Source: a virus. From it: DNA of 64,000 bases. Where the stretch lies: the IMG/VR virus record IMGVR_UViG_3300025141_000046, positions 29,275 to 93,274 of that record; one strand, written 5' to 3'. The notes below the pieces were generated by a model that searched no databases, had not been told where the DNA came from, and saw only the letters and a list, made by a program, of their open reading frames with translations. The position numbers were made by a program, and so were the translations under genes. Within the stretch, counting starts at the first letter, position 1; each line of letters opens with the position of its first letter. Of this stretch, positions 1-64,000 are shown piece by piece.

Positions 1-1795
1 TTGCATCTGCTTTATTCTCAGATGATACCTTGTATTCATCACTGTCCTCTTCATCCTGTACAATTGCTGAATGATCAACAAACGGCTTCTTTCTCTGTCT
101 CTTTCTGTTTGCGTAAGCTTTGTCATCAGCTTTTTTGTACTCAGATAATTTTATCCCTAGCGACTTTGTAATATTATCAACTCTCTCTTGGGCTTTTATC
201 GGAGATCTATCATCTGATACGCTTAGCCTTGTGAAATCGGGCTCAGTTAGAATCTTAAGGTTACCCTGATTCACATTGTCAGAGTCAGAAAGTTCTACTG
301 GAGACTCACCCGGTTCTCCTCCAGGCATAGGAATATCGGGCATAGCCGGAGGTTCAATCTCATCAGTATCTTCACCTTGTGGTGTGGGTAATGTTACCGA
401 CTCTATTCTTAGATCATCAAGCTTATCAACTTCTCTCTGTATTTTAATTTCTTCAATTTGATCATCTGTCATATTGAATAATTTCTTTCTTACCCAGTCG
501 CGACTCACTAGACCCTCAATATTATTTGCAGTAGTTGCTACATCAAACCTAGTCCTATAGAGTTCTAATTTTTGCTGCTGGGCTATTGTTGATGGATTAG
601 ATAACCTGAGTTGAAAATCTAAAAGATCTTCTCCTTCGAAACCGTTACAATAAAGGTGTATTATTGCAATTTTATTTAGTTCTGCAACAACAGTTCTCTG
701 AATTCTTGCAATAGTCCTGCTGAATCTTACATCCTCTTGCGACAGTGTTGCTTTTGCGCCCAGACCTTCATCATATCCGAGATACGCCTTTGGAATCTTT
801 AGAGCGGCAAATAGTTTCTTTTGAATATACTCTACATCTTCAATAGCAGCAGTATTTTGTCCCCCAGCAAGAGAGTCTATCTTAGTTCCAGACTCGCTAC
901 CTCGTACTGGAAGGTAATAGTCTTCATCAACAGAGAGAGGATTATATCGCAAATCAACACGTCCAGATGTTCTGTCGACGACTTGCGCTTTCTTTAAAGT
1001 TGCTTGAACTTGCTCCATGTAATTTGGAATATCTTCAGGCGGAACATTTCCAACATCAATATAAAAAACTCTTCTCTCAGGTGATCTAACAATTCTATAC
1101 ACGAGCATTGCATCTTCTACAAGTATAAGTTGACGCCAGATCCGTCTTGCCGATTCTAAGACTGACGATCCGTATGGTAAGAAAGCATCGTTTCCAAGAA
1201 CTCTCATGTGTGAAACTTGCCAATTTTCAAGAATCTGGTTTCCCTGCGTTACCCACCTAAACCTAACTGCCATGGGATCATCTGGATCAAAGCCCTCCTC
1301 TCTTTCTATTTCATTTACCGGTATTGGGAATGCGCTGATGATTCCATGCTCTGGTGATACATCATTGAATAAAAAGAAATCTCCGTACTTACACAAGTTT
1401 CTAGCCCAGGCTGTTAAATTAAACTCTACATTTAATGTGTCATAAAAGAGATCGTGCAAAAGTTTTTCTATGGTGTGATTTTCTGAATACACATGCAAAA
1501 CTTGGCCATGTTCATCTGCTGCCACTGTTTCTTCGGAGTAGATATCAAGTGCACTAGATATTTCCGGTGTGTATTCCATTTCGCTGAAATCTGAATATCT
1601 TGCCATTCTATCATAAGTGCCATATGCACTCATTGCACTGCTGTACACGTGGCTCTGGTTTTTTCTAAAGAGCTCAAAAGCTGACGAAGTTTTAATAGAA
1701 GAGTCTAGGTTCCTGACCTTTCTTTTAATAACAGGCCCACTCCTAAACAGTGTTGTGAGCCTTCTAAATAGAGATGTTGCTGGTTCTTCTGCCAT
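1..1795 (-). CDS. 20: Portal protein, T4 gp20-like (3' end beyond window)
   Basis: Portal (head-tail connector) protein: a ring at one capsid vertex through which the terminase pumps DNA. The frame is open from an ATG at 1795 (MAEEPATSLFRRL) to the left edge, 598 codons, with no stop, so the C-terminus is missing. The gp20 signature is visible: RRVFYIDVGNVPPED (near residue 240), then DEDYYLPVRGSESGTKIDSL and a GGQN turn followed by IEDVEYIQKKL (residues about 285-330), which match the conserved core of T4-like portals. The C-terminal third is acidic and proline-rich (PPAMPDIPMPGGEPG), then basic (NRKRQRKKP). It lies 10 bp after the terminase stop, the usual T4 order 17-20. Identification is firm; only the true C-terminus is unknown. 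Confidence 0.93.
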   Translation of the reverse strand, partial: MAEEPATSLFRRLTTLFRSGPVIKRKVRNLDSSIKTSSAFELFRKNQSHVYSSAMSAYGTYDRMARYSDFSEMEYTPEISSALDIYSEETVAADEHGQVLHVYSENHTIEKLLHDLFYDTLNVEFNLTAWARNLCKYGDFFLFNDVSPEHGIISAFPIPVNEIEREEGFDPDDPMAVRFRWVTQGNQILENWQVSHMRVLGNDAFLPYGSSVLESARRIWRQLILVEDAMLVYRIVRSPERRVFYIDVGNVPPEDIPNYMEQVQATLKKAQVVDRTSGRVDLRYNPLSVDEDYYLPVRGSESGTKIDSLAGGQNTAAIEDVEYIQKKLFAALKIPKAYLGYDEGLGAKATLSQEDVRFSRTIARIQRTVVAELNKIAIIHLYCNGFEGEDLLDFQLRLSNPSTIAQQQKLELYRTRFDVATTANNIEGLVSRDWVRKKLFNMTDDQIEEIKIQREVDKLDDLRIESVTLPTPQGEDTDEIEPPAMPDIPMPGGEPGESPVELSDSDNVNQGNLKILTEPDFTRLSVSDDRSPIKAQERVDNITKSLGIKLSEYKKADDKAYANRKRQRKKPFVDHSAIVQDEEDSDEYKVSSENKADA

Positions 1796-1805
1796 ATTCT
1801 ATATC

Positions 1806-3434
1806 CTATAGGATCCATTTCCAATCATTAAGTATCTTTATTTTATTCTTTATATCCGTACTGTGAATACCTCTTTTAGCAGGCATGCGTGGATCTACAC
1901 CTTTTCTATCAGTCCCAGGGTTATTATGAGGTCTTTCGTCTAAAATTGCATCAGGAATATCATCATACGTAGTTCTTGTAACAGACATAGCTTTTATCAT
2001 TGAATCATTTAGCGTTTTGCTATCCTTGCTATATCCCTCAGATGAATCACATATCCATGTACCAATTGCAAGACTCATAACTAGATCATCATTGTGACCC
2101 TTCATGCCCTGTGCTTTCTGCCCTATCCATATAAATGTCTTAAGCTCTTCATATGTTCTGCTGCTGTAAATTTTTAACATTTTATTTCTTAACATTTCTT
2201 CAAGCTTTGTTAAAACTAGAGATCTAGTTCTACCGCTTGTTGTAAATCCTGCAAGATCAGGACTTGCATCTGGAACATAATCACCAATAAAAATAGCTTT
2301 TCTTTTCTTGTAGTATAGATTCGGATATTGAATTTCTTTCATTTTTAATATTGTTGCATATCCGTAAGAATTATTTTCTGGGCATACGACTGCATTATTA
2401 TATTTTTCGCCATATTCTGCTAGAAGTTCACCAAGCCTATCTGGCGGAATTTTCCCCTTATACTCTGCGACAACTTCTGACTCTCCTGCGTCAATGACAT
2501 GAAAAGTTGAATAATCTCTTGAATCTCCGCGAGAAACATCTGCTGAAATAATATAATCGTGTTCGCTTAGCGGGTACTTCCATGTCCACACTCCATGATC
2601 AGGGCCAGACCTTTCAATAGGCTTCCTTATTAGCTCTCTGATGTACTCTAAATCGTTCTTTGATAGAAAGGTTTCACCGGATGCTGCAAAGTCACAGAGA
2701 TACTCCTGCGCAATCTGTCTATCAGATAGATTTTTTGTTGTTTCGTCAAACCACGAGACATCTCTCTCTGGGTGTGCATCCCAGGGTAGCCTGATTGATT
2801 TAAATTCATTTAAACCTGCTTCAGCGTCTGTGTAAAGCTTGTGATACTGGCCGCCGACACCGTTGGGAGTTGATAGAATTATAACTCTTCCGCCTGTAGA
2901 AATAGTGGGATATAAACCCATCCATAGTGAATCAAAATTCTTTACAAACGCAGCCTCATCAACAATTAGCAAAGAAAGTGCTTCTGACCTACCAGCATCA
3001 TCAGATGTTGGAATTGCCTTTATGGTAGAGCCATTGCCAAATTGTAAAAGTTGCTTATTGTTTGAAATTAGCTCAGGTAGAATTATCCAGCTAGGAAGTC
3101 CCCTGAGCATTGTCTTAACTTTTGTTATGAAGTTTTGAGCTACAGTAAGCTTTGTTGCAATAACAAGTATATTTTTATCTCTTTGATAAAGTGCCATCCA
3201 GAGAGAATATGCTGCAACAAGTGTTGATAGGCCAAGTTGCCTTGATTTTAAAACTATTGAAAATCGCTCATCGAGAAATGTTTCAATACAATCGTCCTGG
3301 AACACGAAGGTGTCAAATTTTATTAGACCGCGGACAGGATGTTGTATCTTTACATAATTGTTAAAAAAATAAACCGGGTCCTTACCGCACTTAATAATTT
3401 CTTGAACTTGCTTACTTTTTGTCGGTACAGCCAT
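1806..3434 (-). CDS. 17: Terminase large subunit, T4 gp17-like
   Basis: ATP-driven DNA packaging motor with a C-terminal headful nuclease; it docks on the portal encoded just downstream. From the ATG start it has 542 residues. Walker A is SRQLGLST (residues 64-71), Walker B is LLIVDEAA (catalytic D159/E160), and the coupling motif STPNG is near 188. The RNase H-like nuclease begins at YIISADVSRGD, with the first metal aspartate near 298. A TTG at 3443 would add three residues, but the ATG at 3434 follows the upstream stop directly (TAA-G-ATG), so I prefer it. No clear ribosome binding site is seen, which fits translational coupling. Length and motifs fit gp17. Confidence 0.95.
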   Translation of the reverse strand: MAVPTKSKQVQEIIKCGKDPVYFFNNYVKIQHPVRGLIKFDTFVFQDDCIETFLDERFSIVLKSRQLGLSTLVAAYSLWMALYQRDKNILVIATKLTVAQNFITKVKTMLRGLPSWIILPELISNNKQLLQFGNGSTIKAIPTSDDAGRSEALSLLIVDEAAFVKNFDSLWMGLYPTISTGGRVIILSTPNGVGGQYHKLYTDAEAGLNEFKSIRLPWDAHPERDVSWFDETTKNLSDRQIAQEYLCDFAASGETFLSKNDLEYIRELIRKPIERSGPDHGVWTWKYPLSEHDYIISADVSRGDSRDYSTFHVIDAGESEVVAEYKGKIPPDRLGELLAEYGEKYNNAVVCPENNSYGYATILKMKEIQYPNLYYKKRKAIFIGDYVPDASPDLAGFTTSGRTRSLVLTKLEEMLRNKMLKIYSSRTYEELKTFIWIGQKAQGMKGHNDDLVMSLAIGTWICDSSEGYSKDSKTLNDSMIKAMSVTRTTYDDIPDAILDERPHNNPGTDRKGVDPRMPAKRGIHSTDIKNKIKILNDWKWIL

Positions 3435-3435
3435 C

Positions 3436-3822
3436 TTAATCAACTTTGAAAGTTGTAAATCTCCTATAATACGCAGTTCTTTTTGGAGAAAAAGGAGATG
3501 CTGTGATCACCTCTATTGAATCATTTGTATCCAGCTCTTTGCACTTTAGAGCTCTACCAGCTTGTGACTTGAACTCCTTTTTTAACTCCTTAATATACTC
3601 CTTGATAATTGCAAAAGATTCATCTTCAAAAGACTTTGCTTGATCTCTTAGATTTCTATCACTCATAAGGTTGACAATTGTAGTATATGCACACGTTATA
3701 GTGTCTCCCTGCACAGAGACATTTATACCAGCTGTAGGTACTTTTTTATTAAGGCCGCCTGGATATCCCCAGGTGTGATTTGTAATTTGCCCCAAATAAT
3801 TAATTTCTTCTGATGTAAGCAT
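3436..3822 (-). CDS. Conserved hypothetical protein in small-terminase position
   Basis: A 128-residue soluble protein. The sequence shows a central lysine-rich helix (IIKEYIKELKKEFKSQAGRAL, near residues 70-90) and a beta-like C-terminus (SPFSPKRTAYYRRFTTFKV). It ends one base before the gp17 start and follows the Zn-ribbon gene by 14 bp. In T4 the small terminase gp16 sits immediately before gp17, so this is a positional candidate, but I see no clear helix-turn-helix and the long coiled coil typical of small terminases is not evident. An AGAGG lies unusually far (about 12 nt) from the ATG. Function unproven. Confidence 0.75.
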   Translation of the reverse strand: MLTSEEINYLGQITNHTWGYPGGLNKKVPTAGINVSVQGDTITCAYTTIVNLMSDRNLRDQAKSFEDESFAIIKEYIKELKKEFKSQAGRALKCKELDTNDSIEVITASPFSPKRTAYYRRFTTFKVD

Positions 3823-3836
3823 TTTTTTAAAAACCT

Positions 3837-4088
3837 CTAGATGTAATTATCTATCTCATTTAGAATTGAATACACACTTTTCTCATTCTGGATCTTAAAT
3901 TTTTTAATTTCATCTTTTGACGGACGCCAGCCTGCTTCCCATTTTTTACGATTTGGCTGGAAAAAAGTAAGCTCGCAGCTTCTACACACGCCTACGAGCA
4001 TTTTTGATCTATGATCTATAGAATTTAAACTCAAGACTCCGCAAGTATCACAAAATACTTTTGCTTTATTTTTATACAAATTTGACAT
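3837..4088 (-). CDS. Small zinc-ribbon protein
   Basis: An 83-residue protein with two CXXC knuckles, CDTC (C13/C16) and CRSC (C35/C38), which would bind one zinc ion. The rest is basic and aromatic (NRKKWEAGWRPSKDEIKKF). The start chosen is the ATG at 4088, preceded by AAGGAAAAG at good spacing; an in-frame start at 4148 would lie deep inside the preceding gene. It overlaps the end of the Mre11-Rad50 gene by 17 bp, indicating coupling. Small zinc ribbons in phages often bind nucleic acid or polymerase, but nothing here fixes a role. Confidence 0.8.
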   Translation of the reverse strand: MSNLYKNKAKVFCDTCGVLSLNSIDHRSKMLVGVCRSCELTFFQPNRKKWEAGWRPSKDEIKKFKIQNEKSVYSILNEIDNYI

Positions 4089-7000
4089 ATGAATCTTTTC
4101 CTTTTTTAATAATTTCAACAGAGTTATCAACACAATCTTTGACTGCATCTACATGTGATATTACTATAATATTTCTAAACCACTTTTTTAGTGATTCGAG
4201 CAGTCTTGTACACGCCTCTAGATTTGTTGCGTCTAGTGATCCAAAACCCTCATCAATGATCATCATATTTGTCTTTGTTAAAGATGATGTATTGATGAGA
4301 GAAACTCTTATTGCCAAAGACGCAATCATTTTTTCCATTCCGGATGCTAACTCAATAACTCTCTTACTATCACCGTAATCTATGTAGACATCAAGTGCAT
4401 TTGTACTCAAGTCTGTTTCAAGCGTCACAGTAAAATCAACGACACCTTGAAGAACTGATTCAATTTCCCTGTTTATTACGGGCAATCTTGACATCATTAT
4501 TTGGAGCGGTATACCTTTTTTTGAAACTGCTTGGGAAAATAAATCATATATTCTCATCTGCCTTTTTAGCTGGTTGTGATTTTCTTTATCATCCTCTAGA
4601 GATTTAATTGTAAATTTTAACTTAGCTATTTTTTCAATTAGTTTAGTTTGTGATTTTTCAAAATTTTCAATTTTTTCGGCAACAGAGTTTATTTTTATCT
4701 TGATGTCTGCTACTCCTTCATCCCTGTGTGTCTCTAGAAATAGAGACATTTTCTCTTTTTCCCTTTCAAGGTCGCCTAGTTTCTCTTTGCTTCTAATGAT
4801 AGATTCCTCAAGATTAGATTCTTTTTCAATATCAAGATTTATATTTCCTGAAAGATCTTTTGATTTGAGAAATAGAGCTTCATATTTTCTAATTTTTTCA
4901 TCTGGATTAATATTGTTAATAATATCTAGACTTTCTTTGCAATCATTTAATGACTGAAGAGATGCTGCTATTGTCTCCTCTTGTGATTCTATCAGTGCTT
5001 TATCTTCATGAGATGACTTGATAAACATGCACGTGGGAAATTTGTCGCCACACGGAACTTGATTAAGTCTTTCTGCAGATTCGTTTAACCTTTTAATATT
5101 TGATAAAGATTTTTCATAGTTGCTTGAAAGTGTAATCAAGCTCTTTTCCATAGCGATCTTTGCGTCTCTTTGATCTTTAAGCTCAGAAATAGAAATCAAA
5201 TTACAGACAGCATCAATTCTTTTTAACTTTTCTTTCTTTTCTATAATCGAGGTAGAAATAGAGATTTTAGTTTCTTCACTAAGCTCAATTTTTTCAACCA
5301 GACTCTTTATTTCATTTTTCTTACTGGAAAGTTCAGAAATAGTATAACAGTTCCTAGATGAAAATCCAAGCTGGGAAATTTGATTTCTCAGATCTGCTAG
5401 ATCTTCTCTTGAAGATTTAATATTTACTTTTAGCTCTTTTAGACTAGACTCTAGCTCTTTTAGTGACACCTTTTCTTCTGATATTTTTAGAGTCCAGTCT
5501 TCCTTCTTAATAGATCTAGACAGTGCCTTGATAGATCCGTAATCCTGTTTGCAAGAATCACTCATTTTTTCAAAAACTTCAAGATCTAAAAATTTTGTTA
5601 AAATACTTTTTCTGCTAGTTGAACCTTCACTAATGAACCTATTCATGTCTCCCTGACACGCGAGTGATGTCATTAAAAAGTCATCAGACGTACCAATCAG
5701 TTTTCTTAAAACTTTTTCTGTCTCTCTTCTCTGCTCTTCTGTTAGATTTTCTTTAACCTCACCATCTTTTGAAAGTTTTTGAAGATCTAGAGATGTCGAA
5801 GCATAAACTTCATTCTTTCTAGTTGTATGCTTGACTGTCCCCCTGCTTATTCTAAATCTTTCACCATTAAGCTTAATATCAACAGACGCCTTGGCGAAAT
5901 TTTTTCTACTATTTACAATGTGAAGATTTTTTACAGGACCCCTGTCTGTGGTATTAAAAAGACAGTACATAAGTGATCCAATAATTGAAGATTTTCCTTT
6001 TGTATTTTTTCCGAATATTCCAGTAATTCCTGTATTTTTAGCAAAATCAATTCTATTATCTTTCCCATACGAAAATAGATTATCAAAATTAAAACTTTCG
6101 ATTCCCCATCTTGCGTTTCTAATAGTCTCATCATCTGATGCTACTAGGGAAAAATATTTATCAACAAGATCCTTTATATCATCCCTCTCTTCTTGCTCTA
6201 GAGAAGATGCCTTGAAATAATCTCTAAAAAGTGAATAATGTGTCGATATATCACGTAAATTCGAGTCATTCTCGCTGGCAAGGCTAGCAATTTTCTTAGA
6301 GCCAGCTTGGTTTTCACTCTTGAAAACAACCTCTTCTGCTGCCATATCAGACTTAAGACGTGCTGATATTTCTTGAGAATCAGCTTGGGTGAGCTGCTCT
6401 TTTGATCTAATTCTAAACCTAGCCCCATCTTGGCATGTAGATGCTAATTGTAATGTATCAAGGACTGTCCCAGCCCAGTCAATTGTAACAAATTGAGAGT
6501 AGTGTGGTATTTTATAGAACTTACTCGTGAACTTGTCACTGCTTTCTATATCCCACAGTAAAAATCCCTTGCCTATATCCTCACCGTAATTTTGCTGAAT
6601 AGCTGACCCGCAATATGCAATTGTCTTTTTGCTATCCAGATACTGTCTTCTGTGTATGTCTCCCAAAAGGGAGAACTGAAAGTTCTCAAATAGATCAACT
6701 GTTGTGTCGCCTTCGATCTCCCAATCAATGTCTGTCTTTGATCCCCAAACGGCACCGTGAAAGAGTGCGATATTTACATCTCCGTCAATTGGTCTGACTT
6801 TCTGCCAGCCTGCTTCATCAAAGCAAGAAAAAACACACCAGTTAAAGCCAGGAGTTCCCGTTGGGTACACGCCAGATTCTTTATAGAGATGAATATTCTT
6901 ATTATCAAGTGCAGATATTATTGGAGTTATTGCATCCTGGCGATCTTTATTTAGCATTAATCCGTCATGATTGCCTAAAATAATATGAACTGGGCATATC

Positions 7001-7209
7001 TCTGCCATTGAAGTAAACCACCACACTAGTCTATCAATTAACTCTGGGGATATACCCTGAGTCTTCGAATGAACTATGTCGCCACCAACATAAATTACGT
7101 CTGGTTTAAGATTTTTACACTGTTTAAAAAATTCACTAAAAGATCTTGTATACTCTTCATGTCTAGAAAGACCCCTCCAGTGAATATCAGCAATATGAAT
7201 TATTCTCAT
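4072..7209 (-). CDS. Single-chain SbcD-SbcC (gp47-gp46 / Mre11-Rad50) recombination nuclease
   Basis: Processes DNA ends for recombination-dependent replication. In T4 this activity is split between gp47 (nuclease) and gp46 (ABC ATPase); here both lie in one uninterrupted 1045-residue frame. Residues 1-340 are a calcineurin-like phosphoesterase: HIADIHWRG (D8, H10), VGGDIVHS, ILGNHDG, ALFHGAV and GDIHRRQ. Then comes the Rad50 N-lobe with Walker A GIFGKNTKGKSS (about 397-408) and a long coiled coil (about 530-880). A hook-like pair, CGDKFPTC, lies near 720. The C-lobe has signature LASGMEKMIAS (about 952) and Walker B MMIIDEGFGSLD (about 979). An AGAGGATC site precedes the ATG. No stop or frameshift is seen at the junction. 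It is followed by an overlapping Zn-ribbon gene. Confidence 0.95.
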   Translation of the reverse strand: MRIIHIADIHWRGLSRHEEYTRSFSEFFKQCKNLKPDVIYVGGDIVHSKTQGISPELIDRLVWWFTSMAEICPVHIILGNHDGLMLNKDRQDAITPIISALDNKNIHLYKESGVYPTGTPGFNWCVFSCFDEAGWQKVRPIDGDVNIALFHGAVWGSKTDIDWEIEGDTTVDLFENFQFSLLGDIHRRQYLDSKKTIAYCGSAIQQNYGEDIGKGFLLWDIESSDKFTSKFYKIPHYSQFVTIDWAGTVLDTLQLASTCQDGARFRIRSKEQLTQADSQEISARLKSDMAAEEVVFKSENQAGSKKIASLASENDSNLRDISTHYSLFRDYFKASSLEQEERDDIKDLVDKYFSLVASDDETIRNARWGIESFNFDNLFSYGKDNRIDFAKNTGITGIFGKNTKGKSSIIGSLMYCLFNTTDRGPVKNLHIVNSRKNFAKASVDIKLNGERFRISRGTVKHTTRKNEVYASTSLDLQKLSKDGEVKENLTEEQRRETEKVLRKLIGTSDDFLMTSLACQGDMNRFISEGSTSRKSILTKFLDLEVFEKMSDSCKQDYGSIKALSRSIKKEDWTLKISEEKVSLKELESSLKELKVNIKSSREDLADLRNQISQLGFSSRNCYTISELSSKKNEIKSLVEKIELSEETKISISTSIIEKKEKLKRIDAVCNLISISELKDQRDAKIAMEKSLITLSSNYEKSLSNIKRLNESAERLNQVPCGDKFPTCMFIKSSHEDKALIESQEETIAASLQSLNDCKESLDIINNINPDEKIRKYEALFLKSKDLSGNINLDIEKESNLEESIIRSKEKLGDLEREKEKMSLFLETHRDEGVADIKIKINSVAEKIENFEKSQTKLIEKIAKLKFTIKSLEDDKENHNQLKRQMRIYDLFSQAVSKKGIPLQIMMSRLPVINREIESVLQGVVDFTVTLETDLSTNALDVYIDYGDSKRVIELASGMEKMIASLAIRVSLINTSSLTKTNMMIIDEGFGSLDATNLEACTRLLESLKKWFRNIIVISHVDAVKDCVDNSVEIIKKGKDSYVKFV

Positions 7210-7238
7210 GATCCTCTTTGGACACTTGCAATTAAATT

Positions 7239-7264
7239 ATTATACATACACACCAGATGTACAA
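7239..7264 (-). promoter_or_regulatory. Weak promoter-like element before recombination nuclease gene
   Basis: On the minus strand a perfect TATAAT hexamer (7244-7239) lies 30 bp before the ATG at 7209, with TTGTAC (7264-7259) 14 bp further upstream. The spacing is short for a host sigma-70 promoter. It falls in one of the few gaps over 50 bp. A chance match in AT-rich DNA is possible. Confidence 0.25.
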
Positions 7265-7269
7265 ATTTA

Positions 7270-7626
7270 TTAATAGTCATCCGTGTGCATCTTGTATTCA
7301 AGATAATCGTATACAGCACTTATTTTTTCTGCTGCTCGAGCTATTTTACTCTGCGACCACGGGGGTAAATCATCTTCATCATTAAGCATATCATACAAGC
7401 TTTGTGCTTTAGTAAAGATATAATACAGGTGCTTTTTAGCGGCGCGGCCTTCACTATCAGATGATTTTACATGACCGTAGCTTAAGTTTCTGCCCGGGTT
7501 ATCATCGCCAGGGACTTCTCTTTGTTGAACAATTCCGGGGGAGGCTCTATCTGAAAAAATCGCATCATCCTGTAAAACAGTCATTATTTCTTCATAAATT
7601 AATTTTCTAATTTCTGACATTTTCAT
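7270..7626 (-). CDS. Conserved hypothetical phage protein (118 aa)
   Basis: The C-terminal half has the pattern SEGRAAKKHLYYIFTKAQ, then an acidic turn (LNDEDDLPPW), then SQSKIARAAEKISAVYDYL. This helix - acidic loop - PPWSQSKI - helix pattern recurs, as I recall, in many small proteins of T4-like marine phages; the function is not known. The N-terminal half is polar and low in structure (SPGIVQQREVPGDDNPGR). The ATG at 7626 is used; a purine-rich GGACGGCGAG lies upstream. It sits between primase and the recombination nuclease genes, but similar domains occur in varied contexts, so a replication role should not be assumed. Confidence 0.8.
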   Translation of the reverse strand: MKMSEIRKLIYEEIMTVLQDDAIFSDRASPGIVQQREVPGDDNPGRNLSYGHVKSSDSEGRAAKKHLYYIFTKAQSLYDMLNDEDDLPPWSQSKIARAAEKISAVYDYLEYKMHTDDY

Positions 7627-7657
7627 GATTGCTCGCCGTCCTAGCTTATAAATATTT

Positions 7658-8620
7658 CTAAAAAAGAGATCCTGACTTTAAAGATCTTATTTTAAACATT
7701 AGGCTTTCATCTCTTGACCAAGATTTTGACTCTTTTGACATGACAGCGAACTCTTTTTTTGACATTTCGCCTACATCTTTTTTTGTATTGTTTTCTAATA
7801 TTCTCACACTGCAACCACGCATAGATAGATTTTTGGCAATTTTATGAGATTCTAACTTCATATCTTGATCAAGAGCAAGCAAGATAGGAGTTCTATTTTC
7901 AATAATCTTTGAATAAAGTCTGCTAGCCGTAGAAAGTTTTGATCCTAGCAGACAAGTTGAATTTCCGCTCGCTTTCATTAAATCAAAAATGCCTTCAACA
8001 AGTGTAAGCTCAGAATTCCAGTCTATATTCATTTCATTAAAAATTATTTCTGTCTTTTTTGCTTTAGAATTTAGATATTTTGGAAAACCCTTTGCATCAA
8101 TTGACCTTGATACAAAGTAATTCAAAGATCCAGACAGGTCAAATGAAGGAACTATGACTCTTCTTTTAAAGTATGAGCTTTTACATGTACCAATATTAAA
8201 GTACCACATGTCTCTTTGTGTAATATTGCGTCTCTTGCAGTATGAGATAACATCTCTAATATCAGGATCAAAACCTTGAAAAGAAGCAAGATGTACAAAA
8301 TTATCAGGCAGAATTACAAAATATTTGTCTTCTTCATTCTCAATATTTTTATTTTTTGTCCCAGACGGGAGGCCAAATAATCTCTCAAACTCTTTTGCGT
8401 GGGCTCTCGGCCTATGCTTTTTCAAAATAAAATATAAATTTTTACTTTTTTCACCACAAATCCAGCAATGACACATCCATGAATCTGTATTGATTGAAAA
8501 TTTTCCCTTCTTCTCTCCGCATGATGGACACCCAACTGCTACATTGACTCCGTCTCTAGCAATTTTTAAAGATCCGAAAGACCTTTTTAAAAATTCAATC
8601 TTTTCTGTGTGAGATCTCAT
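7658..8620 (-). CDS. DNA primase, DnaG/gp61-like
   Basis: Synthesises RNA primers for lagging-strand replication. The 320-residue protein starts with a CHC2-type zinc finger: GCPSCGEKKGKFS (C31, C34) paired with MCHCWICGEK (C50/C52, C55). A TOPRIM catalytic core follows, with TLVEGIFDLMKAS carrying the conserved glutamate (about 209) and LLALDQDMK carrying the DxD metal pair (about 250-252). The length fits the short T4 gp61 class rather than bacterial DnaG (about 600), and there is no C-terminal helicase-binding domain. The ATG has no good Shine-Dalgarno. The gene follows the RuvC-like resolvase by 24 bp. No replicative helicase gene is seen in the window. Confidence 0.92.
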   Translation of the reverse strand: MRSHTEKIEFLKRSFGSLKIARDGVNVAVGCPSCGEKKGKFSINTDSWMCHCWICGEKSKNLYFILKKHRPRAHAKEFERLFGLPSGTKNKNIENEEDKYFVILPDNFVHLASFQGFDPDIRDVISYCKRRNITQRDMWYFNIGTCKSSYFKRRVIVPSFDLSGSLNYFVSRSIDAKGFPKYLNSKAKKTEIIFNEMNIDWNSELTLVEGIFDLMKASGNSTCLLGSKLSTASRLYSKIIENRTPILLALDQDMKLESHKIAKNLSMRGCSVRILENNTKKDVGEMSKKEFAVMSKESKSWSRDESLMFKIRSLKSGSLF

Positions 8621-8644
8621 CCGTTTTAATTTTATAATTTTGAT

Positions 8645-9196
8645 CTATATTTTACAATCTATAATTCCTGCACGAGAAACAATATACGCATCAATCATAT
8701 CATGTGATCTCGGATCAACAACAATCTCTCCTTTTCTAGGACCTGATTTTAATTTTTTTTCTGGCCACTTGTAATCTACATTTGTCATAGCCCAGACATA
8801 AAGTTGATCCTTAACTGGTAAGCCGCCGTCTTTTTTTCTTTTTATTTTAATACCAAGTGATTTTCTAGCAGTGTTTACATTAAAAAATATAGGCTCAATA
8901 TTAAAAATCTCAAAGCACGAAAAAGACACTATTCCATTAAACTTTGAAAGAGTTGAAATTGTCCGCGCTGATGAAAATCCTGATCTAAATGATTGAAGAT
9001 TCTCTTCTACAAATATTTTTTCAATCTTGTACTTTTTAGATATTGCTGTCAAGACATTCTTTACAGACTCACCTTTTTTAAATATTGATTTTTCCTTGCT
9101 TGTATCAATATACCCAGTTTCAACTATTTTCTCATTGATGTCGAGCACACACCACCCTGTGCAAGAAGTTGAAATATCAAGGCCAAGTGCAATCAC
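8645..9196 (-). CDS. RuvC-like Holliday junction resolvase
   Basis: RNase H-fold nuclease predicted to cut four-way junctions and branched DNA before packaging. The catalytic acids are visible: D7 in LGLDISTSCTGW, E64/E65 in IFVEENLQSF, and the C-terminal SHDMIDAY (H165, D166, D169). The 183-residue length is normal. T4 uses the unrelated endonuclease VII (gp49), so this is a functional replacement. It starts with GTG, and the G overlaps the TAG stop of the preceding structural gene (TAGTG), so it is translationally coupled to that gene. It is followed by primase. Substrate is inferred from the family, not shown. Confidence 0.9.
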   Translation of the reverse strand: MIALGLDISTSCTGWCVLDINEKIVETGYIDTSKEKSIFKKGESVKNVLTAISKKYKIEKIFVEENLQSFRSGFSSARTISTLSKFNGIVSFSCFEIFNIEPIFFNVNTARKSLGIKIKRKKDGGLPVKDQLYVWAMTNVDYKWPEKKLKSGPRKGEIVVDPRSHDMIDAYIVSRAGIIDCKI

Positions 9197-11679
9197 TAGA
9201 AATCCATCTTAAATCTTAATAGCATACTATCATCAACTCTTTTCTTAATAGGTTGCGCAAGATTTGCTCGAGCTATAACATTTAGATTTTCATCGTGGAT
9301 ATTCAGAGAATCTATATACACAAATGGCCGACCCTCATCTGACGGACTATCTGACGCTGAAAGAGATAGATACGAAGGATTACTAGATGAGTTGAACATT
9401 CCTGCAGGTAGCGGGATATTCAGTATTGATACATGTGTATTCTGCTCACCCTTCATTTTGATTTCGAAGCAATCTTTACCAAAGTAAGAAAGCGATGGAG
9501 ATTTAACAATTGCAACACCTTCTTTGTATAGAATATTACCAACATTTGACCAAACTGGATTTTTACCCTCTGCATCGGATCTATACAGTGCACCGCGACC
9601 GTTATCCCTTAGTGTTATTCTTATCTTGCCATCAGATCCAGTAAGTGAGGGATCAGATACATAGAACGTATCTGTCTGAATCTGGTCTCCGTAGTAAATA
9701 TTAGATATGTCAAAGAAGCAAATTTCATTTGATGATCTATCACGCGTTCTCTGTGCTATTGTTAAAATCGGCCCAGCAGTTCCGCCTGTACTTTCCGGTG
9801 TAACACCTGCAAGGAGGCCAGCAATTGACTCCTTGCTTAGATTATCAGGCAGAGTTGCTGCATCACCGTCTAGAGCTGCATTCATATCTGCAACAGTTGT
9901 TGTTGGAAGTCCTGGAAATATCTTTCCAGACGGAATCATATTTTCTAAAGAAACTATGCTTAAATCCTTTCCTGCATGTTTTCTAAGAAATCTATCTGAC
10001 ACAGTTGAGCTTGATAGAATATACGAAAAATTAGGATTAAAATTTCCGTTATCGTTTGGCAAAAGTGTTAAATTTCTTTTCTTTATTGATCCAGTGGAGT
10101 AAGCATATGTAGTTGCACTTATATCAACAACAGTTGTATCAATTGTCGATGCTGTTAAATTTAAGCATCTTGGCATATTGTTTGTAACAAAGTCTTTTAC
10201 ATGATTTTCAAGATTCATTACAAAACCGCCTACACCAAAAGAGAAAGTTTCGTTAAACGGCTGTGTCGACTTTACATTCTGTGTCTGAAACGGTGTGATG
10301 AGCATGTCTCTCTTTCGAACGTTTGGGATAAAAAACGGTGGAACATAAAAGAGAAGATTTTTATTACTTTCTGGGGATGATGTTCCTAGAAGAGATATCT
10401 CCTCCTTTGAGATGTGTTTATCGTATATTTTTACTTCATGAATTTCTGCGTTTAAAGGATGCCTCATTGTATACACAGGGTCGATATTTGTCCCGAAGGT
10501 TAGGGTTGGCTGGACCCCTTCTTTTAAAGTCTCTAAGTTAAAAAACTTTGCTTCATTGTCACTACCCTCATAATAATTTCCCATAACAAGCGCTGCATTT
10601 GAAATATGGGAGGGCGGCATGATAGATGAAGACGGAACAACAAACGATGTAGATACTCCATCTATATCTAGACTTCCAGTTCCACTATTATAACTATTAG
10701 TACCCCATCTGACAGTGCAATGATGCCAGTTATTTTTCTTTAATGAATTGTCTCCCGATAGAAAAATAAGATCTCTTGGGTATGTCCCAAGAGATCCATA
10801 TGCTACTTCACTTGGGGATATATCTGCACTGTGACTAAGCTGTAGCATTAATCTAAATCCGTCGACCTGACCGCTTGCGTCAACACTGCTTCCAGATACC
10901 AGGGAAAGTGCAAAAGTTGATGATAGATGTAAAATTGTGCCTGCTTTAAAATCATATCCTTTATCATTAGTATATCTTGGGTTTACATACATGTCTATGG
11001 AAAAAGAGCCGGTCGGAGAGTATGGTCTTGGTAATGCTGAAGATGTTGTAAAATTTTGATAAATTATCGCAGAGTTATCTGGTATTCTTGCTGTAGATCC
11101 AATTCCCGGTGCTCCAGATGTTTGCGGTGCAGAAAAGAAATTTAAGCTGTGATAGTTTGTATATGCCATCTCACAAAGATCGTATCTAGATTCATAAAAT
11201 GTCATCAAACTATTTCTAATCGCAGATTTCTCAATCGCAACATCATTAAGCGAAAATGGCGGGTCAAATCTTGTAATAAAAATCTTTTTTGAACTTGCAA
11301 TAGGCGCTGGTGACTGATTAACACCGAGCATATAATTTTCAACCCAAGTTCTAACATCTGCTGTAGTACCGGAAATATTTGCTGCTGATACCTGGTCAAT
11401 TGCGGTCTTTAGGCTTAGAAGCATTGTGAAATCTTCGACATTAAACGGTCTAGCACTCGGGCTAGCGTTGATATCATTGCTAGCCTGTCTAGCTACACCA
11501 GGTGCTACAAGCTCTTTTATAAAAGGACTCGGCCTTCTTCGTAATGGAACTGAACCTGACGTTCCAGGCAAAATGTCTAGTGACTCTATCGGTATACTAG
11601 AGCTTAAATAATCCGTTTCAGGGTGCAGTGTTAACGAAAATTTTTCTACTCTTTCTGGAGGTATTTTAATAATTGACAT
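9196..11679 (-). CDS. Large virion structural protein with LamG-like domain (827 aa)
   Basis: A predicted virion protein. Residues about 225-430 look like a concanavalin/LamG jelly roll: SFSIDMYVNPRY, a GTILHLSSTFALSL strand, the hallmark NNWHHCTVRW (about 315), and AEIHEVKIYDKHISKEEI. The last about 75 residues (FNSSSNPSYL ... PFVYIDSLNIHDENLNVIARA ... LLRFKMDF, in separate segments) match the C-terminus of the next gene upstream (11689-12945), so the two share a C-terminal domain. LamG domains in phages often sit on fibres or baseplates and bind carbohydrate; that is inference here. It starts 10 bp after the preceding gene's stop. Confidence 0.85.
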   Translation of the reverse strand: MSIIKIPPERVEKFSLTLHPETDYLSSSIPIESLDILPGTSGSVPLRRRPSPFIKELVAPGVARQASNDINASPSARPFNVEDFTMLLSLKTAIDQVSAANISGTTADVRTWVENYMLGVNQSPAPIASSKKIFITRFDPPFSLNDVAIEKSAIRNSLMTFYESRYDLCEMAYTNYHSLNFFSAPQTSGAPGIGSTARIPDNSAIIYQNFTTSSALPRPYSPTGSFSIDMYVNPRYTNDKGYDFKAGTILHLSSTFALSLVSGSSVDASGQVDGFRLMLQLSHSADISPSEVAYGSLGTYPRDLIFLSGDNSLKKNNWHHCTVRWGTNSYNSGTGSLDIDGVSTSFVVPSSSIMPPSHISNAALVMGNYYEGSDNEAKFFNLETLKEGVQPTLTFGTNIDPVYTMRHPLNAEIHEVKIYDKHISKEEISLLGTSSPESNKNLLFYVPPFFIPNVRKRDMLITPFQTQNVKSTQPFNETFSFGVGGFVMNLENHVKDFVTNNMPRCLNLTASTIDTTVVDISATTYAYSTGSIKKRNLTLLPNDNGNFNPNFSYILSSSTVSDRFLRKHAGKDLSIVSLENMIPSGKIFPGLPTTTVADMNAALDGDAATLPDNLSKESIAGLLAGVTPESTGGTAGPILTIAQRTRDRSSNEICFFDISNIYYGDQIQTDTFYVSDPSLTGSDGKIRITLRDNGRGALYRSDAEGKNPVWSNVGNILYKEGVAIVKSPSLSYFGKDCFEIKMKGEQNTHVSILNIPLPAGMFNSSSNPSYLSLSASDSPSDEGRPFVYIDSLNIHDENLNVIARANLAQPIKKRVDDSMLLRFKMDF

Positions 11680-11688
11680 GACAAGACT

Positions 11689-12945
11689 CTAGAAGTCGAG
11701 CCTCACCCTTATAGTCAAATCCTTCTCATCGTTTTTCTCTATCGGCCTAGACGTCTTTGCGACTGCGACAAGATTATCATTCTCATCGTAGAGACCAATC
11801 GTAGTAATATATGAGAATGGTTTTTGGGTTTGCTCCTGACCTGGTTCGATAACTTTAATTCTATTTGTTGTTGTATTTACGTATGTCGGATTAGAAGAGT
11901 AGTTAAACTCATCGGCCGTAGCCCTGCAGAAAACAAGGGTAGAGTTAATGTTTGTTAAATTCTGGAATGTAATTGCTGTATTTGAACCTGATGACATTCT
12001 ACATGACGCAAGGTGGTCAACGATATCGTCAATACTAGCAGATGTAAGAAGATCTGGAATAAACTGTGCTCTCGCATTTGTACCAGGGACTATTGGGCCG
12101 CCTGTTGGGCCGCCGCCAAGATATCCTGTGCCTAGACATACCTTCCCGGCTCCAAATAATGCTTCTGTTGTTACAGCTGATATTGTCCCAGATGCATGCT
12201 GTGTTCCTGATAATATTTTTGCAAGATCAAAAACACTGATGCCATGCTGATAAAACATTAGTCCAACATTTCTAGACGTGTTTGATGCATCTACTATGTT
12301 GCCAACCTCTCCTCCGAATGAGCTTAGGACATTTGTTGATGACCCAACGTCTGTATAGATAGCTGAACCTGATTCTGATGTCTGTGTTAGATTTGGCTTA
12401 TCTGTATCAATATCATGTGATGCTGTCTGATAAAATCTCATTGCAAAAGAATCTCTTTTTATCTTGTCTCGAGAGAAAAGACGCTTAAAGGAAATAAACA
12501 TTGCCTCTTCTATATTGTCAGATGCTAATGAAGAGCCTATAAACGGTGCAGTAAACCTGCTATTTGAATTACCAAGAAGAAGCTGGGCGAACTGTCTATA
12601 GTTTGAAACCTTCTCTCTCATCATTAGAGACTGAGATATGTATAAGACTTTTCCTGCTGTATCAACTCCAGTCGATGCCGATGCACAGAGCGCTGATCCT
12701 GAATATAGTCCGACTGTCATGTCAAATACAGCATTTGCAGTTTGCAATGTGTAATCTTGATCAAAGACTGTTTGAAACAAAGAGGATGTAACTCCAGGTC
12801 CCACACCTCCTGTGACAAATACTTGATATTTTTTTCTTGAAACTGTTCCTGAAATATCTGATTCTATAACATCAACTAGCTGGTTCAAATATGATCTAGT
12901 TGACTTAATGTCTGCTGCTGCGTTAAGCTGTTTATACGTACTCAC
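11689..12945 (-). CDS. Virion structural protein, C-terminal paralogue of its neighbour (418 aa)
   Basis: A predicted structural protein with no domain I can name. The N-terminal region is helical (LNAAADIKSTRSYLNQLVDVIE), and the middle is rich in G, S and T. The C-terminus (FNYSSNPTYV ... PFSYITTIGLYDENDNLVAVA ... LTIRVRLDF) is clearly related to the end of the downstream 827-residue protein, which points to a shared attachment or assembly module. It starts with GTG behind AGAGGAA at good spacing. It lies in a run of structural genes between the J-domain gene and the resolvase. Confidence 0.8.
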   Translation of the reverse strand: MSTYKQLNAAADIKSTRSYLNQLVDVIESDISGTVSRKKYQVFVTGGVGPGVTSSLFQTVFDQDYTLQTANAVFDMTVGLYSGSALCASASTGVDTAGKVLYISQSLMMREKVSNYRQFAQLLLGNSNSRFTAPFIGSSLASDNIEEAMFISFKRLFSRDKIKRDSFAMRFYQTASHDIDTDKPNLTQTSESGSAIYTDVGSSTNVLSSFGGEVGNIVDASNTSRNVGLMFYQHGISVFDLAKILSGTQHASGTISAVTTEALFGAGKVCLGTGYLGGGPTGGPIVPGTNARAQFIPDLLTSASIDDIVDHLASCRMSSGSNTAITFQNLTNINSTLVFCRATADEFNYSSNPTYVNTTTNRIKVIEPGQEQTQKPFSYITTIGLYDENDNLVAVAKTSRPIEKNDEKDLTIRVRLDF

Positions 12946-12963
12946 TTAAGGTTCCTCTTATCT

Positions 12964-13671
12964 TTAAAAAACATTCACATTAAAACTTATAAATTGGCCT
13001 GAATTATAGCCTGATACTGTTACAACCCTCGAAACAACGCTATTGTTTCCTTCAGTGTGTGAATAAGTGTTAAAAATATCCCCTGCAACTTCTTTTACAA
13101 CGATAGAAAATGTAACCTTTGAAAGATTTGCAGAGTCAATAGATGCATTACATGGAATAGTGTATGTTGCAATATTATAATTATCAACAGTATCAGGAAT
13201 AACATTCTTAACAGTCATAAATGTATAATCAAGTGTCACTCTATACGAGTAATCTGTATTGTCAACATCAACTGTTGTTCCGTTTGGTGCTGTCTGTTTG
13301 ATAGTAACTGACTGTACTGTAGATCCTCCTACTTTTCCCCTGTACAAGCTCATTGTATTTGATGTAAGGGACGTTTCAAGAGCAAGTATTGGCAAAATAT
13401 ACAAGCTATTATTATTAAGACTCAAATTTCTATATTTCACACCTAGATAGCCAGTTGTACATGCCTCAAGAACAGGTGTGTTCTTTTCTATCTTCTCTTT
13501 GCCTACAGTTCTTCCAAACTGCTCTATAATGCTATAATCAACTTCATCATCAGCGAGAGCAAACTTAGCTATTGAAAAATTTCCAACACCGTTGGCTAGT
13601 AGCTCTCTACCCTTATCAGTTAAAACAGCGTCTAAAATTATATTATTTGTAGAATGATCTAGGAAACCCAA
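12964..13671 (-). CDS. Virion structural protein with LDAVLT-type N-terminus (235 aa)
   Basis: The N-terminus (GFLDHSTNNIILDAVLTDKG, then RELLANGVGNFSIAKFALAD) is a conserved phage module that I recall from large myophage structural proteins, and it is related to the start of the 389-residue protein at 22647-23816. The rest is beta-rich. The start codon is TTG, behind a good AAGGAG at about 6 nt; no ATG fits as well. A TATATAAT sequence lies 18 bp before the start. The precise role is unknown; position suggests a tail or baseplate component. Confidence 0.8.
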   Translation of the reverse strand: MGFLDHSTNNIILDAVLTDKGRELLANGVGNFSIAKFALADDEVDYSIIEQFGRTVGKEKIEKNTPVLEACTTGYLGVKYRNLSLNNNSLYILPILALETSLTSNTMSLYRGKVGGSTVQSVTIKQTAPNGTTVDVDNTDYSYRVTLDYTFMTVKNVIPDTVDNYNIATYTIPCNASIDSANLSKVTFSIVVKEVAGDIFNTYSHTEGNNSVVSRVVTVSGYNSGQFISFNVNVF

Positions 13672-13688
13672 TTTAAACTCCTTACCTG

Positions 13689-13696
13689 ATTATATA
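13689..13696 (-). promoter_or_regulatory. Candidate -10 / late-promoter-like element
   Basis: On the minus strand this reads TATATAAT, 18 bp before the TTG start at 13671, in a 60-bp gap between structural genes. T4 late promoters use TATAAATA recognised by gp55, and a gp55-like factor is encoded at 48371-49108. The match is only partial and the region is AT-rich. Confidence 0.25.
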
Positions 13697-13731
13697 TTAC
13701 GATAATCAACTTCTGTAAATCTATTCGTTAA

Positions 13732-15753
13732 CTAGAAGATAGTTTTAACTGTTGCTGATGTCATCGGAACATCAGCAACTTCACCTGTTTGATCTGATAT
13801 AGCTATATCGAACGTTTGTGCATTTTGTAAATCAATATTAATTATTTGAAGCTTATACATGTCAGAAATTAATCTAAGTGATGTATCTACCTTAACAGAA
13901 TCTTTCCCTTCACCAGCTGTATTCGTCTTAAGAACATCATAATACTCTGGGTCAAAAAATACTCTCATTCGTGTCGACTCAGAGCTTTTAATTGTGTCAA
14001 CAAAAAGATCAGTCTTTAAATATAGATTAGGATAAGATTTTGGAGCCCCGGGGGGTGAGATTCTCTTTCTAACAATTTTATTTTTAAAACTATTAAAAGA
14101 TACTAAAACTTGCTCTGAGTATTCAGAAGTTAAACCTCGTGCGTCAACGCATGCCATTGCGTAGATATAACTCTCACTTCTTTTAAAGTCGAGGTCCTTA
14201 TAGTGCTTTCTTGGACCGCGAACTTGGTAAATCTTTTCAGGCGGTGCTATTTCAAGCGGGACTACTTTTGATGTAGACATATCAAAATCATATTCAGCGA
14301 GCAACACAAACGATTCTTCGATGCTTCCTCTTCTTAGTATTTGATATCTTACAACATCTCTTTGTGGGTTCGTAGGCTCTTCCCAAAATATGTCAAGCGA
14401 GTAATCCTGAAAATTATAATTAAATCTTAGGTTTTGAGGTGGTTCTGGGGGTATTCTTTCAATTGCAACAGTTTGAGTTTTTACGCCTTCTGAGGCCACC
14501 ATGCTAATTGCAAAAACTATCTCATCTGGTGTAGCGCCATCTGGATCTATTGCAGATGCTTCATATGCAGTTAAATATAAGACTTTTACGTTATAGAGAT
14601 ATGTTGCACCATATCTTATGTCTGAGTCTAAAATATTAAAATCTCCGTAGGTATCAATAATAATCGGCTCAAGCTGCCTAGTTGACATCTCGCTGTCTGC
14701 TCCAGCCTGTATCTCGGTTTTTTCTACATAGTAGCCTATAGGATAAGAAGATTCATCAATTACACTTTTACCTAATGTTGCATCTTCCAATGTTAGTGTA
14801 TACACGGGCGCCATCTCAAGCTCAAACTCAGAAGAATCAACTGCATATGAAGAAGCCTGGGCGACATACATATCCTGAATTAATTTCACGTCAGATTCGA
14901 CACTCATCAGCTCATCTTGATAAATATTTCCCCTGTCCTCTAGGGCACCCAAGACAACATTTGAAATTACTGCATTGTTAATTGAAAATCCAAATTCAAC
15001 AAATCTAACATCTCTCAGCGCCTCGGCAATAGTTTCAAATCTCGCATCAGCTGGTGCATAAGCAACACCTTTTGGTTGACTATTTGAAAGAGCCTTTCGA
15101 ATAGTTGAAGTAGTCTGAGAAGACTCTGCCATGGGGGAGAAGAACTGACTTGTCAAGTTGGTCATAAACTGACTATCTGTATCAGATTTTGCATATGCAT
15201 CAGAAAATGTTACAGAGCCCGTAATTTCATTGTAAAATGTATCATCAACCTGATTATCCTTGAGTATGATTGTTGAAAATCTTGAGTTTGCGATTGCACC
15301 TTCAAAAACAATTTTATCTGTCGAGGTGTTTATTAGTGTTTTTCCTTTTGCTATTGCATAATCCTTAAGAAAGCTATCAGTAGAAAGTGACGGTGGTGGC
15401 TGACTTCTTATTTTTAATATTACTGACCTTGGAGATTTATTTTGCTTTTTTATAAATTCAACATTCTGGTCACTCGATGCGATATTTACTATTGTTTGTT
15501 CACCTGTTGAAACTGTTCTCTCGTCCCTCGTGTAATAGTTATAGTGAAACTCTGACGAAAGTGAAAGAATTTCAGGAAGGTCAATAAATGTCGGCGGTGA
15601 TGATGGATATGTAGATGTACTAGTAAGCCCAAGCTCATCTGAAAGATACTCTGAGAATGATTGAATATCTAAGATTGCTGCATCTGTATACTCTTCTGCG
15701 CTAACACTCTTTTCACTTGTATCTGCATGAACTGCTGTTTCGTCAGTTGCCAT
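13732..15753 (-). CDS. Virion structural protein with fibronectin type III-like domain (673 aa)
   Basis: A predicted virion protein. Residues about 430-530 resemble a fibronectin type III fold: PPEPPQNLRFNYN at the start, LDIFWEEPTNPQRDVVRYQI in the core, and ESYIYAMACVDARGLTSEYS at the end. This is the usual PP.P..L - W..P....V..Y.I - Y...A.D..G..S.YS pattern. The remainder is beta-rich and unassigned. FN3 modules are common surface or spacer domains in tail proteins. ATG start behind AGGGGAT. It lies between the 1371- and 235-residue structural proteins. Confidence 0.82.
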   Translation of the reverse strand: MATDETAVHADTSEKSVSAEEYTDAAILDIQSFSEYLSDELGLTSTSTYPSSPPTFIDLPEILSLSSEFHYNYYTRDERTVSTGEQTIVNIASSDQNVEFIKKQNKSPRSVILKIRSQPPPSLSTDSFLKDYAIAKGKTLINTSTDKIVFEGAIANSRFSTIILKDNQVDDTFYNEITGSVTFSDAYAKSDTDSQFMTNLTSQFFSPMAESSQTTSTIRKALSNSQPKGVAYAPADARFETIAEALRDVRFVEFGFSINNAVISNVVLGALEDRGNIYQDELMSVESDVKLIQDMYVAQASSYAVDSSEFELEMAPVYTLTLEDATLGKSVIDESSYPIGYYVEKTEIQAGADSEMSTRQLEPIIIDTYGDFNILDSDIRYGATYLYNVKVLYLTAYEASAIDPDGATPDEIVFAISMVASEGVKTQTVAIERIPPEPPQNLRFNYNFQDYSLDIFWEEPTNPQRDVVRYQILRRGSIEESFVLLAEYDFDMSTSKVVPLEIAPPEKIYQVRGPRKHYKDLDFKRSESYIYAMACVDARGLTSEYSEQVLVSFNSFKNKIVRKRISPPGAPKSYPNLYLKTDLFVDTIKSSESTRMRVFFDPEYYDVLKTNTAGEGKDSVKVDTSLRLISDMYKLQIINIDLQNAQTFDIAISDQTGEVADVPMTSATVKTIF

Positions 15754-15766
15754 TTTATACTATCCC

Positions 15767-18700
15767 CTAAAGCCTTACTAGCTCTGATATATCCAATGGA
15801 GAATCTAGCTGTTGCTGCTCTACACTCGGGTCATCTTCTCTATCCTGTGTATACTCATCAGAATACTCCTCTGGTTTTAAGGATATAGTTGCATAATACT
15901 GTGTATACTCTCCGTTTCCATAGACAGAATCTGATCTTGATGATTCTAGAAACTCTCTCAATTCACTTTCCTTATTTGCCAGCTTAAATGTGTCAGGATC
16001 AATCAAAATACAAAATACTCTTTCAAATATCTTTGGATATATTATTCTATTTCTATATTTCTGGCCACTCATAAATATTGATCTAGATATTTCTCCCTTG
16101 AGTCTATCGTAATTTAATGATGATTCAACATCTAGATCTACAAATAAAGTTCTAGCTTTTTCAACCATTGTCTGGTATATTATTTCATTTCCTGGGTCTG
16201 GACCGTCAAATAAAACATTTCCCTCAAGGAACGGAAAAACATCTTCATTTAAATCAAATCCAGTAGTTAGCTTCATAAATGTTTTAATGTAATAGTCAAT
16301 AACATGATTTTCAAACATTATGCGTGAATCCACACCGAGATCTGTACTAAAATACTTACCTTCAGAAATAATATTTCCCACGTATGTTCCGTTATTTCCC
16401 TCAGGGCCATATTTTCTTACTACTATTTTTGACATAATCTCATTAAAATCTTGAGGATCAGGAGCTGAAATTGCTGCATCAATATAGCTTGTCCACCACG
16501 AAGTTCCCTCTGCTCGTCCGGTAATAATAAATTTAGAAGTATCAAAGACGTATCTCTGGGGTGCGTATACAGCGCTTTCATTTAAAAGATCTCTTTTCCA
16601 AATAGTAATTTCAATAATATTAGAGTCTCTATACGAAGTATCACCAGTCTCATCCATCATTCTATTTCTTAGAGCTTCAATCATTCCAGCGGGAACTCCG
16701 ACCGGAGCAAGAAATCGTCGAGATGCAAATGAATTTTCTCTTTTTAAAAATTTTGATAATTTTAGAAAACCAGATAGATTTTTAGTCTGATTTACAAGGA
16801 TTGCCTTCGTAGCAGGAACGTAGCCGTACTCTCTATTTGGAACTGAAAGTGAGTCATAAAGTGCCCGATTTAGAGATAATTGATCTTTTGTAATTGATAA
16901 AAGCGATGCTTTTTGAAAATCAGGATCAGATCTAATTGGTCCCAGTGCATTATCAAAGCTATCTGAATCCATGTCTGATGATGACATGGCACTCAGCAAG
17001 TTAACAGCAGCGTTAGAAAGTTGATCAATTCCAGAGGCTGCTAGCAGACATGCAGCCATTCCTGTTTGCTCAGCATATAGTAAATTCTTTTTAAAGCTTT
17101 TAAATTTTGACAACCAGGCTTCAATAGCACCGTAAGACCCGTGGAGCCAAGTCTCAGCGCTTGATGCATAATTATCTACTACTGCGAATCGTTCTGTTTC
17201 ACTAATGTGATTTCCGCTGGATGACTCAAGTGTCTCAAGATCAATATCATATGGAAATGCTTTGTGAAAGATATCAACTGCATCACAAAATCCGCACGGG
17301 CTTCGTTGATTTACAGCATACAGAATATACACAGACGATGCAGCAAATTCATTTTGAATCTTCCCACCTGAATCTTGGCTTCTGTAAGCTGATGCTTGGA
17401 AGTAAACTGAAAGTCTAAACATGTCATGCCAGTACTCCTTGCAAACTGCTAGCGCGGCCATTATCTTTGCTTTTTGATCATAACCCCTAGAACTTGTATT
17501 CCAAGTATCTGTGAATGATGAATCAAGAGAATTTGCAACATCCTTGTGATATCTTCTAGTTGCAAAATATGGTGTTAGGAGTATGTTTTTCGGAGCATCG
17601 TTAAGAGAGTCACCTCCCCATAGGTGACAAACACCTCCCAGCTCATCGACAAGAGTTACAATATCTCTTGTATCACTAGCTACGTCGATACCAGAAGTGT
17701 TCCTCTCATAAAATTTATTATCTGTACCATCGCCGGGTATTATTCCAGATGAACCCATCGGATAGTAGAAGTAATCACTAGAAGAGCCGCCGCCGCTTGA
17801 TTGATCCCAAACCTCTTCGTGCTGGATGTTACCGTCCGGATGCGCGCCATCGCCATACCACACGACATGACCTGCACCGCTAGCTTCACCTGAATCAAAT
17901 GAATCGATGATATCTTTTTGCAATTTTTCTATTGCCTTCCACTCAAGGACATTAGCAGCTTCTTTAAGTGTGCCCTGTGTAATTTTTCCATCCTGATACT
18001 CGCAGTATGCAACATTTAATGCTCCAACATAGTATGCAATTGTTGAATCTTCTGAGGCCATTGCAGCAACTAAGAATGTAAAAAGATATGAATTTTTAAT
18101 ATCAGATACGTACTCCTGATTCCACACGAGACCTTGACCTGTTGAGTCTCTTAGGCCCTTTAAGATATAGTGGTAGAATGTACTTGGCATAATTTTTAAA
18201 CTTTCTGATTTTTTTTCGTATCCATACTGATAAAAAGAATCATCTATGTAGCTATCACTCCCTGGTGTGGGTCCACAAAGTAGACTTCCGTAATCTTTAA
18301 GGTTGTCTGCTGCTAGAGATAGTGAGCCTATTAAGCTTTGAATTCGATCTTTAGCATCGTCGTACTCAAGCGTAGGTATTTCATCACAGTAATATGACCT
18401 ACCAGTTCGAGATGAAGAAACACCATCTGCAAGCTCCGCATTTGTCTGTGTATATGACTCTATTACATCTCTAGTATCGGAGCTTGAAAAATCTCGATTT
18501 GGTGTTAGAATATATCTTGTCAGATTATCTTCTGATGTGGGTAATTTTTCCAGTATGCTTGATAAGTCTAAAGATGTGGATCTTCCAAAAGATCTTTCTA
18601 TAAATGTAGATATATCAGATACATTTGTTGAAGCTCCAGCAAGTGAGCTATTTTTTGAAAAAACTAATGTCTGGAGTGTGTCTAGAGCTGCAAAGCTGCA

Positions 18701-19882
18701 TAAATTTGCTAAAAATGCACCTATTGTTTCATTACCCCATCTATTCTCAGACATACCTGATATCATTCCATCGAAATTTCCGCTACTTAGCTCACTTGTG
18801 CTGCTAGCAGTAAGTCCCATTGTAGATGATATTCCGTCAGTTCCGGAATATGAACTGAACGACGCAATATCTTTTAAAAGAAGCAAAGAGGGCGTAGCAG
18901 ATTTTATAATATTATATCCTGGCAAAACACCCTTGACATAGCTTCCGCTGTCAGTGCCGTACCCTGGCGAAAATTTTAATCCACAAATAGACCCAGCTAT
19001 GACGTTAAACATTGCAAGCATGTGAAGTGATCCACTAGATCCGCGAAATTTCGATCGTGATGAAATACTTGTGTGTAGACCGAGAACATCTGTTAGGAAA
19101 TCAACAAAATTCATTGAAACTGTATACGGAACTTGACCTACGTTTGCGTCTACTGAGAGATCAAGTGCTGGAAAATTGGCCAATGCTGCAGTGAAGGCTG
19201 GTCGTATAGATGCGTCTACTGTCTGTTCCACGACGAAGGTGCCGTCTTCAGTGGAGTAGCGGTCCGCTCCATTAAAAATAATATGTGAAGAATTTAAATC
19301 TTGAGAGTCAATAAAGCTAGAAATTGAAAAATAAATAGTTGACAAATAATTCAAAATACTAGAAGCTTGCTCCATATTATCTGTATATTTGCTAATAATT
19401 TGATTAGCAAACTCTATATCCTCTGAAGACATGCTGTCACTTACAATATACTGACCGTTTTCGCTAGATATTCCGAGCATTAATTTAAAATAAGAATCTG
19501 CATCACTGTATCTCATTTGCTTAAGCTGGCACTGGTAGTCATATAGCTCACCGGACGGCGTTATAATATATTCTGCGCCGCTGCCATCGTCAGACCCACG
19601 CTCAAGCGGTGCAATATAATTGAACATTCCTATAATCTCAGGTCGCTGTGTTGAAAATCCCCTACTGTTTAAAAGAGACTCAAGGTCAGAATTGAGATAG
19701 AAAGAATCAGAAGTGCTTGATTGAAAAGCTACAGTTCCGCCACGAGATTGTACAAGACCTGATTCTTCTATAGGTGACGGATATAAAACTTTATCAGCTG
19801 TAGACTGTGCTGGAACTTTTGTATCTAGCTGGTCAGAATGGCTAGCATCTGGCAAAATACTAATTTTAACTGTTGGATCCAT
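15767..19882 (-). CDS. Very large predicted structural protein of unknown family (1371 aa)
   Basis: At 4.1 kb this is one of the two longest genes here. I recognise no domain. The composition is rich in S, D, Y and A, with stretches of helix and no signal peptide or clear membrane segment. The centre has cysteine/histidine-containing parts (NQRSPCGFCDAVDIFHKAFP near residue 860) and the C-terminus is acidic (QDREDDPSVEQQQLD). It is not obviously a tape-measure protein, since long coiled coil or repeated helices are lacking. Its place amid structural genes, with an AGGGAAATA site before the ATG, suggests a virion or baseplate component. Function unknown. Confidence 0.8.
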   Translation of the reverse strand: MDPTVKISILPDASHSDQLDTKVPAQSTADKVLYPSPIEESGLVQSRGGTVAFQSSTSDSFYLNSDLESLLNSRGFSTQRPEIIGMFNYIAPLERGSDDGSGAEYIITPSGELYDYQCQLKQMRYSDADSYFKLMLGISSENGQYIVSDSMSSEDIEFANQIISKYTDNMEQASSILNYLSTIYFSISSFIDSQDLNSSHIIFNGADRYSTEDGTFVVEQTVDASIRPAFTAALANFPALDLSVDANVGQVPYTVSMNFVDFLTDVLGLHTSISSRSKFRGSSGSLHMLAMFNVIAGSICGLKFSPGYGTDSGSYVKGVLPGYNIIKSATPSLLLLKDIASFSSYSGTDGISSTMGLTASSTSELSSGNFDGMISGMSENRWGNETIGAFLANLCSFAALDTLQTLVFSKNSSLAGASTNVSDISTFIERSFGRSTSLDLSSILEKLPTSEDNLTRYILTPNRDFSSSDTRDVIESYTQTNAELADGVSSSRTGRSYYCDEIPTLEYDDAKDRIQSLIGSLSLAADNLKDYGSLLCGPTPGSDSYIDDSFYQYGYEKKSESLKIMPSTFYHYILKGLRDSTGQGLVWNQEYVSDIKNSYLFTFLVAAMASEDSTIAYYVGALNVAYCEYQDGKITQGTLKEAANVLEWKAIEKLQKDIIDSFDSGEASGAGHVVWYGDGAHPDGNIQHEEVWDQSSGGGSSSDYFYYPMGSSGIIPGDGTDNKFYERNTSGIDVASDTRDIVTLVDELGGVCHLWGGDSLNDAPKNILLTPYFATRRYHKDVANSLDSSFTDTWNTSSRGYDQKAKIMAALAVCKEYWHDMFRLSVYFQASAYRSQDSGGKIQNEFAASSVYILYAVNQRSPCGFCDAVDIFHKAFPYDIDLETLESSSGNHISETERFAVVDNYASSAETWLHGSYGAIEAWLSKFKSFKKNLLYAEQTGMAACLLAASGIDQLSNAAVNLLSAMSSSDMDSDSFDNALGPIRSDPDFQKASLLSITKDQLSLNRALYDSLSVPNREYGYVPATKAILVNQTKNLSGFLKLSKFLKRENSFASRRFLAPVGVPAGMIEALRNRMMDETGDTSYRDSNIIEITIWKRDLLNESAVYAPQRYVFDTSKFIITGRAEGTSWWTSYIDAAISAPDPQDFNEIMSKIVVRKYGPEGNNGTYVGNIISEGKYFSTDLGVDSRIMFENHVIDYYIKTFMKLTTGFDLNEDVFPFLEGNVLFDGPDPGNEIIYQTMVEKARTLFVDLDVESSLNYDRLKGEISRSIFMSGQKYRNRIIYPKIFERVFCILIDPDTFKLANKESELREFLESSRSDSVYGNGEYTQYYATISLKPEEYSDEYTQDREDDPSVEQQQLDSPLDISELVRL

Positions 19883-19885
19883 CTG

Positions 19886-22645
19886 CTATTTCCCTTGATT
19901 TGGAATCTTATAATCTATGTTCATAGGTTTATTCTCTAGTAAGGTTGATGATGTTATTGTTTTTTTAGATATGACATTTCCACCAACCATAACAATGGAC
20001 GCGAAATAACTTATTGTTCCAATAAATTCTTTATTAGTATAATCAATAAACACAATTTTGCCAGTTTGATCACAGTGACATGCGCCGCAGATGAAAGATT
20101 GACCATTTTTAACACATGTAATAATAATATAATCTATAAGATCTAGCGATGTCGGCTCAGAAGAAGTTACTTTGAATCTTAAGACAGGTGAGCCCTCATT
20201 AGATCTCGTAAGTGAAACCCTTGATGATGAAATTATATCATAAGATCCTAATGAAATATTCAAGTTCTTAAAGCTGAAATCTCCAGTATTATACTTTTCA
20301 AAATCATAATCTTGCGTTGCATTAACTGAATTTTCAATTTTTCCTGATGCTAACGCTTTTCCAGAAAAATATTTTTGAATTTTAAAATTATTAAATTGTT
20401 CAATTGATTCTGAAGATAAAGCTGATGGGCCTGCGGAAGGAGGAGAACGGGCGGCTAGTGTAGAGTAAATTGCAGAATTTTGTACCCTTTGAATGTATGT
20501 GGGTATTCTAATCTGGCTCAAGCTGTTAATAATATTACTATTATATGTTTGTGACATTTCAAAATAGTTTTTAATTTGTTCTGGGCTTGCAAGATAAGCA
20601 TTAACATAGTATCGATACTTGTTTCCAACTTGCGGTGGGGTAATAATTGATCCACCATCTACGAAGTCACCAGCTTGGTGGTAACCAAAGAAATCTACTT
20701 CTGAAGTTGTTATATTAACTCTTTTCACTCCAAATACGACCATATCTGAAAGTGATCCTCTAGTTGCAACAATTGTATCACTAAACAAGCTTGCCATCCC
20801 TGACGCCTGTAGTGTGTTATAGACAACGTCAGTATTTGTTTCAACAACAGTATAGCCAATTTTGAATCCAACTGCTATAGAGCCGTTTTTATCTCTTGAC
20901 CTATAAATCTCACCAATATTAACATCTATAGCATTCAAAGGATCAACCCTTACTATAGAAGATGACTGACGAGAAAATTGGTCAGCGCCATTTTTAAAAA
21001 ATAATCTTAACCTATAGTCTATGAGCTTTCCAGGATTTCCAATAGGGTCAACTGTATTGCCAACTCTTCCATTCCTAGCAACTTCTGATTTTTCACTATT
21101 TAAAACTACTACCTCTGGTTCACCGCCTATAGAAAATGATGTTTGATTCGTGTATAGCATAGGTGTATATTCAGTCTCACCCTTTATCTTTCTATAGACT
21201 GTGACGCCAGCAACATCATCAGAGTCAACAAAATATGAAATGAAAACAGCATTTTTTTGGTTAGAAGTGTAAATTCCAGAGTGAACATAGTTAAACATTT
21301 CACCGCATATGGAGTCTCCATTTATATTCATGATCTTTAAGCCTGCAACAGTTTTAGGTATAGATCTTATAATTACCATTTGAGACTTGCTCATATCAGT
21401 AATTTTACTCAGCCTGTAGCATTTTTGGTCTTTGATCTCTTTGAAACTAGTTATCTCTGATGTGGGCGAAAATTTTGAACTAGCAAGGCTGGTATCATCA
21501 CTTATTTTTCGCATAGAGAGATCGATTGATGATATTTTTTTATCAATGTTTCCAATTATACAGTTGACATATGAGTAATTACTATTCATAGATTTTCTTA
21601 AAATTGAAATATTTGGTAGTGACTCTGGAATATAATAGTTTTCTATATTTATAGTATGCGGAATTGAAAACTCAAACATTTCAGTAGTCAGACCAGACTC
21701 TGGGTCCTTTGCAGTCACAGAAAAATAAAAAGATTCTAAAGATGAGATTGTATCAGCAAATATCTTAAATACATGTCTAATAGTTTTAATCCTGCCAGAC
21801 TTTTTTTCCATAACGGCAACGCGGCCTGTAGAATTTCCAGGAAGTGAATTGATATCTGAAATATTTGACAGAGATAATGTTTCAAATTTGCTACGCATTG
21901 TATCTATATTTTTGTGTGGTATATTTTTCGGATAAAGATTTTCAATATTCTGTTTATACGCTGGAATTTTTGGAGACGGACTTGACAAGCTGCTTACAGA
22001 AAAGAATGCACTGGAGGGATCAGCGCCTAGTGATATTATTTCTCTATAAATGTCAAAAAATTCTCTATTTGACACATTGTCTGGGTTAAATGTAGAAGAG
22101 GTCTTTATAGCTAGTCTCTGAGAACCTTTATTTTTTCTTTTTTCGCTGGCGGGATCTACAAGTGAAATTTTCGCTTTTTTTCCAAAAAGTTCAATATCTG
22201 ATTTTTTATTAAAATTTCTGCTATTTGTACCTGCGTGTCTAATGTGCGAAATTAGATCTATTTTTCCTGCGCCCAGTGTTTTAGTTTTCTTGTCATATTT
22301 TAGTGCCTCATAAGATTCAGAAGTACCACCGTAGAGTGCAGCCATAACATCACTTGCAGCTCTGCTTTCTAACTCTACGAACATTCCCGCTCTTTTTTTA
22401 ACAGGTGACAGCAGTATTGAAAAATCAAGGTATTGAATATTAGACTCTATTAACTTTCTTAAGTCAATATTGAAAAATACCTCATACGTGATTGATTTTC
22501 TATCGGGTGCAGGTTCAGTTGTTTCAACGCCATTCCGAATGATAACTTTGTCAGACTTGATTTTTTCAATATTGACTATCCGGGAGCTTTGACCTGCATA
22601 TGCAGAAAGAATTCTAGTTTTTTTTGTGGGTACTAAGATTGCCAT
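19886..22645 (-). CDS. Large predicted structural protein (919 aa)
   Basis: A 919-residue, beta-rich protein that I cannot assign to a family. It begins MAILVPTKKTRILSAYAG. Several segments look like fibronectin-type strands (GVTVYRKIKGETEYTPMLY; LIDYRLRLFFKNGADQF), but no complete domain is certain. It starts one base after the stop of the 389-residue gene and ends 3 bp before the 1371-residue gene, so the three appear coupled. A tail or baseplate role is inferred from position and neighbours only. Confidence 0.78.
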   Translation of the reverse strand: MAILVPTKKTRILSAYAGQSSRIVNIEKIKSDKVIIRNGVETTEPAPDRKSITYEVFFNIDLRKLIESNIQYLDFSILLSPVKKRAGMFVELESRAASDVMAALYGGTSESYEALKYDKKTKTLGAGKIDLISHIRHAGTNSRNFNKKSDIELFGKKAKISLVDPASEKRKNKGSQRLAIKTSSTFNPDNVSNREFFDIYREIISLGADPSSAFFSVSSLSSPSPKIPAYKQNIENLYPKNIPHKNIDTMRSKFETLSLSNISDINSLPGNSTGRVAVMEKKSGRIKTIRHVFKIFADTISSLESFYFSVTAKDPESGLTTEMFEFSIPHTINIENYYIPESLPNISILRKSMNSNYSYVNCIIGNIDKKISSIDLSMRKISDDTSLASSKFSPTSEITSFKEIKDQKCYRLSKITDMSKSQMVIIRSIPKTVAGLKIMNINGDSICGEMFNYVHSGIYTSNQKNAVFISYFVDSDDVAGVTVYRKIKGETEYTPMLYTNQTSFSIGGEPEVVVLNSEKSEVARNGRVGNTVDPIGNPGKLIDYRLRLFFKNGADQFSRQSSSIVRVDPLNAIDVNIGEIYRSRDKNGSIAVGFKIGYTVVETNTDVVYNTLQASGMASLFSDTIVATRGSLSDMVVFGVKRVNITTSEVDFFGYHQAGDFVDGGSIITPPQVGNKYRYYVNAYLASPEQIKNYFEMSQTYNSNIINSLSQIRIPTYIQRVQNSAIYSTLAARSPPSAGPSALSSESIEQFNNFKIQKYFSGKALASGKIENSVNATQDYDFEKYNTGDFSFKNLNISLGSYDIISSSRVSLTRSNEGSPVLRFKVTSSEPTSLDLIDYIIITCVKNGQSFICGACHCDQTGKIVFIDYTNKEFIGTISYFASIVMVGGNVISKKTITSSTLLENKPMNIDYKIPNQGK

Positions 22646-22646
22646 T

Positions 22647-23816
22647 CTAATCCATTATTATAGTAAATAAGTTAACAAATGATGGTAAACCGATTGAATT
22701 TATAAATATTTTACCCACAAAAAACACATCTTTTTTAGGATGGGCAACAGAATCTGTGTCATTAAATGTTCCATAATTTATAACATCGAGCTTTGTTAGC
22801 TTTGAAGACATTGAATCCAATTCAAACATTTGCATTACAAGATTATTTGTATTAGAAGTTTTATTAAAAAAGACTGATACTCTCTCTCTCGGTAATTCAT
22901 CTGAAGATATGTTAACAATTGATGCATTTACATTTGATGATGCAAGACCAAGTGTGCCTAGAGAGTTGAGTTGAAGATACGGTGCTGGGAGAATAGACAC
23001 GGACGGTGATATGTCAAAATCAGAATCTGGATCACCTGAAACTGCAACTGAGCCTGATTGATCAGTGAATATATTCATGTGTCTTAATATTCTACTAAGC
23101 GTTAGAGGATTTGGCCTGTGATACCTCGTGTAATCACCAAACTTCTTTGTCCTCGGAGGATTTGAAGGCACTTGACTTTCTGATGTGCTTAAAGGCTCAG
23201 TAAGCGGTGGGAGATATTTGAAGTTTATTGCATCTGATAGTCTCATGTCAAAAAATAAAGGCTCTAGATAATCGACATTTGTCGTTGCTGAAGAAATTCC
23301 TTCAATGAATGGAAACTTATTATTCATTGTAAAGCTATATCCCGAAGGCTGTATTTCCATTTGGAGATTGTGAGCTTCGTTTGATTCACGAGTACCTAGA
23401 GAGTATAGATTTTTGAATCTATCTATGGAAGAAGTTATAATTCCCTCTGCGACACTAGCAAATCCTGTTGAGTTTCCTGAATTTGCATACGTCAGTGTAC
23501 CGCTAACAGATGTTCTTCCTGAAATCACACCGTCAGTATTGTAGAATTCACTTCCCTGTACGGGATATCCCAATAGTTTACCGCTATCATCAGATTCCAT
23601 AACAATTGAGTCATTAATACACTCTGTCGGGGATTCAAAGTAAAGCCTAACAGTTGCATCAGCTGATCCACTAGCTGCTGAAGCTTCATAGTATGTGTGC
23701 TTATCTGAGACACTTGCAAATACGGACCTCAAACCTCCGTTCGCTATCTGTCGCTTTCCCTCTTGAGTTATCACTGCATCGATAACTCTAACTTTAGAAT
23801 CTAATATACCAGACAC
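22647..23816 (-). CDS. Virion structural protein, LDAVLT-type N-terminus (389 aa)
   Basis: The N-terminus (SGILDSKVRVIDAVITQEG, then KRQIANGGLRSVFASVSD) has the same LD ... DAV.T..G+...A.G pattern as the 235-residue protein at 12964-13671, so the two share a module. The rest is serine-rich and beta-like, with no named domain. The start is GTG; the region before it carries GACGGGTGA as the only purine stretch, and a TATAATTAG box is 22 bp upstream. It leads the block of structural genes 23816-9196. Likely a tail or baseplate part. Confidence 0.8.
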   Translation of the reverse strand: MSGILDSKVRVIDAVITQEGKRQIANGGLRSVFASVSDKHTYYEASAASGSADATVRLYFESPTECINDSIVMESDDSGKLLGYPVQGSEFYNTDGVISGRTSVSGTLTYANSGNSTGFASVAEGIITSSIDRFKNLYSLGTRESNEAHNLQMEIQPSGYSFTMNNKFPFIEGISSATTNVDYLEPLFFDMRLSDAINFKYLPPLTEPLSTSESQVPSNPPRTKKFGDYTRYHRPNPLTLSRILRHMNIFTDQSGSVAVSGDPDSDFDISPSVSILPAPYLQLNSLGTLGLASSNVNASIVNISSDELPRERVSVFFNKTSNTNNLVMQMFELDSMSSKLTKLDVINYGTFNDTDSVAHPKKDVFFVGKIFINSIGLPSFVNLFTIIMD

Positions 23817-23830
23817 TTTTCACCCGTCAT

Positions 23831-23845
23831 GTTATCTAATTATAC
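23831..23845 (-). promoter_or_regulatory. Candidate promoter element GTATAATTAGATAAC
   Basis: On the minus strand GTATAATTAGATAAC lies just before the GTG start of the 389-residue structural gene. A close relative, GCATAATTAGTAAC, occurs at the same place before the gp25 gene (45455-45468). The shared ATAATTAG core in two intergenic gaps makes a regulatory role plausible; there is no obvious -35 box. Confidence 0.3.
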
Positions 23846-23877
23846 TATTTAAAAAATTATTTGAAAATATGAATTTT

Positions 23878-24573
23878 CTATTCAACTGATTTACTCTCTA
23901 TCTCTTTGATTAAATTTGATATTTCAATATCGCTAAGCTTTGTTTCACCCATCCTTTCTAAGAATGCAGATATAACTTTAAGTCTAATATGGGATAATCC
24001 AAAACTTTCCCCCCACACCCAGGGAAGAGATGCTTCCATCTTTGAAATTTTATCTTTTGTTATTTTAATTCTTTCACCTAGCTTTTTGATAATAATCGGT
24101 GAATCAATATCAACATCTATATTTAGATCTAGCGCGAGATCAATTAGGCTATCGTAAGATTTTCTCTCCATGATAGTAGCAGCTTCTTGAAATATTTTTG
24201 ATGATTCATTGTCATGATTTTCCTTTGTAATGTCTGGGTGGGTTCTTCTAGCTATTTTTCTATATAGCTTTTTTGCCCAATTTGGTGTGTGTTTTTCTGG
24301 AGTATTTTCTTCAATATTATTAGATATATTTTCCCCATTGGGTGGGGGAGTAAAATCTACTATTTTTTTTGTATTTTGCTGTATAGATTGTGACTTTTCA
24401 ATATCATTGGTATCCTGTAAAAGTTTATCAAGTATTATTTTTTTATCCCTTGCCCATTCATTCTCATATTCTGATAGGATTTCGGCCATGTCTACGAGTG
24501 TTGATCTATAGAAGCTAAGTTGAGATTTTAAATATCTGATTTTTCTTTTTTGATTTCTACTCTTTAATGACAT
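23878..24573 (-). CDS. J-domain (DnaJ-like) protein with coiled-coil N-terminus
   Basis: A 231-residue protein. Residues 1-60 are basic and then helical (KRKIRYLKSQLSFYRSTLVD), likely a coiled coil. Residues about 97-150 match a J-domain: WAKKLYRKIARRTHPDITKE with the essential HPD tripeptide at 112-114, then a helix III like FQEAATIMERKSYDSLID. J-domains stimulate Hsp70 (DnaK). The C-terminal part has more helix and ends acidic (NLIKEIESKSVE). No zinc-finger or CTD of full DnaJ is present. Its place between structural genes suggests recruitment of host DnaK to virion assembly; that is inference. Confidence 0.85.
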   Translation of the reverse strand: MSLKSRNQKRKIRYLKSQLSFYRSTLVDMAEILSEYENEWARDKKIILDKLLQDTNDIEKSQSIQQNTKKIVDFTPPPNGENISNNIEENTPEKHTPNWAKKLYRKIARRTHPDITKENHDNESSKIFQEAATIMERKSYDSLIDLALDLNIDVDIDSPIIIKKLGERIKITKDKISKMEASLPWVWGESFGLSHIRLKVISAFLERMGETKLSDIEISNLIKEIESKSVE

Positions 24574-24613
24574 TTCTTAAGCTGCCCCTGTAGAAATATT
24601 TAGGTAATTTATT

Positions 24614-25096
24614 CTATGCCTCCTTCTTTTTTCTCTTTGTTTTTTTATTTTTTTCTCTCGATTTGATTTCGACTTTCTCTTCTTGTTTGGCCTCTCTAAC
24701 TTTTAGCTTATTTTCCGGTCTAGATCCAATTTTTCTTTTTTTGCCCGGTTTTTCAGATTTGTCGCTGATTGACGCCGACTGTTTCTTCTCATTTTCACAT
24801 GAAGTATAGATATCAGCTGCTTTTTCGTAGGCAGTAATTGTTACAATAATATTAGACTCAACCTTGTCAAGATACTCAAATGATTTTCTAATAATATTTG
24901 GAAGCTTTGTAAGTGCGGCACCTAGAGATCTTGCAGGACTATCTGGGTGATCATTTGCCTCAGACCTTATTGCCTGATTTATTTCGCTAGTTATAAAATT
25001 AATATGGTGCTCTGAATCAAGCCTTGCAGTTCTTACTTTGTGAAGCTCAGATTTCATATCGTGTAAAATATCTTCTACTTTATGTAAAAAATCCAT
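24614..25096 (-). CDS. Small helical protein with lysine-rich tail (160 aa)
   Basis: Residues 1-110 are predicted helical (MDFLHKVEDILHDMKSELHK; LPNIIRKSFEYLDKVESNII). The last 45 residues are strongly basic (PGKKRKIGSRPENKLKVREA; EKNKKTKRKKKEA) and could bind DNA or RNA. The ATG at 25096 is chosen because AAGGAG lies 8 nt before it; a longer start at 25123 lacks this. It is the first gene after the strong terminator at 25140-25165, so it needs its own promoter or read-through. I do not recognise the family. Confidence 0.8.
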   Translation of the reverse strand: MDFLHKVEDILHDMKSELHKVRTARLDSEHHINFITSEINQAIRSEANDHPDSPARSLGAALTKLPNIIRKSFEYLDKVESNIIVTITAYEKAADIYTSCENEKKQSASISDKSEKPGKKRKIGSRPENKLKVREAKQEEKVEIKSREKNKKTKRKKKEA

Positions 25097-25130
25097 TATC
25101 ACACTCCTTTTTAAAAAAATCATAAAATTA

Positions 25131-25165
25131 TAAGAAAAAGGGACCCCGAAGTTAATCGGGGTCCC
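25131..25165 (-). terminator. Rho-independent terminator after repeat-rich structural gene
   Basis: A perfect 10-bp stem, GGGACCCCGA (25140-25149) with TCGGGGTCCC (25156-25165), and a 6-nt loop. On the minus strand it is followed by TTTTTCTTA. It sits 35 bp after the stop of the 792-residue gene. It is the only convincing intrinsic terminator in the window and ends the fibre/structural transcription unit that begins at higher coordinates. Confidence 0.9.
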
Positions 25166-25200
25166 AAAGAAATTTTATTTAAACTTCTTATGTGAATTTA

Positions 25201-27579
25201 TTACTGCTGGGCAGTTGTCTTGACAATTATAACATCATCAGGTACCAATTGGAAGGCGAACCTAAGAATGCCAGGATTTGCTGCAGACTGAACAATATAG
25301 TCACCATTTGAAGTCGAGGATCCGGAAGCCAGAAGCTGACCGTTAACAAAGACATCTGTATTTGCAACTGAAACCTCAACCAGGCTGATACCGTTCTCAT
25401 CGTAACCCGTTCTATCAACAAGTGCTGCATCATTCAGCGTGAAGTTTGCGTTTGCAGCAATTGATGACGTAATTACAGCGAGACCTTTAACACCACCACT
25501 AGCAGCGCCAGCGAGTGCATTAAGTGCTCCAACGATTGTGGTGTTATCACTAAACAGAGCCTTTCCGATGAATGTTGTAAACTCACCACCATCAGCTAGC
25601 CTTATTTCATCACCTTGCATGTTACGTGAATCTGCACAACCAAAAGTGATGGCAGAACCAGACATTCCTACACCGATTGATCCAGACAGTCCGACTGAAC
25701 CGAGTAATGATTGCAACTTAATTGCCTCTGTAGAATCTCCGCCTGTGTTAACAACGGAATACTTCTCCAGACCTGCGGTGGCTGAAGGTGCTATAACAAC
25801 TTCGACACCACCAACCTTACCAAGTGACACCCCTTTCTCATCTGGGACACTGATCTGGACACCACCGGCGACGGCGTTGAGCTTAATAGCATCGAGTCCA
25901 GTACCAGCAGTGTTGGTGAGAAGGAACTTCTCACTAGCAGGAGTACCATGAGGTGATAATACCATCTCAACGGCACCAGATTTACCAAGTGCAAGTGTTT
26001 GTCCATCAGCCAGGATAGCACCCATTGTCATTGAACCAGCGGTTGAGTCAAGTGAGACTGCACCGGCTGCATCAAGGTCGAATGAAGTACCAGCATCAAC
26101 ATCAATACCGCCAGCAACTGCAGAGAGCAAAAGAGCATCCGCTGCAGTACCCGCAGTGTTGATAAGCTGCCACTTCTCATTAGCAGGAGTGCCATGAGGT
26201 GAGAATGTCATTTCAACAGCTCCAGCTTTACCAACTTTTACTGTTTGTCCATCCGCTAGGATAGCACCCATTGTTATTGAAGCAGCACTTGAATCAAGTG
26301 CAACAGCACCAGCTGCATCAAGGTCGAAACCGAGAGCAACATCGACATCAATACCACCAGCAGAAGCACCTAGCTTAATAGCATCGGCACCTGTACCAGC
26401 AGCTGTGACTATGACAGATGAATCATTGCCACCAACCTGTGCGATGAGGAGGTCTTGTCCAGCACCACTAGAAGTAACAGTAAGGTTAGCAGAAGCACCT
26501 GCTGAATCGAGTGATACACCCACTGCATCAATAGTAACCGCACCAGAAGCGTCGAGATCGAACGTAGATGAGTTAACGTCAAAAGCAACATCATTTGCTG
26601 TACCAATATTGATACCGCCGCCGCCATCGAGCCATAGCGCTCCTGTGGAAACAGCAGAAAAATCGCCTGCGGCGTCGATGTCGACACCACCAGCAGAAGC
26701 TGTGATATCAATTGCATCAGTACCTGTACCAGCAGAGTCAAGCTGAAGCTTCTGAGCTCCACCGCCGGCAGCAGCAAGAACTAAGCTCTTGGCTGCAGCT
26801 GTAACAGTGAGGTTAGAATCGTCAGTTGCATCTAGTGATAGCGTAGAAGCATCCCATGAACCAGCAGCTGAATTAATATCAACGGCACCTGTCGTGGTAA
26901 TATCAACTTCTGCAGCGTTACCAAGAATCATGACGCCGTTGTGGCCATCAACGGTTGCAACACCTGCTGCTGCGTCTACAATGAGATTTCCAGCTGTTGT
27001 AGTTATGAGTGATGTTGCTCCGCCAGAGATATTGAAATCTGAAGTTGCATCCACGTCAAGCTTTGCAGTTGCGATCTCAACTTCCCCGTCAGCATCAAGG
27101 TCTAGCTGACCGTCTACAGATGAGAAGACCTTGATATTTGAATCTCTGAACTGAAGCTGTTGAGCGCCTGCGTGTCCAATACGAATATTGGCAGAACCAG
27201 TAAGCTGTAGAACGTTTTCACCGTCCTCGTCATACTCAATAGTAACATCCTGGTCATTACCGAACAGAATCTTTTTATCGTCAGCAATGTAGAAATCACC
27301 CCACTCAGCTGTGGCTGAACCGAGGTTTCGTGTACCCACACCGTCTGGAAGTAGATTCTGATAAAATGTACCAGCAGTAGCATTCGTGAAACCGCTTGCA
27401 CCAACTCCATTTTTACCGGATAGGCGACCAATTGCGCCGGCCATCTCGCCGAGAAGGCCTGCAAGATCTGTCTCTACAACTGCACCAGCATCCGCGGCTG
27501 CTGAAGTAGAACCAGAAAAAGCTACATCTACAAGTGATCCTGTCACCTGAGGTAGCGTAATTTGTGAAAAATGTGCCAT
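25201..27579 (-). CDS. Repeat-rich beta-structured virion protein (792 aa)
   Basis: A glycine-, alanine- and aspartate-rich protein built of short repeats of the type DLDAAGAV.LDS, GGIDVD and GADAI.L, which suggests a beta-solenoid fibre. Two adjacent 82-residue copies (DNA period 246 bp, 25849-26340) are nearly alike, each holding TMGAILADGQT and a SPHGTPA.EK segment, with weaker copies on both sides. The C-terminus (DVFVNGQLLASGSS ... DDVIIVKTTAQQ) is related to the end of the 709-residue protein at 27941. A strong AAAGGAG precedes the ATG, a 115-bp leader lies upstream and a strong terminator downstream, all consistent with high expression. Possibly a major fibre or capsid decoration; not proven. 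Confidence 0.85.
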   Translation of the reverse strand: MAHFSQITLPQVTGSLVDVAFSGSTSAAADAGAVVETDLAGLLGEMAGAIGRLSGKNGVGASGFTNATAGTFYQNLLPDGVGTRNLGSATAEWGDFYIADDKKILFGNDQDVTIEYDEDGENVLQLTGSANIRIGHAGAQQLQFRDSNIKVFSSVDGQLDLDADGEVEIATAKLDVDATSDFNISGGATSLITTTAGNLIVDAAAGVATVDGHNGVMILGNAAEVDITTTGAVDINSAAGSWDASTLSLDATDDSNLTVTAAAKSLVLAAAGGGAQKLQLDSAGTGTDAIDITASAGGVDIDAAGDFSAVSTGALWLDGGGGINIGTANDVAFDVNSSTFDLDASGAVTIDAVGVSLDSAGASANLTVTSSGAGQDLLIAQVGGNDSSVIVTAAGTGADAIKLGASAGGIDVDVALGFDLDAAGAVALDSSAASITMGAILADGQTVKVGKAGAVEMTFSPHGTPANEKWQLINTAGTAADALLLSAVAGGIDVDAGTSFDLDAAGAVSLDSTAGSMTMGAILADGQTLALGKSGAVEMVLSPHGTPASEKFLLTNTAGTGLDAIKLNAVAGGVQISVPDEKGVSLGKVGGVEVVIAPSATAGLEKYSVVNTGGDSTEAIKLQSLLGSVGLSGSIGVGMSGSAITFGCADSRNMQGDEIRLADGGEFTTFIGKALFSDNTTIVGALNALAGAASGGVKGLAVITSSIAANANFTLNDAALVDRTGYDENGISLVEVSVANTDVFVNGQLLASGSSTSNGDYIVQSAANPGILRFAFQLVPDDVIIVKTTAQQ
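25849..26340 (-). repeat. Two tandem 246-bp repeats (82 aa each) in structural gene
   Basis: Copy one spans 26340-26095 and copy two 26094-25849 on the minus strand. The period was read from the recurrence of GGIDVD-type codons at 26341, 26095 and 25849, and of the gcaggagt motif at 25937 and 26183. The third boundary (GGVQIS) starts a degenerate copy. The copies differ at scattered sites, so the duplication is not very recent. Confidence 0.8.
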
Positions 27580-27623
27580 TTTTGTTCTCCTTTGTTTGTT
27601 AAAATAGGCTTAGGAAAACAACA

Positions 27624-27644
27624 AACTTTGAAGACAACAAAGTT
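27624..27644 (-). other. Short hairpin in leader of repeat-rich structural gene
   Basis: A 7-bp inverted repeat, AACTTTG (27624-27630) and CAAAGTT (27638-27644), with a 7-nt loop, in the 115-bp gap before the strong ribosome binding site at about 27590. It could shape the mRNA leader or weakly end transcription of the 74-residue gene. The stem is short and AT-rich, so stability is modest. Confidence 0.3.
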
Positions 27645-27685
27645 AAAATTTTACAATAAATACAAGCAAAGAGAAAGCGAACAAT

Positions 27686-27693
27686 TTTATATA
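27686..27693 (-). promoter_or_regulatory. Late-promoter-like TATATAAA
   Basis: On the minus strand GCATATATAAAATTG occurs about 110 bp before the ATG of the 792-residue gene. It resembles the T4 late element TATAAATA but is not identical. It overlaps the very beginning of the gap after the 74-residue gene. Confidence 0.25.
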
Positions 27694-27695
27694 TG

Positions 27696-27920
27696 CTATC
27701 GATTATGATTTTTTAGCAAAAGTCTCAAGTTTTTTGAATACATATCATATTTTGTAAATTCTGAGTTTAAATATTCAACTGCGTATGTTTCACACCTGCC
27801 ATCTGTATTTTCAAATAGTATCTCATATGCTCCGCTACTTCGTGATGCAGATATAAGCTTACCCCCTTTTAACATGATGTAAGAGGCCAATCCGATATCA
27901 GAAGTTGAATATTTTTTCAT
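27696..27920 (-). CDS. Small DUF5659-like protein (74 aa)
   Basis: The pattern MKKYSTSDIGLASYIMLKGG with a following EILFENTDG strand and a C-terminal helical segment (NSEFTKYDMYSKNLRLLLKN) resembles the DUF5659 family of short phage and bacterial proteins, whose function is unknown. A strong AGGAG lies 6 nt before the ATG. It lies between two large fibre genes but shows no structural-protein features itself. Confidence 0.78.
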   Translation of the reverse strand: MKKYSTSDIGLASYIMLKGGKLISASRSSGAYEILFENTDGRCETYAVEYLNSEFTKYDMYSKNLRLLLKNHNR

Positions 27921-27940
27921 TAAAATCTCCTCTTGATTAT

Positions 27941-30070
27941 TTAGATGCTAACAACAGTAGTTATAGCATCATCTGTAAGTAGGTCGAAATTAAAGTGGAT
28001 GCTTCCAGTCTTTGCAGTATTTAGTAAATAATCTTTTAAAGATCCACTTAGCAGTAACTGCCCGTTTACAAATACATCTACCTTATTGAAATCATAGTTT
28101 ACATTTGAAAAATTTGCTGATATGTCACAGTCTTGTCCTGCACCTATTGGTGAGTTGATGATTCTGATAGATTTTACCCTTTCCTGATTCTTGAAGCCTA
28201 TTGTAATGCTTCCGTTGGAAGCACTTGATATGTTTATACCGGCGCCTCCAATAAGATAACTAGAGCCGCCCTGGAGCCTTGTTAGAGAACCTGACAATCC
28301 ATCGCTTGCGTGTATCGGCCCTTTAAAGTTGGATCCCCCGTCGGACCCAGTAAAAAATAATGTTCCCGGAGAGCTCAGTGTAATTGTTCTTTTTGTAAGC
28401 TCTGCTGATCCAGACATCTTAAGCTGGCCGCAGGCGCCATTGTGTAGATCAAATAGATCTATAATTCCAGTATAAGATCCAAGCTCTAAAGAGCTGCTAG
28501 CAAATACTTTTACTTTTCCTTTGAGATTCTGAATTCTTGCAACATCACCCAGTTCTGGATTGATATCCAAAGATCCTGTCACAGCTAGTCCACCTGCCAC
28601 CTTCAAGGGAGAGCCTCCATGAAGTGTTCCTGATATTACGACGTCACCACCAAATACTGAGGTGCCTCTTGTTGTAGTTCCTTTTGATCCAGCCGAACCT
28701 GATACGAAGAAAGCAATGTCGGAACATTTTTCTGGTTGTATTGCTGCGCTGTGCATTCCAGAACCTGAAAGAAAAATCACTTGCCTTTTATTGCTATTGT
28801 AATAGTCTCCCATCCTCAAAATTTCTTCAACTGTTGAGCCATTAAACACGTTAAATACTAAATCGTTAGTATTACCTACATGAACAATAGAGGCTCCGGT
28901 GACGCCAGCTGCTCCAGCAAAATCCAAAGTCCCGTCTTCTGCTTGAGCCTCTCTTTGTATTCTAACTCCAGGGTCTGAATCTTTTATATGAAGTGTGGTT
29001 GCTGGTCCATTCAATCCAATTCCAACTCTATTTGTATCACCCCTAATATATAGTGTGTTATCATCGCCGCTTGTCTTGACTTGGAAATCTACGTCGCCGC
29101 CATCGCCAATTATCACAGTATCTTGACTGTGTTCTTTTAGTGTCAGCAATGTTTCATTTCCGGCAGAAAACGTTATTTGATCAGATTCAAATCTTAGAAA
29201 AGTGTCTGGATCGTTTTTGTGATAAAGATACTCACCTAGATGCATGTTGCCTGCAGCACCAAGCGAGCCTGTAATTCCTACGTTTCCAGAAAATTGAGAA
29301 CCCGTCAGTGTCGCAACGACAGAATCCAATATATTCAGTGTGTAAGCATTGCCAGCACCAGCATCAACTGATGCTAAACCAATTCCCGGTGTAAAAACTC
29401 TTTCGTCAGAAAGTGATCCCGTTGCAGATAGAACAAGATATTCAGCATTTGGATCTCCTCCGCTGCCGCCGCCCGTGATCTTATCTTTTACAGATGCTCC
29501 AATATAGAGAAATGCGTCTACATATCTTGGATTCTGGTTGCTATCACCTGTTGCCGGTGGGTCCTGTTGGAAAAATATTCCATTAAAATAGTCAAGATTC
29601 CAATCTCTTGCATCTAAAACTGGTATTTGAGTCTGTACATTACTGGCTGAATGATATGGAATTGATTCATAGTCCATAGAGAATGAAGTGGGAACAAGCT
29701 GTAGAGATCCACTTGTAATGTATATGATCTGACTATTTAAAAAAGGATATGTACCTTTTTTTGAATTTGAAGAGTTTGCCTCATAGTCATCTGGTAGCTG
29801 TAATGAAAACCCATGTCTTCCGCTGGCTGTATCTGTACCTGGAATAAACGAAGCAGATAGCCTTAAATACTCGACAGCACCGCCAGTTGTAGCATATAGC
29901 GATGCCTTGCTCGGATTTGTAGGAATTACATCACCAAATATAGTCTCTGATGATAATGTGAGGCCAGTTGGAAGACCTTCATTTGCAAGATCTTTATCAT
30001 TAGAAGTTTGCGCTTTTCCACTTAACTTCTTAATCGATATATTAATTTTAGTGGTATCTGAAAGTGCCAT
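27941..30070 (-). CDS. Tail-fibre-like structural protein (709 aa)
   Basis: A fibre-type composition (G, S, T, N, D) with repeated short strands. The centre (VGITGSLGAAGNMHLGEY; NRVGIGLNGPATTLHIKDSD) resembles the VGIG...P...LHI segments of many phage fibres. A segment near residue 595 (SLTRLQGGSSYLIGGAG, ISSASNGSITI) matches one in the 810-residue protein encoded just upstream. The C-terminus (KVDVFVNGQLLLSGSLKDY ... LLTDDAITTVVSI) matches the end of the 792-residue protein. It shares no enzymatic motif. Probably part of a fibre set with its two neighbours; which host receptor it meets is unknown. Confidence 0.85.
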   Translation of the reverse strand: MALSDTTKINISIKKLSGKAQTSNDKDLANEGLPTGLTLSSETIFGDVIPTNPSKASLYATTGGAVEYLRLSASFIPGTDTASGRHGFSLQLPDDYEANSSNSKKGTYPFLNSQIIYITSGSLQLVPTSFSMDYESIPYHSASNVQTQIPVLDARDWNLDYFNGIFFQQDPPATGDSNQNPRYVDAFLYIGASVKDKITGGGSGGDPNAEYLVLSATGSLSDERVFTPGIGLASVDAGAGNAYTLNILDSVVATLTGSQFSGNVGITGSLGAAGNMHLGEYLYHKNDPDTFLRFESDQITFSAGNETLLTLKEHSQDTVIIGDGGDVDFQVKTSGDDNTLYIRGDTNRVGIGLNGPATTLHIKDSDPGVRIQREAQAEDGTLDFAGAAGVTGASIVHVGNTNDLVFNVFNGSTVEEILRMGDYYNSNKRQVIFLSGSGMHSAAIQPEKCSDIAFFVSGSAGSKGTTTRGTSVFGGDVVISGTLHGGSPLKVAGGLAVTGSLDINPELGDVARIQNLKGKVKVFASSSLELGSYTGIIDLFDLHNGACGQLKMSGSAELTKRTITLSSPGTLFFTGSDGGSNFKGPIHASDGLSGSLTRLQGGSSYLIGGAGINISSASNGSITIGFKNQERVKSIRIINSPIGAGQDCDISANFSNVNYDFNKVDVFVNGQLLLSGSLKDYLLNTAKTGSIHFNFDLLTDDAITTVVSI

Positions 30071-30077
30071 TAAATTC

Positions 30078-32510
30078 TCACAGCCACGTTATAGAAACGG
30101 TGTTAACATTTCCAGTAAATGAAGCATCTGCCTCTATTTTTAACATAATATACTCATTGGAGTCTACGAATACGGTTCCAAATGTTGCATCATTTGTTGC
30201 ATTTAGCGTGCTATCTAAAGATCCATTAAGGCAACCATCACCATCTCCTGTTTGCCCTGTTGAGAATGCAACTGCAAGATCCATCCAGCCAGTAGTCTGA
30301 TTTCCTGATGTTGTAGGCAGCTTGGCAAGAACTGAAATATTTCCAGTTCCAAGGTTAGTTCCTTGTGAAACTATAGTTCCAGATCCATTAACTGAAAGTC
30401 TAAAATCTGTCTTTGCGCCGCCTGTATTGTTTTGAAAATATCTATAAAATGTTCTCTTTCCAGAGCCTATATTGCTATAATTTACATTTTCATCAGGCCC
30501 GTTTGAAATTGACCCTCCGTCAGAAGTGTTTCTAAAATCTCCACTATTTGCCCCTTGCTGTGGCGCACGAAGTCTACTATTGTAAAACATAAGGCCGTCT
30601 TCATATCCAACATTTGTTCCGCTCATGTGAACAGATGACACCCAGTCATTAGAATTGCTAGTAACGTCTGACTGTGAACCGTAACTTCCAGAAATTTTTC
30701 TATAGTTTTCTAATCTAAACGTCTCAGATGTCGACGTAGAAGTGTTTGATAAGTTATAAAGTAGTATTCCGCTTATCGACTCTGAGCCGCCACTTGAAAT
30801 ATTGGACTTGAGTGGGTGCGGAACATTAACGCTTACAGATATAGAATTGTCTAAAATTGGGTCTGAATTTATTGTAGCTGAACCTGTTATGTGAAGAACT
30901 TTTTGCTCGTTTTCTCCGTTGCTATAATCTATAACAGGGAGAGCCTGTGAGGAGACACTGCAATTAGTTCCATTAAATGTTATGTTATTTTGAGAATAAA
31001 CATTTCTATATGCGTTTGTGACTCTAGCCCTGTACTCTGCAGTTCCTCCTGTATTGTATCTTACACCTGATAGTGTATTCATGCCTGTCATAGAAAGTGT
31101 ATCTAGAGCTGAGCCAGCTGCTGCTAAGGTATTGTTATCACTATCATTTACCCATTCTACGTAATTGCATGTTGTGTCAACACCTGAGATTGTGTGAACT
31201 ACTCTTAAATAGTTCCACCCGTTTCTTTGATCAGATGTTGCGACCGTATAGGTTCCTTGACGGTGCTGGAATGTGTCAAAATTGCTACCATTACTAAAAT
31301 GACCGGGTGTGGTCACAGAAAGATTGAACCCAGAACCGTTTCCATTCACAGAATTTCCAGATCCAAATGAGCTGAGATCTACAGAATGAATCTCTGTCGA
31401 ATTATTGTTCACAAAAAGCTTTAGAATCCCCTGATTGCCATTTCCAAAAGAATCAGCTGCGTAATTCGGACTATCTGCCGGAACGTCTGCGTTAAGTGTA
31501 CCATCTATTACTGTCGCTCCGGTAAAACACGCAACGCGCACATCATTACTAACTGTTGTAGAGCTATAGCTTCCATTAATATTAACGTCAGACAGGCTGG
31601 AGGCAGGTGATGAAAGAGTGGATGGCTGAGCATTTATATACCCTACGATCGACTGAGTCGATCCAAATGAAAGATTTGCATTGGCACCCGAATCATTACA
31701 GTCTATATCGTCTAGTGATGGTGCTGCTGCAGGAGCAAGACCCTTCAGCACCTCGTTGAATCTATCAATAGCTGTTCCAACTGGTGTCCCAGAAAAGAAA
31801 TCAGTAAATAGACCGTCAGAATAAGATCCGTCTTCTGCATTTCCTATTGATCCTGTTAGTGCTACTACACCTGCACCTTCATCACTCAGGATTGCCAAAT
31901 TCGTTACATTAAGCTGCGTTACATTTCCAACATCAGTAGATCCAGATTTAACGTTAGACCCATTATCTGTAGAAGAAACAGTTATTTGACCAGCTGAACT
32001 TGATGATATTGTGACATTGTTTCCTGCAGCTATAAAAGAAGCACCGCTAGGCAGACGAGTTAGTGAAGCTGAAAGATTGGAAACCGTTAGTGTGTTTGTA
32101 GTCTTGTTGAATGTAAAATTAGCGTCGCCGCCGAATGCTGCGCTGTCATTAAACTGAACCTGTGTATTAGATCCGCCTGGATTTCCAGAACCTCCGCTTC
32201 CAAATGCGGTCCATTGCGGATTTAATCCGACATTATTTTTAAATTCGAGAGTTCCATTATTATCTCTGAATCCATATCCAGATGTTCCAGGTGCAATTCC
32301 AAAATTTATGTAATCACTAGCAGAGACAAGAAGGCTTCCTGAGACTGATACATTTCCGTAGACATGGAGTCCCTCTCTAAAGTACGGACTGTCAAGACCT
32401 ACTTCTGTCCTATTTGGAAATTGTATCGAATGAATATTACCCGTTCTGCTCTCTCTAGTGACTAATCTATCAGATTTTTTTAATATTTCATTTTTTACTT
32501 TGCTTCCCAT
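30078..32510 (-). CDS. Tail-fibre-like structural protein (810 aa)
   Basis: A serine/asparagine/glycine-rich, beta-type protein. The N-terminal part (HVYGNVSVSGSLLVSASDYI, GNPGGSNTQVQFND, FTFNKTTNTLTVSNL) is typical of phage fibre N-termini. It carries the module SLTRLPSGASFIAAGNNVTI also present in the 709-residue protein. The C-terminus (EYIMLKIEADASFTGNVNTV) has no match to its neighbours. An AAGGGGCAAT site precedes the ATG. Host-binding or whisker-like function is inferred. Confidence 0.83.
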   Translation of the reverse strand: MGSKVKNEILKKSDRLVTRESRTGNIHSIQFPNRTEVGLDSPYFREGLHVYGNVSVSGSLLVSASDYINFGIAPGTSGYGFRDNNGTLEFKNNVGLNPQWTAFGSGGSGNPGGSNTQVQFNDSAAFGGDANFTFNKTTNTLTVSNLSASLTRLPSGASFIAAGNNVTISSSSAGQITVSSTDNGSNVKSGSTDVGNVTQLNVTNLAILSDEGAGVVALTGSIGNAEDGSYSDGLFTDFFSGTPVGTAIDRFNEVLKGLAPAAAPSLDDIDCNDSGANANLSFGSTQSIVGYINAQPSTLSSPASSLSDVNINGSYSSTTVSNDVRVACFTGATVIDGTLNADVPADSPNYAADSFGNGNQGILKLFVNNNSTEIHSVDLSSFGSGNSVNGNGSGFNLSVTTPGHFSNGSNFDTFQHRQGTYTVATSDQRNGWNYLRVVHTISGVDTTCNYVEWVNDSDNNTLAAAGSALDTLSMTGMNTLSGVRYNTGGTAEYRARVTNAYRNVYSQNNITFNGTNCSVSSQALPVIDYSNGENEQKVLHITGSATINSDPILDNSISVSVNVPHPLKSNISSGGSESISGILLYNLSNTSTSTSETFRLENYRKISGSYGSQSDVTSNSNDWVSSVHMSGTNVGYEDGLMFYNSRLRAPQQGANSGDFRNTSDGGSISNGPDENVNYSNIGSGKRTFYRYFQNNTGGAKTDFRLSVNGSGTIVSQGTNLGTGNISVLAKLPTTSGNQTTGWMDLAVAFSTGQTGDGDGCLNGSLDSTLNATNDATFGTVFVDSNEYIMLKIEADASFTGNVNTVSITWL

Positions 32511-32519
32511 ATTGCCCCT

Positions 32520-35500
32520 TTATGGTCCCGGTGTCCAGGGACCAAAGAGCACAGGACCTGTCATGTATGGCGATATTGTTGGTTCTGGTCCAGTAGGCGG
32601 AGTCATTGTAGTACCGCTGGATCCGCCGCTGCCTGGAGTAAATGTTGCTCCTCCGTATGTAAAGCCAGACCCGATCAAGGCTGGTGATGCAGAGATTGCC
32701 GAGCTGGTTGAGCTGCTGGTGCTTGATGTGAATGTCCCAGGCGCGGTCACGACGGGGATTCCTGGAACCATTGTAACGAGCTCACTACTCACGAGCAGCG
32801 GATCCGCTGAAGATCTGTCAGAATACGGATATGAAGATGTATACTCAAAGCTAAAGTTAGCAGAATCTGTGGCAAACGGGCTTACTGTAGTTGAACCATT
32901 AAGGCTGCTTACAAATTTTACCTGAATGGGTGATTCATCAATTGCTGCATTTCTCCCACCCGCTACTGATAGAAAGAACTTCCCATACGGTCTTTGCTCT
33001 AGCATATCTCTAATTTGTCCAAACCTGTCTCTTCTAAATTTTGCAACTGGTTTTGCAAGAACAGGGCTAATCATCCCATATCTTGGCCCGAAAGATCCCG
33101 TGATATTATATGAAAATTCGTTCATATTAGTCGGTCCTATTTTTGCTCTATACGAAAATCCTCTGTTAAAGAGCGTAACATATGATAGTTTGCTATAATC
33201 TGTTGATAAAACTTCTTTCACCCTGGTTGATGAAAAAGATCCAGATGAGGGTATAAGCCTAAGATAGAAGTTTTGATGTGTGTATCTATCCGGGTTTCCC
33301 TTATATGGGTACGCTGTAACTCGGTGAAGATTTGCAACGTCTGCATAAATCCTGTGTGTAAATGTTCCAGATGAAATTTTCCAGGCTCTTATAAAGTTAG
33401 TCTGATCTCTCTCGGCAAAATCCACTACATCGGGAGCCATGCTGTCGTAATATGTCTCGATCATATCTGGGAATGATACAAATCTCTGAAGTGAGACGAT
33501 ATTGCTAGCTCCCATCACAGCAGAGGTTTTCTTTGTAACGAAGTGTGGATCTCCCGCGAGCTCTTTTATATTTCTATTCCATATCACAAAGTCATTGTCA
33601 TCATCTCCGATAAAGGACGCAGGTGATCCGACTTTATTATCTGCTGTCGGGGATGAAATAACACTGGGATTTGTTGATGCTCCGTCGATACCTCTTCTAT
33701 TTTTTGAGTGAAGTGAGACTACTGAACGTGCTGTTCTAAACCCAGCATCTGTATTAATTCTATTAAATGATGGTTCTGCTAGCGGAACACTATTTGAAAA
33801 ATTGAGCGCATTTTGTGAAACGTTAAGTTTACCATATACAAAATTATCAACATAAGATCCCGAGAGATCGAGCCTGCTGGCAATATCAAACTGATCTAGT
33901 ACACGTCTTGTACCGATTGCCTCATGAATTGCATTTGATGTAAGTCCTTGATTTGTCGTAACCAGGACTTCGCTGTTTAGCTTGACCTGGCTACCAAAGA
34001 GAGTCAGACTCGCACTACCGGTCAAAATCTTCATAAAGGATCCTGACATGCAACCTAGAATTTCCATAGGTGACAATGATCTGTAAAATCCAAGGTCACG
34101 GCCAGCATCTACGGGTGTTGCACGACCAATATAATTAGTCATTGTCCCAGGTCCACCTCCAGCGAGGCCACTCGATGAGCATGGCAGCATAGATATGCCA
34201 GCATCGATGCCAAGTATTAACTCATCACCTGGCTGAAAAAGGTATGGTGACACCTCAGACGAGGGTCTTGCACCAAAGAGAATTGGATAGGAAGGTGTGC
34301 CAGAGATACCCCAGTCGTGGCCAGTATATCCTAGCATTCCTATGCTTGATAGATTGCTATTTATAGTCCCATCACTATCTTGAAGTGAGTGAAGGTCATC
34401 TCCGTCTATATTAAATTTGCCAGCGCCCAGATATGTCTTAAATTGTCTCGGGTCTCTCACAACACTGTCAGAGCCTACAGACTTCATAGTATCCCGTATG
34501 TAGGATGGAGCCTTATTGGATGATGTAAGCGCAAAGGGCACTAATCCCGCTGCGAGCTGGTCACCAGCGATGAACACATCTTCATTTGAAACAACTGTAT
34601 TTATTGTACTATTGGCAGTCAAGCTTGAAGAAGGTATTTGATCACCGCCCTGCCACCAGTCCTGTGTTATTACTGATCTCTGCGTTGGATTCAAGAACCC
34701 AGTATTAGATGTTCCAGAGCCCTTAAGATCGCCAAGAACGGGAAATCTTGTTCCGCCCACGGGTTGACCATTTGGCACAGCAGCCTGCATCTCAATTCTA
34801 ATTGTACCTGAGAATGCCTGAATTATTGCTGGATTTTTTGAAGGATCTGGATAGGCGTTGACTTTATAGTTAAAATCGTGTGAAAAAGAAGGTGTATGGG
34901 GCAAGCCATGTGATTTTATATGATCGACAACCTTACCTGAAAAAGCATAGCTATTGTAAAACGCGGCTGATCCGGATGCAACAAGTGTTCTTCTAGAGGT
35001 ATTCACATGATTGGTTGAGTCGGCTGGGTTGCTTTCGTCTCTAGTTTGTCTATACAGAAAAAAGACGTAATTATCAATATCTCTACATGATTCATAAAAT
35101 CTTGCCGGCAGTTCCCCGTGCGAATCACCTCTCATCCTCTGCACTGTCACCGGGATCTCAATTACAGCTTTTTCAAGCAAGAAATCACTTCCTAGATATT
35201 CAGAAAGAGAAAATACCTGACTTGCTGTTGCATGATACTGACTATGATACGGTGCCAGGCCTGACTGCGTAGGACAGCCAATTTTATCATATCCTAAGCT
35301 GGATGTAAGAACTGACGCAGGATCAGCTCTTGTGCCCGCGTGTATATCAGCTACGGAGTCAACAAATACACCCATGTGATCTGACATTTTAAACTGTTGA
35401 ACTTTTGGAAAGGGTGTATATGGACTCGACCACGTCCAGGCAGAATTCTCCGGGGCTATGGTGCCACCAAGCCGCACTGTATTTGCGTTCATGGAGTTAC

Positions 35501-37055
35501 TGGATCCAGAATACATCATGTAATAGTTAGAATCTAGACCCTTATCTTCCCACTGGTTTCCAGAAAAGTTATAATAATAGAACCCTGTTGAATAGAAGCC
35601 GAATGGGAAAAGGCCGATATTTGAGATCGAGTTTCCGCTGCTGTCTGTGTAGTTAGACGGGACGCCGTTTCTTGAGTATCTTGTGATATATTTTTCTGAT
35701 GAGTTATTTATTGGAAGCTTTATAATAATCTTATCCCTTAGTGGTGATCCGAAACCGGGATAGTCTTTAGCTGTTGTTCCTGACATGTAGAAAGCATCTG
35801 ATTTGTCTAGAAGGAATATATTTGAATCATTAAAAGGTGTAAAGTTTATGCCAGTATCAACAACTTCTTTTATGCCCTGTGCAGATAAAAACGGATTTGC
35901 TCTTCCAGCAATAGATCCACTAGCCATATTTGAATTCTGATTTGGGCTTGGAATTAGATAAGATAGATCTGCATTTTTAAGGTTTTCTTCATTTTGAACC
36001 AATGGCCAGATTGAGCCAGTTTGTTCAAGAAAAGTTTGAGTAACTGTATCGTTAAAAGTTACTGTCTTATTTCCCTTAAGCGGTCCTCTTGCGCCAGTAG
36101 TTCTGAGATGATTTGGATACTCGCCCCTTACATCGTCTTCGTCTCTAAGCCTGACTCTATTTGGCAGAGACAGTATTCCTGATTGTGCTGTGTATGCACC
36201 AGCAGTAGAGTGATAAAGCGCTTTTATATTCTCTGCGCTTAGGGCAACATTCCATATTCCAAACTCTGCCATGAAGCCTTCGAGCTCGACGGCACTGTTC
36301 CAATTTGCACCAATGTTCCAGCTTGGAGTTAGCGATGTATTCATTCCGACATATGTACCTATGAGTGCATGTGATGTATTTAAAAGATTTCCATTAATGT
36401 AAATTTGAGCACTGCTTGGTAGCGGGCCAGGATCACCAGAATAGCTAACTGCTATGTGATGCCACGTGTGCATTGGAATTAAGTGAGATTTATTATGAGG
36501 CCCAGTAGTATTTGATGCCACATAGGAATGGCCACCTCCATTGACAGTATCCTGGACTGCAAATGCTACCAGCCAGTCTCCCGTAGCAGTGCCAGGGTAG
36601 ACTCCGAGTTCTGTGGCGTAGTTTGTGCTAATATCATTTGGACATCCAAATATATAAGAGTAAGGTGGTCCAGGGAGGAAACGAACCCAGGTAGCAACTG
36701 TAAATGGTTTATCTGACCCGACAGATGGTACTGGTTGACCAAAAGCTAGTTGCGGTGACGGGGCTGTTTGCGCGGAGGAAACACCAGGTCTAAATCTAAC
36801 TACTGGAATATCTATTATTCTTGAAATTTCTTTATTTGGTATCTGCTGGTTTGAAAAGGCCAATGGCGGGGCCGTATACCCTAGGGAAATTGAATTATTG
36901 CTGAGATCATCAGGTCCAGTAGGAGTCATTCTAGCCCAAAGCTGGAGCGCTTCTGCTGTCTCCTTCGTGTATATACCGCCGCCTGCGACGAATGGTTCAT
37001 TTAGATCGTAGACCGCGAGTCCCTTGGGTCCTCTTTTCTTAATATAGACTGGCAT
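32520..37055 (-). CDS. Giant baseplate/fibre protein with LamG domain (1511 aa)
   Basis: The largest gene in the window. Residues about 125-285 form a LamG/concanavalin-like jelly roll: FTVATWVRFLPGPPYSYIF, MHTWHHIAVSYSGD (about 197), AQIYINGNLLNTSHALIG and EFGIWNVALSAENIKALYH. The rest is long, beta-rich and unassigned. The C-terminal 80 residues are proline/glycine/threonine-rich (TPGSGGSSGTTMTPPTGPEP), like a flexible tail. It starts with the ATG overlapping the previous gene's TAA (TAATG). LamG modules commonly bind glycans; a role in host contact is plausible. Confidence 0.85.
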   Translation of the reverse strand: MPVYIKKRGPKGLAVYDLNEPFVAGGGIYTKETAEALQLWARMTPTGPDDLSNNSISLGYTAPPLAFSNQQIPNKEISRIIDIPVVRFRPGVSSAQTAPSPQLAFGQPVPSVGSDKPFTVATWVRFLPGPPYSYIFGCPNDISTNYATELGVYPGTATGDWLVAFAVQDTVNGGGHSYVASNTTGPHNKSHLIPMHTWHHIAVSYSGDPGPLPSSAQIYINGNLLNTSHALIGTYVGMNTSLTPSWNIGANWNSAVELEGFMAEFGIWNVALSAENIKALYHSTAGAYTAQSGILSLPNRVRLRDEDDVRGEYPNHLRTTGARGPLKGNKTVTFNDTVTQTFLEQTGSIWPLVQNEENLKNADLSYLIPSPNQNSNMASGSIAGRANPFLSAQGIKEVVDTGINFTPFNDSNIFLLDKSDAFYMSGTTAKDYPGFGSPLRDKIIIKLPINNSSEKYITRYSRNGVPSNYTDSSGNSISNIGLFPFGFYSTGFYYYNFSGNQWEDKGLDSNYYMMYSGSSNSMNANTVRLGGTIAPENSAWTWSSPYTPFPKVQQFKMSDHMGVFVDSVADIHAGTRADPASVLTSSLGYDKIGCPTQSGLAPYHSQYHATASQVFSLSEYLGSDFLLEKAVIEIPVTVQRMRGDSHGELPARFYESCRDIDNYVFFLYRQTRDESNPADSTNHVNTSRRTLVASGSAAFYNSYAFSGKVVDHIKSHGLPHTPSFSHDFNYKVNAYPDPSKNPAIIQAFSGTIRIEMQAAVPNGQPVGGTRFPVLGDLKGSGTSNTGFLNPTQRSVITQDWWQGGDQIPSSSLTANSTINTVVSNEDVFIAGDQLAAGLVPFALTSSNKAPSYIRDTMKSVGSDSVVRDPRQFKTYLGAGKFNIDGDDLHSLQDSDGTINSNLSSIGMLGYTGHDWGISGTPSYPILFGARPSSEVSPYLFQPGDELILGIDAGISMLPCSSSGLAGGGPGTMTNYIGRATPVDAGRDLGFYRSLSPMEILGCMSGSFMKILTGSASLTLFGSQVKLNSEVLVTTNQGLTSNAIHEAIGTRRVLDQFDIASRLDLSGSYVDNFVYGKLNVSQNALNFSNSVPLAEPSFNRINTDAGFRTARSVVSLHSKNRRGIDGASTNPSVISSPTADNKVGSPASFIGDDDNDFVIWNRNIKELAGDPHFVTKKTSAVMGASNIVSLQRFVSFPDMIETYYDSMAPDVVDFAERDQTNFIRAWKISSGTFTHRIYADVANLHRVTAYPYKGNPDRYTHQNFYLRLIPSSGSFSSTRVKEVLSTDYSKLSYVTLFNRGFSYRAKIGPTNMNEFSYNITGSFGPRYGMISPVLAKPVAKFRRDRFGQIRDMLEQRPYGKFFLSVAGGRNAAIDESPIQVKFVSSLNGSTTVSPFATDSANFSFEYTSSYPYSDRSSADPLLVSSELVTMVPGIPVVTAPGTFTSSTSSSTSSAISASPALIGSGFTYGGATFTPGSGGSSGTTMTPPTGPEPTISPYMTGPVLFGPWTPGP

Positions 37056-37918
37056 TATTTAGTCAAGCCTCCAAAGGCCAAAGAGTCAATACCTGTAACG
37101 TTTCTAATTCCAGTTGCCCCTATAGATACAGATCGCTTTGACTGAAAGTTAAATGCAGTATTACACTCCATCTTTGAAATTATCCCAACTCCGACAAAAT
37201 CGTTAAAGAGAGAATTAGATTGAATCATGAGATCATTTTTCTTAGCAGACCTATCACTATCATCATACGGTGCTACCGGTGTAGGCTCAAAATCTGATAT
37301 TCCATCAGACTTAAGGCTAAACTTGCCAATAGACATCTTTGTATCCTGTGAATCTATAAACTTTGAATCCTCATTGAAACCTGCAGGATAGCTACTTGGG
37401 TCTATAGTATACATTATGGGAGGGTTAAAAAGAGTTGACCGTATTGTATGTGCAACAAACGGAGAATCAATAGATGCCCCTGCAAGAGTTCCCCTCACAT
37501 CAAGCGGTTCAATTATACCATTCATCTGACCAGGTGACAGCCAGTTTGGACTAAGCATTATATTCGGATATGCTGTGATTCCAGTATCTTGTAAAAATTT
37601 AACAGGGTCTCTTAGCGTTGCAATATCCTGATATGCTGATACGTCAATTTCATTGTCACTGTCAGTGAAGAGTCTAACAATGCCGTATGTTGTCTTTTCA
37701 AGAGAGAAGTCTATTGGATTTCTAGTTGTTGCAGGGAAACCCATAGACGTAAGGAGGGGAGTCAATTTTTGAAATACAACTGTCATATCCCTGACTGAGA
37801 CGCCTTGCATGAATGGTCTTACGTCACCAGAGGCCATTGAGCCTGTGGTCAATGTTACAGTTCTATAGGCCTGATTTAAATTCACCCCCGGTCTATCAAT
37901 AAAAGGCTGTATTGGCAC
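37055..37918 (-). CDS. Predicted baseplate/structural protein (287 aa)
   Basis: A 287-residue protein with no family I can name. It begins PIQPFIDRPGVNLNQAYRTV and ends with SIGATGIRNVTGIDSLAFGG. It starts with GTG behind a good AAAGGAG. The stop overlaps the start of the 1511-residue gene by one base, so the pair is coupled and probably works in one assembly. Confidence 0.78.
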   Translation of the reverse strand: MPIQPFIDRPGVNLNQAYRTVTLTTGSMASGDVRPFMQGVSVRDMTVVFQKLTPLLTSMGFPATTRNPIDFSLEKTTYGIVRLFTDSDNEIDVSAYQDIATLRDPVKFLQDTGITAYPNIMLSPNWLSPGQMNGIIEPLDVRGTLAGASIDSPFVAHTIRSTLFNPPIMYTIDPSSYPAGFNEDSKFIDSQDTKMSIGKFSLKSDGISDFEPTPVAPYDDSDRSAKKNDLMIQSNSLFNDFVGVGIISKMECNTAFNFQSKRSVSIGATGIRNVTGIDSLAFGGLTK

Positions 37919-37929
37919 TTTAAACTCCT

Positions 37930-40900
37930 TTAAAACTTCTTAAGTTGTCCGACATATTGTGATAAAAGTATATCTCCTCTATCAAAAGATCTCTCATTTG
38001 ACAGCAGGTATATATCATCAAATAAATATCTAAATTTATTTCTTTCTAGCGGATGAGACTCGTAGACAAAATCAACTCCTAAAAACGTAGTATTTCTTGG
38101 AACTAGCTGCTCAATAATATACGTTAAAGATTTATTAAACCATTTAAACATTGAAAAATAATTTTGAAACTCAGGCTTTGCAAAAAGCCTTCTGAAATAC
38201 AGCTTTCTCGCCTGGTCGAGGTCTGGATATATTTCATCAAATAGTAAGTCTGGCCTGCCAATAGCATTGTCAAAGAATATCATATCAGAAAACATAGACA
38301 TTATATCCTCATCAAGTGCCTTGACAGAAGAAAATTCAATTGCAAATCTACTATCGTCGTCAGGCTCTTCAGATCTCAAAACTTCATAAACTGGTGCAGG
38401 TCTAGCATAGTCATGATTTTCTAAAAGCTCAGCTGTATTAAAGCTTCTAACCCGTATTTTATTATCTGTTTGTGAAAGATCAAACTTTGGTGAAATTTCA
38501 GAATAAAATACTAGCTCATCACTTATAATTTTCTTAGAGTTTTCAAAGTTTCTAGCTTGCATATCTCCAATTTCTTGTGTAAAGTTTGTTAAAGTTAAAT
38601 TTCCAGAAGCGTCACTTGATGTTATAGGTTGTGTTAATTGAATATCCTGTCTTATTCTTTCAAAAGACCCGGTGCTCATTGATGTAAAATCGTATCCTAC
38701 TCTTGGATTATGACTTCCATATGAAGAGGGATTTAGCGTGTGTTCTCTTCTCTGCTTACCTGTTATAGCTGATGACCAGAATTTTATTTTTCCAACTCTA
38801 CCTGCAAAGTCTGTCGTGCTAGCCATTGATAAGTCACCAGATGAAAATCCTGAAACTGAATCTAGCCCAGTATCTGTTAAAAATAAATTAGTATAGGTTC
38901 CTAAACTTTGTGATCCGATTACTGCAAAAGTTCCACTTACACTATGAGTTGTATTTATATTTTCAAAAGCTGACTCAAGACCTTCATCGCCAAGAAGCCC
39001 TGATTTAAAGAATGACTCTTTAATATTTCCGTTTGCAGATCTTCCGCAACTAAGAAAATATGATGATGACCCTTCAGTTGATATTGGAAGTGCTGTATAG
39101 CTCTGTGACATTGAAGACCTGATATCATCACTTCTTACTCTTCCGAAAGATATGTACCACGGATCACCGTTGAATATCTCGGCACCGGTTAAGACTAGCT
39201 TTATTCCAGGCTGCGATGCTTGTAAAGATGACCTGACATACAGATTTAATGTTGTGGGCCTATCCTGTGTTCCGGAAACTGCAACAAGATTGGCGACGAT
39301 CGCGCCCCTGGCAATACTAGAACCTGTTACACATAATCTAGCAAGACTCTGGCTTACAGGTTGATTAAACTTTGCCCTAGTTTTTTCTAAAAATCTATAG
39401 TATCCCTCATAGGAAAATGAGCCAGACGTTAAAAGACCGTCATCTACATTGTTAGAAATACCGTTTCTAAGAGATGGAGATCTTCCAACAAATGCACCCT
39501 GTATTTTTGGGTATCCTGGTTCAACTCTTGATGAGCTAAGATATGGAGATATTGAATATGGAATATTTTCAAAAAATCCCTGGGCATCTTCTGTACCGGG
39601 AGTTGCTGTAATGCTACCAGAAAAGTCAAGCAATGGTAGATTTTTTATAATATTTTTTCTTAAATTATCTAAAGATCGTTTTGACGGGCCGCCAAACTCT
39701 CTGACAGTCAATATGCTGTCTGGGTTTATACCGAAAGATCTAATTGTTGACTTTATGCTCTCTGTTGTACCTTTTGACCTTATAACATACGGAAGATTTA
39801 TGAGAAATCTTTTCCAAAGTTGATTCTGAAGATCTCTTAGTGATTTTGGTGCAAATGCATATGCGTCACCAATGTCCTCCCCGTCTATAAATTCAAATAT
39901 ATTGGATGAAGAAAATAAATCTGGCAGTTGAATTCCATAGTATTTTGCAACCATGGGTATTAGCTGGTCAGGTGTCGTAGAGTATCCGTCGTAGTCAACA
40001 TTAAGAAAATCAGATATGCTATCGATTACTATTTTTATTTCGTCAAAAAGTTTTGCGTATATGAATAGGAATCCGGTCAGCATTTGAGATGATCCAAGCT
40101 TTGCAGATCCTGGTATTGAATCTCCTGTAATAGGATTGTAAAGTTCACCCTGCAAATTTTCAAATCCGTCCGCGGCCTGGCCCTCTAGAAATAAATGTGA
40201 AGGTACGAGTCTTGTAATAATATTTGGATTTACAAGATCATATCTGCTTGCTGATAAAAGTAACCGCTGATTGAAATTTTTAACTAAGTAGTGATCCGGA
40301 AATAGAATCGGCGAAAGATTTATCTTTTCTGCCGTCATTGGGCTTAAAATCGATCCTGTCAGCCTGAGAGAAGTTTTATAGTTGTTGATAATGCTATGGA
40401 GTGAATTACCTGAAGAGTCTAGCACTACATCATTAGGTTTGTAAGAACCTGATGCCTCGTTAAATTTAAAGTAAAGTTTCAAATCATCAGATGCGTATAT
40501 TGTTTTTGAGCTATACTTCTTAAAATCTAATTCGGATCTTATACTATGGAAGACTCGAAGCTCATCAAGTGATCCTGAAAATGTTTCGAGTGGTGTGAAA
40601 GTTGATGAGCCTCCAGGCATCTCTTTTGAATTTACAGATATTGTTGTGCCAGATCCGATAAGAAAGTCTGCTCTAGATAGATTTAGTGTATCAAACAATG
40701 CAGAATTTGAAGATGTTGAAGACAACAATGAATTTATGTATATTTTTGCCTTGTTATCTGAGCCTCTGTCATAAACAGATGAAACTTGATTAAACTTTCC
40801 TTTTTCTATAGACGATGAGACAAACAGTGAAATTGATCCTGAATTGACTCCGAAAATTAATTTACATGTACTTGTTGATAAAGATTCGCTTAGCGCAAGG

Positions 40901-41514
40901 GTAACAGTCTTGTTTTGTGCTAAGCTTTTCTGAAAAAGAATCTGATTGTCATTTGTAATATCAGGAATATAAAGTTGAAACTCCATGGTAAAAGGTTTTG
41001 TAGAAAAATCAATTATTGTTGCTCCATCTCTTTTGCTAGAAAATCCAGGAAAAAGATATCCGCTAGAGTCATAAACTCTAATATAATTTCCATCACTATC
41101 TGGTGCTGGACCTGCGGCGCCTGAAAAGTTTAGATATCCTACGTGCTTTGGAAATTTATCAAAGATATATTTTTCATAACCTGTTAGACCATCAAGGAAC
41201 GCTTCAACCTCTTTCCCAGTACCATCAAATGGAAATTCATTAATAATCTGGTCGAAAGCAATATTAACTTTAGACTGTGCTGAATCGAAAAAACAATGCT
41301 TTTCAAACTTTTCCCAATTTACAGGAATTTGCTGTGTCGACTTTATTCCCTGACCAGGTGAGTCATACCTGAATGATGATGTGCTTAATATGTTTGTATC
41401 TGCGAGCTGTTGGAGTAAAATATTACTATTATTTGAAACAAAATTATTCCTTCCAGGTTTCGTGGAAAAAAGAGAAGGTCTTTTGTTTATTTTTTTATTT
41501 CTGTCTCTTGCCAT
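37930..41514 (-). CDS. Large baseplate protein with LamG domain (1194 aa)
   Basis: Residues about 165-330 are a LamG-like fold (FTMEFQLYIPDITNDNQILF; KAKIYINSLLSS; FSGSLDELRVFHSIRSELDF). Residues about 545-620 contain the segment LWKRFLINLPYVIRSKGTTE, then SIKSTIRSFGINPDSILTVR and EFGGPSK, a pattern I know from phage baseplate/tail-fibre attachment proteins. The C-terminus has helices and a conserved-looking FLGVDFVYESHPLERNKFRY. The protein starts 2 bp after the preceding gene. It probably links the baseplate wedge to fibres. Confidence 0.83.
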   Translation of the reverse strand: MARDRNKKINKRPSLFSTKPGRNNFVSNNSNILLQQLADTNILSTSSFRYDSPGQGIKSTQQIPVNWEKFEKHCFFDSAQSKVNIAFDQIINEFPFDGTGKEVEAFLDGLTGYEKYIFDKFPKHVGYLNFSGAAGPAPDSDGNYIRVYDSSGYLFPGFSSKRDGATIIDFSTKPFTMEFQLYIPDITNDNQILFQKSLAQNKTVTLALSESLSTSTCKLIFGVNSGSISLFVSSSIEKGKFNQVSSVYDRGSDNKAKIYINSLLSSTSSNSALFDTLNLSRADFLIGSGTTISVNSKEMPGGSSTFTPLETFSGSLDELRVFHSIRSELDFKKYSSKTIYASDDLKLYFKFNEASGSYKPNDVVLDSSGNSLHSIINNYKTSLRLTGSILSPMTAEKINLSPILFPDHYLVKNFNQRLLLSASRYDLVNPNIITRLVPSHLFLEGQAADGFENLQGELYNPITGDSIPGSAKLGSSQMLTGFLFIYAKLFDEIKIVIDSISDFLNVDYDGYSTTPDQLIPMVAKYYGIQLPDLFSSSNIFEFIDGEDIGDAYAFAPKSLRDLQNQLWKRFLINLPYVIRSKGTTESIKSTIRSFGINPDSILTVREFGGPSKRSLDNLRKNIIKNLPLLDFSGSITATPGTEDAQGFFENIPYSISPYLSSSRVEPGYPKIQGAFVGRSPSLRNGISNNVDDGLLTSGSFSYEGYYRFLEKTRAKFNQPVSQSLARLCVTGSSIARGAIVANLVAVSGTQDRPTTLNLYVRSSLQASQPGIKLVLTGAEIFNGDPWYISFGRVRSDDIRSSMSQSYTALPISTEGSSSYFLSCGRSANGNIKESFFKSGLLGDEGLESAFENINTTHSVSGTFAVIGSQSLGTYTNLFLTDTGLDSVSGFSSGDLSMASTTDFAGRVGKIKFWSSAITGKQRREHTLNPSSYGSHNPRVGYDFTSMSTGSFERIRQDIQLTQPITSSDASGNLTLTNFTQEIGDMQARNFENSKKIISDELVFYSEISPKFDLSQTDNKIRVRSFNTAELLENHDYARPAPVYEVLRSEEPDDDSRFAIEFSSVKALDEDIMSMFSDMIFFDNAIGRPDLLFDEIYPDLDQARKLYFRRLFAKPEFQNYFSMFKWFNKSLTYIIEQLVPRNTTFLGVDFVYESHPLERNKFRYLFDDIYLLSNERSFDRGDILLSQYVGQLKKF

Positions 41515-41516
41515 TT

Positions 41517-43055
41517 TTAATTTTCTACCCTAAACTTAGCAGATTTTCCTTCAAATAGCTGGCTTATTTCACCTTCATTAATTTGAAAATCTATCGTGTA
41601 AAGTCTTCCTGGTGCAAGTGAGTCCATGTAAAAATCAAAATACATACCTTCAGAATCTGTTGAACAAAGTGTCGACTTTCTATCCTTTTCAAATGGAATA
41701 ACTATATCTCCTGAGATAACATCTCTTACTCGATAGTACATCTTTGTAAATATTTGACTTTTTGTTTCAATTGGTAATTTCTTAAAAACAATTGGTCTGT
41801 CAATATCTTCTGCAAAAATTCTAAATCTTACTTTGTCAGATTTTTTATAAACTGGTTTTAAATTTGTTATCTTCACCAGTATTCTGCTTGTATCATTATC
41901 AAATGCACTCCTAATAGATCTATGAATGACAAGCGATCCAGATAAAAATGCAAATGATTCATCCATGGGAGTCCAGACTGTTGTAAAACTAGCACTTGAA
42001 GCTTTTTTAACATGTGAAAATAAAGCAGTTTGTTCAAACTCACTAATAGCAAAGGATGCTGAGTATACACCTGTCATATACGTTAGCCCAAATTTATGCT
42101 GTGAGCCTGTTATATATTTTTGAAATAATGAACCGCTATCTATAGATCCGCTAACAAGCTTTAAGAGTAAGCAATCATCGCCAGTTATTTCTGTACCAGC
42201 GGATCCGGATATTAGATTTTTCTTTGCGCTGTTTAAACTATTATTCAAGAATAGACTTCCTGTTGTTTCAAAGAAAAATGATCTATGATGATCATGAATA
42301 GTATCATCATACTGGATGATTAATGCTGGCTTTTTAACATAGTTACTTGTCTGCAGGGATGAGAATCTCTTGACAAATCGCGTGTATTCATCTGTCTCTT
42401 CAGATCCAGAATAAGAGATTCTAAAACCACAATCTGGAATTGTATTTTTCAAAGTTGCAGATATTATTTTTGTTACATCTACTACGAGATTCTCATCGCC
42501 TGTTGCAAATGTTTGAGATTTCCATAAATTGACAACACCGTTTCCATCATTTAAATTTCCGCTAGATATGATATCAATATCGTCTGATCCGAGCAATCCT
42601 TGCTTATTTGCACCAGTTACAAACCATAAATCTGGAGTATCAGATAGAACAGATGCTGTTACAAAATTGCATGAATCTAAATCAGAATACTTTATAACGT
42701 CACGACCCATTCCCTCATCGAAAGATTTTGATAATGGAAATACTATTAGCTTAAAGTTATCAGGGGTGGTCTGGCCGCCGTAGACATCACAAAGCCTTAG
42801 CTGTACTTTGAATCTTTGTGAATTTAAGTCTAAAAAAGATGCAGTCATAGCTCTAATTGGGTTTAAATCAAATTTAACTAGAGCCCTACTAATTTCAATA
42901 GGATTTTCAATTGATCCAGAGCTAGATTCACCATACAGTTTGAACAAGTCAATAGTTGATGCCTTTCCTACATTTGCATCGGTTGCTCTAAATGAGTTTA
43001 CTATTATCTTATTTGTAATGTAAGTGTCTTTACTAGCAGTTAAAATTCTATACAT
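41517..43055 (-). CDS. Predicted baseplate-associated structural protein (512 aa)
   Basis: The N-terminal domain (MYRILTASKDTYITNKIIVN, then RATDANVGKASTIDLFKLYG, EISRALVKFDL) resembles the carbohydrate-binding-like DNRLRE fold, in which a repeated YIT ... N.G....L.++ ... ALV+FDL pattern forms a beta sandwich. I recall this arrangement in baseplate-adjacent proteins of large myophages. The C-terminal half is beta-rich and unassigned. It lies 7 bp after the gp6-like gene and directly before the 1194-residue baseplate protein. Confidence 0.8.
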   Translation of the reverse strand: MYRILTASKDTYITNKIIVNSFRATDANVGKASTIDLFKLYGESSSGSIENPIEISRALVKFDLNPIRAMTASFLDLNSQRFKVQLRLCDVYGGQTTPDNFKLIVFPLSKSFDEGMGRDVIKYSDLDSCNFVTASVLSDTPDLWFVTGANKQGLLGSDDIDIISSGNLNDGNGVVNLWKSQTFATGDENLVVDVTKIISATLKNTIPDCGFRISYSGSEETDEYTRFVKRFSSLQTSNYVKKPALIIQYDDTIHDHHRSFFFETTGSLFLNNSLNSAKKNLISGSAGTEITGDDCLLLKLVSGSIDSGSLFQKYITGSQHKFGLTYMTGVYSASFAISEFEQTALFSHVKKASSASFTTVWTPMDESFAFLSGSLVIHRSIRSAFDNDTSRILVKITNLKPVYKKSDKVRFRIFAEDIDRPIVFKKLPIETKSQIFTKMYYRVRDVISGDIVIPFEKDRKSTLCSTDSEGMYFDFYMDSLAPGRLYTIDFQINEGEISQLFEGKSAKFRVEN

Positions 43056-43062
43056 TTATAAA

Positions 43063-44913
43063 CTACCCCGCTGTTCCGATGATATCATCTTCTGGAAATC
43101 TAAATTCAAAAATACTACCTGGCGGACAATTTATAATACCTTTGTTTGTCAAAGAATCTATTGACTCGCTAGTATTGCTATAAACTCTATCCTCATACGT
43201 CCCAGATATATTATAAAAGCTTAGACTGACAAGCGACTGTACATCCGGTGTATTAATTATAAGGTTTACTATATCTGTTGTTATAATTGGTGTGCCTATT
43301 TGAAAATTTTCAATTTCAAAATAATTTTTTAGCTGGGTATTGATTTTTTGAATAACAGTGTCAGTATTTGCTGTCATTGATGCAGCAATACTATAGTTTA
43401 AACCTACATTTAAAACTGCTGCATCAACTATATCAATTGCGTCAGATATCAATCTTGATTCATTTAAATATGTTTTTAGATTACTCTTAAGCGTATCAGA
43501 AGATATGACAAGTTTTTCATCCTTGTCCCTGCTAATAATTGAAATAACTGCTGCAAGTGGATTGTGGGGATTTGATCTAATTCCTACTCTAAAAACCCTT
43601 CCAAATTTACTTGGCATTGTATATATTCTGGCTATTAAGTCGTCTTTTGTTACCATTCTATTTTGTGAATTTCTACTAAGGTTTGCTATTGTCCGCATTT
43701 CATTAATAGTAGGTGCTCTTTCACCACCTTTGGCTGTGTCTCTATTTATAACCTCTAGCGATGCTCTTATTGAAGAGATATATGAAGCAGATACTGCAGA
43801 ATTAAATTTAGTAATTAGACTTCTTACTGTTCTTATTGATCCCTCGCTAACATTATGAGAGACTCCGCCGCCGTATCTATACCTTACAGTTAAAACTGTA
43901 TTTTGAGGAGCAACTCCCAAGGTTGTTGTTGAAAGAAGCTTGTTAGGATCAATTGTAAAATTAGTAATAGTTGTCCTTTTACCGTAGAGCGGCAGAGAGA
44001 GCTCTGAGGGATCTGGTAGAACGTCGTCGTCTGTTGATAAAGCAGATCCTCCTCCGAATCTTAGAGTTGTTTTTCTACTATTTGAAGAAGTTGATGCTAC
44101 AAATCTCCTGGGAGCCGGTATAACTTCGAGCTCTTCTGCGACTGAATCTCTATCGGGCATAGTGTTAATAACTCTCCTGTAGACTGTATCTCTTGTTAGT
44201 GCCTCGACCTCATACCATTCATTTCCGTCAGAGTCAATTACAGAAATTATCTCAGTTATATCTGTCATTCCTAAGCTCACAGTTCTAAACGGAACAAAAG
44301 AGTTTGAAATTGCAAATGTTTCTGTTCTATTGGCTGAAGATATACATGTCCCTGATCTCATTATAGAAAAGCTGGTTGGATCTCCGCCTGAATTTGATTT
44401 CATGGTAACATATGATGCATATAGTTCACCAGATGCCCTCTTTTTTCCCATGTCAATATCATCTGCAAGTGTAAACGTGATGCCGCCGCCAGAAGAAACT
44501 GTTGTACCAGCTCTGATGATAGGCATATACGTCGGATCGGGAACATATGTTCCGTCCACTTCCTTTGCAGGAATTTCCATATAAAATTCGACTTCAACAA
44601 TTGCAGGAGACGCTCCAACAATTTTAACGCCTGCATTTCTAATAAGCCTTTCGATATTTGACGTTTCAGATGCCTCGTCTAAACTTAGTTCTTGAAATTG
44701 ATGATCCATATAGTAAGACATAACATCGCCAACATAAGAAGTTAGCTCAATAAGCATACCTGCAAACCCATTTTCACTAAAGTCTGATATTTTATCAGAA
44801 AAGAATGTTCTAGAATATTGTGTTAAAGATGATCTAAATGAATCAAAATCTCTATTCAGATAGGACCGCTGAGAGTCTCTGATACTTTTTATTTTATTTT
44901 TTCCTGATCCCAT
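43063..44913 (-). CDS. 6: Baseplate wedge protein, gp6/baseplate J-like
   Basis: A core wedge protein that forms the inner ring of the baseplate around the hub. The N-terminus has the J/gp6 pattern: RSSLTQYSRTFFSDKISDFS, then GFAGMLIELTSYVGDVMSYY and LSLDEASETSNIERLIRNAG. The C-terminal half has the matching NRMVTKDDLIARIYTMPSKF and KINTQLKNYFEIENFQIGTP segments. The length (616) is close to T4 gp6 (660). It follows the gp25-like gene by 11 bp, the common 25-6 order. Confident call. Confidence 0.92.
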   Translation of the reverse strand: MGSGKNKIKSIRDSQRSYLNRDFDSFRSSLTQYSRTFFSDKISDFSENGFAGMLIELTSYVGDVMSYYMDHQFQELSLDEASETSNIERLIRNAGVKIVGASPAIVEVEFYMEIPAKEVDGTYVPDPTYMPIIRAGTTVSSGGGITFTLADDIDMGKKRASGELYASYVTMKSNSGGDPTSFSIMRSGTCISSANRTETFAISNSFVPFRTVSLGMTDITEIISVIDSDGNEWYEVEALTRDTVYRRVINTMPDRDSVAEELEVIPAPRRFVASTSSNSRKTTLRFGGGSALSTDDDVLPDPSELSLPLYGKRTTITNFTIDPNKLLSTTTLGVAPQNTVLTVRYRYGGGVSHNVSEGSIRTVRSLITKFNSAVSASYISSIRASLEVINRDTAKGGERAPTINEMRTIANLSRNSQNRMVTKDDLIARIYTMPSKFGRVFRVGIRSNPHNPLAAVISIISRDKDEKLVISSDTLKSNLKTYLNESRLISDAIDIVDAAVLNVGLNYSIAASMTANTDTVIQKINTQLKNYFEIENFQIGTPIITTDIVNLIINTPDVQSLVSLSFYNISGTYEDRVYSNTSESIDSLTNKGIINCPPGSIFEFRFPEDDIIGTAG

Positions 44914-44924
44914 ATTTTTACTAC

Positions 44925-45443
44925 CTACATTAAGTTAAAAGATACTTTAAGAATATTATTCATCGAGTTATACGATGGTATGCTATATCTGATATTCATT
45001 TGAACTATAAGAGTAGCTGGGTCATTATTTTCAATAAAGACACTATTGAACTCTCCAAGCTGTATCATTGGTAGATACCTCCTGACAGCGGTTTGAATTT
45101 TTATCATTGCTGCACCGTCAAAATCATCAATTTTTGAATATTCTGCGCATAGAGGCCTTAGATTTGCACCATACTCTTCCATCATTGGCCTCTCACCGTG
45201 ATTTGTCATAACTAGCATTCTAAGATTTGTACTTATTGCGTTTACAACATCATAGTTCATTGCAAAGAGACCTGATCTTTCCGTACCTGGTGCTAGCGGT
45301 AAAATTACACCAATTGGATTTGGGGGCATGGTCTCTTCAAAAGACCCGCTCATAGCTGGTATATCAGCTAAAACAGCTGGAGTATCGCCTGCTGAGAGCC
45401 AGTCATATTCAAAATCAACTGTATCGGGTGTCGTAATACCCAT
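44925..45443 (-). CDS. 25: Baseplate wedge protein, gp25-like
   Basis: A small sheath-initiator protein of contractile baseplates (GPW/gp25 family). The family core is visible: NYDVVNAISTNLRMLVMTNH, then GERPMMEEYGANLRPLCAEY, a helix IKIQTAVRRYLPMIQL and a final strand pair (TLIVQMNIRYSIPSYNS). The 60-residue N-terminal extension (DTPAVLADIPAMSGSFEETM) is proline-rich. It has AGAGG 5 nt before the ATG. A CATAATTAG box lies about 20 bp upstream, so this may be the first gene of a local transcript. Confidence 0.92.
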   Translation of the reverse strand: MGITTPDTVDFEYDWLSAGDTPAVLADIPAMSGSFEETMPPNPIGVILPLAPGTERSGLFAMNYDVVNAISTNLRMLVMTNHGERPMMEEYGANLRPLCAEYSKIDDFDGAAMIKIQTAVRRYLPMIQLGEFNSVFIENNDPATLIVQMNIRYSIPSYNSMNNILKVSFNLM

Positions 45444-45454
45444 AAAAACCTCTA

Positions 45455-45468
45455 GTTACTAATTATGC
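45455..45468 (-). promoter_or_regulatory. Candidate promoter element GCATAATTAGTAAC
   Basis: On the minus strand GCATAATTAGTAAC ends 12 bp before the ATG of the gp25-like gene. It shares the ATAATTAG core and a following TAAC with the element at 23831-23845. No -35 box is evident, which would fit a gp55-type late promoter, but T4's TATAAATA is not matched exactly. Confidence 0.3.
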
Positions 45469-45513
45469 TGAAATCGAAAAACATAGAATTTGATTCTAGC
45501 TAAATTATTGATA

Positions 45514-45702
45514 TCAGTTTTTTTCAAATTTAACGTAGGGCTTTAATAGCGTATCTGTGCTATTAATAATATTTTCGCAAACATTCGCAACGTCTGCTGT
45601 TTTAACAACAGATGCTCCCTGCATATTCCTATCAAGTGATTTGTAATATCCAATAATATAGTTTCTAATCTCAGCCAGCATTGTAATCTCTTCTTTTTTC
45701 AT
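45514..45702 (-). CDS. Small hypothetical protein (62 aa)
   Basis: A 62-residue, mostly helical protein (MKKEEITMLAEIRNYIIGYY; DVANVCENIINSTDTLLKPY). The ATG at 45702 is taken because AAGGGAG lies 6 nt before it; an in-frame start at 45729 has no such site. No family is recognised. It lies alone between a Zn-ribbon gene and gp25. Confidence 0.68.
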   Translation of the reverse strand: MKKEEITMLAEIRNYIIGYYKSLDRNMQGASVVKTADVANVCENIINSTDTLLKPYVKFEKN

Positions 45703-45751
45703 TTTTTCTCCCTTGCATTTCAAATGCACATGAGGATTCTAACAAAGTATT

Positions 45752-46015
45752 CTACTCTGGTATACTTTTCCATTTCTCCTCTGGGCATGATTTTGATTTT
45801 GAATACACTAGTGCTGGGAAAACACAGCCACATTTCCTGCACATTCCCCAGTGTAATCTTCCATTACTTTTTGAAATTACTTTGAGCATTGGACATGCTG
45901 AGCATATCTCTACTCTTTTTTCAACTTCTTTTCTAAACTTACTATCAAGAGATTTTCTATTAATAGACCTCTTTATAAAATTTAGCCACCCTTCATTCAT
46001 TTCTTTTATGCTCAT
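45752..46015 (-). CDS. Small zinc-ribbon-like protein (87 aa)
   Basis: Cysteines are arranged as CSAC (C38/C41), CRKCGC (C59/C62/C64) and C77, enough for one zinc site. The pattern ICSACPMLKV ... WGMCRKCGCVFPALV ... CPEEKW is familiar to me from small phage proteins found near baseplate genes; the role is unknown. A basic helical N-terminus (KRSINRKSLDSKFRKEVEKR) precedes the ribbon. It is not closely related to the other Zn ribbon at 3837-4088. Confidence 0.78.
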   Translation of the reverse strand: MSIKEMNEGWLNFIKRSINRKSLDSKFRKEVEKRVEICSACPMLKVISKSNGRLHWGMCRKCGCVFPALVYSKSKSCPEEKWKSIPE

Positions 46016-46024
46016 ATTAATATT

Positions 46025-46567
46025 CTATTCACAAATTGAATCATCGCCTTCCAGGACTGCGCCTAGTGCAGCAATTGGAATCATAATAATCTCAGCAACA
46101 CATTCTAAATCAATGCTTGGATCAAAACCGAGGTCTATCATAAGCTCAACTATAATGTCTATTGTGGGAAGAGTGGGTAGTTCTGGAAGATCTGCTGCCC
46201 ATCCAATAACAAGATTAATCGGTATAAGCAACATTCCTAAAGCTATCTCTAGAGCTGCAAGCGTAAATTCAACATCGATGTCTGTTTTCAAGCTAACATC
46301 AAGACCCAATAGGATGCTGGGAAGATCAATGTCGCCAAGTTCAAATAACTTGAGTGGGTCTAGAGCAAGCTCTGGAAAGTCCAATCCGATACTTATAGCT
46401 AGATCAAGTGCAACTTGTATATCTTTTGGTTTATACAGTGCTATACAGACTGGCTCCAAGATGGGCATTACTGACACCATCATTGCTTCTACGATTGGAT
46501 CAAAGAACTCTGTAAATGTCTCGTCAGGTGCCGATAGGCAGTCTGCCATTGGTGATGTAACTCCCAT
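46025..46567 (-). CDS. Acidic, hydrophobic hypothetical protein next to spike (180 aa)
   Basis: A 180-residue protein with striking composition: alternating aliphatic segments (FTLAALEIALGMLLIPINLV; AEIIMIPIAALGAVLEGDD) and acidic proline turns (LPELPTLPTIDII), four lysines and no arginine. It could be membrane-associated or a packed helical bundle; the segments are interrupted by D and P, so classic transmembrane helices are not certain. It starts 6 bp after the gp5-like spike gene. In this position it may belong to the baseplate hub or spike tip. No family recognised. Confidence 0.75.
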   Translation of the reverse strand: MGVTSPMADCLSAPDETFTEFFDPIVEAMMVSVMPILEPVCIALYKPKDIQVALDLAISIGLDFPELALDPLKLFELGDIDLPSILLGLDVSLKTDIDVEFTLAALEIALGMLLIPINLVIGWAADLPELPTLPTIDIIVELMIDLGFDPSIDLECVAEIIMIPIAALGAVLEGDDSICE

Positions 46568-46573
46568 AGATTC

Positions 46574-48010
46574 CTACTTGATAAATACTTCTTCACTGAG
46601 CGCCTCAGCCACCGCAGTTGCCAGTGTTGAGCATGCTGCAGCTATTCCACCATCAACTATCGTTCCGCCCATATTTCCAAATGTAAATGGCATGGCTAAG
46701 CCAATAGCAGTGCTAAAGTCAGCCATAGCTTTTGCTAAATCTTCTCCGCGTATAACCTTTTGAGCAGATCTTGCAGAATTTGTTCCCTCGATGACAATTT
46801 TTCCGTCTGACGTGATGCATATCTCTGCTTGTGAAGATCCCTCTTTTATCATTCTAATGCTACCACCGTCTCTTGCTACCAGCCTTATCTCTGTTGACTT
46901 TGCAACTATATAGGGCATTGCCTCGACCTGCGGTGCTGATGAGTCTGTAAATTCTAGACCGAAGTTAGAATCTCCATCTGTCTTCATGGAAACGTAAATT
47001 CTTGAAAGATCATTCTCAAAATCAGGGTGGCCCTCAATCTCATTGGGAGATTCACCGGAAAAAGATGGGAACTTGTCACCTTCAAAATAGCTATAAAGAT
47101 CCTCACCTCTCTTTTCTATCTCTACGTCTGAAATTTTGGTCTCATCAGTCTGGCCTCGACCTGCAACTATATCAATTGTTCCTCTTCCAAAATCTGTACC
47201 TAGTAAATCTTGCACTTCTGACGGTTGTACAAGAGATGGTCTATCTTGCCCTAAATTAACCAGCGTGTTATGCGAGCCCTCTATTGTAAAATCACCAAGA
47301 AGAGGTGAGAATCGTGGAACTGGCTCTCCGCTAAATTGTGTTATGTAAGCGGTCGAAGAGGCTACAATTTGATCATATGAATTCTCACCAGGAAGTGTAT
47401 TTTTACTTGAGTTTCCGTTTCCGCCAGCAGGGAATCCAAAAACATCCTCTTGATCAAAATCTGCCGCCTCCTCGTCCGCGGCTTCGAGTGCACTTGTATT
47501 CTCTGTTGGGACATGCGAATATAGAAATTCTCTATCTGCGTGGGTATAGTTAGGATCGTCAACTTTTATATCAGAAGTAATTCTTGATACCCAATATCCC
47601 CTCCTAGATTTTTCACGCTGTAGTGTTTCGTATATTACCCATATCTTTTCGCCTGGCTTTACCGGCATTGACATGTGCGGGAATAATGGATAAAATATCT
47701 CCGGTGATGGTTTTGACCATGCTTCACCATCTGAAACCACTACTGCGGTGATAGACCTTCTAGGCATTTTTGATATGAGGTCCGTATTTGAAACACTGTT
47801 TATACCCTTGAGAAGAGACTCGCCATACGTCATCTCAGGATCGTTAGTCGGGTTTATTGCGAGATCTACGACAGGATTTGAGAAAAAATCTTTAACAACT
47901 GCTTCATATAAAATTCTACCGCTTCCGCCGCCTGCGGGTGAATTTAAATTAGCATTTGGATTTGTTTTTGTGCTATTTGATGTAGGTTCTCTGAATCTCT
48001 TAAGAGACAT
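46574..48010 (-). CDS. 5: Baseplate central spike protein, gp5-like without lysozyme
   Basis: Forms the membrane-piercing spike below the baseplate hub. The N-terminal part holds an OB-type barrel: RSITAVVVSDGEAWSKPSPE, then HMSMPVKPGEKIWVIYETLQ and RRGYWVSRITSD. The C-terminal region has the beta-helix type repeats IRLVARDGGSIRMIKE and ICITSDGKIVIEG found in gp5/VgrG spikes. There is no T4-type lysozyme domain between them; the linker (about 150-370) is acidic and low-complexity in places (DEEAADFDQEDVFGFP). It follows a small helical protein by 4 bp. Confidence 0.88.
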   Translation of the reverse strand: MSLKRFREPTSNSTKTNPNANLNSPAGGGSGRILYEAVVKDFFSNPVVDLAINPTNDPEMTYGESLLKGINSVSNTDLISKMPRRSITAVVVSDGEAWSKPSPEIFYPLFPHMSMPVKPGEKIWVIYETLQREKSRRGYWVSRITSDIKVDDPNYTHADREFLYSHVPTENTSALEAADEEAADFDQEDVFGFPAGGNGNSSKNTLPGENSYDQIVASSTAYITQFSGEPVPRFSPLLGDFTIEGSHNTLVNLGQDRPSLVQPSEVQDLLGTDFGRGTIDIVAGRGQTDETKISDVEIEKRGEDLYSYFEGDKFPSFSGESPNEIEGHPDFENDLSRIYVSMKTDGDSNFGLEFTDSSAPQVEAMPYIVAKSTEIRLVARDGGSIRMIKEGSSQAEICITSDGKIVIEGTNSARSAQKVIRGEDLAKAMADFSTAIGLAMPFTFGNMGGTIVDGGIAAACSTLATAVAEALSEEVFIK

Positions 48011-48014
48011 CTTG

Positions 48015-48374
48015 CTACCCCTCTATTTTTCCATAAATATCATTCACATCAATAGCTTTGTCTTCTTCTTTTGCTATGATCTCAGCAAGTCTCAAAATTT
48101 GATCATTAGATTTTGACATTCTTTCGAGATATTTTGACAAAATTGATCCGTAGGTGGCGTGATTGGTCAAGTTTCCCTGGGTCTGGAATAAAAGATCTGT
48201 AAGCAAAATACCTGCGTTCTCCCTATCACTCAGCGCATTTTCATATATTTCTTTCCACAGAAGTTTTTTCTTATCTGCTGTACTCTCTAGGGAGTCAAGA
48301 AGTTCAGAAAATTTTGATATCTTTTCTTCTTTTTCCCTTACTTTCTTCATGAATGACTTTTTTTCATTACTCAT
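48015..48374 (-). CDS. Conserved helical protein between sigma factor and spike genes (119 aa)
   Basis: An all-helical protein: a coiled-coil start (KKVREKEEKISKFSELLDSL), then KKLLWKEIYENALSDRENAG, ILLTDLLFQ and SKYLERMSKSNDQILRLAEI. The IYENA..DRENA...L.DL ... KYLERMSK.NDQ pattern recurs, as I recall, in marine T4-like phages, without known function. Its ATG overlaps the sigma gene's TGA (ATGA), with GGAGAT in the end of that gene as the ribosome binding site. Possibly a baseplate assembly factor. Confidence 0.8.
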   Translation of the reverse strand: MSNEKKSFMKKVREKEEKISKFSELLDSLESTADKKKLLWKEIYENALSDRENAGILLTDLLFQTQGNLTNHATYGSILSKYLERMSKSNDQILRLAEIIAKEEDKAIDVNDIYGKIEG

Positions 48375-49108
48375 ATTTTATCTCCAAAAAATAAAAGAAA
48401 ATCTCCCTTTCCGGTAATATCCCTGTAGTGTTTTCTAATTTTAGACATGGTTACTGACAGCTGTTTGGGTGAAAGGTTAGATATGTCTCGCAAGTACACA
48501 AAAACAGCTCTCTTATTAAGTAGCTCGAGATCGTCAACTCTGTCAAAAAGTGATATTATAGCATCCATACATGCATGCTCCCTTTCTGTCTTGAGCTGGT
48601 TTTTTATATCAGAAAGTATCTTTTCAAGATCTTTTCTCGATTCTCTTCTCATGATAGATACTTCTTGATTTGGGCCTACTTTAAATGATTCGTGTAGGTT
48701 AGCCGGTGAACCAGTCATCTCCTCAAGAGCATCTATACTTACATGCCGCTTGTTTAGCTTTGCAGTCTTTTTACTTTGTATGATGAGCCAATTTTTTGCC
48801 ACAACATTAAAATATGAAAATGCTTTGGTTCCTCGATCTGGATCAAATTTATGAAGGGTTTCGTATAAAAATGTTACGCAGTCACACTTAAGTCTCCCAA
48901 ATGCCTCTGGAGATTTTGCAAATTTGTGAATAAATATTAAATTTTCTGCAAGCTTATTAAATGCTGGAAGTATCTTTACAACGTATATTTCATGTTTCTC
49001 AGTAATCTGCGGTGCATTTTGAAAATCTCTTATTGCATCGTGAGTATCCATTGTAAAATAATTATTTTTTCCCTTTCCCTTCCTCCTCTTGATTGTTCTT
49101 TTTTTCAT
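48371..49108 (-). CDS. 55: Late-transcription sigma factor, gp55-like
   Basis: A small sigma factor that would redirect host RNA polymerase to late promoters. The key segment HKFDPDRGTKAFSYFNVVAK, then NWLIIQSKK (residues 87-113), matches region 2 of gp55 and sigma-70 proteins, the part that binds the core enzyme and the -10 element. The N-terminus is highly basic (KKRTIKRRKGKGK), and the C-terminal half is helical (LSPKQLSVTMSKIRKHYRDI, region-4-like). It is 245 residues, longer than T4 gp55 (185). Start and stop both overlap neighbours by ATGA. No gp33 or gp45 gene is seen in the window. Confidence 0.88.
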   Translation of the reverse strand: MKKRTIKRRKGKGKNNYFTMDTHDAIRDFQNAPQITEKHEIYVVKILPAFNKLAENLIFIHKFAKSPEAFGRLKCDCVTFLYETLHKFDPDRGTKAFSYFNVVAKNWLIIQSKKTAKLNKRHVSIDALEEMTGSPANLHESFKVGPNQEVSIMRRESRKDLEKILSDIKNQLKTEREHACMDAIISLFDRVDDLELLNKRAVFVYLRDISNLSPKQLSVTMSKIRKHYRDITGKGDFLLFFGDKI

Positions 49109-49422
49109 TTTTCAATACTTTCCTTATATTCTTCCAAAGAATCATCGGTTAATCTATTTGCAATCACTAAAAGTGAATCACGAGTCCTTCCTATGTCGTC
49201 AACAACCTGTCTTACTTCGACAGAGTCGAAAAAAATAGGTATTTCTAAAACTTTTGACATAGAGGTGTATCTTTGATCAATACTGTCTAGACATTCTTCA
49301 ATTGCATCTTGCATTCTTAATATGATTATTCCGTGCTTTATGTTAAAATAAATAGATATAACAAGAAGGACAAAAAGCAATAAAGACATAGCAAGAAGAA
49401 TATTTGAAAACCCTATTGACAT
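49105..49422 (-). CDS. Small single-pass membrane protein (105 aa)
   Basis: An N-terminal hydrophobic helix (ILLAMSLLLFVLLVISIYF, residues about 8-26) is followed by a helical, acidic cytoplasmic-type domain (QDAIEECLDSIDQRYTSMSK ... QVVDDIGRTRDSLLVIANRL). Proteins of this plan occur in T4-like marine phages near gp55; the function is unknown. The gene overlaps the preceding glycosyltransferase by 10 bp and the sigma gene by ATGA. Confidence 0.78.
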   Translation of the reverse strand: MSIGFSNILLAMSLLLFVLLVISIYFNIKHGIIILRMQDAIEECLDSIDQRYTSMSKVLEIPIFFDSVEVRQVVDDIGRTRDSLLVIANRLTDDSLEEYKESIEK

Positions 49423-50585
49423 TTTTTAATTATTTCTCCAATAACTTTATCGTATATTTGGCAAATAGACTTTCGCGAGTATTCAGACCTAATTCTTTCT
49501 CCAAGCTGTATAGACCACTTTTTTGGCTCATGCGACTTAGATTTGAATTTTTTAACTTTTTTCTTAAAGTCTTTTTCACTTGGGTTTGCCCAAGATGAAT
49601 TGTCAACAAAAATTCTATTATCAACTTTTTCAGGTGGTATTTTTATTAAATCGTAGCCTATTTTTAAAAATTTTCCGAGAGCTAGAAACTCTGTATGCGC
49701 GGACCAGTTTGTAGCAATTACAGGAAGATCTGATGCTGCGGCCTCTAAAAGAGGTAATCCAAAGCCCTCGCCTCTAGTTAGGCTAATGAGAGCTTTTATT
49801 GATTCATTTTTATACATTCCTGCAATTTCGTCGGGATATAAGTTTCCGTGGACGAGGTGAATCTTCGGGTATTGCCCCTTTCTAACTTCAGAAATTAATT
49901 TTCTGACAAGATCGGTTGTTAGCTGTCTATCTATTGTTGTCCCTCTTCCGTGATTTGTCTTCAATACTATTCCAACATCCGGGTCATCATGAAATGCTTC
50001 ACAGAGCCACTTTATTGTATAGAAAATATTTTTTCTATCAGTTGCTGGAGTTTGTCCTGTAAGCTGTGATAGCAGCAAGAAATTAAAATTAGTATCAAAA
50101 TTCATCTCGGAAAACTTTTTACTTAAATTTCCAGAAGATATTTCTTCAAAAAACCACTCAGGAATAACGTAGATATCAACTTCGATATTTCCTGAATTTT
50201 CGAGACATGATTTTGCATGTTCTGACGGTACTATGACTGCATCCATTTTATTGCATGCTTCTATCCAGTTTGGGGGACACATATCTGTTTCAACTATAGC
50301 TGATATCCCAATATTTATTCTTGCCATATTTGGATCCCACTCATCAGGCAGCTGAACCTGAAAAGATATATCAGCGATCTGATCGCTAGTCTGAGTCATT
50401 GACATAATTCTTCCTATCATTCCGGACTCTAAGTCAGAATTAATAAGCCAGGGCGTATTTCCCCAGTTCACTACTTGAGTCTCTACATCAAACATGCTTG
50501 ATTCATCAAGATATGAAAATATTTGCCTAGAGTGAACTCCGTAGCCACTCACAGATAAAAGCGGTGCTCTAATTATTGCTCTCAT
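49413..50585 (-). CDS. Glycosyltransferase, GT4-like (390 aa)
   Basis: A GT-B fold retaining glycosyltransferase. The C-terminal half has LTRGEGFGLPLLEAAASDLP with the E-x7-E motif, then VIATNWSAHTEF, which binds the sugar nucleotide. The N-terminus (RAIIRAPLLSVSGYGVHSRQ) has the glycine-rich loop of the acceptor domain. The neighbouring upstream gene encodes a second enzyme of the same family. Donor and acceptor are not predictable from sequence. Whether it acts on DNA, virion protein or cell surface is open; the other cluster genes favour a glycan. Confidence 0.88.
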   Translation of the reverse strand: MRAIIRAPLLSVSGYGVHSRQIFSYLDESSMFDVETQVVNWGNTPWLINSDLESGMIGRIMSMTQTSDQIADISFQVQLPDEWDPNMARINIGISAIVETDMCPPNWIEACNKMDAVIVPSEHAKSCLENSGNIEVDIYVIPEWFFEEISSGNLSKKFSEMNFDTNFNFLLLSQLTGQTPATDRKNIFYTIKWLCEAFHDDPDVGIVLKTNHGRGTTIDRQLTTDLVRKLISEVRKGQYPKIHLVHGNLYPDEIAGMYKNESIKALISLTRGEGFGLPLLEAAASDLPVIATNWSAHTEFLALGKFLKIGYDLIKIPPEKVDNRIFVDNSSWANPSEKDFKKKVKKFKSKSHEPKKWSIQLGERIRSEYSRKSICQIYDKVIGEIIKKCQ

Positions 50586-50600
50586 TTTTTAAAAATCCAA

Positions 50601-51842
50601 CTAAATAGTGTTGACTTTATACCTCTCATAGGTTTCCTCCCAATTATTAATTTTTTTCCAAAGTAGCTTATCCCACTCATCAATCATATCCTGATAGTTG
50701 AACTCTGATTCGACATATGACATTACTTTTTGTGAAAGTGATAGCTTATCTTTATCTGACATATCATATAATTTCATAATTGCCGAGCCTACTGTAGATG
50801 TGCTGACATAGTCCTCATAGATGTATGGGACGTTCTGAGATCCCACTAGTGTTCTAAACTCTATCGGCAGCGCGATGCCGTTCTCAGTTCCATCTCTATG
50901 ATCTTCGACCTGTCTAGTCAGACCGCCTGTTTTAGTTGCGATGATAGGTGTTCCTGTCATCATTGATTCAAGTGTTGATAGACCGAAACCCTCTGCAAAG
51001 CTAATGTTTAGACAAAAATCTGATATATTGTAAAGTGTATTCATCTGGTCAAAATCTATTCTATCTCTTGAGAAAAGAACGTTATCTTGAACATTTAACA
51101 TTTCTGCAACCTGAATTAAATTTGCGCCCTCACTGTCGTGAGGGTCACAGTGCATAACCATTGTTGCTTTTCTATGCCCATGCTTTCTCTCTAGCATGTC
51201 TAGGAATATTTTCCAAGATTCTAAAACATCTGAAGATCTCTTTCTTTTTGCATTTCTATTGATCCATATTCCCACAAAGTGATCTTCACGATTGCTTCCA
51301 ATAAGTTCTTTTTTACTCTCGAGAATTTTATCCTCTGGAAGCTTAAAGAATATGTTCTTTGGAACCGTGTGAGGTACAAAATTTGTTTTTTCAGGATAAT
51401 GCTCAGATATCTGTGTATAAGTGTGATGTGAGTGACAATTTAAAAGATCAGTTGAATCATAAAGCGGTGAATTAAATTTTGGATACGGTGTATTATCCCA
51501 GACATGCCACCATACTATAGGGCACATCTGGTGTATTTCATCCTCCATTTCAAAAAGCCAGATAAAAAATCTTGGATCAGTAAATATTAAAAGAGCATCT
51601 GGCTTCTCTGTTGCAAGAGTGACCCTTAGCATGTCCCTATTGCCAAAGCCATCTATCGGCTTAATGATAAAGTCTTCATTGACAACAACTGTCCGATAGT
51701 CGTTGTGCTTAAGAGCTGCTCCAAACTGTCTAAATGTATACCTATTTTTTTCTAAGAGGCCTTCAATTAGATGTCTTGTTTGTACACCTACACCAGAAGT
51801 TGATAGTGCATGATCTGAAAGCACCAGTATTTTCTTTTTCAT
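50601..51842 (-). CDS. Glycosyltransferase, GT4-like (413 aa)
   Basis: A GT-B glycosyltransferase. It begins KKKILVLSDHALSTSGVGVQ, the donor/acceptor loop, and has ISFAEGFGLSTLESMMTGTP with the E-x7-E motif, then IIATKTGGLTRQVED. The ATG at 51842 is preferred since GGAGAACAA stands directly before it; an in-frame start at 51869 lacks this. It lies 15 bp before the GT4 gene downstream and the two may act in sequence. Substrate unknown. Confidence 0.88.
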   Translation of the reverse strand: MKKKILVLSDHALSTSGVGVQTRHLIEGLLEKNRYTFRQFGAALKHNDYRTVVVNEDFIIKPIDGFGNRDMLRVTLATEKPDALLIFTDPRFFIWLFEMEDEIHQMCPIVWWHVWDNTPYPKFNSPLYDSTDLLNCHSHHTYTQISEHYPEKTNFVPHTVPKNIFFKLPEDKILESKKELIGSNREDHFVGIWINRNAKRKRSSDVLESWKIFLDMLERKHGHRKATMVMHCDPHDSEGANLIQVAEMLNVQDNVLFSRDRIDFDQMNTLYNISDFCLNISFAEGFGLSTLESMMTGTPIIATKTGGLTRQVEDHRDGTENGIALPIEFRTLVGSQNVPYIYEDYVSTSTVGSAIMKLYDMSDKDKLSLSQKVMSYVESEFNYQDMIDEWDKLLWKKINNWEETYERYKVNTI

Positions 51843-51901
51843 TTGTTCTCCAGCAGGTAAATAGTACACATTATTATGTGCCTGTTAAAGATAGAAACGT
51901 G

Positions 51902-52744
51902 TTATCTACAATCGTCAGTATTGTAATACGGGCAATACTTGCAAGAATTTCTATTTTTTAAATAGGCTCCATTCTCGACTGCGACAATCATATTTCGCAT
52001 AAGTTTCACACCTCTATCTAGAGTTTTTTGTCCTACAGATACAGCAACTAATTCACAAATTTTTCCAGGCTTACCGCCCCTCTTAAGCAATATAAATCCG
52101 CATCTAATATCTTTAAGGTCAATATTATGCTTTCGAGACCAAAAGTACTTATACAGAATAAGCTGTGCTGTCATACCGAGATCTTGCTTTTTATCTCTTC
52201 GCCATCCCCAGGCACCTGCAGTCTTCCAGTCAATAATCCAGTAGTTGTATCCCGTGCCTTTTTTCTTTGGAACTTTTATAACTCCATCGATGAATCCTTT
52301 AAATAAGACACTTTTGTTTTCAACAGTTTCGTATAGTGACTCTTCTGCATTAAAACATTCCCACTCTGGAAATTCTTTGTCTAAAAATTCAGGTATTTCC
52401 GCCCACATATTTTCAGCCCAGGAGCACCATTCATCAACAGGGACATGTTTGTACCAGCCAGGCTGAGCATTATACCATTCGGGATTTTCAAAACCATTCT
52501 TTTCCCATGCACTTCTTATTTCACTTAAAAGTTTTTTCTTATCAACTTTTTTTGCATCCAGGATTGTCTCACAACCAGCGTGGACTGCTGTACCAAAATC
52601 AAGGTATGGCGATGGTTCAAACTTATCAATTTTATCAATATAGGCTAGTTTGTGTCGCCAGGGACATTCTTTCCATATTTTTATCTCTGAGAATGATATG
52701 TGCGGTTTTCCAGTGGGAAAGCTAGATTTTAATAAATTTTTCAT
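51902..52744 (-). CDS. Cas4/RecB-like PD-(D/E)XK nuclease with Fe-S cysteines
   Basis: A 280-residue exonuclease-type protein. The N-terminal SFSEIKIWKECPWRHKLAYI carries the first cysteine (C27), followed by FGTAVHAGCE with the conserved histidine (H55). The catalytic core is GFIDGVIKV (D near 155) and WIIDWKTAG (D and K near 173-175), the PD-(D/E)XK signature. The C-terminus NSCKYCPYYNTDDCR supplies three more cysteines (268, 271, 279) for an iron-sulfur cluster as in Cas4/AddB. ATG at 52744 behind AGGAGAAAC. No Cas1/Cas2 or repeat array is nearby, so a CRISPR role is not indicated; phage recombination or DNA processing is likelier. Confidence 0.9.
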   Translation of the reverse strand: MKNLLKSSFPTGKPHISFSEIKIWKECPWRHKLAYIDKIDKFEPSPYLDFGTAVHAGCETILDAKKVDKKKLLSEIRSAWEKNGFENPEWYNAQPGWYKHVPVDEWCSWAENMWAEIPEFLDKEFPEWECFNAEESLYETVENKSVLFKGFIDGVIKVPKKKGTGYNYWIIDWKTAGAWGWRRDKKQDLGMTAQLILYKYFWSRKHNIDLKDIRCGFILLKRGGKPGKICELVAVSVGQKTLDRGVKLMRNMIVAVENGAYLKNRNSCKYCPYYNTDDCR

Positions 52745-52810
52745 TGTTTCTCCTACTTTTATTCTACACAAAAATATTGCAATTTTTAAGAATATAAGCC
52801 TAAATTTTAT

Positions 52811-53431
52811 CTAATGATAGTAGCCTAGAAATCTAGCAAACTCAATAATTTTCTGATTAATAGCAACTGTGTCAAACATATTTCTATTTTTTATATAAAA
52901 TCCTGGCTCACCTAAAGATTTTTCATTGATGTGGCCGCCGTGCAAATGAGATAGATTGTCAATTATTCCAAAATTTTTACTATTTGAAATTTCTATATTT
53001 CTCTCTATGCATGTTTGATCTTTTATCTCTTTGAGCTTGTCTATGCTTATTTTTATATTTAGAAAATCAGCTATTATCTGTATTCTTTTTTCAGGATTGT
53101 AATAATATTTCTCATATTCTATAAACAAAACATTTCTTCCAATATTTGAATCTCTTACTAGATTCTCATAGTTTGATTTTTGAATCATTATTCTTCTGCT
53201 CGCATGACGAGCTGCTACTGATTTTGGGTAAACGTCGCTTAATTTTAAGAATAGTGAAAAGTATGCCTCAATTGGATTTCTATAAGTGTATATGCAACTT
53301 TCTAGACCTGGAACATACTCATGCGTCTTTTCAAGCCTTTGTCCTAACAATAGTGATGATATTTGCCATGATACAGTAGATCCAGATCTTTCCATTCCTA
53401 TACAAGTTACAAAATCTTCCAATAAATTCAA
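52811..53431 (-). CDS. Sulfotransferase-like protein (206 aa)
   Basis: A P-loop PAPS-dependent sulfotransferase. The 5'-phosphosulfate loop is IGMERSGSTVSW (residues 11-22), and the 3'-phosphate site is YTYRNPIEAYFSLF with R51 and S59. Both match the family motifs in the right order. The C-terminal SLGEPGFYIKNRNM region resembles the end-of-domain RKG-like loop. Start is TTG at 53431; a later ATG would remove the P-loop. It sits between the nuclease and the epimerase genes in the sugar cluster, so it may sulfate a sugar. At 206 residues it is shorter than typical (about 280). Confidence 0.83.
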   Translation of the reverse strand: MNLLEDFVTCIGMERSGSTVSWQISSLLLGQRLEKTHEYVPGLESCIYTYRNPIEAYFSLFLKLSDVYPKSVAARHASRRIMIQKSNYENLVRDSNIGRNVLFIEYEKYYYNPEKRIQIIADFLNIKISIDKLKEIKDQTCIERNIEISNSKNFGIIDNLSHLHGGHINEKSLGEPGFYIKNRNMFDTVAINQKIIEFARFLGYYH

Positions 53432-53445
53432 CCTGTCGCCCTTTA

Positions 53446-54336
53446 TTAATACTTGTGTATTTTATCTTCTAGGGAGTAGAGAGGAGTCCACCCAAGGTCT
53501 ATTTCTGTTCTAGTAATATCTGCAAGTGTTTCTCTCACCTCGGCTGGTCTCTCACTAATGTGCTCAATTCCAGCACCCATGTTTATCATATCAGCTATCT
53601 CAATTATTGAATAATTCTTGCCCGTTCCAACATTATAAATTTTATGCTCTATCTCCGACTCAATTGAGCAAATGTTGGCACTGACAACATCTTCGACATA
53701 AGTGAAGTCTCTTCTTTGCAATCCATCGCCTACAACTGTTACTCTTTTCCCCTCGCTAGTCTGTCTTTTAAAGAGGCCAATTACAGGTGCATACTGTCCT
53801 TTAATAGGTTCCCGGGGACCGTAAACATTGAAATATCTTAAAACTATTGAATTTAAGCTGTATAGCTGAAAATATAACTTGCAAACTTGCTCACCCATCC
53901 ACTTTGACATTGAGTATGGATTTAGACAATATGGGGGCATATTTGGCTGGAATGGAATTGTATTCTGTTGGCCATATAGTGATGACGTACTAGAATATAC
54001 AATCTTCTTTGCAGAGTACAACCTGGACCACTCTAGGACCCTCTGTGTACCTACTACGTTAACATCGAAGCAAGCTCCGGGATTTTCAATAGTAGGTTGA
54101 ATCCTACTACGAGCGGCAAGATGAAAAACATAGTCGACACCACTAAAAATATCGCTACAGTCATCTTTAGAAATATCTTTTTTCCAATAGTTGGCTTTGT
54201 CATTATAATAAAATTCCTCATTTTCCTGTGCAGATAAATCATCTATAACTCTAACATCATGACCCAGATAGACAAGCCTGTCAACAATATGACTTCCAAT
54301 AAACCCGCAGCCTCCAGTTACAAGACTAGTCTTCAC
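53446..54336 (-). CDS. NAD-dependent sugar epimerase/dehydratase, extended SDR (296 aa)
   Basis: The N-terminus KTSLVTGGCGFIGSHIVDRL holds the Rossmann GxxGxxG. The catalytic region is VYSSTSSLYG (serine) and LNPYSMSKWMGE (Y-x3-K). RYFNVYGPREP and RRDFTYVEDVVSA are typical of UDP-hexose 4-epimerase/UDP-glucuronate-type enzymes. Substrate cannot be fixed. It starts with GTG, 11 bp inside the end of the upstream dehydrogenase gene. A second, distinct member lies at 55200-56147. Confidence 0.9.
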   Translation of the reverse strand: MKTSLVTGGCGFIGSHIVDRLVYLGHDVRVIDDLSAQENEEFYYNDKANYWKKDISKDDCSDIFSGVDYVFHLAARSRIQPTIENPGACFDVNVVGTQRVLEWSRLYSAKKIVYSSTSSLYGQQNTIPFQPNMPPYCLNPYSMSKWMGEQVCKLYFQLYSLNSIVLRYFNVYGPREPIKGQYAPVIGLFKRQTSEGKRVTVVGDGLQRRDFTYVEDVVSANICSIESEIEHKIYNVGTGKNYSIIEIADMINMGAGIEHISERPAEVRETLADITRTEIDLGWTPLYSLEDKIHKY

Positions 54337-55165
54337 TTACAGCTCTTCCCTTCATGGTAATCCAGTCTTTATTTTTTCTATATCTACCATTTGAAAAAGA
54401 TACATTCTCCAATAGTGATACATTAACATCTCTCTCAGTTCCAAAAAATATCATAGCTGCCAAGTCTTTTGGAAAGCAGTGGCCACCAAAGCCCCTGTCG
54501 CCATCAGGCCCGGGAACTGCAAGATGACTATTTCCAATTCTTTTATCAAAAAGTGCATATTCACAAACTTTATCATAATCTACACCAGAAGCTGCGCATA
54601 TATCATACATCTGGTTGGCAAATGTAACCTTTGTAGATAGAAAGCAATTTATAAAATACTTTACAGATTCTGCTGTATTTGATCCTGTTTTAATTATTGG
54701 AATTGTCGGAAATGCTTTTCTAAACATTTGTTTAATCTTTCCAGTAGACGGTCTTGGTCCACCAATTATAATTCTTGTCTGATTTTTAAAATCTTCAAAT
54801 GAGTTAGCCTCAGTTAGAAATTCAGGGCTGAAGCATACGTCAACCCTTGTACTTCTATTTATTCTTTCCGTCGTACCGGGTGGGATTGTAGACTTTATTA
54901 CAATAATCGGGAACGTATTATAAAATGCACACTCATCATCAATTTTTTGAATTGCTGACTCAAGAATTCTAGTATCACACTGACCTGACTTTTTCATAGG
55001 AGTTGGCAAGCAGACAAATATAATATCGGCGCATGAAGTAATTTCTGAATGTGAGTTTTTTGACAATGTTGAATCTATGTCATACGCCATTATTTCATAA
55101 AAGTTTTTCAAACCCTCTCTTACTGCAGATCCAACAAATCCTTGTCCTATTATTCCAATTTTCAT
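54326..55165 (-). CDS. Nucleotide-sugar dehydrogenase, short UDP-glucose/GlcNAc dehydrogenase-like (279 aa)
   Basis: Oxidises a UDP-sugar at C6 to the uronic acid. Motifs are MKIGIIGQGFVGSAV (NAD), FVCLPTPMKKSG, IKSTIPPGTTE, VCFSPEFLTEAN and the catalytic cysteine in GFGGHCFPKDL (near 230). The family usually has about 400-450 residues with a C-terminal nucleotide-binding domain, which is absent here: the protein ends about 45 residues after the cysteine. Such short forms may still work through the central dimer helix. Strong AGAGGTC site before the ATG. It stands between the two epimerase genes. Confidence 0.9.
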   Translation of the reverse strand: MKIGIIGQGFVGSAVREGLKNFYEIMAYDIDSTLSKNSHSEITSCADIIFVCLPTPMKKSGQCDTRILESAIQKIDDECAFYNTFPIIVIKSTIPPGTTERINRSTRVDVCFSPEFLTEANSFEDFKNQTRIIIGGPRPSTGKIKQMFRKAFPTIPIIKTGSNTAESVKYFINCFLSTKVTFANQMYDICAASGVDYDKVCEYALFDKRIGNSHLAVPGPDGDRGFGGHCFPKDLAAMIFFGTERDVNVSLLENVSFSNGRYRKNKDWITMKGRAVSED

Positions 55166-55199
55166 CTATGACCTCTTTTTATATTATCTAGCATAGCTA

Positions 55200-56147
55200 T
55201 TAGCTCATGTATCCTAGACTTTCCATATCATATTTTGATACCCATGATATAAAGTCTCTCAAGCCAGACTCGAGTGAAAATTTAGGCTCATATCCAAAAG
55301 ATCGTGCTTTGGATATATCAGCTAGAAGCTTAAAAACCTCACCCGGTCTTGGTTCAGTGTGGACTATCTTTGACGAAGATCCAGAAATTTCTATAATTTT
55401 TTGTGCTATATCATTGATTGTAAAATCTTTGCCAACTCCAGTATTCATAATTGTGCCACTAGGCGTATTTTCTGAGACTATATATCCAGATACTGCATCT
55501 TCAATATATTGATAATCTCTTGTCTGTGTTCCATCACCGTATATTAAAATGGGCCTATTATCAAGTGCTCTTCTAACAAATATAGATATAACTGCTCCGT
55601 AACCTGAAGATTTCTGTCTTGGGCCGAATGTATTAAAATTCCTAATAACTCTAGCATTGGTTCCAAATGTATGATGATATGCTGTACATAAAGATTCAGC
55701 AGCAACTTTTGATGCAGCATACGGTGATTGCGGATTTAGAGTTGACGATTCTGAATGAATGCCTTCGCCATACACCTCTGCTGATGATGCCAATGTCATT
55801 CCTATACTAGAATTTTCTTTACAAATTTCTAAGAAATTTTGTGTGGATGTTAAGTTGATATCTAGTGTCTCTTTCGGCCTGATTATAGATTTTTCCACAT
55901 GAATCTGGGCTGCAAGATGGAAAATATAGTCGCAACTATTGGATATTTCTTTCATTCGAGAAAAGGATCTAACATCTGCTTCGATAAAGTGAAAATCAGG
56001 ATAGTTAAAAAGCCCTCTAATATTATTTAGATTTCCATTATAAAAATTGTCTACACACACTACTCTATGACCATTATTTAAAAGCTTTTCACACAAATGT
56101 GAACCTATAAATCCGGCGCCGCCGGTAACCAAATATCTTTTTTGCAT
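55200..56147 (-). CDS. NAD-dependent sugar epimerase/decarboxylase, extended SDR (315 aa)
   Basis: The N-terminus RYLVTGGAGFIGSHLCEKLL has the NAD motif. SSAEVYGEGIHSESS and NPQSPYAASKVAAESL hold the catalytic serine and Y-x3-K. IRNFNTFGPRQKSS and TRDYQYIEDAVSGY are characteristic of the UDP-glucuronate decarboxylase/UDP-glucose epimerase branch. It may act on the product of the adjacent dehydrogenase. GGAGACTAAT precedes the ATG. The length is normal. Confidence 0.9.
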   Translation of the reverse strand: MQKRYLVTGGAGFIGSHLCEKLLNNGHRVVCVDNFYNGNLNNIRGLFNYPDFHFIEADVRSFSRMKEISNSCDYIFHLAAQIHVEKSIIRPKETLDINLTSTQNFLEICKENSSIGMTLASSAEVYGEGIHSESSTLNPQSPYAASKVAAESLCTAYHHTFGTNARVIRNFNTFGPRQKSSGYGAVISIFVRRALDNRPILIYGDGTQTRDYQYIEDAVSGYIVSENTPSGTIMNTGVGKDFTINDIAQKIIEISGSSSKIVHTEPRPGEVFKLLADISKARSFGYEPKFSLESGLRDFISWVSKYDMESLGYMS

Positions 56148-56168
56148 ATTAGTCTCCTAAAATATTAT

Positions 56169-56816
56169 TTAATAATTTTCAATTGGTGTAATATTATACC
56201 ACCAGTAGGGATGAGTTAAAACATACAAGTTTTTTAAATCTTTTTTTGTTAAATTTTCATAAAAAGATCCGTCTCTCCACATGCAGCTACTATCTGATAT
56301 GTATTTGAACTTTTCAAGCAACATATTGTCGTATGCTTGCGTTAGATTTTTTTCGCTATCAATATAAAAAGATTTTGTCCTTGTAGGCTCGTGTGGACAA
56401 ATTGACTCTATCGATATGTCAAAAATATCCTCTAAAATATTAATCTCTTTTTTTAAAAAATCACAAATAGGCTTATTAATCAAGTGATAAAAATCAGACT
56501 CATAATGTAAACCTATTTCATGACCCATATTTTTAATTTCCCGGATTTTATCAAAATCTTTCAGGCACAGCGGATTATAGCCGTGTGAGTGAAGCCTAAT
56601 AAAATAAGTTGCATTGATATTGTTTTCATTTTCTAGGGTGGCCATTTTGACGGCTGTATCTACCTGCGTGTCGACATCATGCCTTAGTATAGCCGACCCT
56701 TTTTCTTCCGACTTTTTCCAGTCTTTAAGCGTATAAAATTTAAATCCTAGATTATTAGCTAACTTGAGACACCTATCATAATTTGCTAAGCTAAAATTGT
56801 CTTCTTGACTTTCCAT
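56169..56816 (-). CDS. Polysaccharide-deacetylase-like protein (215 aa)
   Basis: NodB-type fold. SAILRHDVDTQVDTAVKMAT carries the HDVD metal aspartate, and MGHEIGLHYESDFYHL the second motif, where H-x3-H is expected; here histidines appear as GHEIGLHYE. ICPHEPTRTKS may be the third loop. Members remove acetyl groups from sugars, but many phage and surface-polysaccharide homologues are of uncertain activity. The gene starts inside the end of the WbqC-like gene (31-bp overlap) behind GAGGGGC, so the two proteins are coupled. Confidence 0.82.
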   Translation of the reverse strand: MESQEDNFSLANYDRCLKLANNLGFKFYTLKDWKKSEEKGSAILRHDVDTQVDTAVKMATLENENNINATYFIRLHSHGYNPLCLKDFDKIREIKNMGHEIGLHYESDFYHLINKPICDFLKKEINILEDIFDISIESICPHEPTRTKSFYIDSEKNLTQAYDNMLLEKFKYISDSSCMWRDGSFYENLTKKDLKNLYVLTHPYWWYNITPIENY

Positions 56817-57472
56817 AGCCCCTCATGTAAAATTAAATCTACGACGCTGATGTGATTATCTTCTATTACTGGTAAATCAAATTGATTTTCCATATAAGCT
56901 AATTCAATTCCGTGATTTTCAAAAACTTGCTCACTTTGATAATTTTTTGCACCTTGTCCCGAAATATATGTTTTCCCGTCACACAGGTTAATAATTTCAA
57001 TTAGCATATATTGATTTTTCGCATCTCTTTCAAATGATAAACTAGAAGATTTTACAAGCTTGGTATCTATTTCAAGATAATCACAAATAATCTTTATAAG
57101 ATCAATATTAAAATTTGAAAGATTTATTGTACTGTGAGATAGTTTTTTTTCATAATGATTTATAATACTATCTAAAAATTTAGTTTCTCTAGTTTTTGAA
57201 TGTCTCATTTTAAGATGTTTTATATGCTTTTTTAAATTTGATGTATTGCACTCTACGTCTAGTATTTTTTTACTGTAAGAATCCTTTCCAATCGGACATG
57301 ACAGCCAGAAGCTACTCTTAAAATTCTTATCAGCTGAAAATCTATTTCTATTAAAGAATGAATTTTTTGAGCATTTTGCTGTATCTAGAAAAACAAATAT
57401 ATCGCTAGCATGAATTTTTTTAAAAAATCCTGCCCATGGAAGAAAGTTAGGCTGGTGTATTCCAACCTTCAT
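56786..57472 (-). CDS. WbqC-like family protein (228 aa)
   Basis: The N-terminal signature MKVGIHQPNFLPWAGFFKKI, then SDIFVFLDTAKCSKNSFFNR and NRFSAD, is that of WbqC family proteins, found in O-antigen and capsule loci; the biochemical role is not established (some are linked to amino-sugar acyl transfer). The middle is basic and helical, and the C-terminus (GKTYISGQGAKNYQSEQVF) has the family's GxGA segment. Start overlaps the preceding aminotransferase by ATGA. Confidence 0.87.
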   Translation of the reverse strand: MKVGIHQPNFLPWAGFFKKIHASDIFVFLDTAKCSKNSFFNRNRFSADKNFKSSFWLSCPIGKDSYSKKILDVECNTSNLKKHIKHLKMRHSKTRETKFLDSIINHYEKKLSHSTINLSNFNIDLIKIICDYLEIDTKLVKSSSLSFERDAKNQYMLIEIINLCDGKTYISGQGAKNYQSEQVFENHGIELAYMENQFDLPVIEDNHISVVDLILHEGLWKVKKTILA

Positions 57473-58275
57473 CCTAAACTTTCTCTGATCTTTTTAGCAA
57501 TATTCTCTGCTATTGGACAATTTCCCACAATTCCTCTTGAAACATACGCTGGTTGTTCATAAACTACATTTGGATAATGTCCTTGATCTGGACCTCTCAA
57601 TCCAAGCTCAGACTTAATTCCCTCCATGTGTAGTTTCATTTGCTCGTACGCCATTAGACAAAGAGGCTCAGCAAGTCTAAAATTAAAACCTATTCTAACA
57701 TGGTTGTATTTACCGTCCTGACCTTGATTACAAATAGACCGAATCTTTTTTGAATTTAGGCACGAACCTTTTGGAATACAGATCATTCCGCCTTCAAATG
57801 TTGAAATATTCTTAGTCTTGTAGAATGAAAATGTTCCGCAGTCTGACATCATTCCTGCATATTTTCCTGATTCATGCTCTGCACCAAAGGCTTGAGCTGT
57901 ATCTTCTATGACTACCAGGTTATGCTTTGCAGCTACAATGCCTATTTTTTCCATAGCACAAATGCGACCATAAAGATGGACAGGAATAATTGCCCTAGTC
58001 CTATCTGTTATAGCTTTTTCAATCTTTTCAGGATCTATTAGATATGTTTCAGGATCTATATCAACAAATACAGGCGTGCCGCCAGCAATTATTATAGCAT
58101 TAGATGTTGCAATATAGGTAAACGGAGTTGTGATAACTTCATCGCCTTGCTGTAGATCTAGAGACCATAACGGTGCAATTAGAGCCGATGTTCCATTGTT
58201 GACAGCTATACAATCTTTCAGATCAAATCTTTCTTTGACATAGTTTTCAAATATATTTCTTACTATTGCTGGCAT
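57469..58275 (-). CDS. Shortened DegT/DnrJ/EryC1 aminotransferase (268 aa)
   Basis: A PLP-dependent sugar aminotransferase of the WecE/WbpE/ArnB type. VNNGTSALIAPLW, DEVITTPFTYIATSNAI, VVIEDTAQAFGAEHESG (PLP aspartate) and FSFYKTKNISTFEGG (PLP lysine near 155) are all present. The family usually has about 360-400 residues. Here the first about 25 residues are missing, and after YEQMKLHMEG the sequence jumps to a late family segment (GHYPNVVYEQPAYVSRG, NCPIAENIAK), so roughly 100 residues of the C-terminal domain are gone. The frame stays open. ATG overlaps the preceding TAA (TAATG). It may be inactive, or a minimal enzyme. Confidence 0.88.
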   Translation of the reverse strand: MPAIVRNIFENYVKERFDLKDCIAVNNGTSALIAPLWSLDLQQGDEVITTPFTYIATSNAIIIAGGTPVFVDIDPETYLIDPEKIEKAITDRTRAIIPVHLYGRICAMEKIGIVAAKHNLVVIEDTAQAFGAEHESGKYAGMMSDCGTFSFYKTKNISTFEGGMICIPKGSCLNSKKIRSICNQGQDGKYNHVRIGFNFRLAEPLCLMAYEQMKLHMEGIKSELGLRGPDQGHYPNVVYEQPAYVSRGIVGNCPIAENIAKKIRESLG

Positions 58276-58745
58276 TATTTTTTTCTCAGTAGCCTTGCTG
58301 GATTTCCAACGACAACAGTGTTATCATCTACGTTTTTTGTCACTACTGATCCTGCGCCGACCAATGCGTTGATACCTACTGTATTACCGCAGATAATAGT
58401 AGAATTTGCACCGATACTGCTGCCATCCCTGAAGTGTGTTTCTTTGAATCTTTCCTTCCAGTCTCCGCTAGCAACTGGTTCAATGTCATTTGTTGTTATA
58501 ACATTTGGACCGATGAAAACATTATTACCTATGACGACACCCTCGTAAAGCAATGAATGATTTTGAACTAAACAATTATCACCAATAATGACATTATTTC
58601 CAATATGGACACCCTCACCAATAATGCAATTTTTTCCAATTTTTACACCCGACATTACATGAGAAAATGCCCAAATCTTTGTATTTTCACCAATGTCTAC
58701 TTCAAAATCAACTATGGCAGTTTCATGTATAAAAATATTGGTCAT
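58275..58745 (-). CDS. Hexapeptide-repeat acetyltransferase, WbpD/WlbB-like (156 aa)
   Basis: A left-handed beta-helix made of [LIV]-G-x4 hexapeptides: VDIGENTKIWAFSHVMSGVK, IGKNCIIGEGVHIGNNVIIG and so on. The loop ITTNDIEPVASGDWKERFKE resembles the UDP-2-acetamido-3-amino-glucuronate N-acetyltransferases (WbpD/WlbB). The C-terminus VGNPARLLRKK is the usual end. It immediately precedes the DegT aminotransferase, which would supply the 3-amino sugar, and the dehydrogenase at 54326 would supply the uronic acid. Substrate remains inference. Confidence 0.9.
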   Translation of the reverse strand: MTNIFIHETAIVDFEVDIGENTKIWAFSHVMSGVKIGKNCIIGEGVHIGNNVIIGDNCLVQNHSLLYEGVVIGNNVFIGPNVITTNDIEPVASGDWKERFKETHFRDGSSIGANSTIICGNTVGINALVGAGSVVTKNVDDNTVVVGNPARLLRKK

Positions 58746-58769
58746 ATTCTCTAGCTTTTATTAATAATT

Positions 58770-59046
58770 CTATATTTCACAAGTAAAGTTTACAAAGAAC
58801 TTTACTGCATCGAGGTAAGTTTTATTAATAAATTTTTGTGGACCTTTTGCAAACCAGATTTTGTTGTCAGAGAAACAAGTCTTTTGGCGCAATTCTAATT
58901 TTTGATTTATAAAATTTTAACTCCACAGGATCTGCTGCAAAAATAATTTCCGGCTTAAATCCAGATATGCAAAGATTTTGAATTCCTGCCTGAGTTTTCC
59001 AGCGCTTAAAGTTATATGCAAATACTCCAATTCTTAAGTTTGTCAT
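58770..59046 (-). pseudogene. Possible frameshifted gene remnant
   Basis: This covers most of the only gene-free stretch over 300 bp (58746-59063). From an ATG at 59046 there is a 59-codon frame (NLRIGVFAYNFKRWKTQAGI, then SGFKPEIIFAADPVELKFYK) that ends at TGA 58867. A +1 shift just before that stop opens a second frame (SDNKIWFAKGPQKFINKTYL) that runs on for about 32 codons to TAG at 58770. The first part looks like the beginning of an alpha/beta (Rossmann-like) sugar enzyme, in keeping with its place after the formyltransferase. It could be a decayed gene, a sequencing error or a genuine short protein. Family not identified. Confidence 0.5.
58782..58806 (-). other. 9-bp inverted repeat before acetyltransferase gene
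   Basis: AGTAAAGTT (58782-58790) and AACTTTACT (58798-58806) with a 7-nt loop. On the minus strand it lies about 37 bp before the acetyltransferase ATG, and no T-run follows, so it is not a standard terminator. It may be an mRNA leader hairpin. Confidence 0.4.
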
Positions 59047-59063
59047 TTTTTTCTCAAATGCTT

Positions 59064-59792
59064 TTATTTAGATCTTATTTTTTCTAAAATACTAGAAGCA
59101 TCTTTAATTGAAATTTTATTATCAATTATAATCTTTTTACAATCTTTGTCATAATAGAAAGCCCCGGGCCAGGGCGAAGCAAGTGCCCTAATTAAATTAT
59201 ACACCTGATCTTCAGTCATAGTAGGAAGTATTTCTCCATCACAGGGATATCTTTTTCTACATTCAAATTCATCACCAGTTATATCCTGGTCACGAAAAGT
59301 CAAGCTTTTAGATTCTAACTGGCTAGAAAGCTGAAGAAGGATATCAGCTGAAGTTGATATTCCATTTTTCAATACATCATTGGCGTCATCATGTATTGAA
59401 ATTTTAAACTTTTTCTGAATTATTATTTTTCCACCGTCTATCTTGGGAGAAAGAGTATGAAGTGTTACTCCAGATATTTTTTCCCCATTTATTATTTGCC
59501 AATTAAGTGCATGTGATCCTGCGTAATTTGGCAATAGTGATCCATGAAAATTGGCTGCAATGAGCTTTGGAATAGACAGTATTTCAGACTGTATTATCCT
59601 GCTATAGTAGAAGCTTAAAATTATATCAGGAGAATAGTCATTGCATTTTTTTAAAAATAAGGGATACTGAGTATCTACTCTTTTAGGATGATTATCAGGA
59701 TAGATAAAAAGAATATCATCAAATATAGTTTCTGCTAAATCTATGAATTCTTTATATGCTTTGTTTCTTGTTGTGAATATTATTGCTTTCAT
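59064..59792 (-). CDS. Formyltransferase-like protein (sugar or Met-tRNA type; 242 aa)
   Basis: A 10-formyltetrahydrofolate-dependent formyltransferase fold. The catalytic triad is present: N81 and H83 in AANFHGSLLPNYAGSHALNW, and D119 in LSPKIDGGKII. The region between, INGEKISGVTLHTL, is typical. The C-terminal segment (LIRALASPWPGAFYYD) also matches the family. At 242 residues it is shorter than Met-tRNA formyltransferase (about 310), and with sugar genes around it a role in N-formylating an amino sugar is likelier. It overlaps the end of the upstream glycosyltransferase gene by 41 bp. Confidence 0.9.
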   Translation of the reverse strand: MKAIIFTTRNKAYKEFIDLAETIFDDILFIYPDNHPKRVDTQYPLFLKKCNDYSPDIILSFYYSRIIQSEILSIPKLIAANFHGSLLPNYAGSHALNWQIINGEKISGVTLHTLSPKIDGGKIIIQKKFKISIHDDANDVLKNGISTSADILLQLSSQLESKSLTFRDQDITGDEFECRKRYPCDGEILPTMTEDQVYNLIRALASPWPGAFYYDKDCKKIIIDNKISIKDASSILEKIRSK

Positions 59793-60954
59793 CTAGAATC
59801 TTATTTCCTGAAAGGTTAAGACACTTAACTAAAGTTTCTTCACATACATCGAAGAAATCTTTGTCCCCCCAGTTGTGATTTTTTATAAAATTTTCCTTAC
59901 TTGTTCTTAGTACAGCCTCAGATATCTTTTTATTTAAGTCATTGGAAATACTTTCGTCATAGACCATGCACGACTCTTTATAAAAATCTGGAATAGTAAC
60001 CGGCTTATTACAAATTGTCAGACACCGTGCTCCAATACTTTCACCGAGAGTCCTAGGGTATCCTTTAGGTTGTCCAAAAACTCTCATATCCATGGGTATA
60101 AGTGATATTTTACTAAGACATTTAATTTCGTGTGCTAGATCTTGGCACACAGACCCAATCAAGTAATAGTCTAAACCTTTTGCGTCACAGACTTTAATAA
60201 TTTTATTAACATAGTCGATGTGCTGTGTTGTTCCCATTATTACTATCTTGAAGTCTTTGACAATGTTTGGATCTATTTGATTAAACATGTTTAGCTGATT
60301 CTTTACATGCCACAGTGTCCCGCTTACAGCTATTAAATCTTTCTTTTTATTTTTTATCAAAAATTTATTAAAAAATCTCTGCATGTGAGGATCAGGAGGC
60401 TCACAGAGCTCTTCTTCTTCAAAGTAGTAATTAGCAAATTGATAATTTGGCTTATATGACATAGTTCTAACATTGATAACAAACTTAGAATTTTCCACAG
60501 TCTGTCTATCATCAGGTCTTCTCATCATATTCATTAGAGCAGAAGACCTTGCTATGATTATGTCATATTTCTCTTCTAGCTTTGCTTTTTTGACTACTTT
60601 ATTTCCGTCTATTGTAAATCTCTTATATGCTTTAGAGCCTTTATCATATGTTAAATCTATCATTGATCCCATAAGTGATTTTGACGCATACGATGGCAGG
60701 CCAAGGGCACCCAGTTCATACTGGTATGGTGAAAAATGAGAAAATAATATTTTTATAGGATTTTCAATATTAATAGCTTCTGGATTTATTAAATCAATTA
60801 GCTCACTATTGTCAAAAAAATCTCCCTTCGTTCTGTGACTATTAAACTCTCTTGGGTGGAGTCTTATATCTTCCCTCTTTGACCACTTATCAAAAAGAAC
60901 TGGATTGTCATGTAAGAATCTAGATAGATCTATATCAACTTTTCTCTGCATCAT
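59752..60954 (-). CDS. Predicted glycosyltransferase, GT-B-like (400 aa)
   Basis: The C-terminal half reads like a GT-B donor domain: KDLIAVSGTLWHVKNQLNMF (acceptor/donor linker), FKIVIMGTTQHIDYVNKIIK, ISLIPMDMRVFGQPKGYPRT and LGESIGARCLTICNKPV, the last in the position of the E-x7-E motif. The N-terminal half is unassigned. Two ATG codons are adjacent (60954, 60951). Substrate unknown. It continues the cluster between a methyltransferase and the formyltransferase. Confidence 0.75.
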   Translation of the reverse strand: MMQRKVDIDLSRFLHDNPVLFDKWSKREDIRLHPREFNSHRTKGDFFDNSELIDLINPEAINIENPIKILFSHFSPYQYELGALGLPSYASKSLMGSMIDLTYDKGSKAYKRFTIDGNKVVKKAKLEEKYDIIIARSSALMNMMRRPDDRQTVENSKFVINVRTMSYKPNYQFANYYFEEEELCEPPDPHMQRFFNKFLIKNKKKDLIAVSGTLWHVKNQLNMFNQIDPNIVKDFKIVIMGTTQHIDYVNKIIKVCDAKGLDYYLIGSVCQDLAHEIKCLSKISLIPMDMRVFGQPKGYPRTLGESIGARCLTICNKPVTIPDFYKESCMVYDESISNDLNKKISEAVLRTSKENFIKNHNWGDKDFFDVCEETLVKCLNLSGNKILDESNNIHNKKQSI

Positions 60955-60964
60955 TTTTAAAAAA

Positions 60965-61663
60965 TTATCCGATATTGCTTTGTATCACTAAGTCTTCGTC
61001 TGTGTTTCTTATTTCGTTTAAAAAGTTCTCAAAAAATTCAGACGGAGATGGTCCTAGCCAATCATTGTTAAATACTTCAAAATCAACACTATCTTTCCAT
61101 ACAATAAACACTTCTTCTATTGCGGGATGTGATATATTGCCAATTGGATCAAATGCTTTATTTTCTACAATTGTCACCTTTGGAAAAAATTTCAGCTTCT
61201 TATTTTTTATTGTAATGATCCATCTGTGATGACTATACCCTCTAATTGTTCCGTCTAGCTCAAATCTTTTAAACTCTCTATATTTTGATGGAAAAGATAT
61301 AATCCCAGATTTAGAAATTTGATTGATTTTTTTTAAAACATATGCTGGATGCGCAATATCTTCAAGGGTATGAGTACAGATACAATAATCATATTTTCCA
61401 TTCTCTTCCACATCTTGATCAACTTTTTCCCACAAAAATGGATCATTAATATTTCCTGAGAAGTGCTTTATATTGGGCTTGTTGACATCTCTAAAGTCCA
61501 TCGTTGCATCGATAAAGTCAAATTTATCACTAACATGCTTTTCTTTTCCTCCTCCGATATCAATAATCCTATATTCAGGATTGCTTTTTTTAATTTCCCT
61601 AAGTCGATTAAGCTCTGCGACTTTTTTATTAGCTATGTAGCCTAGTCCTGCTTCAACTATCAT
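60965..61663 (-). CDS. SAM-dependent methyltransferase-like protein (232 aa)
   Basis: A class I methyltransferase pattern: YRIIDIGGGKEKHVSDKFD (motif I, SAM glycine loop) and YDYCICTHTLEDIAHPAYVL (motif IV and following helix), then SKSGIISFPSKYREF. The C-terminal half lacks motifs I can name. It would methylate a sugar or another small molecule in the cluster; the substrate is not predictable. GGGTGAT stands before the ATG. Confidence 0.78.
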   Translation of the reverse strand: MIVEAGLGYIANKKVAELNRLREIKKSNPEYRIIDIGGGKEKHVSDKFDFIDATMDFRDVNKPNIKHFSGNINDPFLWEKVDQDVEENGKYDYCICTHTLEDIAHPAYVLKKINQISKSGIISFPSKYREFKRFELDGTIRGYSHHRWIITIKNKKLKFFPKVTIVENKAFDPIGNISHPAIEEVFIVWKDSVDFEVFNNDWLGPSPSEFFENFLNEIRNTDEDLVIQSNIG

Positions 61664-61679
61664 TTTGTATCACCCATAT

Positions 61680-62438
61680 TTAAAACTCCATGCACTGTTC
61701 GATAATCCTAGACTCAAACTCTTCTAAGTCTTCAAGATTATAATTAAATTTTCCAAAATGAACCTCTCTATCATAATGTATGTGATATATTCTTGGTTCC
61801 ATATGATCTTCTCCAAATTCATTCTTTAAGTTTCTAACTTTTTCCCTAGTAGCTTTTCCCCTAATGTTATATTCAAAAGGAAATGTATGTATTTTAACGC
61901 TGCTATTCCAAAGCGATACTCTGAGGCTTACCTGGTCCCAGCCGTTTGTCTGCTGATAGTATTTATAAAAATACTTCTGCCACATATCTAGAAATTCCCT
62001 TGTTGCATCAGATGAGTTATATGCCATTATTCCGCCGTTAAACTCAGAAAATCCATAAGGTATTGCCTCATACTCCGGTACAAGCTTTGAATATTTCAAT
62101 CTCTTTCTAGCATAGTCATGAACAAGACCTACATCAAATCTATCAAGCACGTCAAACATGTCTGATATATTTCTAACAATAACTGTATCTGAATCTAGAT
62201 ATACTGTTTTTGCAAATGGTGAACTTCCAACAAAATCAACCTTGACTCTAATGTGTTGCGGTTCTATCTTTCCGTAAATATCAACCAATCCGGAAAAATC
62301 TTCTGTTCTTGGCTGATCTGTAAATAATGCTACTGGCTCACTGTTGAATCTTTTTAACGTCTTGATTGACATTAATGCCTCTTTCGTAAAAGATTCACCA
62401 AATGCTATATACAAAAACCCTTTATCAATTTTTTCCAA
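61680..62438 (-). CDS. GT-A glycosyltransferase, GT8-like (252 aa)
   Basis: A nucleotide-diphospho-sugar transferase. The metal-binding DXD is in AKTVYLDSDTVIVRNISDMF (D82, D84). FSEFNGGIMAYNSSDATREF and QQTNGWDQVSLRVSLW are the typical acceptor and D-Q motifs of this fold. The C-terminal YHIHYDREVHFGKF may carry the last histidine. The start is TTG behind AGGAATAAAT. Donor and acceptor unknown. Confidence 0.87.
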   Translation of the reverse strand: MEKIDKGFLYIAFGESFTKEALMSIKTLKRFNSEPVALFTDQPRTEDFSGLVDIYGKIEPQHIRVKVDFVGSSPFAKTVYLDSDTVIVRNISDMFDVLDRFDVGLVHDYARKRLKYSKLVPEYEAIPYGFSEFNGGIMAYNSSDATREFLDMWQKYFYKYYQQTNGWDQVSLRVSLWNSSVKIHTFPFEYNIRGKATREKVRNLKNEFGEDHMEPRIYHIHYDREVHFGKFNYNLEDLEEFESRIIEQCMEF

Positions 62439-62441
62439 AAT

Positions 62442-63167
62442 TTATTCCTCACCTTTCTTAAATTTAAAAATCGCTGAAAGATCTTCGGAAAGATCATTAT
62501 CTATATCATAAATTGCTATATCACGCTTTGAAACTTCTTTAATGTATTGTAAAAAATTGTCATGTGTAAACGTATCTTGCTTATGTGTGCAATGTATATA
62601 GTTTGGATGACCGCGGTGGGGACCATGAGTTCCTTTCCAGCATGGAAGAATATAAAATAAAATTGCATCCGGATTAATATGTTTCTTAATTGATTCAAAG
62701 TGAAGCGATGGATTTGAAAGATGTTCTAGGTTATGACTACTATAGACAACATGAACTTTCTCATTTTGAAAAATATCTGATATTTTTAGTGATCTCTCTA
62801 TTTGAAAGTTTTCAACATTTCCCTGAAATATCTCATTAAAAAATGAGGGTGCTAGATCAATGCCTATACAATTTATTCTATTGTCTATGCTCTTAATGAA
62901 GTCTATCTCATTGATATCTCTGCAACCGCAAGCTAAAATGTTTATCTTCTTTTCACCCTTAAAGGACCTCGACAATAGTAATCTAAATTTTTCTCTAAGA
63001 TTTTCTAAATAATCTCTATTTTTTTCACCATGCCATTTCTCATGGGACCTTTTCTTTCGAGTTTTAATGTGTTCGTGACCTGTATTAAACTGGTAGTGTT
63101 CATTAACTTTTATATTATCATAATAAAAATCATCATGTAATAATGTGTAAGTTTTATAATTTTTCAT
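62442..63167 (-). CDS. SAM-dependent methyltransferase-like protein (241 aa)
   Basis: NILACGCRDINEIDFIKSID is a motif-I-like loop, CIGIDLAPSFFNEIF the acidic motif II, and VHVVYSSHNLEHLSNPSLHF the motif IV region, the N.EH pattern of the Methyltransf_11/23 type. A histidine- and cysteine-rich loop follows (GTHGPHRGHPNYIHCTHKQD), unusual for the family. The ATG at 63167 is chosen because it overlaps the upstream TGA (ATGA) behind CAGGGC; a longer start at 63218 would run inside the neighbour. Confidence 0.8.
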   Translation of the reverse strand: MKNYKTYTLLHDDFYYDNIKVNEHYQFNTGHEHIKTRKKRSHEKWHGEKNRDYLENLREKFRLLLSRSFKGEKKINILACGCRDINEIDFIKSIDNRINCIGIDLAPSFFNEIFQGNVENFQIERSLKISDIFQNEKVHVVYSSHNLEHLSNPSLHFESIKKHINPDAILFYILPCWKGTHGPHRGHPNYIHCTHKQDTFTHDNFLQYIKEVSKRDIAIYDIDNDLSEDLSAIFKFKKGEE

Positions 63168-64000
63168 TTTTTTGCCCTGCTTATTTTCAAAATTTCTCTG
63201 TAATATCGAAATGCCCATTCATGAGGATCATAATTCTTCTTTAAAAAATCTTTTGCATCTTTGGCTATGATATTTCTATTTATAGGATCTGATAGCCTTG
63301 AAAGAGATCGGAGCCACCCTTTTTCACTGTGTGCTACATATCCGTTCTTCTCATCACCAAATAGATGAAAATTGCTTGGACTAAAATCAGCAACTACAGG
63401 AACACCAAGTGCCATAAAAGCTAATGCTCTGCCGTTATTTGTCTTATTTTTATATCTCATAATGAAATCAGTATTAAACTTTCCGTATTCGTTATTTACA
63501 TCTTTTGACAATGAAGTCAAGTCATGGACACCAGGACAAATTCCAATATCACAAGACTTTATATCTTCTTTTATTGTATCAATATTCCACTTTTTATAAA
63601 CTATTGGTATATCAGGCTTGCCAAGTTCCGGAGTCCAGTTTATTTCATCTTCTGTCTTTTCACTTATGATATTTAACTCAATATCTCTACTTTTTGAAAA
63701 ATTTTCAAGTGCAGATTTTAATCCGCCTACGAATGAAAACAAGTGAGGAGTCCAGCCGTGATAACATATCTTCAAAATATCAACTTTGTCATGCTCAACG
63801 ATACTGCTGTTGTGATATAGAGATTCTATATGTGCATTTAGTATTACATTTTTATGGAAAGAAAGACTATCTGCCTCCTCTAGTGAGCCAACCATGACAA
63901 AATCAAAATCAACAGAAGTCAAATCTCTCGGTGGCGTGATTGTACCGACAATTATACTCGGGTTTACTAGTTTAATCTGGTGAAAAACTGAATGAATATA
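63164..64000 (-). CDS. Glycosyltransferase-like protein, 5' end beyond window
   Basis: The frame is open to the right edge of the window (26 codons upstream of a TTG at 63922), so the true start lies outside. The sequence reads SVFHQIKLVNPSIIVGTITP at the start, then VDILKICYHGWTPHLFSFVG, KSCDIGICPGVHD and NNGRALAFMALGVPVVADFS, the last like the donor-binding segment of GT-B enzymes, though the conserved glutamates are replaced. It ends with KNYDPHEWAFRYYREIL. A glycosyltransferase is likely from the fold pattern and cluster; the substrate is unknown. Confidence 0.72.
   Translation of the reverse strand, partial: YIHSVFHQIKLVNPSIIVGTITPPRDLTSVDFDFVMVGSLEEADSLSFHKNVILNAHIESLYHNSSIVEHDKVDILKICYHGWTPHLFSFVGGLKSALENFSKSRDIELNIISEKTEDEINWTPELGKPDIPIVYKKWNIDTIKEDIKSCDIGICPGVHDLTSLSKDVNNEYGKFNTDFIMRYKNKTNNGRALAFMALGVPVVADFSPSNFHLFGDEKNGYVAHSEKGWLRSLSRLSDPINRNIIAKDAKDFLKKNYDPHEWAFRYYREILKISRAKK

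Follow-up and report, generated by a model that had tools for sequence, protein, structure and literature searches.

ORF calling in the window (the whole 64,000-nucleotide stretch analysed here) reveals 17 co-directional minus-strand open reading frames arranged head-to-tail between positions 49413 and 64000. Sixteen are of carbohydrate type and one encodes a PD-(D/E)XK nuclease; the first-pass annotation had listed 15 sugar genes and one nuclease gene, of which the nuclease stands while the sugar-type genes number about 16 by ORF calling and Pfam. Because the right end of the window coincides with the right end of the record, the cassette is cut off there and nothing further right can be read. 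Pfam matches support two GT1-type glycosyltransferases, the nuclease, a sulfotransferase, two SDR epimerase/dehydratase-type enzymes, a UDP-sugar dehydrogenase (UGDH), WbqC, DegT, a hexapeptide acyltransferase, a formyltransferase, two methyltransferases and a GT8/Nucleotid_trans-type protein; those for GT_C and GT_D are weak (E 0.066 and 0.0035). The protein encoded at 56169–56816 (g8) has no match in Pfam, NCBIfam, PHROG or PDB. Three features had been overlooked: DegT and UGDH each fall far short of the usual length of their families, and positions 58870–59046 carry the decayed remnant of a formyltransferase gene. The cassette is composed as follows.

49413–50585, minus strand: GT_A, GT1-type glycosyltransferase, conserved anchor (Pfam Glycos_transf_1, E=8e-9; in nearly all relatives, at 41–67%)
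50601–51869, minus strand: GT_B, GT1-type glycosyltransferase, conserved anchor (Pfam; relatives at 56–77%; homologues in cultured phages immuto and Mel-JY01)
51902–52771, minus strand: PD-(D/E)XK nuclease, conserved anchor (PF12705, E=4.5e-21; phage exonuclease PHROGs; syntenic in relatives)
52811–53431, minus strand: sulfotransferase (PF00685, E=2.5e-6)
53446–54336, minus strand: EPI1, NAD-dependent sugar 4-epimerase-type SDR with STSSLYG motif (best PDB match 4zrm, UDP-glucose 4-epimerase, E=3e-51)
54326–55165, minus strand: short UDP-sugar 6-dehydrogenase (UGDH), 279 aa, lacking the C-terminal domain (Pfam N-terminal and central domains only)
55200–56147, minus strand: EPI2, SDR with SAEVYG motif, in the slot held by a Gfo/Idh oxidoreductase in relatives
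56169–56816, minus strand: g8, conserved protein of no matched family that travels with WbqC (invariant His/Asp motifs in 4 phages)
56786–57472, minus strand: WbqC-like protein (PF08889, E=1e-45)
57469–58275, minus strand: mini-DegT aminotransferase, 268 aa (PF01041 positions 29–235 of 360; AlphaFold; Foldseek to PerA/WbpE)
58275–58745, minus strand: N-acetyltransferase, left-handed beta-helix (LbH), WlbB/WxcM-like (PDB 3mqg, E=1.5e-36)
58870–59046, minus strand: formyltransferase pseudogene stub, first 59 aa and then a stop (75% identical to the N-terminus of the L007 gene)
59064–59792, minus strand: formyltransferase, ArnA-type (best PDB match ArnA, E=1e-28; NCBIfam ArnA 151 bits, below cut-off)
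59752–60954, minus strand: GT_C, putative glycosyltransferase (weak Pfam match; 44% homologue in L007)
60965–61663, minus strand: methyltransferase (PF13489, E=2.6e-7)
61680–62438, minus strand: GT8/nucleotide-diphospho-sugar transferase-type protein (PF03407, E=7e-5; 77–80% in L098 and L099)
62442–63218, minus strand: methyltransferase (PF13489, E=1.3e-5)
63164–64000, minus strand: GT_D, glycosyltransferase, 5′ end open at the record end (350-aa homologue, 75% identical, in L007/L098)

Most of 29 IMG/VR relatives contain an anchor made up of UGDH, the nuclease, two glycosyltransferases and a late-gene block. The sugar genes lying between the anchor parts are exchanged, and EPI1 is paired with UGDH in many of the relatives. 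The order of the anchor genes is repeated in independent contigs at protein identities of about 40–77%, which excludes chance. Host contamination of the assembly is likewise ruled out, since the anchor and phage late genes co-recur in independent contigs, and the original description of the region as a phage carbohydrate module is thus borne out; the presence of an amino-sugar core within it is also supported.

The aminotransferase, which we call mini-DegT, has no N-terminal arm and keeps only a small part of the small domain. It is about 90–100 residues shorter than a WbpE-type enzyme, and roughly 25–33% of the usual protein is absent. There are several features of this short form. First, it is carried by about 18 non-redundant records, with full-length mini-DegT homologues at 68–85% in further loci and in L100, and in all members the internal small-domain block (about 70 aa) and the C-terminal end are missing. 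Second, dN/dS is below 0.1 in every comparison that allowed an estimate of dS; gene decay as the cause of the short form is ruled out, because the same truncation is conserved at this dN/dS throughout those records. Third, D125, S150, K155 and N198, which in this family belong to the PLP site, are invariant in a 15-member alignment, and so are the positions of Q128 and H233-Y234-P235. Fourth, AlphaFold predicts a confident PLP fold (pLDDT 89.3, pTM 0.89; the mini-DegT alignment alone gave pLDDT 55, rising to 89 when full-length DegTs were added), and the model matches PerA, WbpE and the UDP-GlcNAc3NA aminotransferase 8e75 in Foldseek. Finally, cultured phages and plasmids yield no mini-DegT match exceeding 60% identity, and at those loci of cultured phages, plasmids and ordinary bacteria where ORFs were checked the enzyme encoded is a full-length DegT; the mini form is present in one bacterial MAG. 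Searches of the open-access literature gave no account of a shortened DegT or of this cassette.

A WbpB-like 3-oxidase had been noted as missing, and this holds for the whole 93,274-b record (G000), which ends, incomplete, at the right end of the window and contains no match to PF01408. Comparison with relatives suggests what has taken its place. A Gfo/Idh oxidoreductase is present in 15 of the 18 non-redundant mini-DegT records, and the other three, the window phage included, are exactly those with an orthologous EPI2. The exact probability of this table is 1/816, although it is not a random sample, as L100 was reached through an EPI2 search; some Gfo/Idh assignments are weak (that in L007 scores 17.8 bits, below cut-off), and in L044 the Gfo/Idh gene is far from mini-DegT. 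The gene order is DegT-WbqC-g8-Gfo/Idh-UGDH in L029 and L003 and DegT-WbqC-g8-EPI2-UGDH in the window, and EPI2 orthologues adjoin mini-DegT in L041 and L100. The pairing is not obligatory, since L101 has EPI2 without mini-DegT. Judged by gene content and order, it looks as though the “missing WbpB” has been replaced by EPI2 in this phage, although the part of the genome beyond this incomplete record may yet hold a Gfo/Idh gene.

The first-pass annotation had also suggested that the enzymes belong to a pathway for 2,3-diacetamido uronic acids, and a classical route of this kind, corresponding to WbpA, WbpB, WbpE and WbpD of Pseudomonas aeruginosa (PMC10622841), would lead to a UDP-2,3-diamino uronic acid, with WbpB either supplied by the host or lost through fragmentation of the record. 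The WlbB-like acetyltransferase and the match of the mini-DegT fold to WbpE are consistent with it, as are the Gfo/Idh genes beside mini-DegT in relatives, which follow acetyltransferase and DegT in a row in L037/L038 and are directly followed by UGDH in L007, L029 and L003. Nonetheless, in the closest relatives Gfo/Idh lies between DegT and UGDH rather than to the right, in the position occupied here by EPI2, and PF01408 is absent from the record. The UGDH, 277–301 aa long in all close relatives and devoid of the C-terminal domain, is far nearer to UDP-glucose dehydrogenase models in NCBIfam (132/126 bits) than to the UDP-ManNAc dehydrogenase models available (59/47 bits), with no WbpA model among the matches, and several mini-DegT phages have the amino-sugar module with no UGDH nearby. 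The specific 2,3-diacetamido product is thus unsupported, and we regard the route as improbable.

The N-acylation step appears to have been exchanged as well. The stub matches the N-terminus of an intact 239-aa formyltransferase that adjoins mini-DegT in L007, and it sits beside the acetyltransferase, where relatives have the intact gene. The acetyltransferase, previously annotated as WbpD/WlbB-like, is indeed closest to the WlbB type among solved structures, by similarity only. It adjoins mini-DegT in the window, and its orthologues (62–64%) lie directly before mini-DegT in L037 and L038 and two genes upstream in L045. In this arrangement the formyltransferase has decayed and a WlbB-like acetyltransferase now stands next to mini-DegT; the stub captures the exchange of formyl- for acetyltransferase while it is still under way.

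We therefore favor exchange of the keto-sugar maker and the N-acyltransferase around a constant mini-DegT. A specific form of this explanation, all of whose steps would be encoded in the window, resembles the Arn pathway: UGDH would make UDP-GlcA, from which EPI2 would form a UDP-4-keto-pentose or another 4-keto sugar; mini-DegT would then aminate C4, and the amine would be acylated either by the acetyltransferase or by the ArnA-type formyltransferase. The occupation of the keto-maker slot by EPI2, its closeness to human UXS1 with the catalytic Glu kept, and a formyltransferase closest to ArnA point this way. However, EPI2 has PYAASK and SAEVYG where UXS1 sequences have the YWG...YDEGK stretch and SEVYG, and its best NCBIfam scores are to dTDP-glucose dehydratase models, below cut-off. 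Nor does any change in mini-DegT accompany the partner swap; no residue convincingly tracks EPI2 versus Gfo/Idh, the only candidate being a variable C-terminal position. This particular chemistry is conceivable but doubtful. The constancy of mini-DegT would be odd if the two partners make a 3-keto and a 4-keto sugar.

As to the acceptor, an initiating phosphoglycosyl transferase (PF02397) and a Wzx flippase (PF01943) are absent from the 36 records searched, all of them fragments, and there is no multi-span membrane protein in the cassette; these absences favor an acceptor inside the cell, for which a virion protein is the likeliest candidate. Baseplate genes lie nearby downstream, and L098 has a tail-spike-like gene on the other side. 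Both virion decoration and remodelling of the host surface against superinfection had been proposed for the module, and the former fits better. WbqC, DegT, LbH and glycosyltransferases are families typical of O-antigen loci, and their presence would suit surface remodelling, but with no membrane or export component found the whole host export route would have to be borrowed, and we consider this unlikely. Still less probable is hypermodification of the phage DNA, with sugars placed on a hydroxymethylated base. Phage glycosyltransferases that act on DNA are known (cited in PMC12619734), and some phages, C48C1 for one, have UGDH in the company of replication genes; yet relatives of up to 185 kb have no thymidylate-synthase/hydroxymethylase-family gene, PF00303 being present only in the 273-kb G019 among the records of relatives searched, and the window neighbours are late and baseplate genes.

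We therefore propose, with a probability of roughly 0.55 for the whole, that this is a hypervariable glycan cassette of an uncultured T4-superfamily (T4-like) phage, with a swappable keto-maker and N-acyltransferase and a virion protein as acceptor. The fixed anchor (UGDH, EPI1 in many phages, nuclease and two glycosyltransferases) would carry an exchangeable amino-sugar module, in which EPI2 (or, in most of the phages, Gfo/Idh) would act as keto-sugar maker and yield an NDP-keto-sugar, mini-DegT would transaminate it with PLP, and an N-acyltransferase (the WlbB-like acetyltransferase here, a formyltransferase in close relatives) would acylate the amine. Cytosolic glycosyltransferases would then attach the sugar, and swaps of keto-maker and N-acyltransferase would alter the decoration with mini-DegT unchanged. 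The sequences themselves show the order of the genes, the truncation, the retention of catalytic residues, the replacement of partners and the formyltransferase decay; what the enzymes do, which sugar results and where it is attached are inferred. Because the shrunken DegT is strongly conserved and adjoins exchangeable partner enzymes, it is probable that the phages make amino-sugar decorations of their own and exchange them. We put at even odds the bolder reading that mini-DegT represents a new class of sugar aminotransferase, minimised by nature and able to dispense with the usual small domain, and that in phage glycan cassettes it forms a fixed hub for interchangeable keto-sugar makers (Gfo/Idh or SDR) and N-acyltransferases. 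Such an enzyme would test the minimum size of a working fold-type-I sugar aminotransferase, and its sequence can serve as a tag in the search for cassettes of this kind. The sugar genes of phages tend to be catalogued as auxiliary genes scattered over the genome; the 18 or so records show an amino-sugar module that can be reused, in which the hub enzyme is readily recognised and its neighbours can be swapped.

Among known systems, the cultured T4-superfamily phages Flavobacterium phage immuto and Microcystis phage Mel-JY01 likewise show variable sugar genes after the nuclease and a pair of glycosyltransferases, but their cassettes are distant (GT_B about 31% identity) and, unlike the window phage, cultured phages have no mini-DegT above 60% identity. 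The Wbp pathway of P. aeruginosa (PMC10622841) has in common with the window a dehydrogenase, an aminotransferase and a WlbB/WbpD-type acetyltransferase, with the Gfo/Idh partner present in relatives; the window differs in having EPI2 in the oxidase slot and no Gfo/Idh in the record, mini-DegT in place of a protein of about 360 aa, and a short dehydrogenase of UDP-glucose type. With the ArnA/ArnB pathway (UDP-L-Ara4N) it shares an ArnA-type formyltransferase, UGDH, an aminotransferase and a UXS1-like SDR, whereas the decarboxylase signature is absent from EPI2, a membrane transferase was not found and the acetyltransferase is extra. Finally, mini-DegT departs from the DegT/DnrJ/EryC1/StrS aminotransferases (PerA 3bn1, WbpE 3nu7) in lacking the N-terminal arm, the internal small-domain block of about 70 aa and the C-terminal end, while retaining the fold of their large PLP domain together with the catalytic Lys, the Asp and the phosphate-binding residues of the PLP site.

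Called ORFs place 17 minus-strand genes head to tail from 49413 to the record end. The IMG/VR virus record is 93,274 b long; the window spans its bases 29275-93274, so that the right ends coincide. Most of the 17 have Pfam support as carbohydrate genes and one as a PD-(D/E)XK nuclease, the support being weak for the glycosyltransferases GT_C and GT_D. The genes discussed here are:

54326-55165, minus, short UDP-sugar dehydrogenase (UGDH, 279 aa)
55200-56147, minus, SDR enzyme (EPI2)
56169-56816, minus, g8, for which NCBIfam, PHROG and PDB searches found no recognisable family
57469-58275, minus, shortened sugar aminotransferase (mini-DegT)
58275-58745, minus, WlbB-like acetyltransferase

On the 3′ side of the cassette come a small one-helix protein, another three ORFs and genes for the baseplate wedge, and because TerL is nearest to those of Microcystis phage Mel-JY01 and Flavobacterium phage immuto, the phage is placed by sequence in the T4 superfamily. 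Mre11/SbcD-type phosphoesterases and Rad50/SbcC-type ATPases are usually encoded by separate genes; at 4072-7209 they are fused in a single 1045-aa ORF. Elsewhere in the record (G000:C1:11466-17805, L031), adjacent ORFs of 1031 and 1069 aa look alike at their N-termini, the only parts compared, and are possibly duplicated tail sheath genes.

A UDP-sugar dehydrogenase scan matched 29 viral loci, most of which keep the order UGDH, (epimerase), nuclease, GT_B, GT_A and orthologue of the ORF at 48371-49108, and vary in the genes upstream of UGDH. Two cultured phages likewise keep the nuclease and both glycosyltransferases, with variable sugar genes after them, and in L098 the far side of the cassette is bordered by a large ORF that weakly matches a tail spike. 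The cassette is phage DNA: the host contamination that the first-pass annotation had allowed for is rejected, since the anchor order recurs across viral loci. UGDH without its C-terminal domain is a stable phage form, as every close relative has one of 277-301 aa (window 54326-55165, L002-L030); the enzyme of phage C48C1 has 319 aa.

Mini-DegT (268 aa) covers Pfam DegT positions 29-235 of 360 and, relative to long DegTs, is missing the N-terminal arm, about 70 small-domain residues and the C-terminal end. It recovered 16 more viral loci (two being copies of loci already in the set) and one bacterial MAG, at 68-85% identity over the full length; viral locus L049 and the remaining bacterial loci have an ordinary long DegT. 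PLP-site residues do not vary in the alignment, dN/dS stays under 0.1 in the comparisons that allowed an estimate of dS (synonymous sites being near saturation), and AlphaFold gives a confident fold (pLDDT 89.3, pTM 0.89; confidence lowest at residues 219-226, the deletion junction). The protein is constrained rather than decaying. Foldseek matches it to GDP-perosamine synthase, to WbpE and to 8e75, a structure whose annotation is aminotransferase for UDP-N-acetyl-3-amino-glucosaminuronic acid. In L047:8001-8806 two overlapping frames split the gene, by a frameshift or sequencing error. The MAG contig (L050:8001-9696) has mini-DegT and a Gfo/Idh oxidoreductase flanked by ORFs that by eye resemble menaquinone-biosynthesis genes; with 1 of 234 genomes of the order having it, transfer or chimeric assembly is suggested. 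In L044:8001-12072 and L045:3504-10127, mini-DegT clusters with CMP-sugar synthetase-like (CTP_transf_3) genes and, judged by eye, NeuB-like genes, suggesting use in nonulosonic-acid pathways too.

The N-acyl step appears to have been exchanged. A formyltransferase immediately precedes mini-DegT in L007, L003, L039 and L029; in the window its first 59 residues remain before a stop (75% identity to L007), and the acetyltransferase lies between this stub and mini-DegT. L037, L038 and L045 have orthologues of the acetyltransferase adjacent to mini-DegT or close by, and the window holds another formyltransferase, of ArnA type, at a greater distance upstream. The sequences would fit a formyltransferase-to-acetyltransferase swap, the stub coming from one metagenomic assembly in which an error is possible.

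A second exchange concerns the putative supplier of the keto-sugar. Gfo/Idh, the family of the 3-oxidase WbpB, directly follows mini-DegT or lies at most three genes after it in most mini-DegT loci. One search matched PF01408 in 14 of 16 records, the exceptions being L041 and the window's record (the first-pass annotation had rightly noted the lack of WbpB in the window); a second matched L003, L004, L029 and, weakly, L007. Both exceptions carry EPI2, the two proteins sharing 65% identity. A separate EPI2 search added L100, in which mini-DegT immediately precedes EPI2 and Gfo/Idh is absent, and L101, which has EPI2 and lacks mini-DegT. With each phage counted once, 15 mini-DegT records have Gfo/Idh without an EPI2 orthologue and three the reverse (exact probability of this table 1/816, L100 having entered through the EPI2 search). 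The two share a slot: L029 and L003 read DegT-WbqC-g8-Gfo/Idh-UGDH, and the window DegT-WbqC-g8-EPI2-UGDH. Since the tree joins the mini-DegTs of the window and L029 (support 95/90), the replacement is probably recent in the window's lineage. EPI2 keeps the catalytic Glu and lacks both the decarboxylase stretch of UXS1 and the Asp of RmlB; in this phage it would supply the keto-sugar. Residue comparison found no mini-DegT position convincingly tracking the partner.

Searches of 36 records returned neither an initiating transferase nor a flippase, and the window's cassette has no multi-span membrane protein; among the records searched, a hydroxymethylase-family gene occurs solely in the 273-kb one. 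These absences are provisional because the records are fragments. Given them, and the precedent of virion glycosylation in Mycobacterium phages (cited in PMC12619734), we infer that the acceptor is most likely a virion protein. The 2,3-diacetamido uronic acid proposed earlier as the product is not established by the sequence, because WbpB is absent from the record and the dehydrogenase resembles a UDP-glucose enzyme. Compared with the WbpA/B/E/D/I pathway described in PMC10622841, the phage agrees in its acetyltransferase and, by fold, in its aminotransferase.
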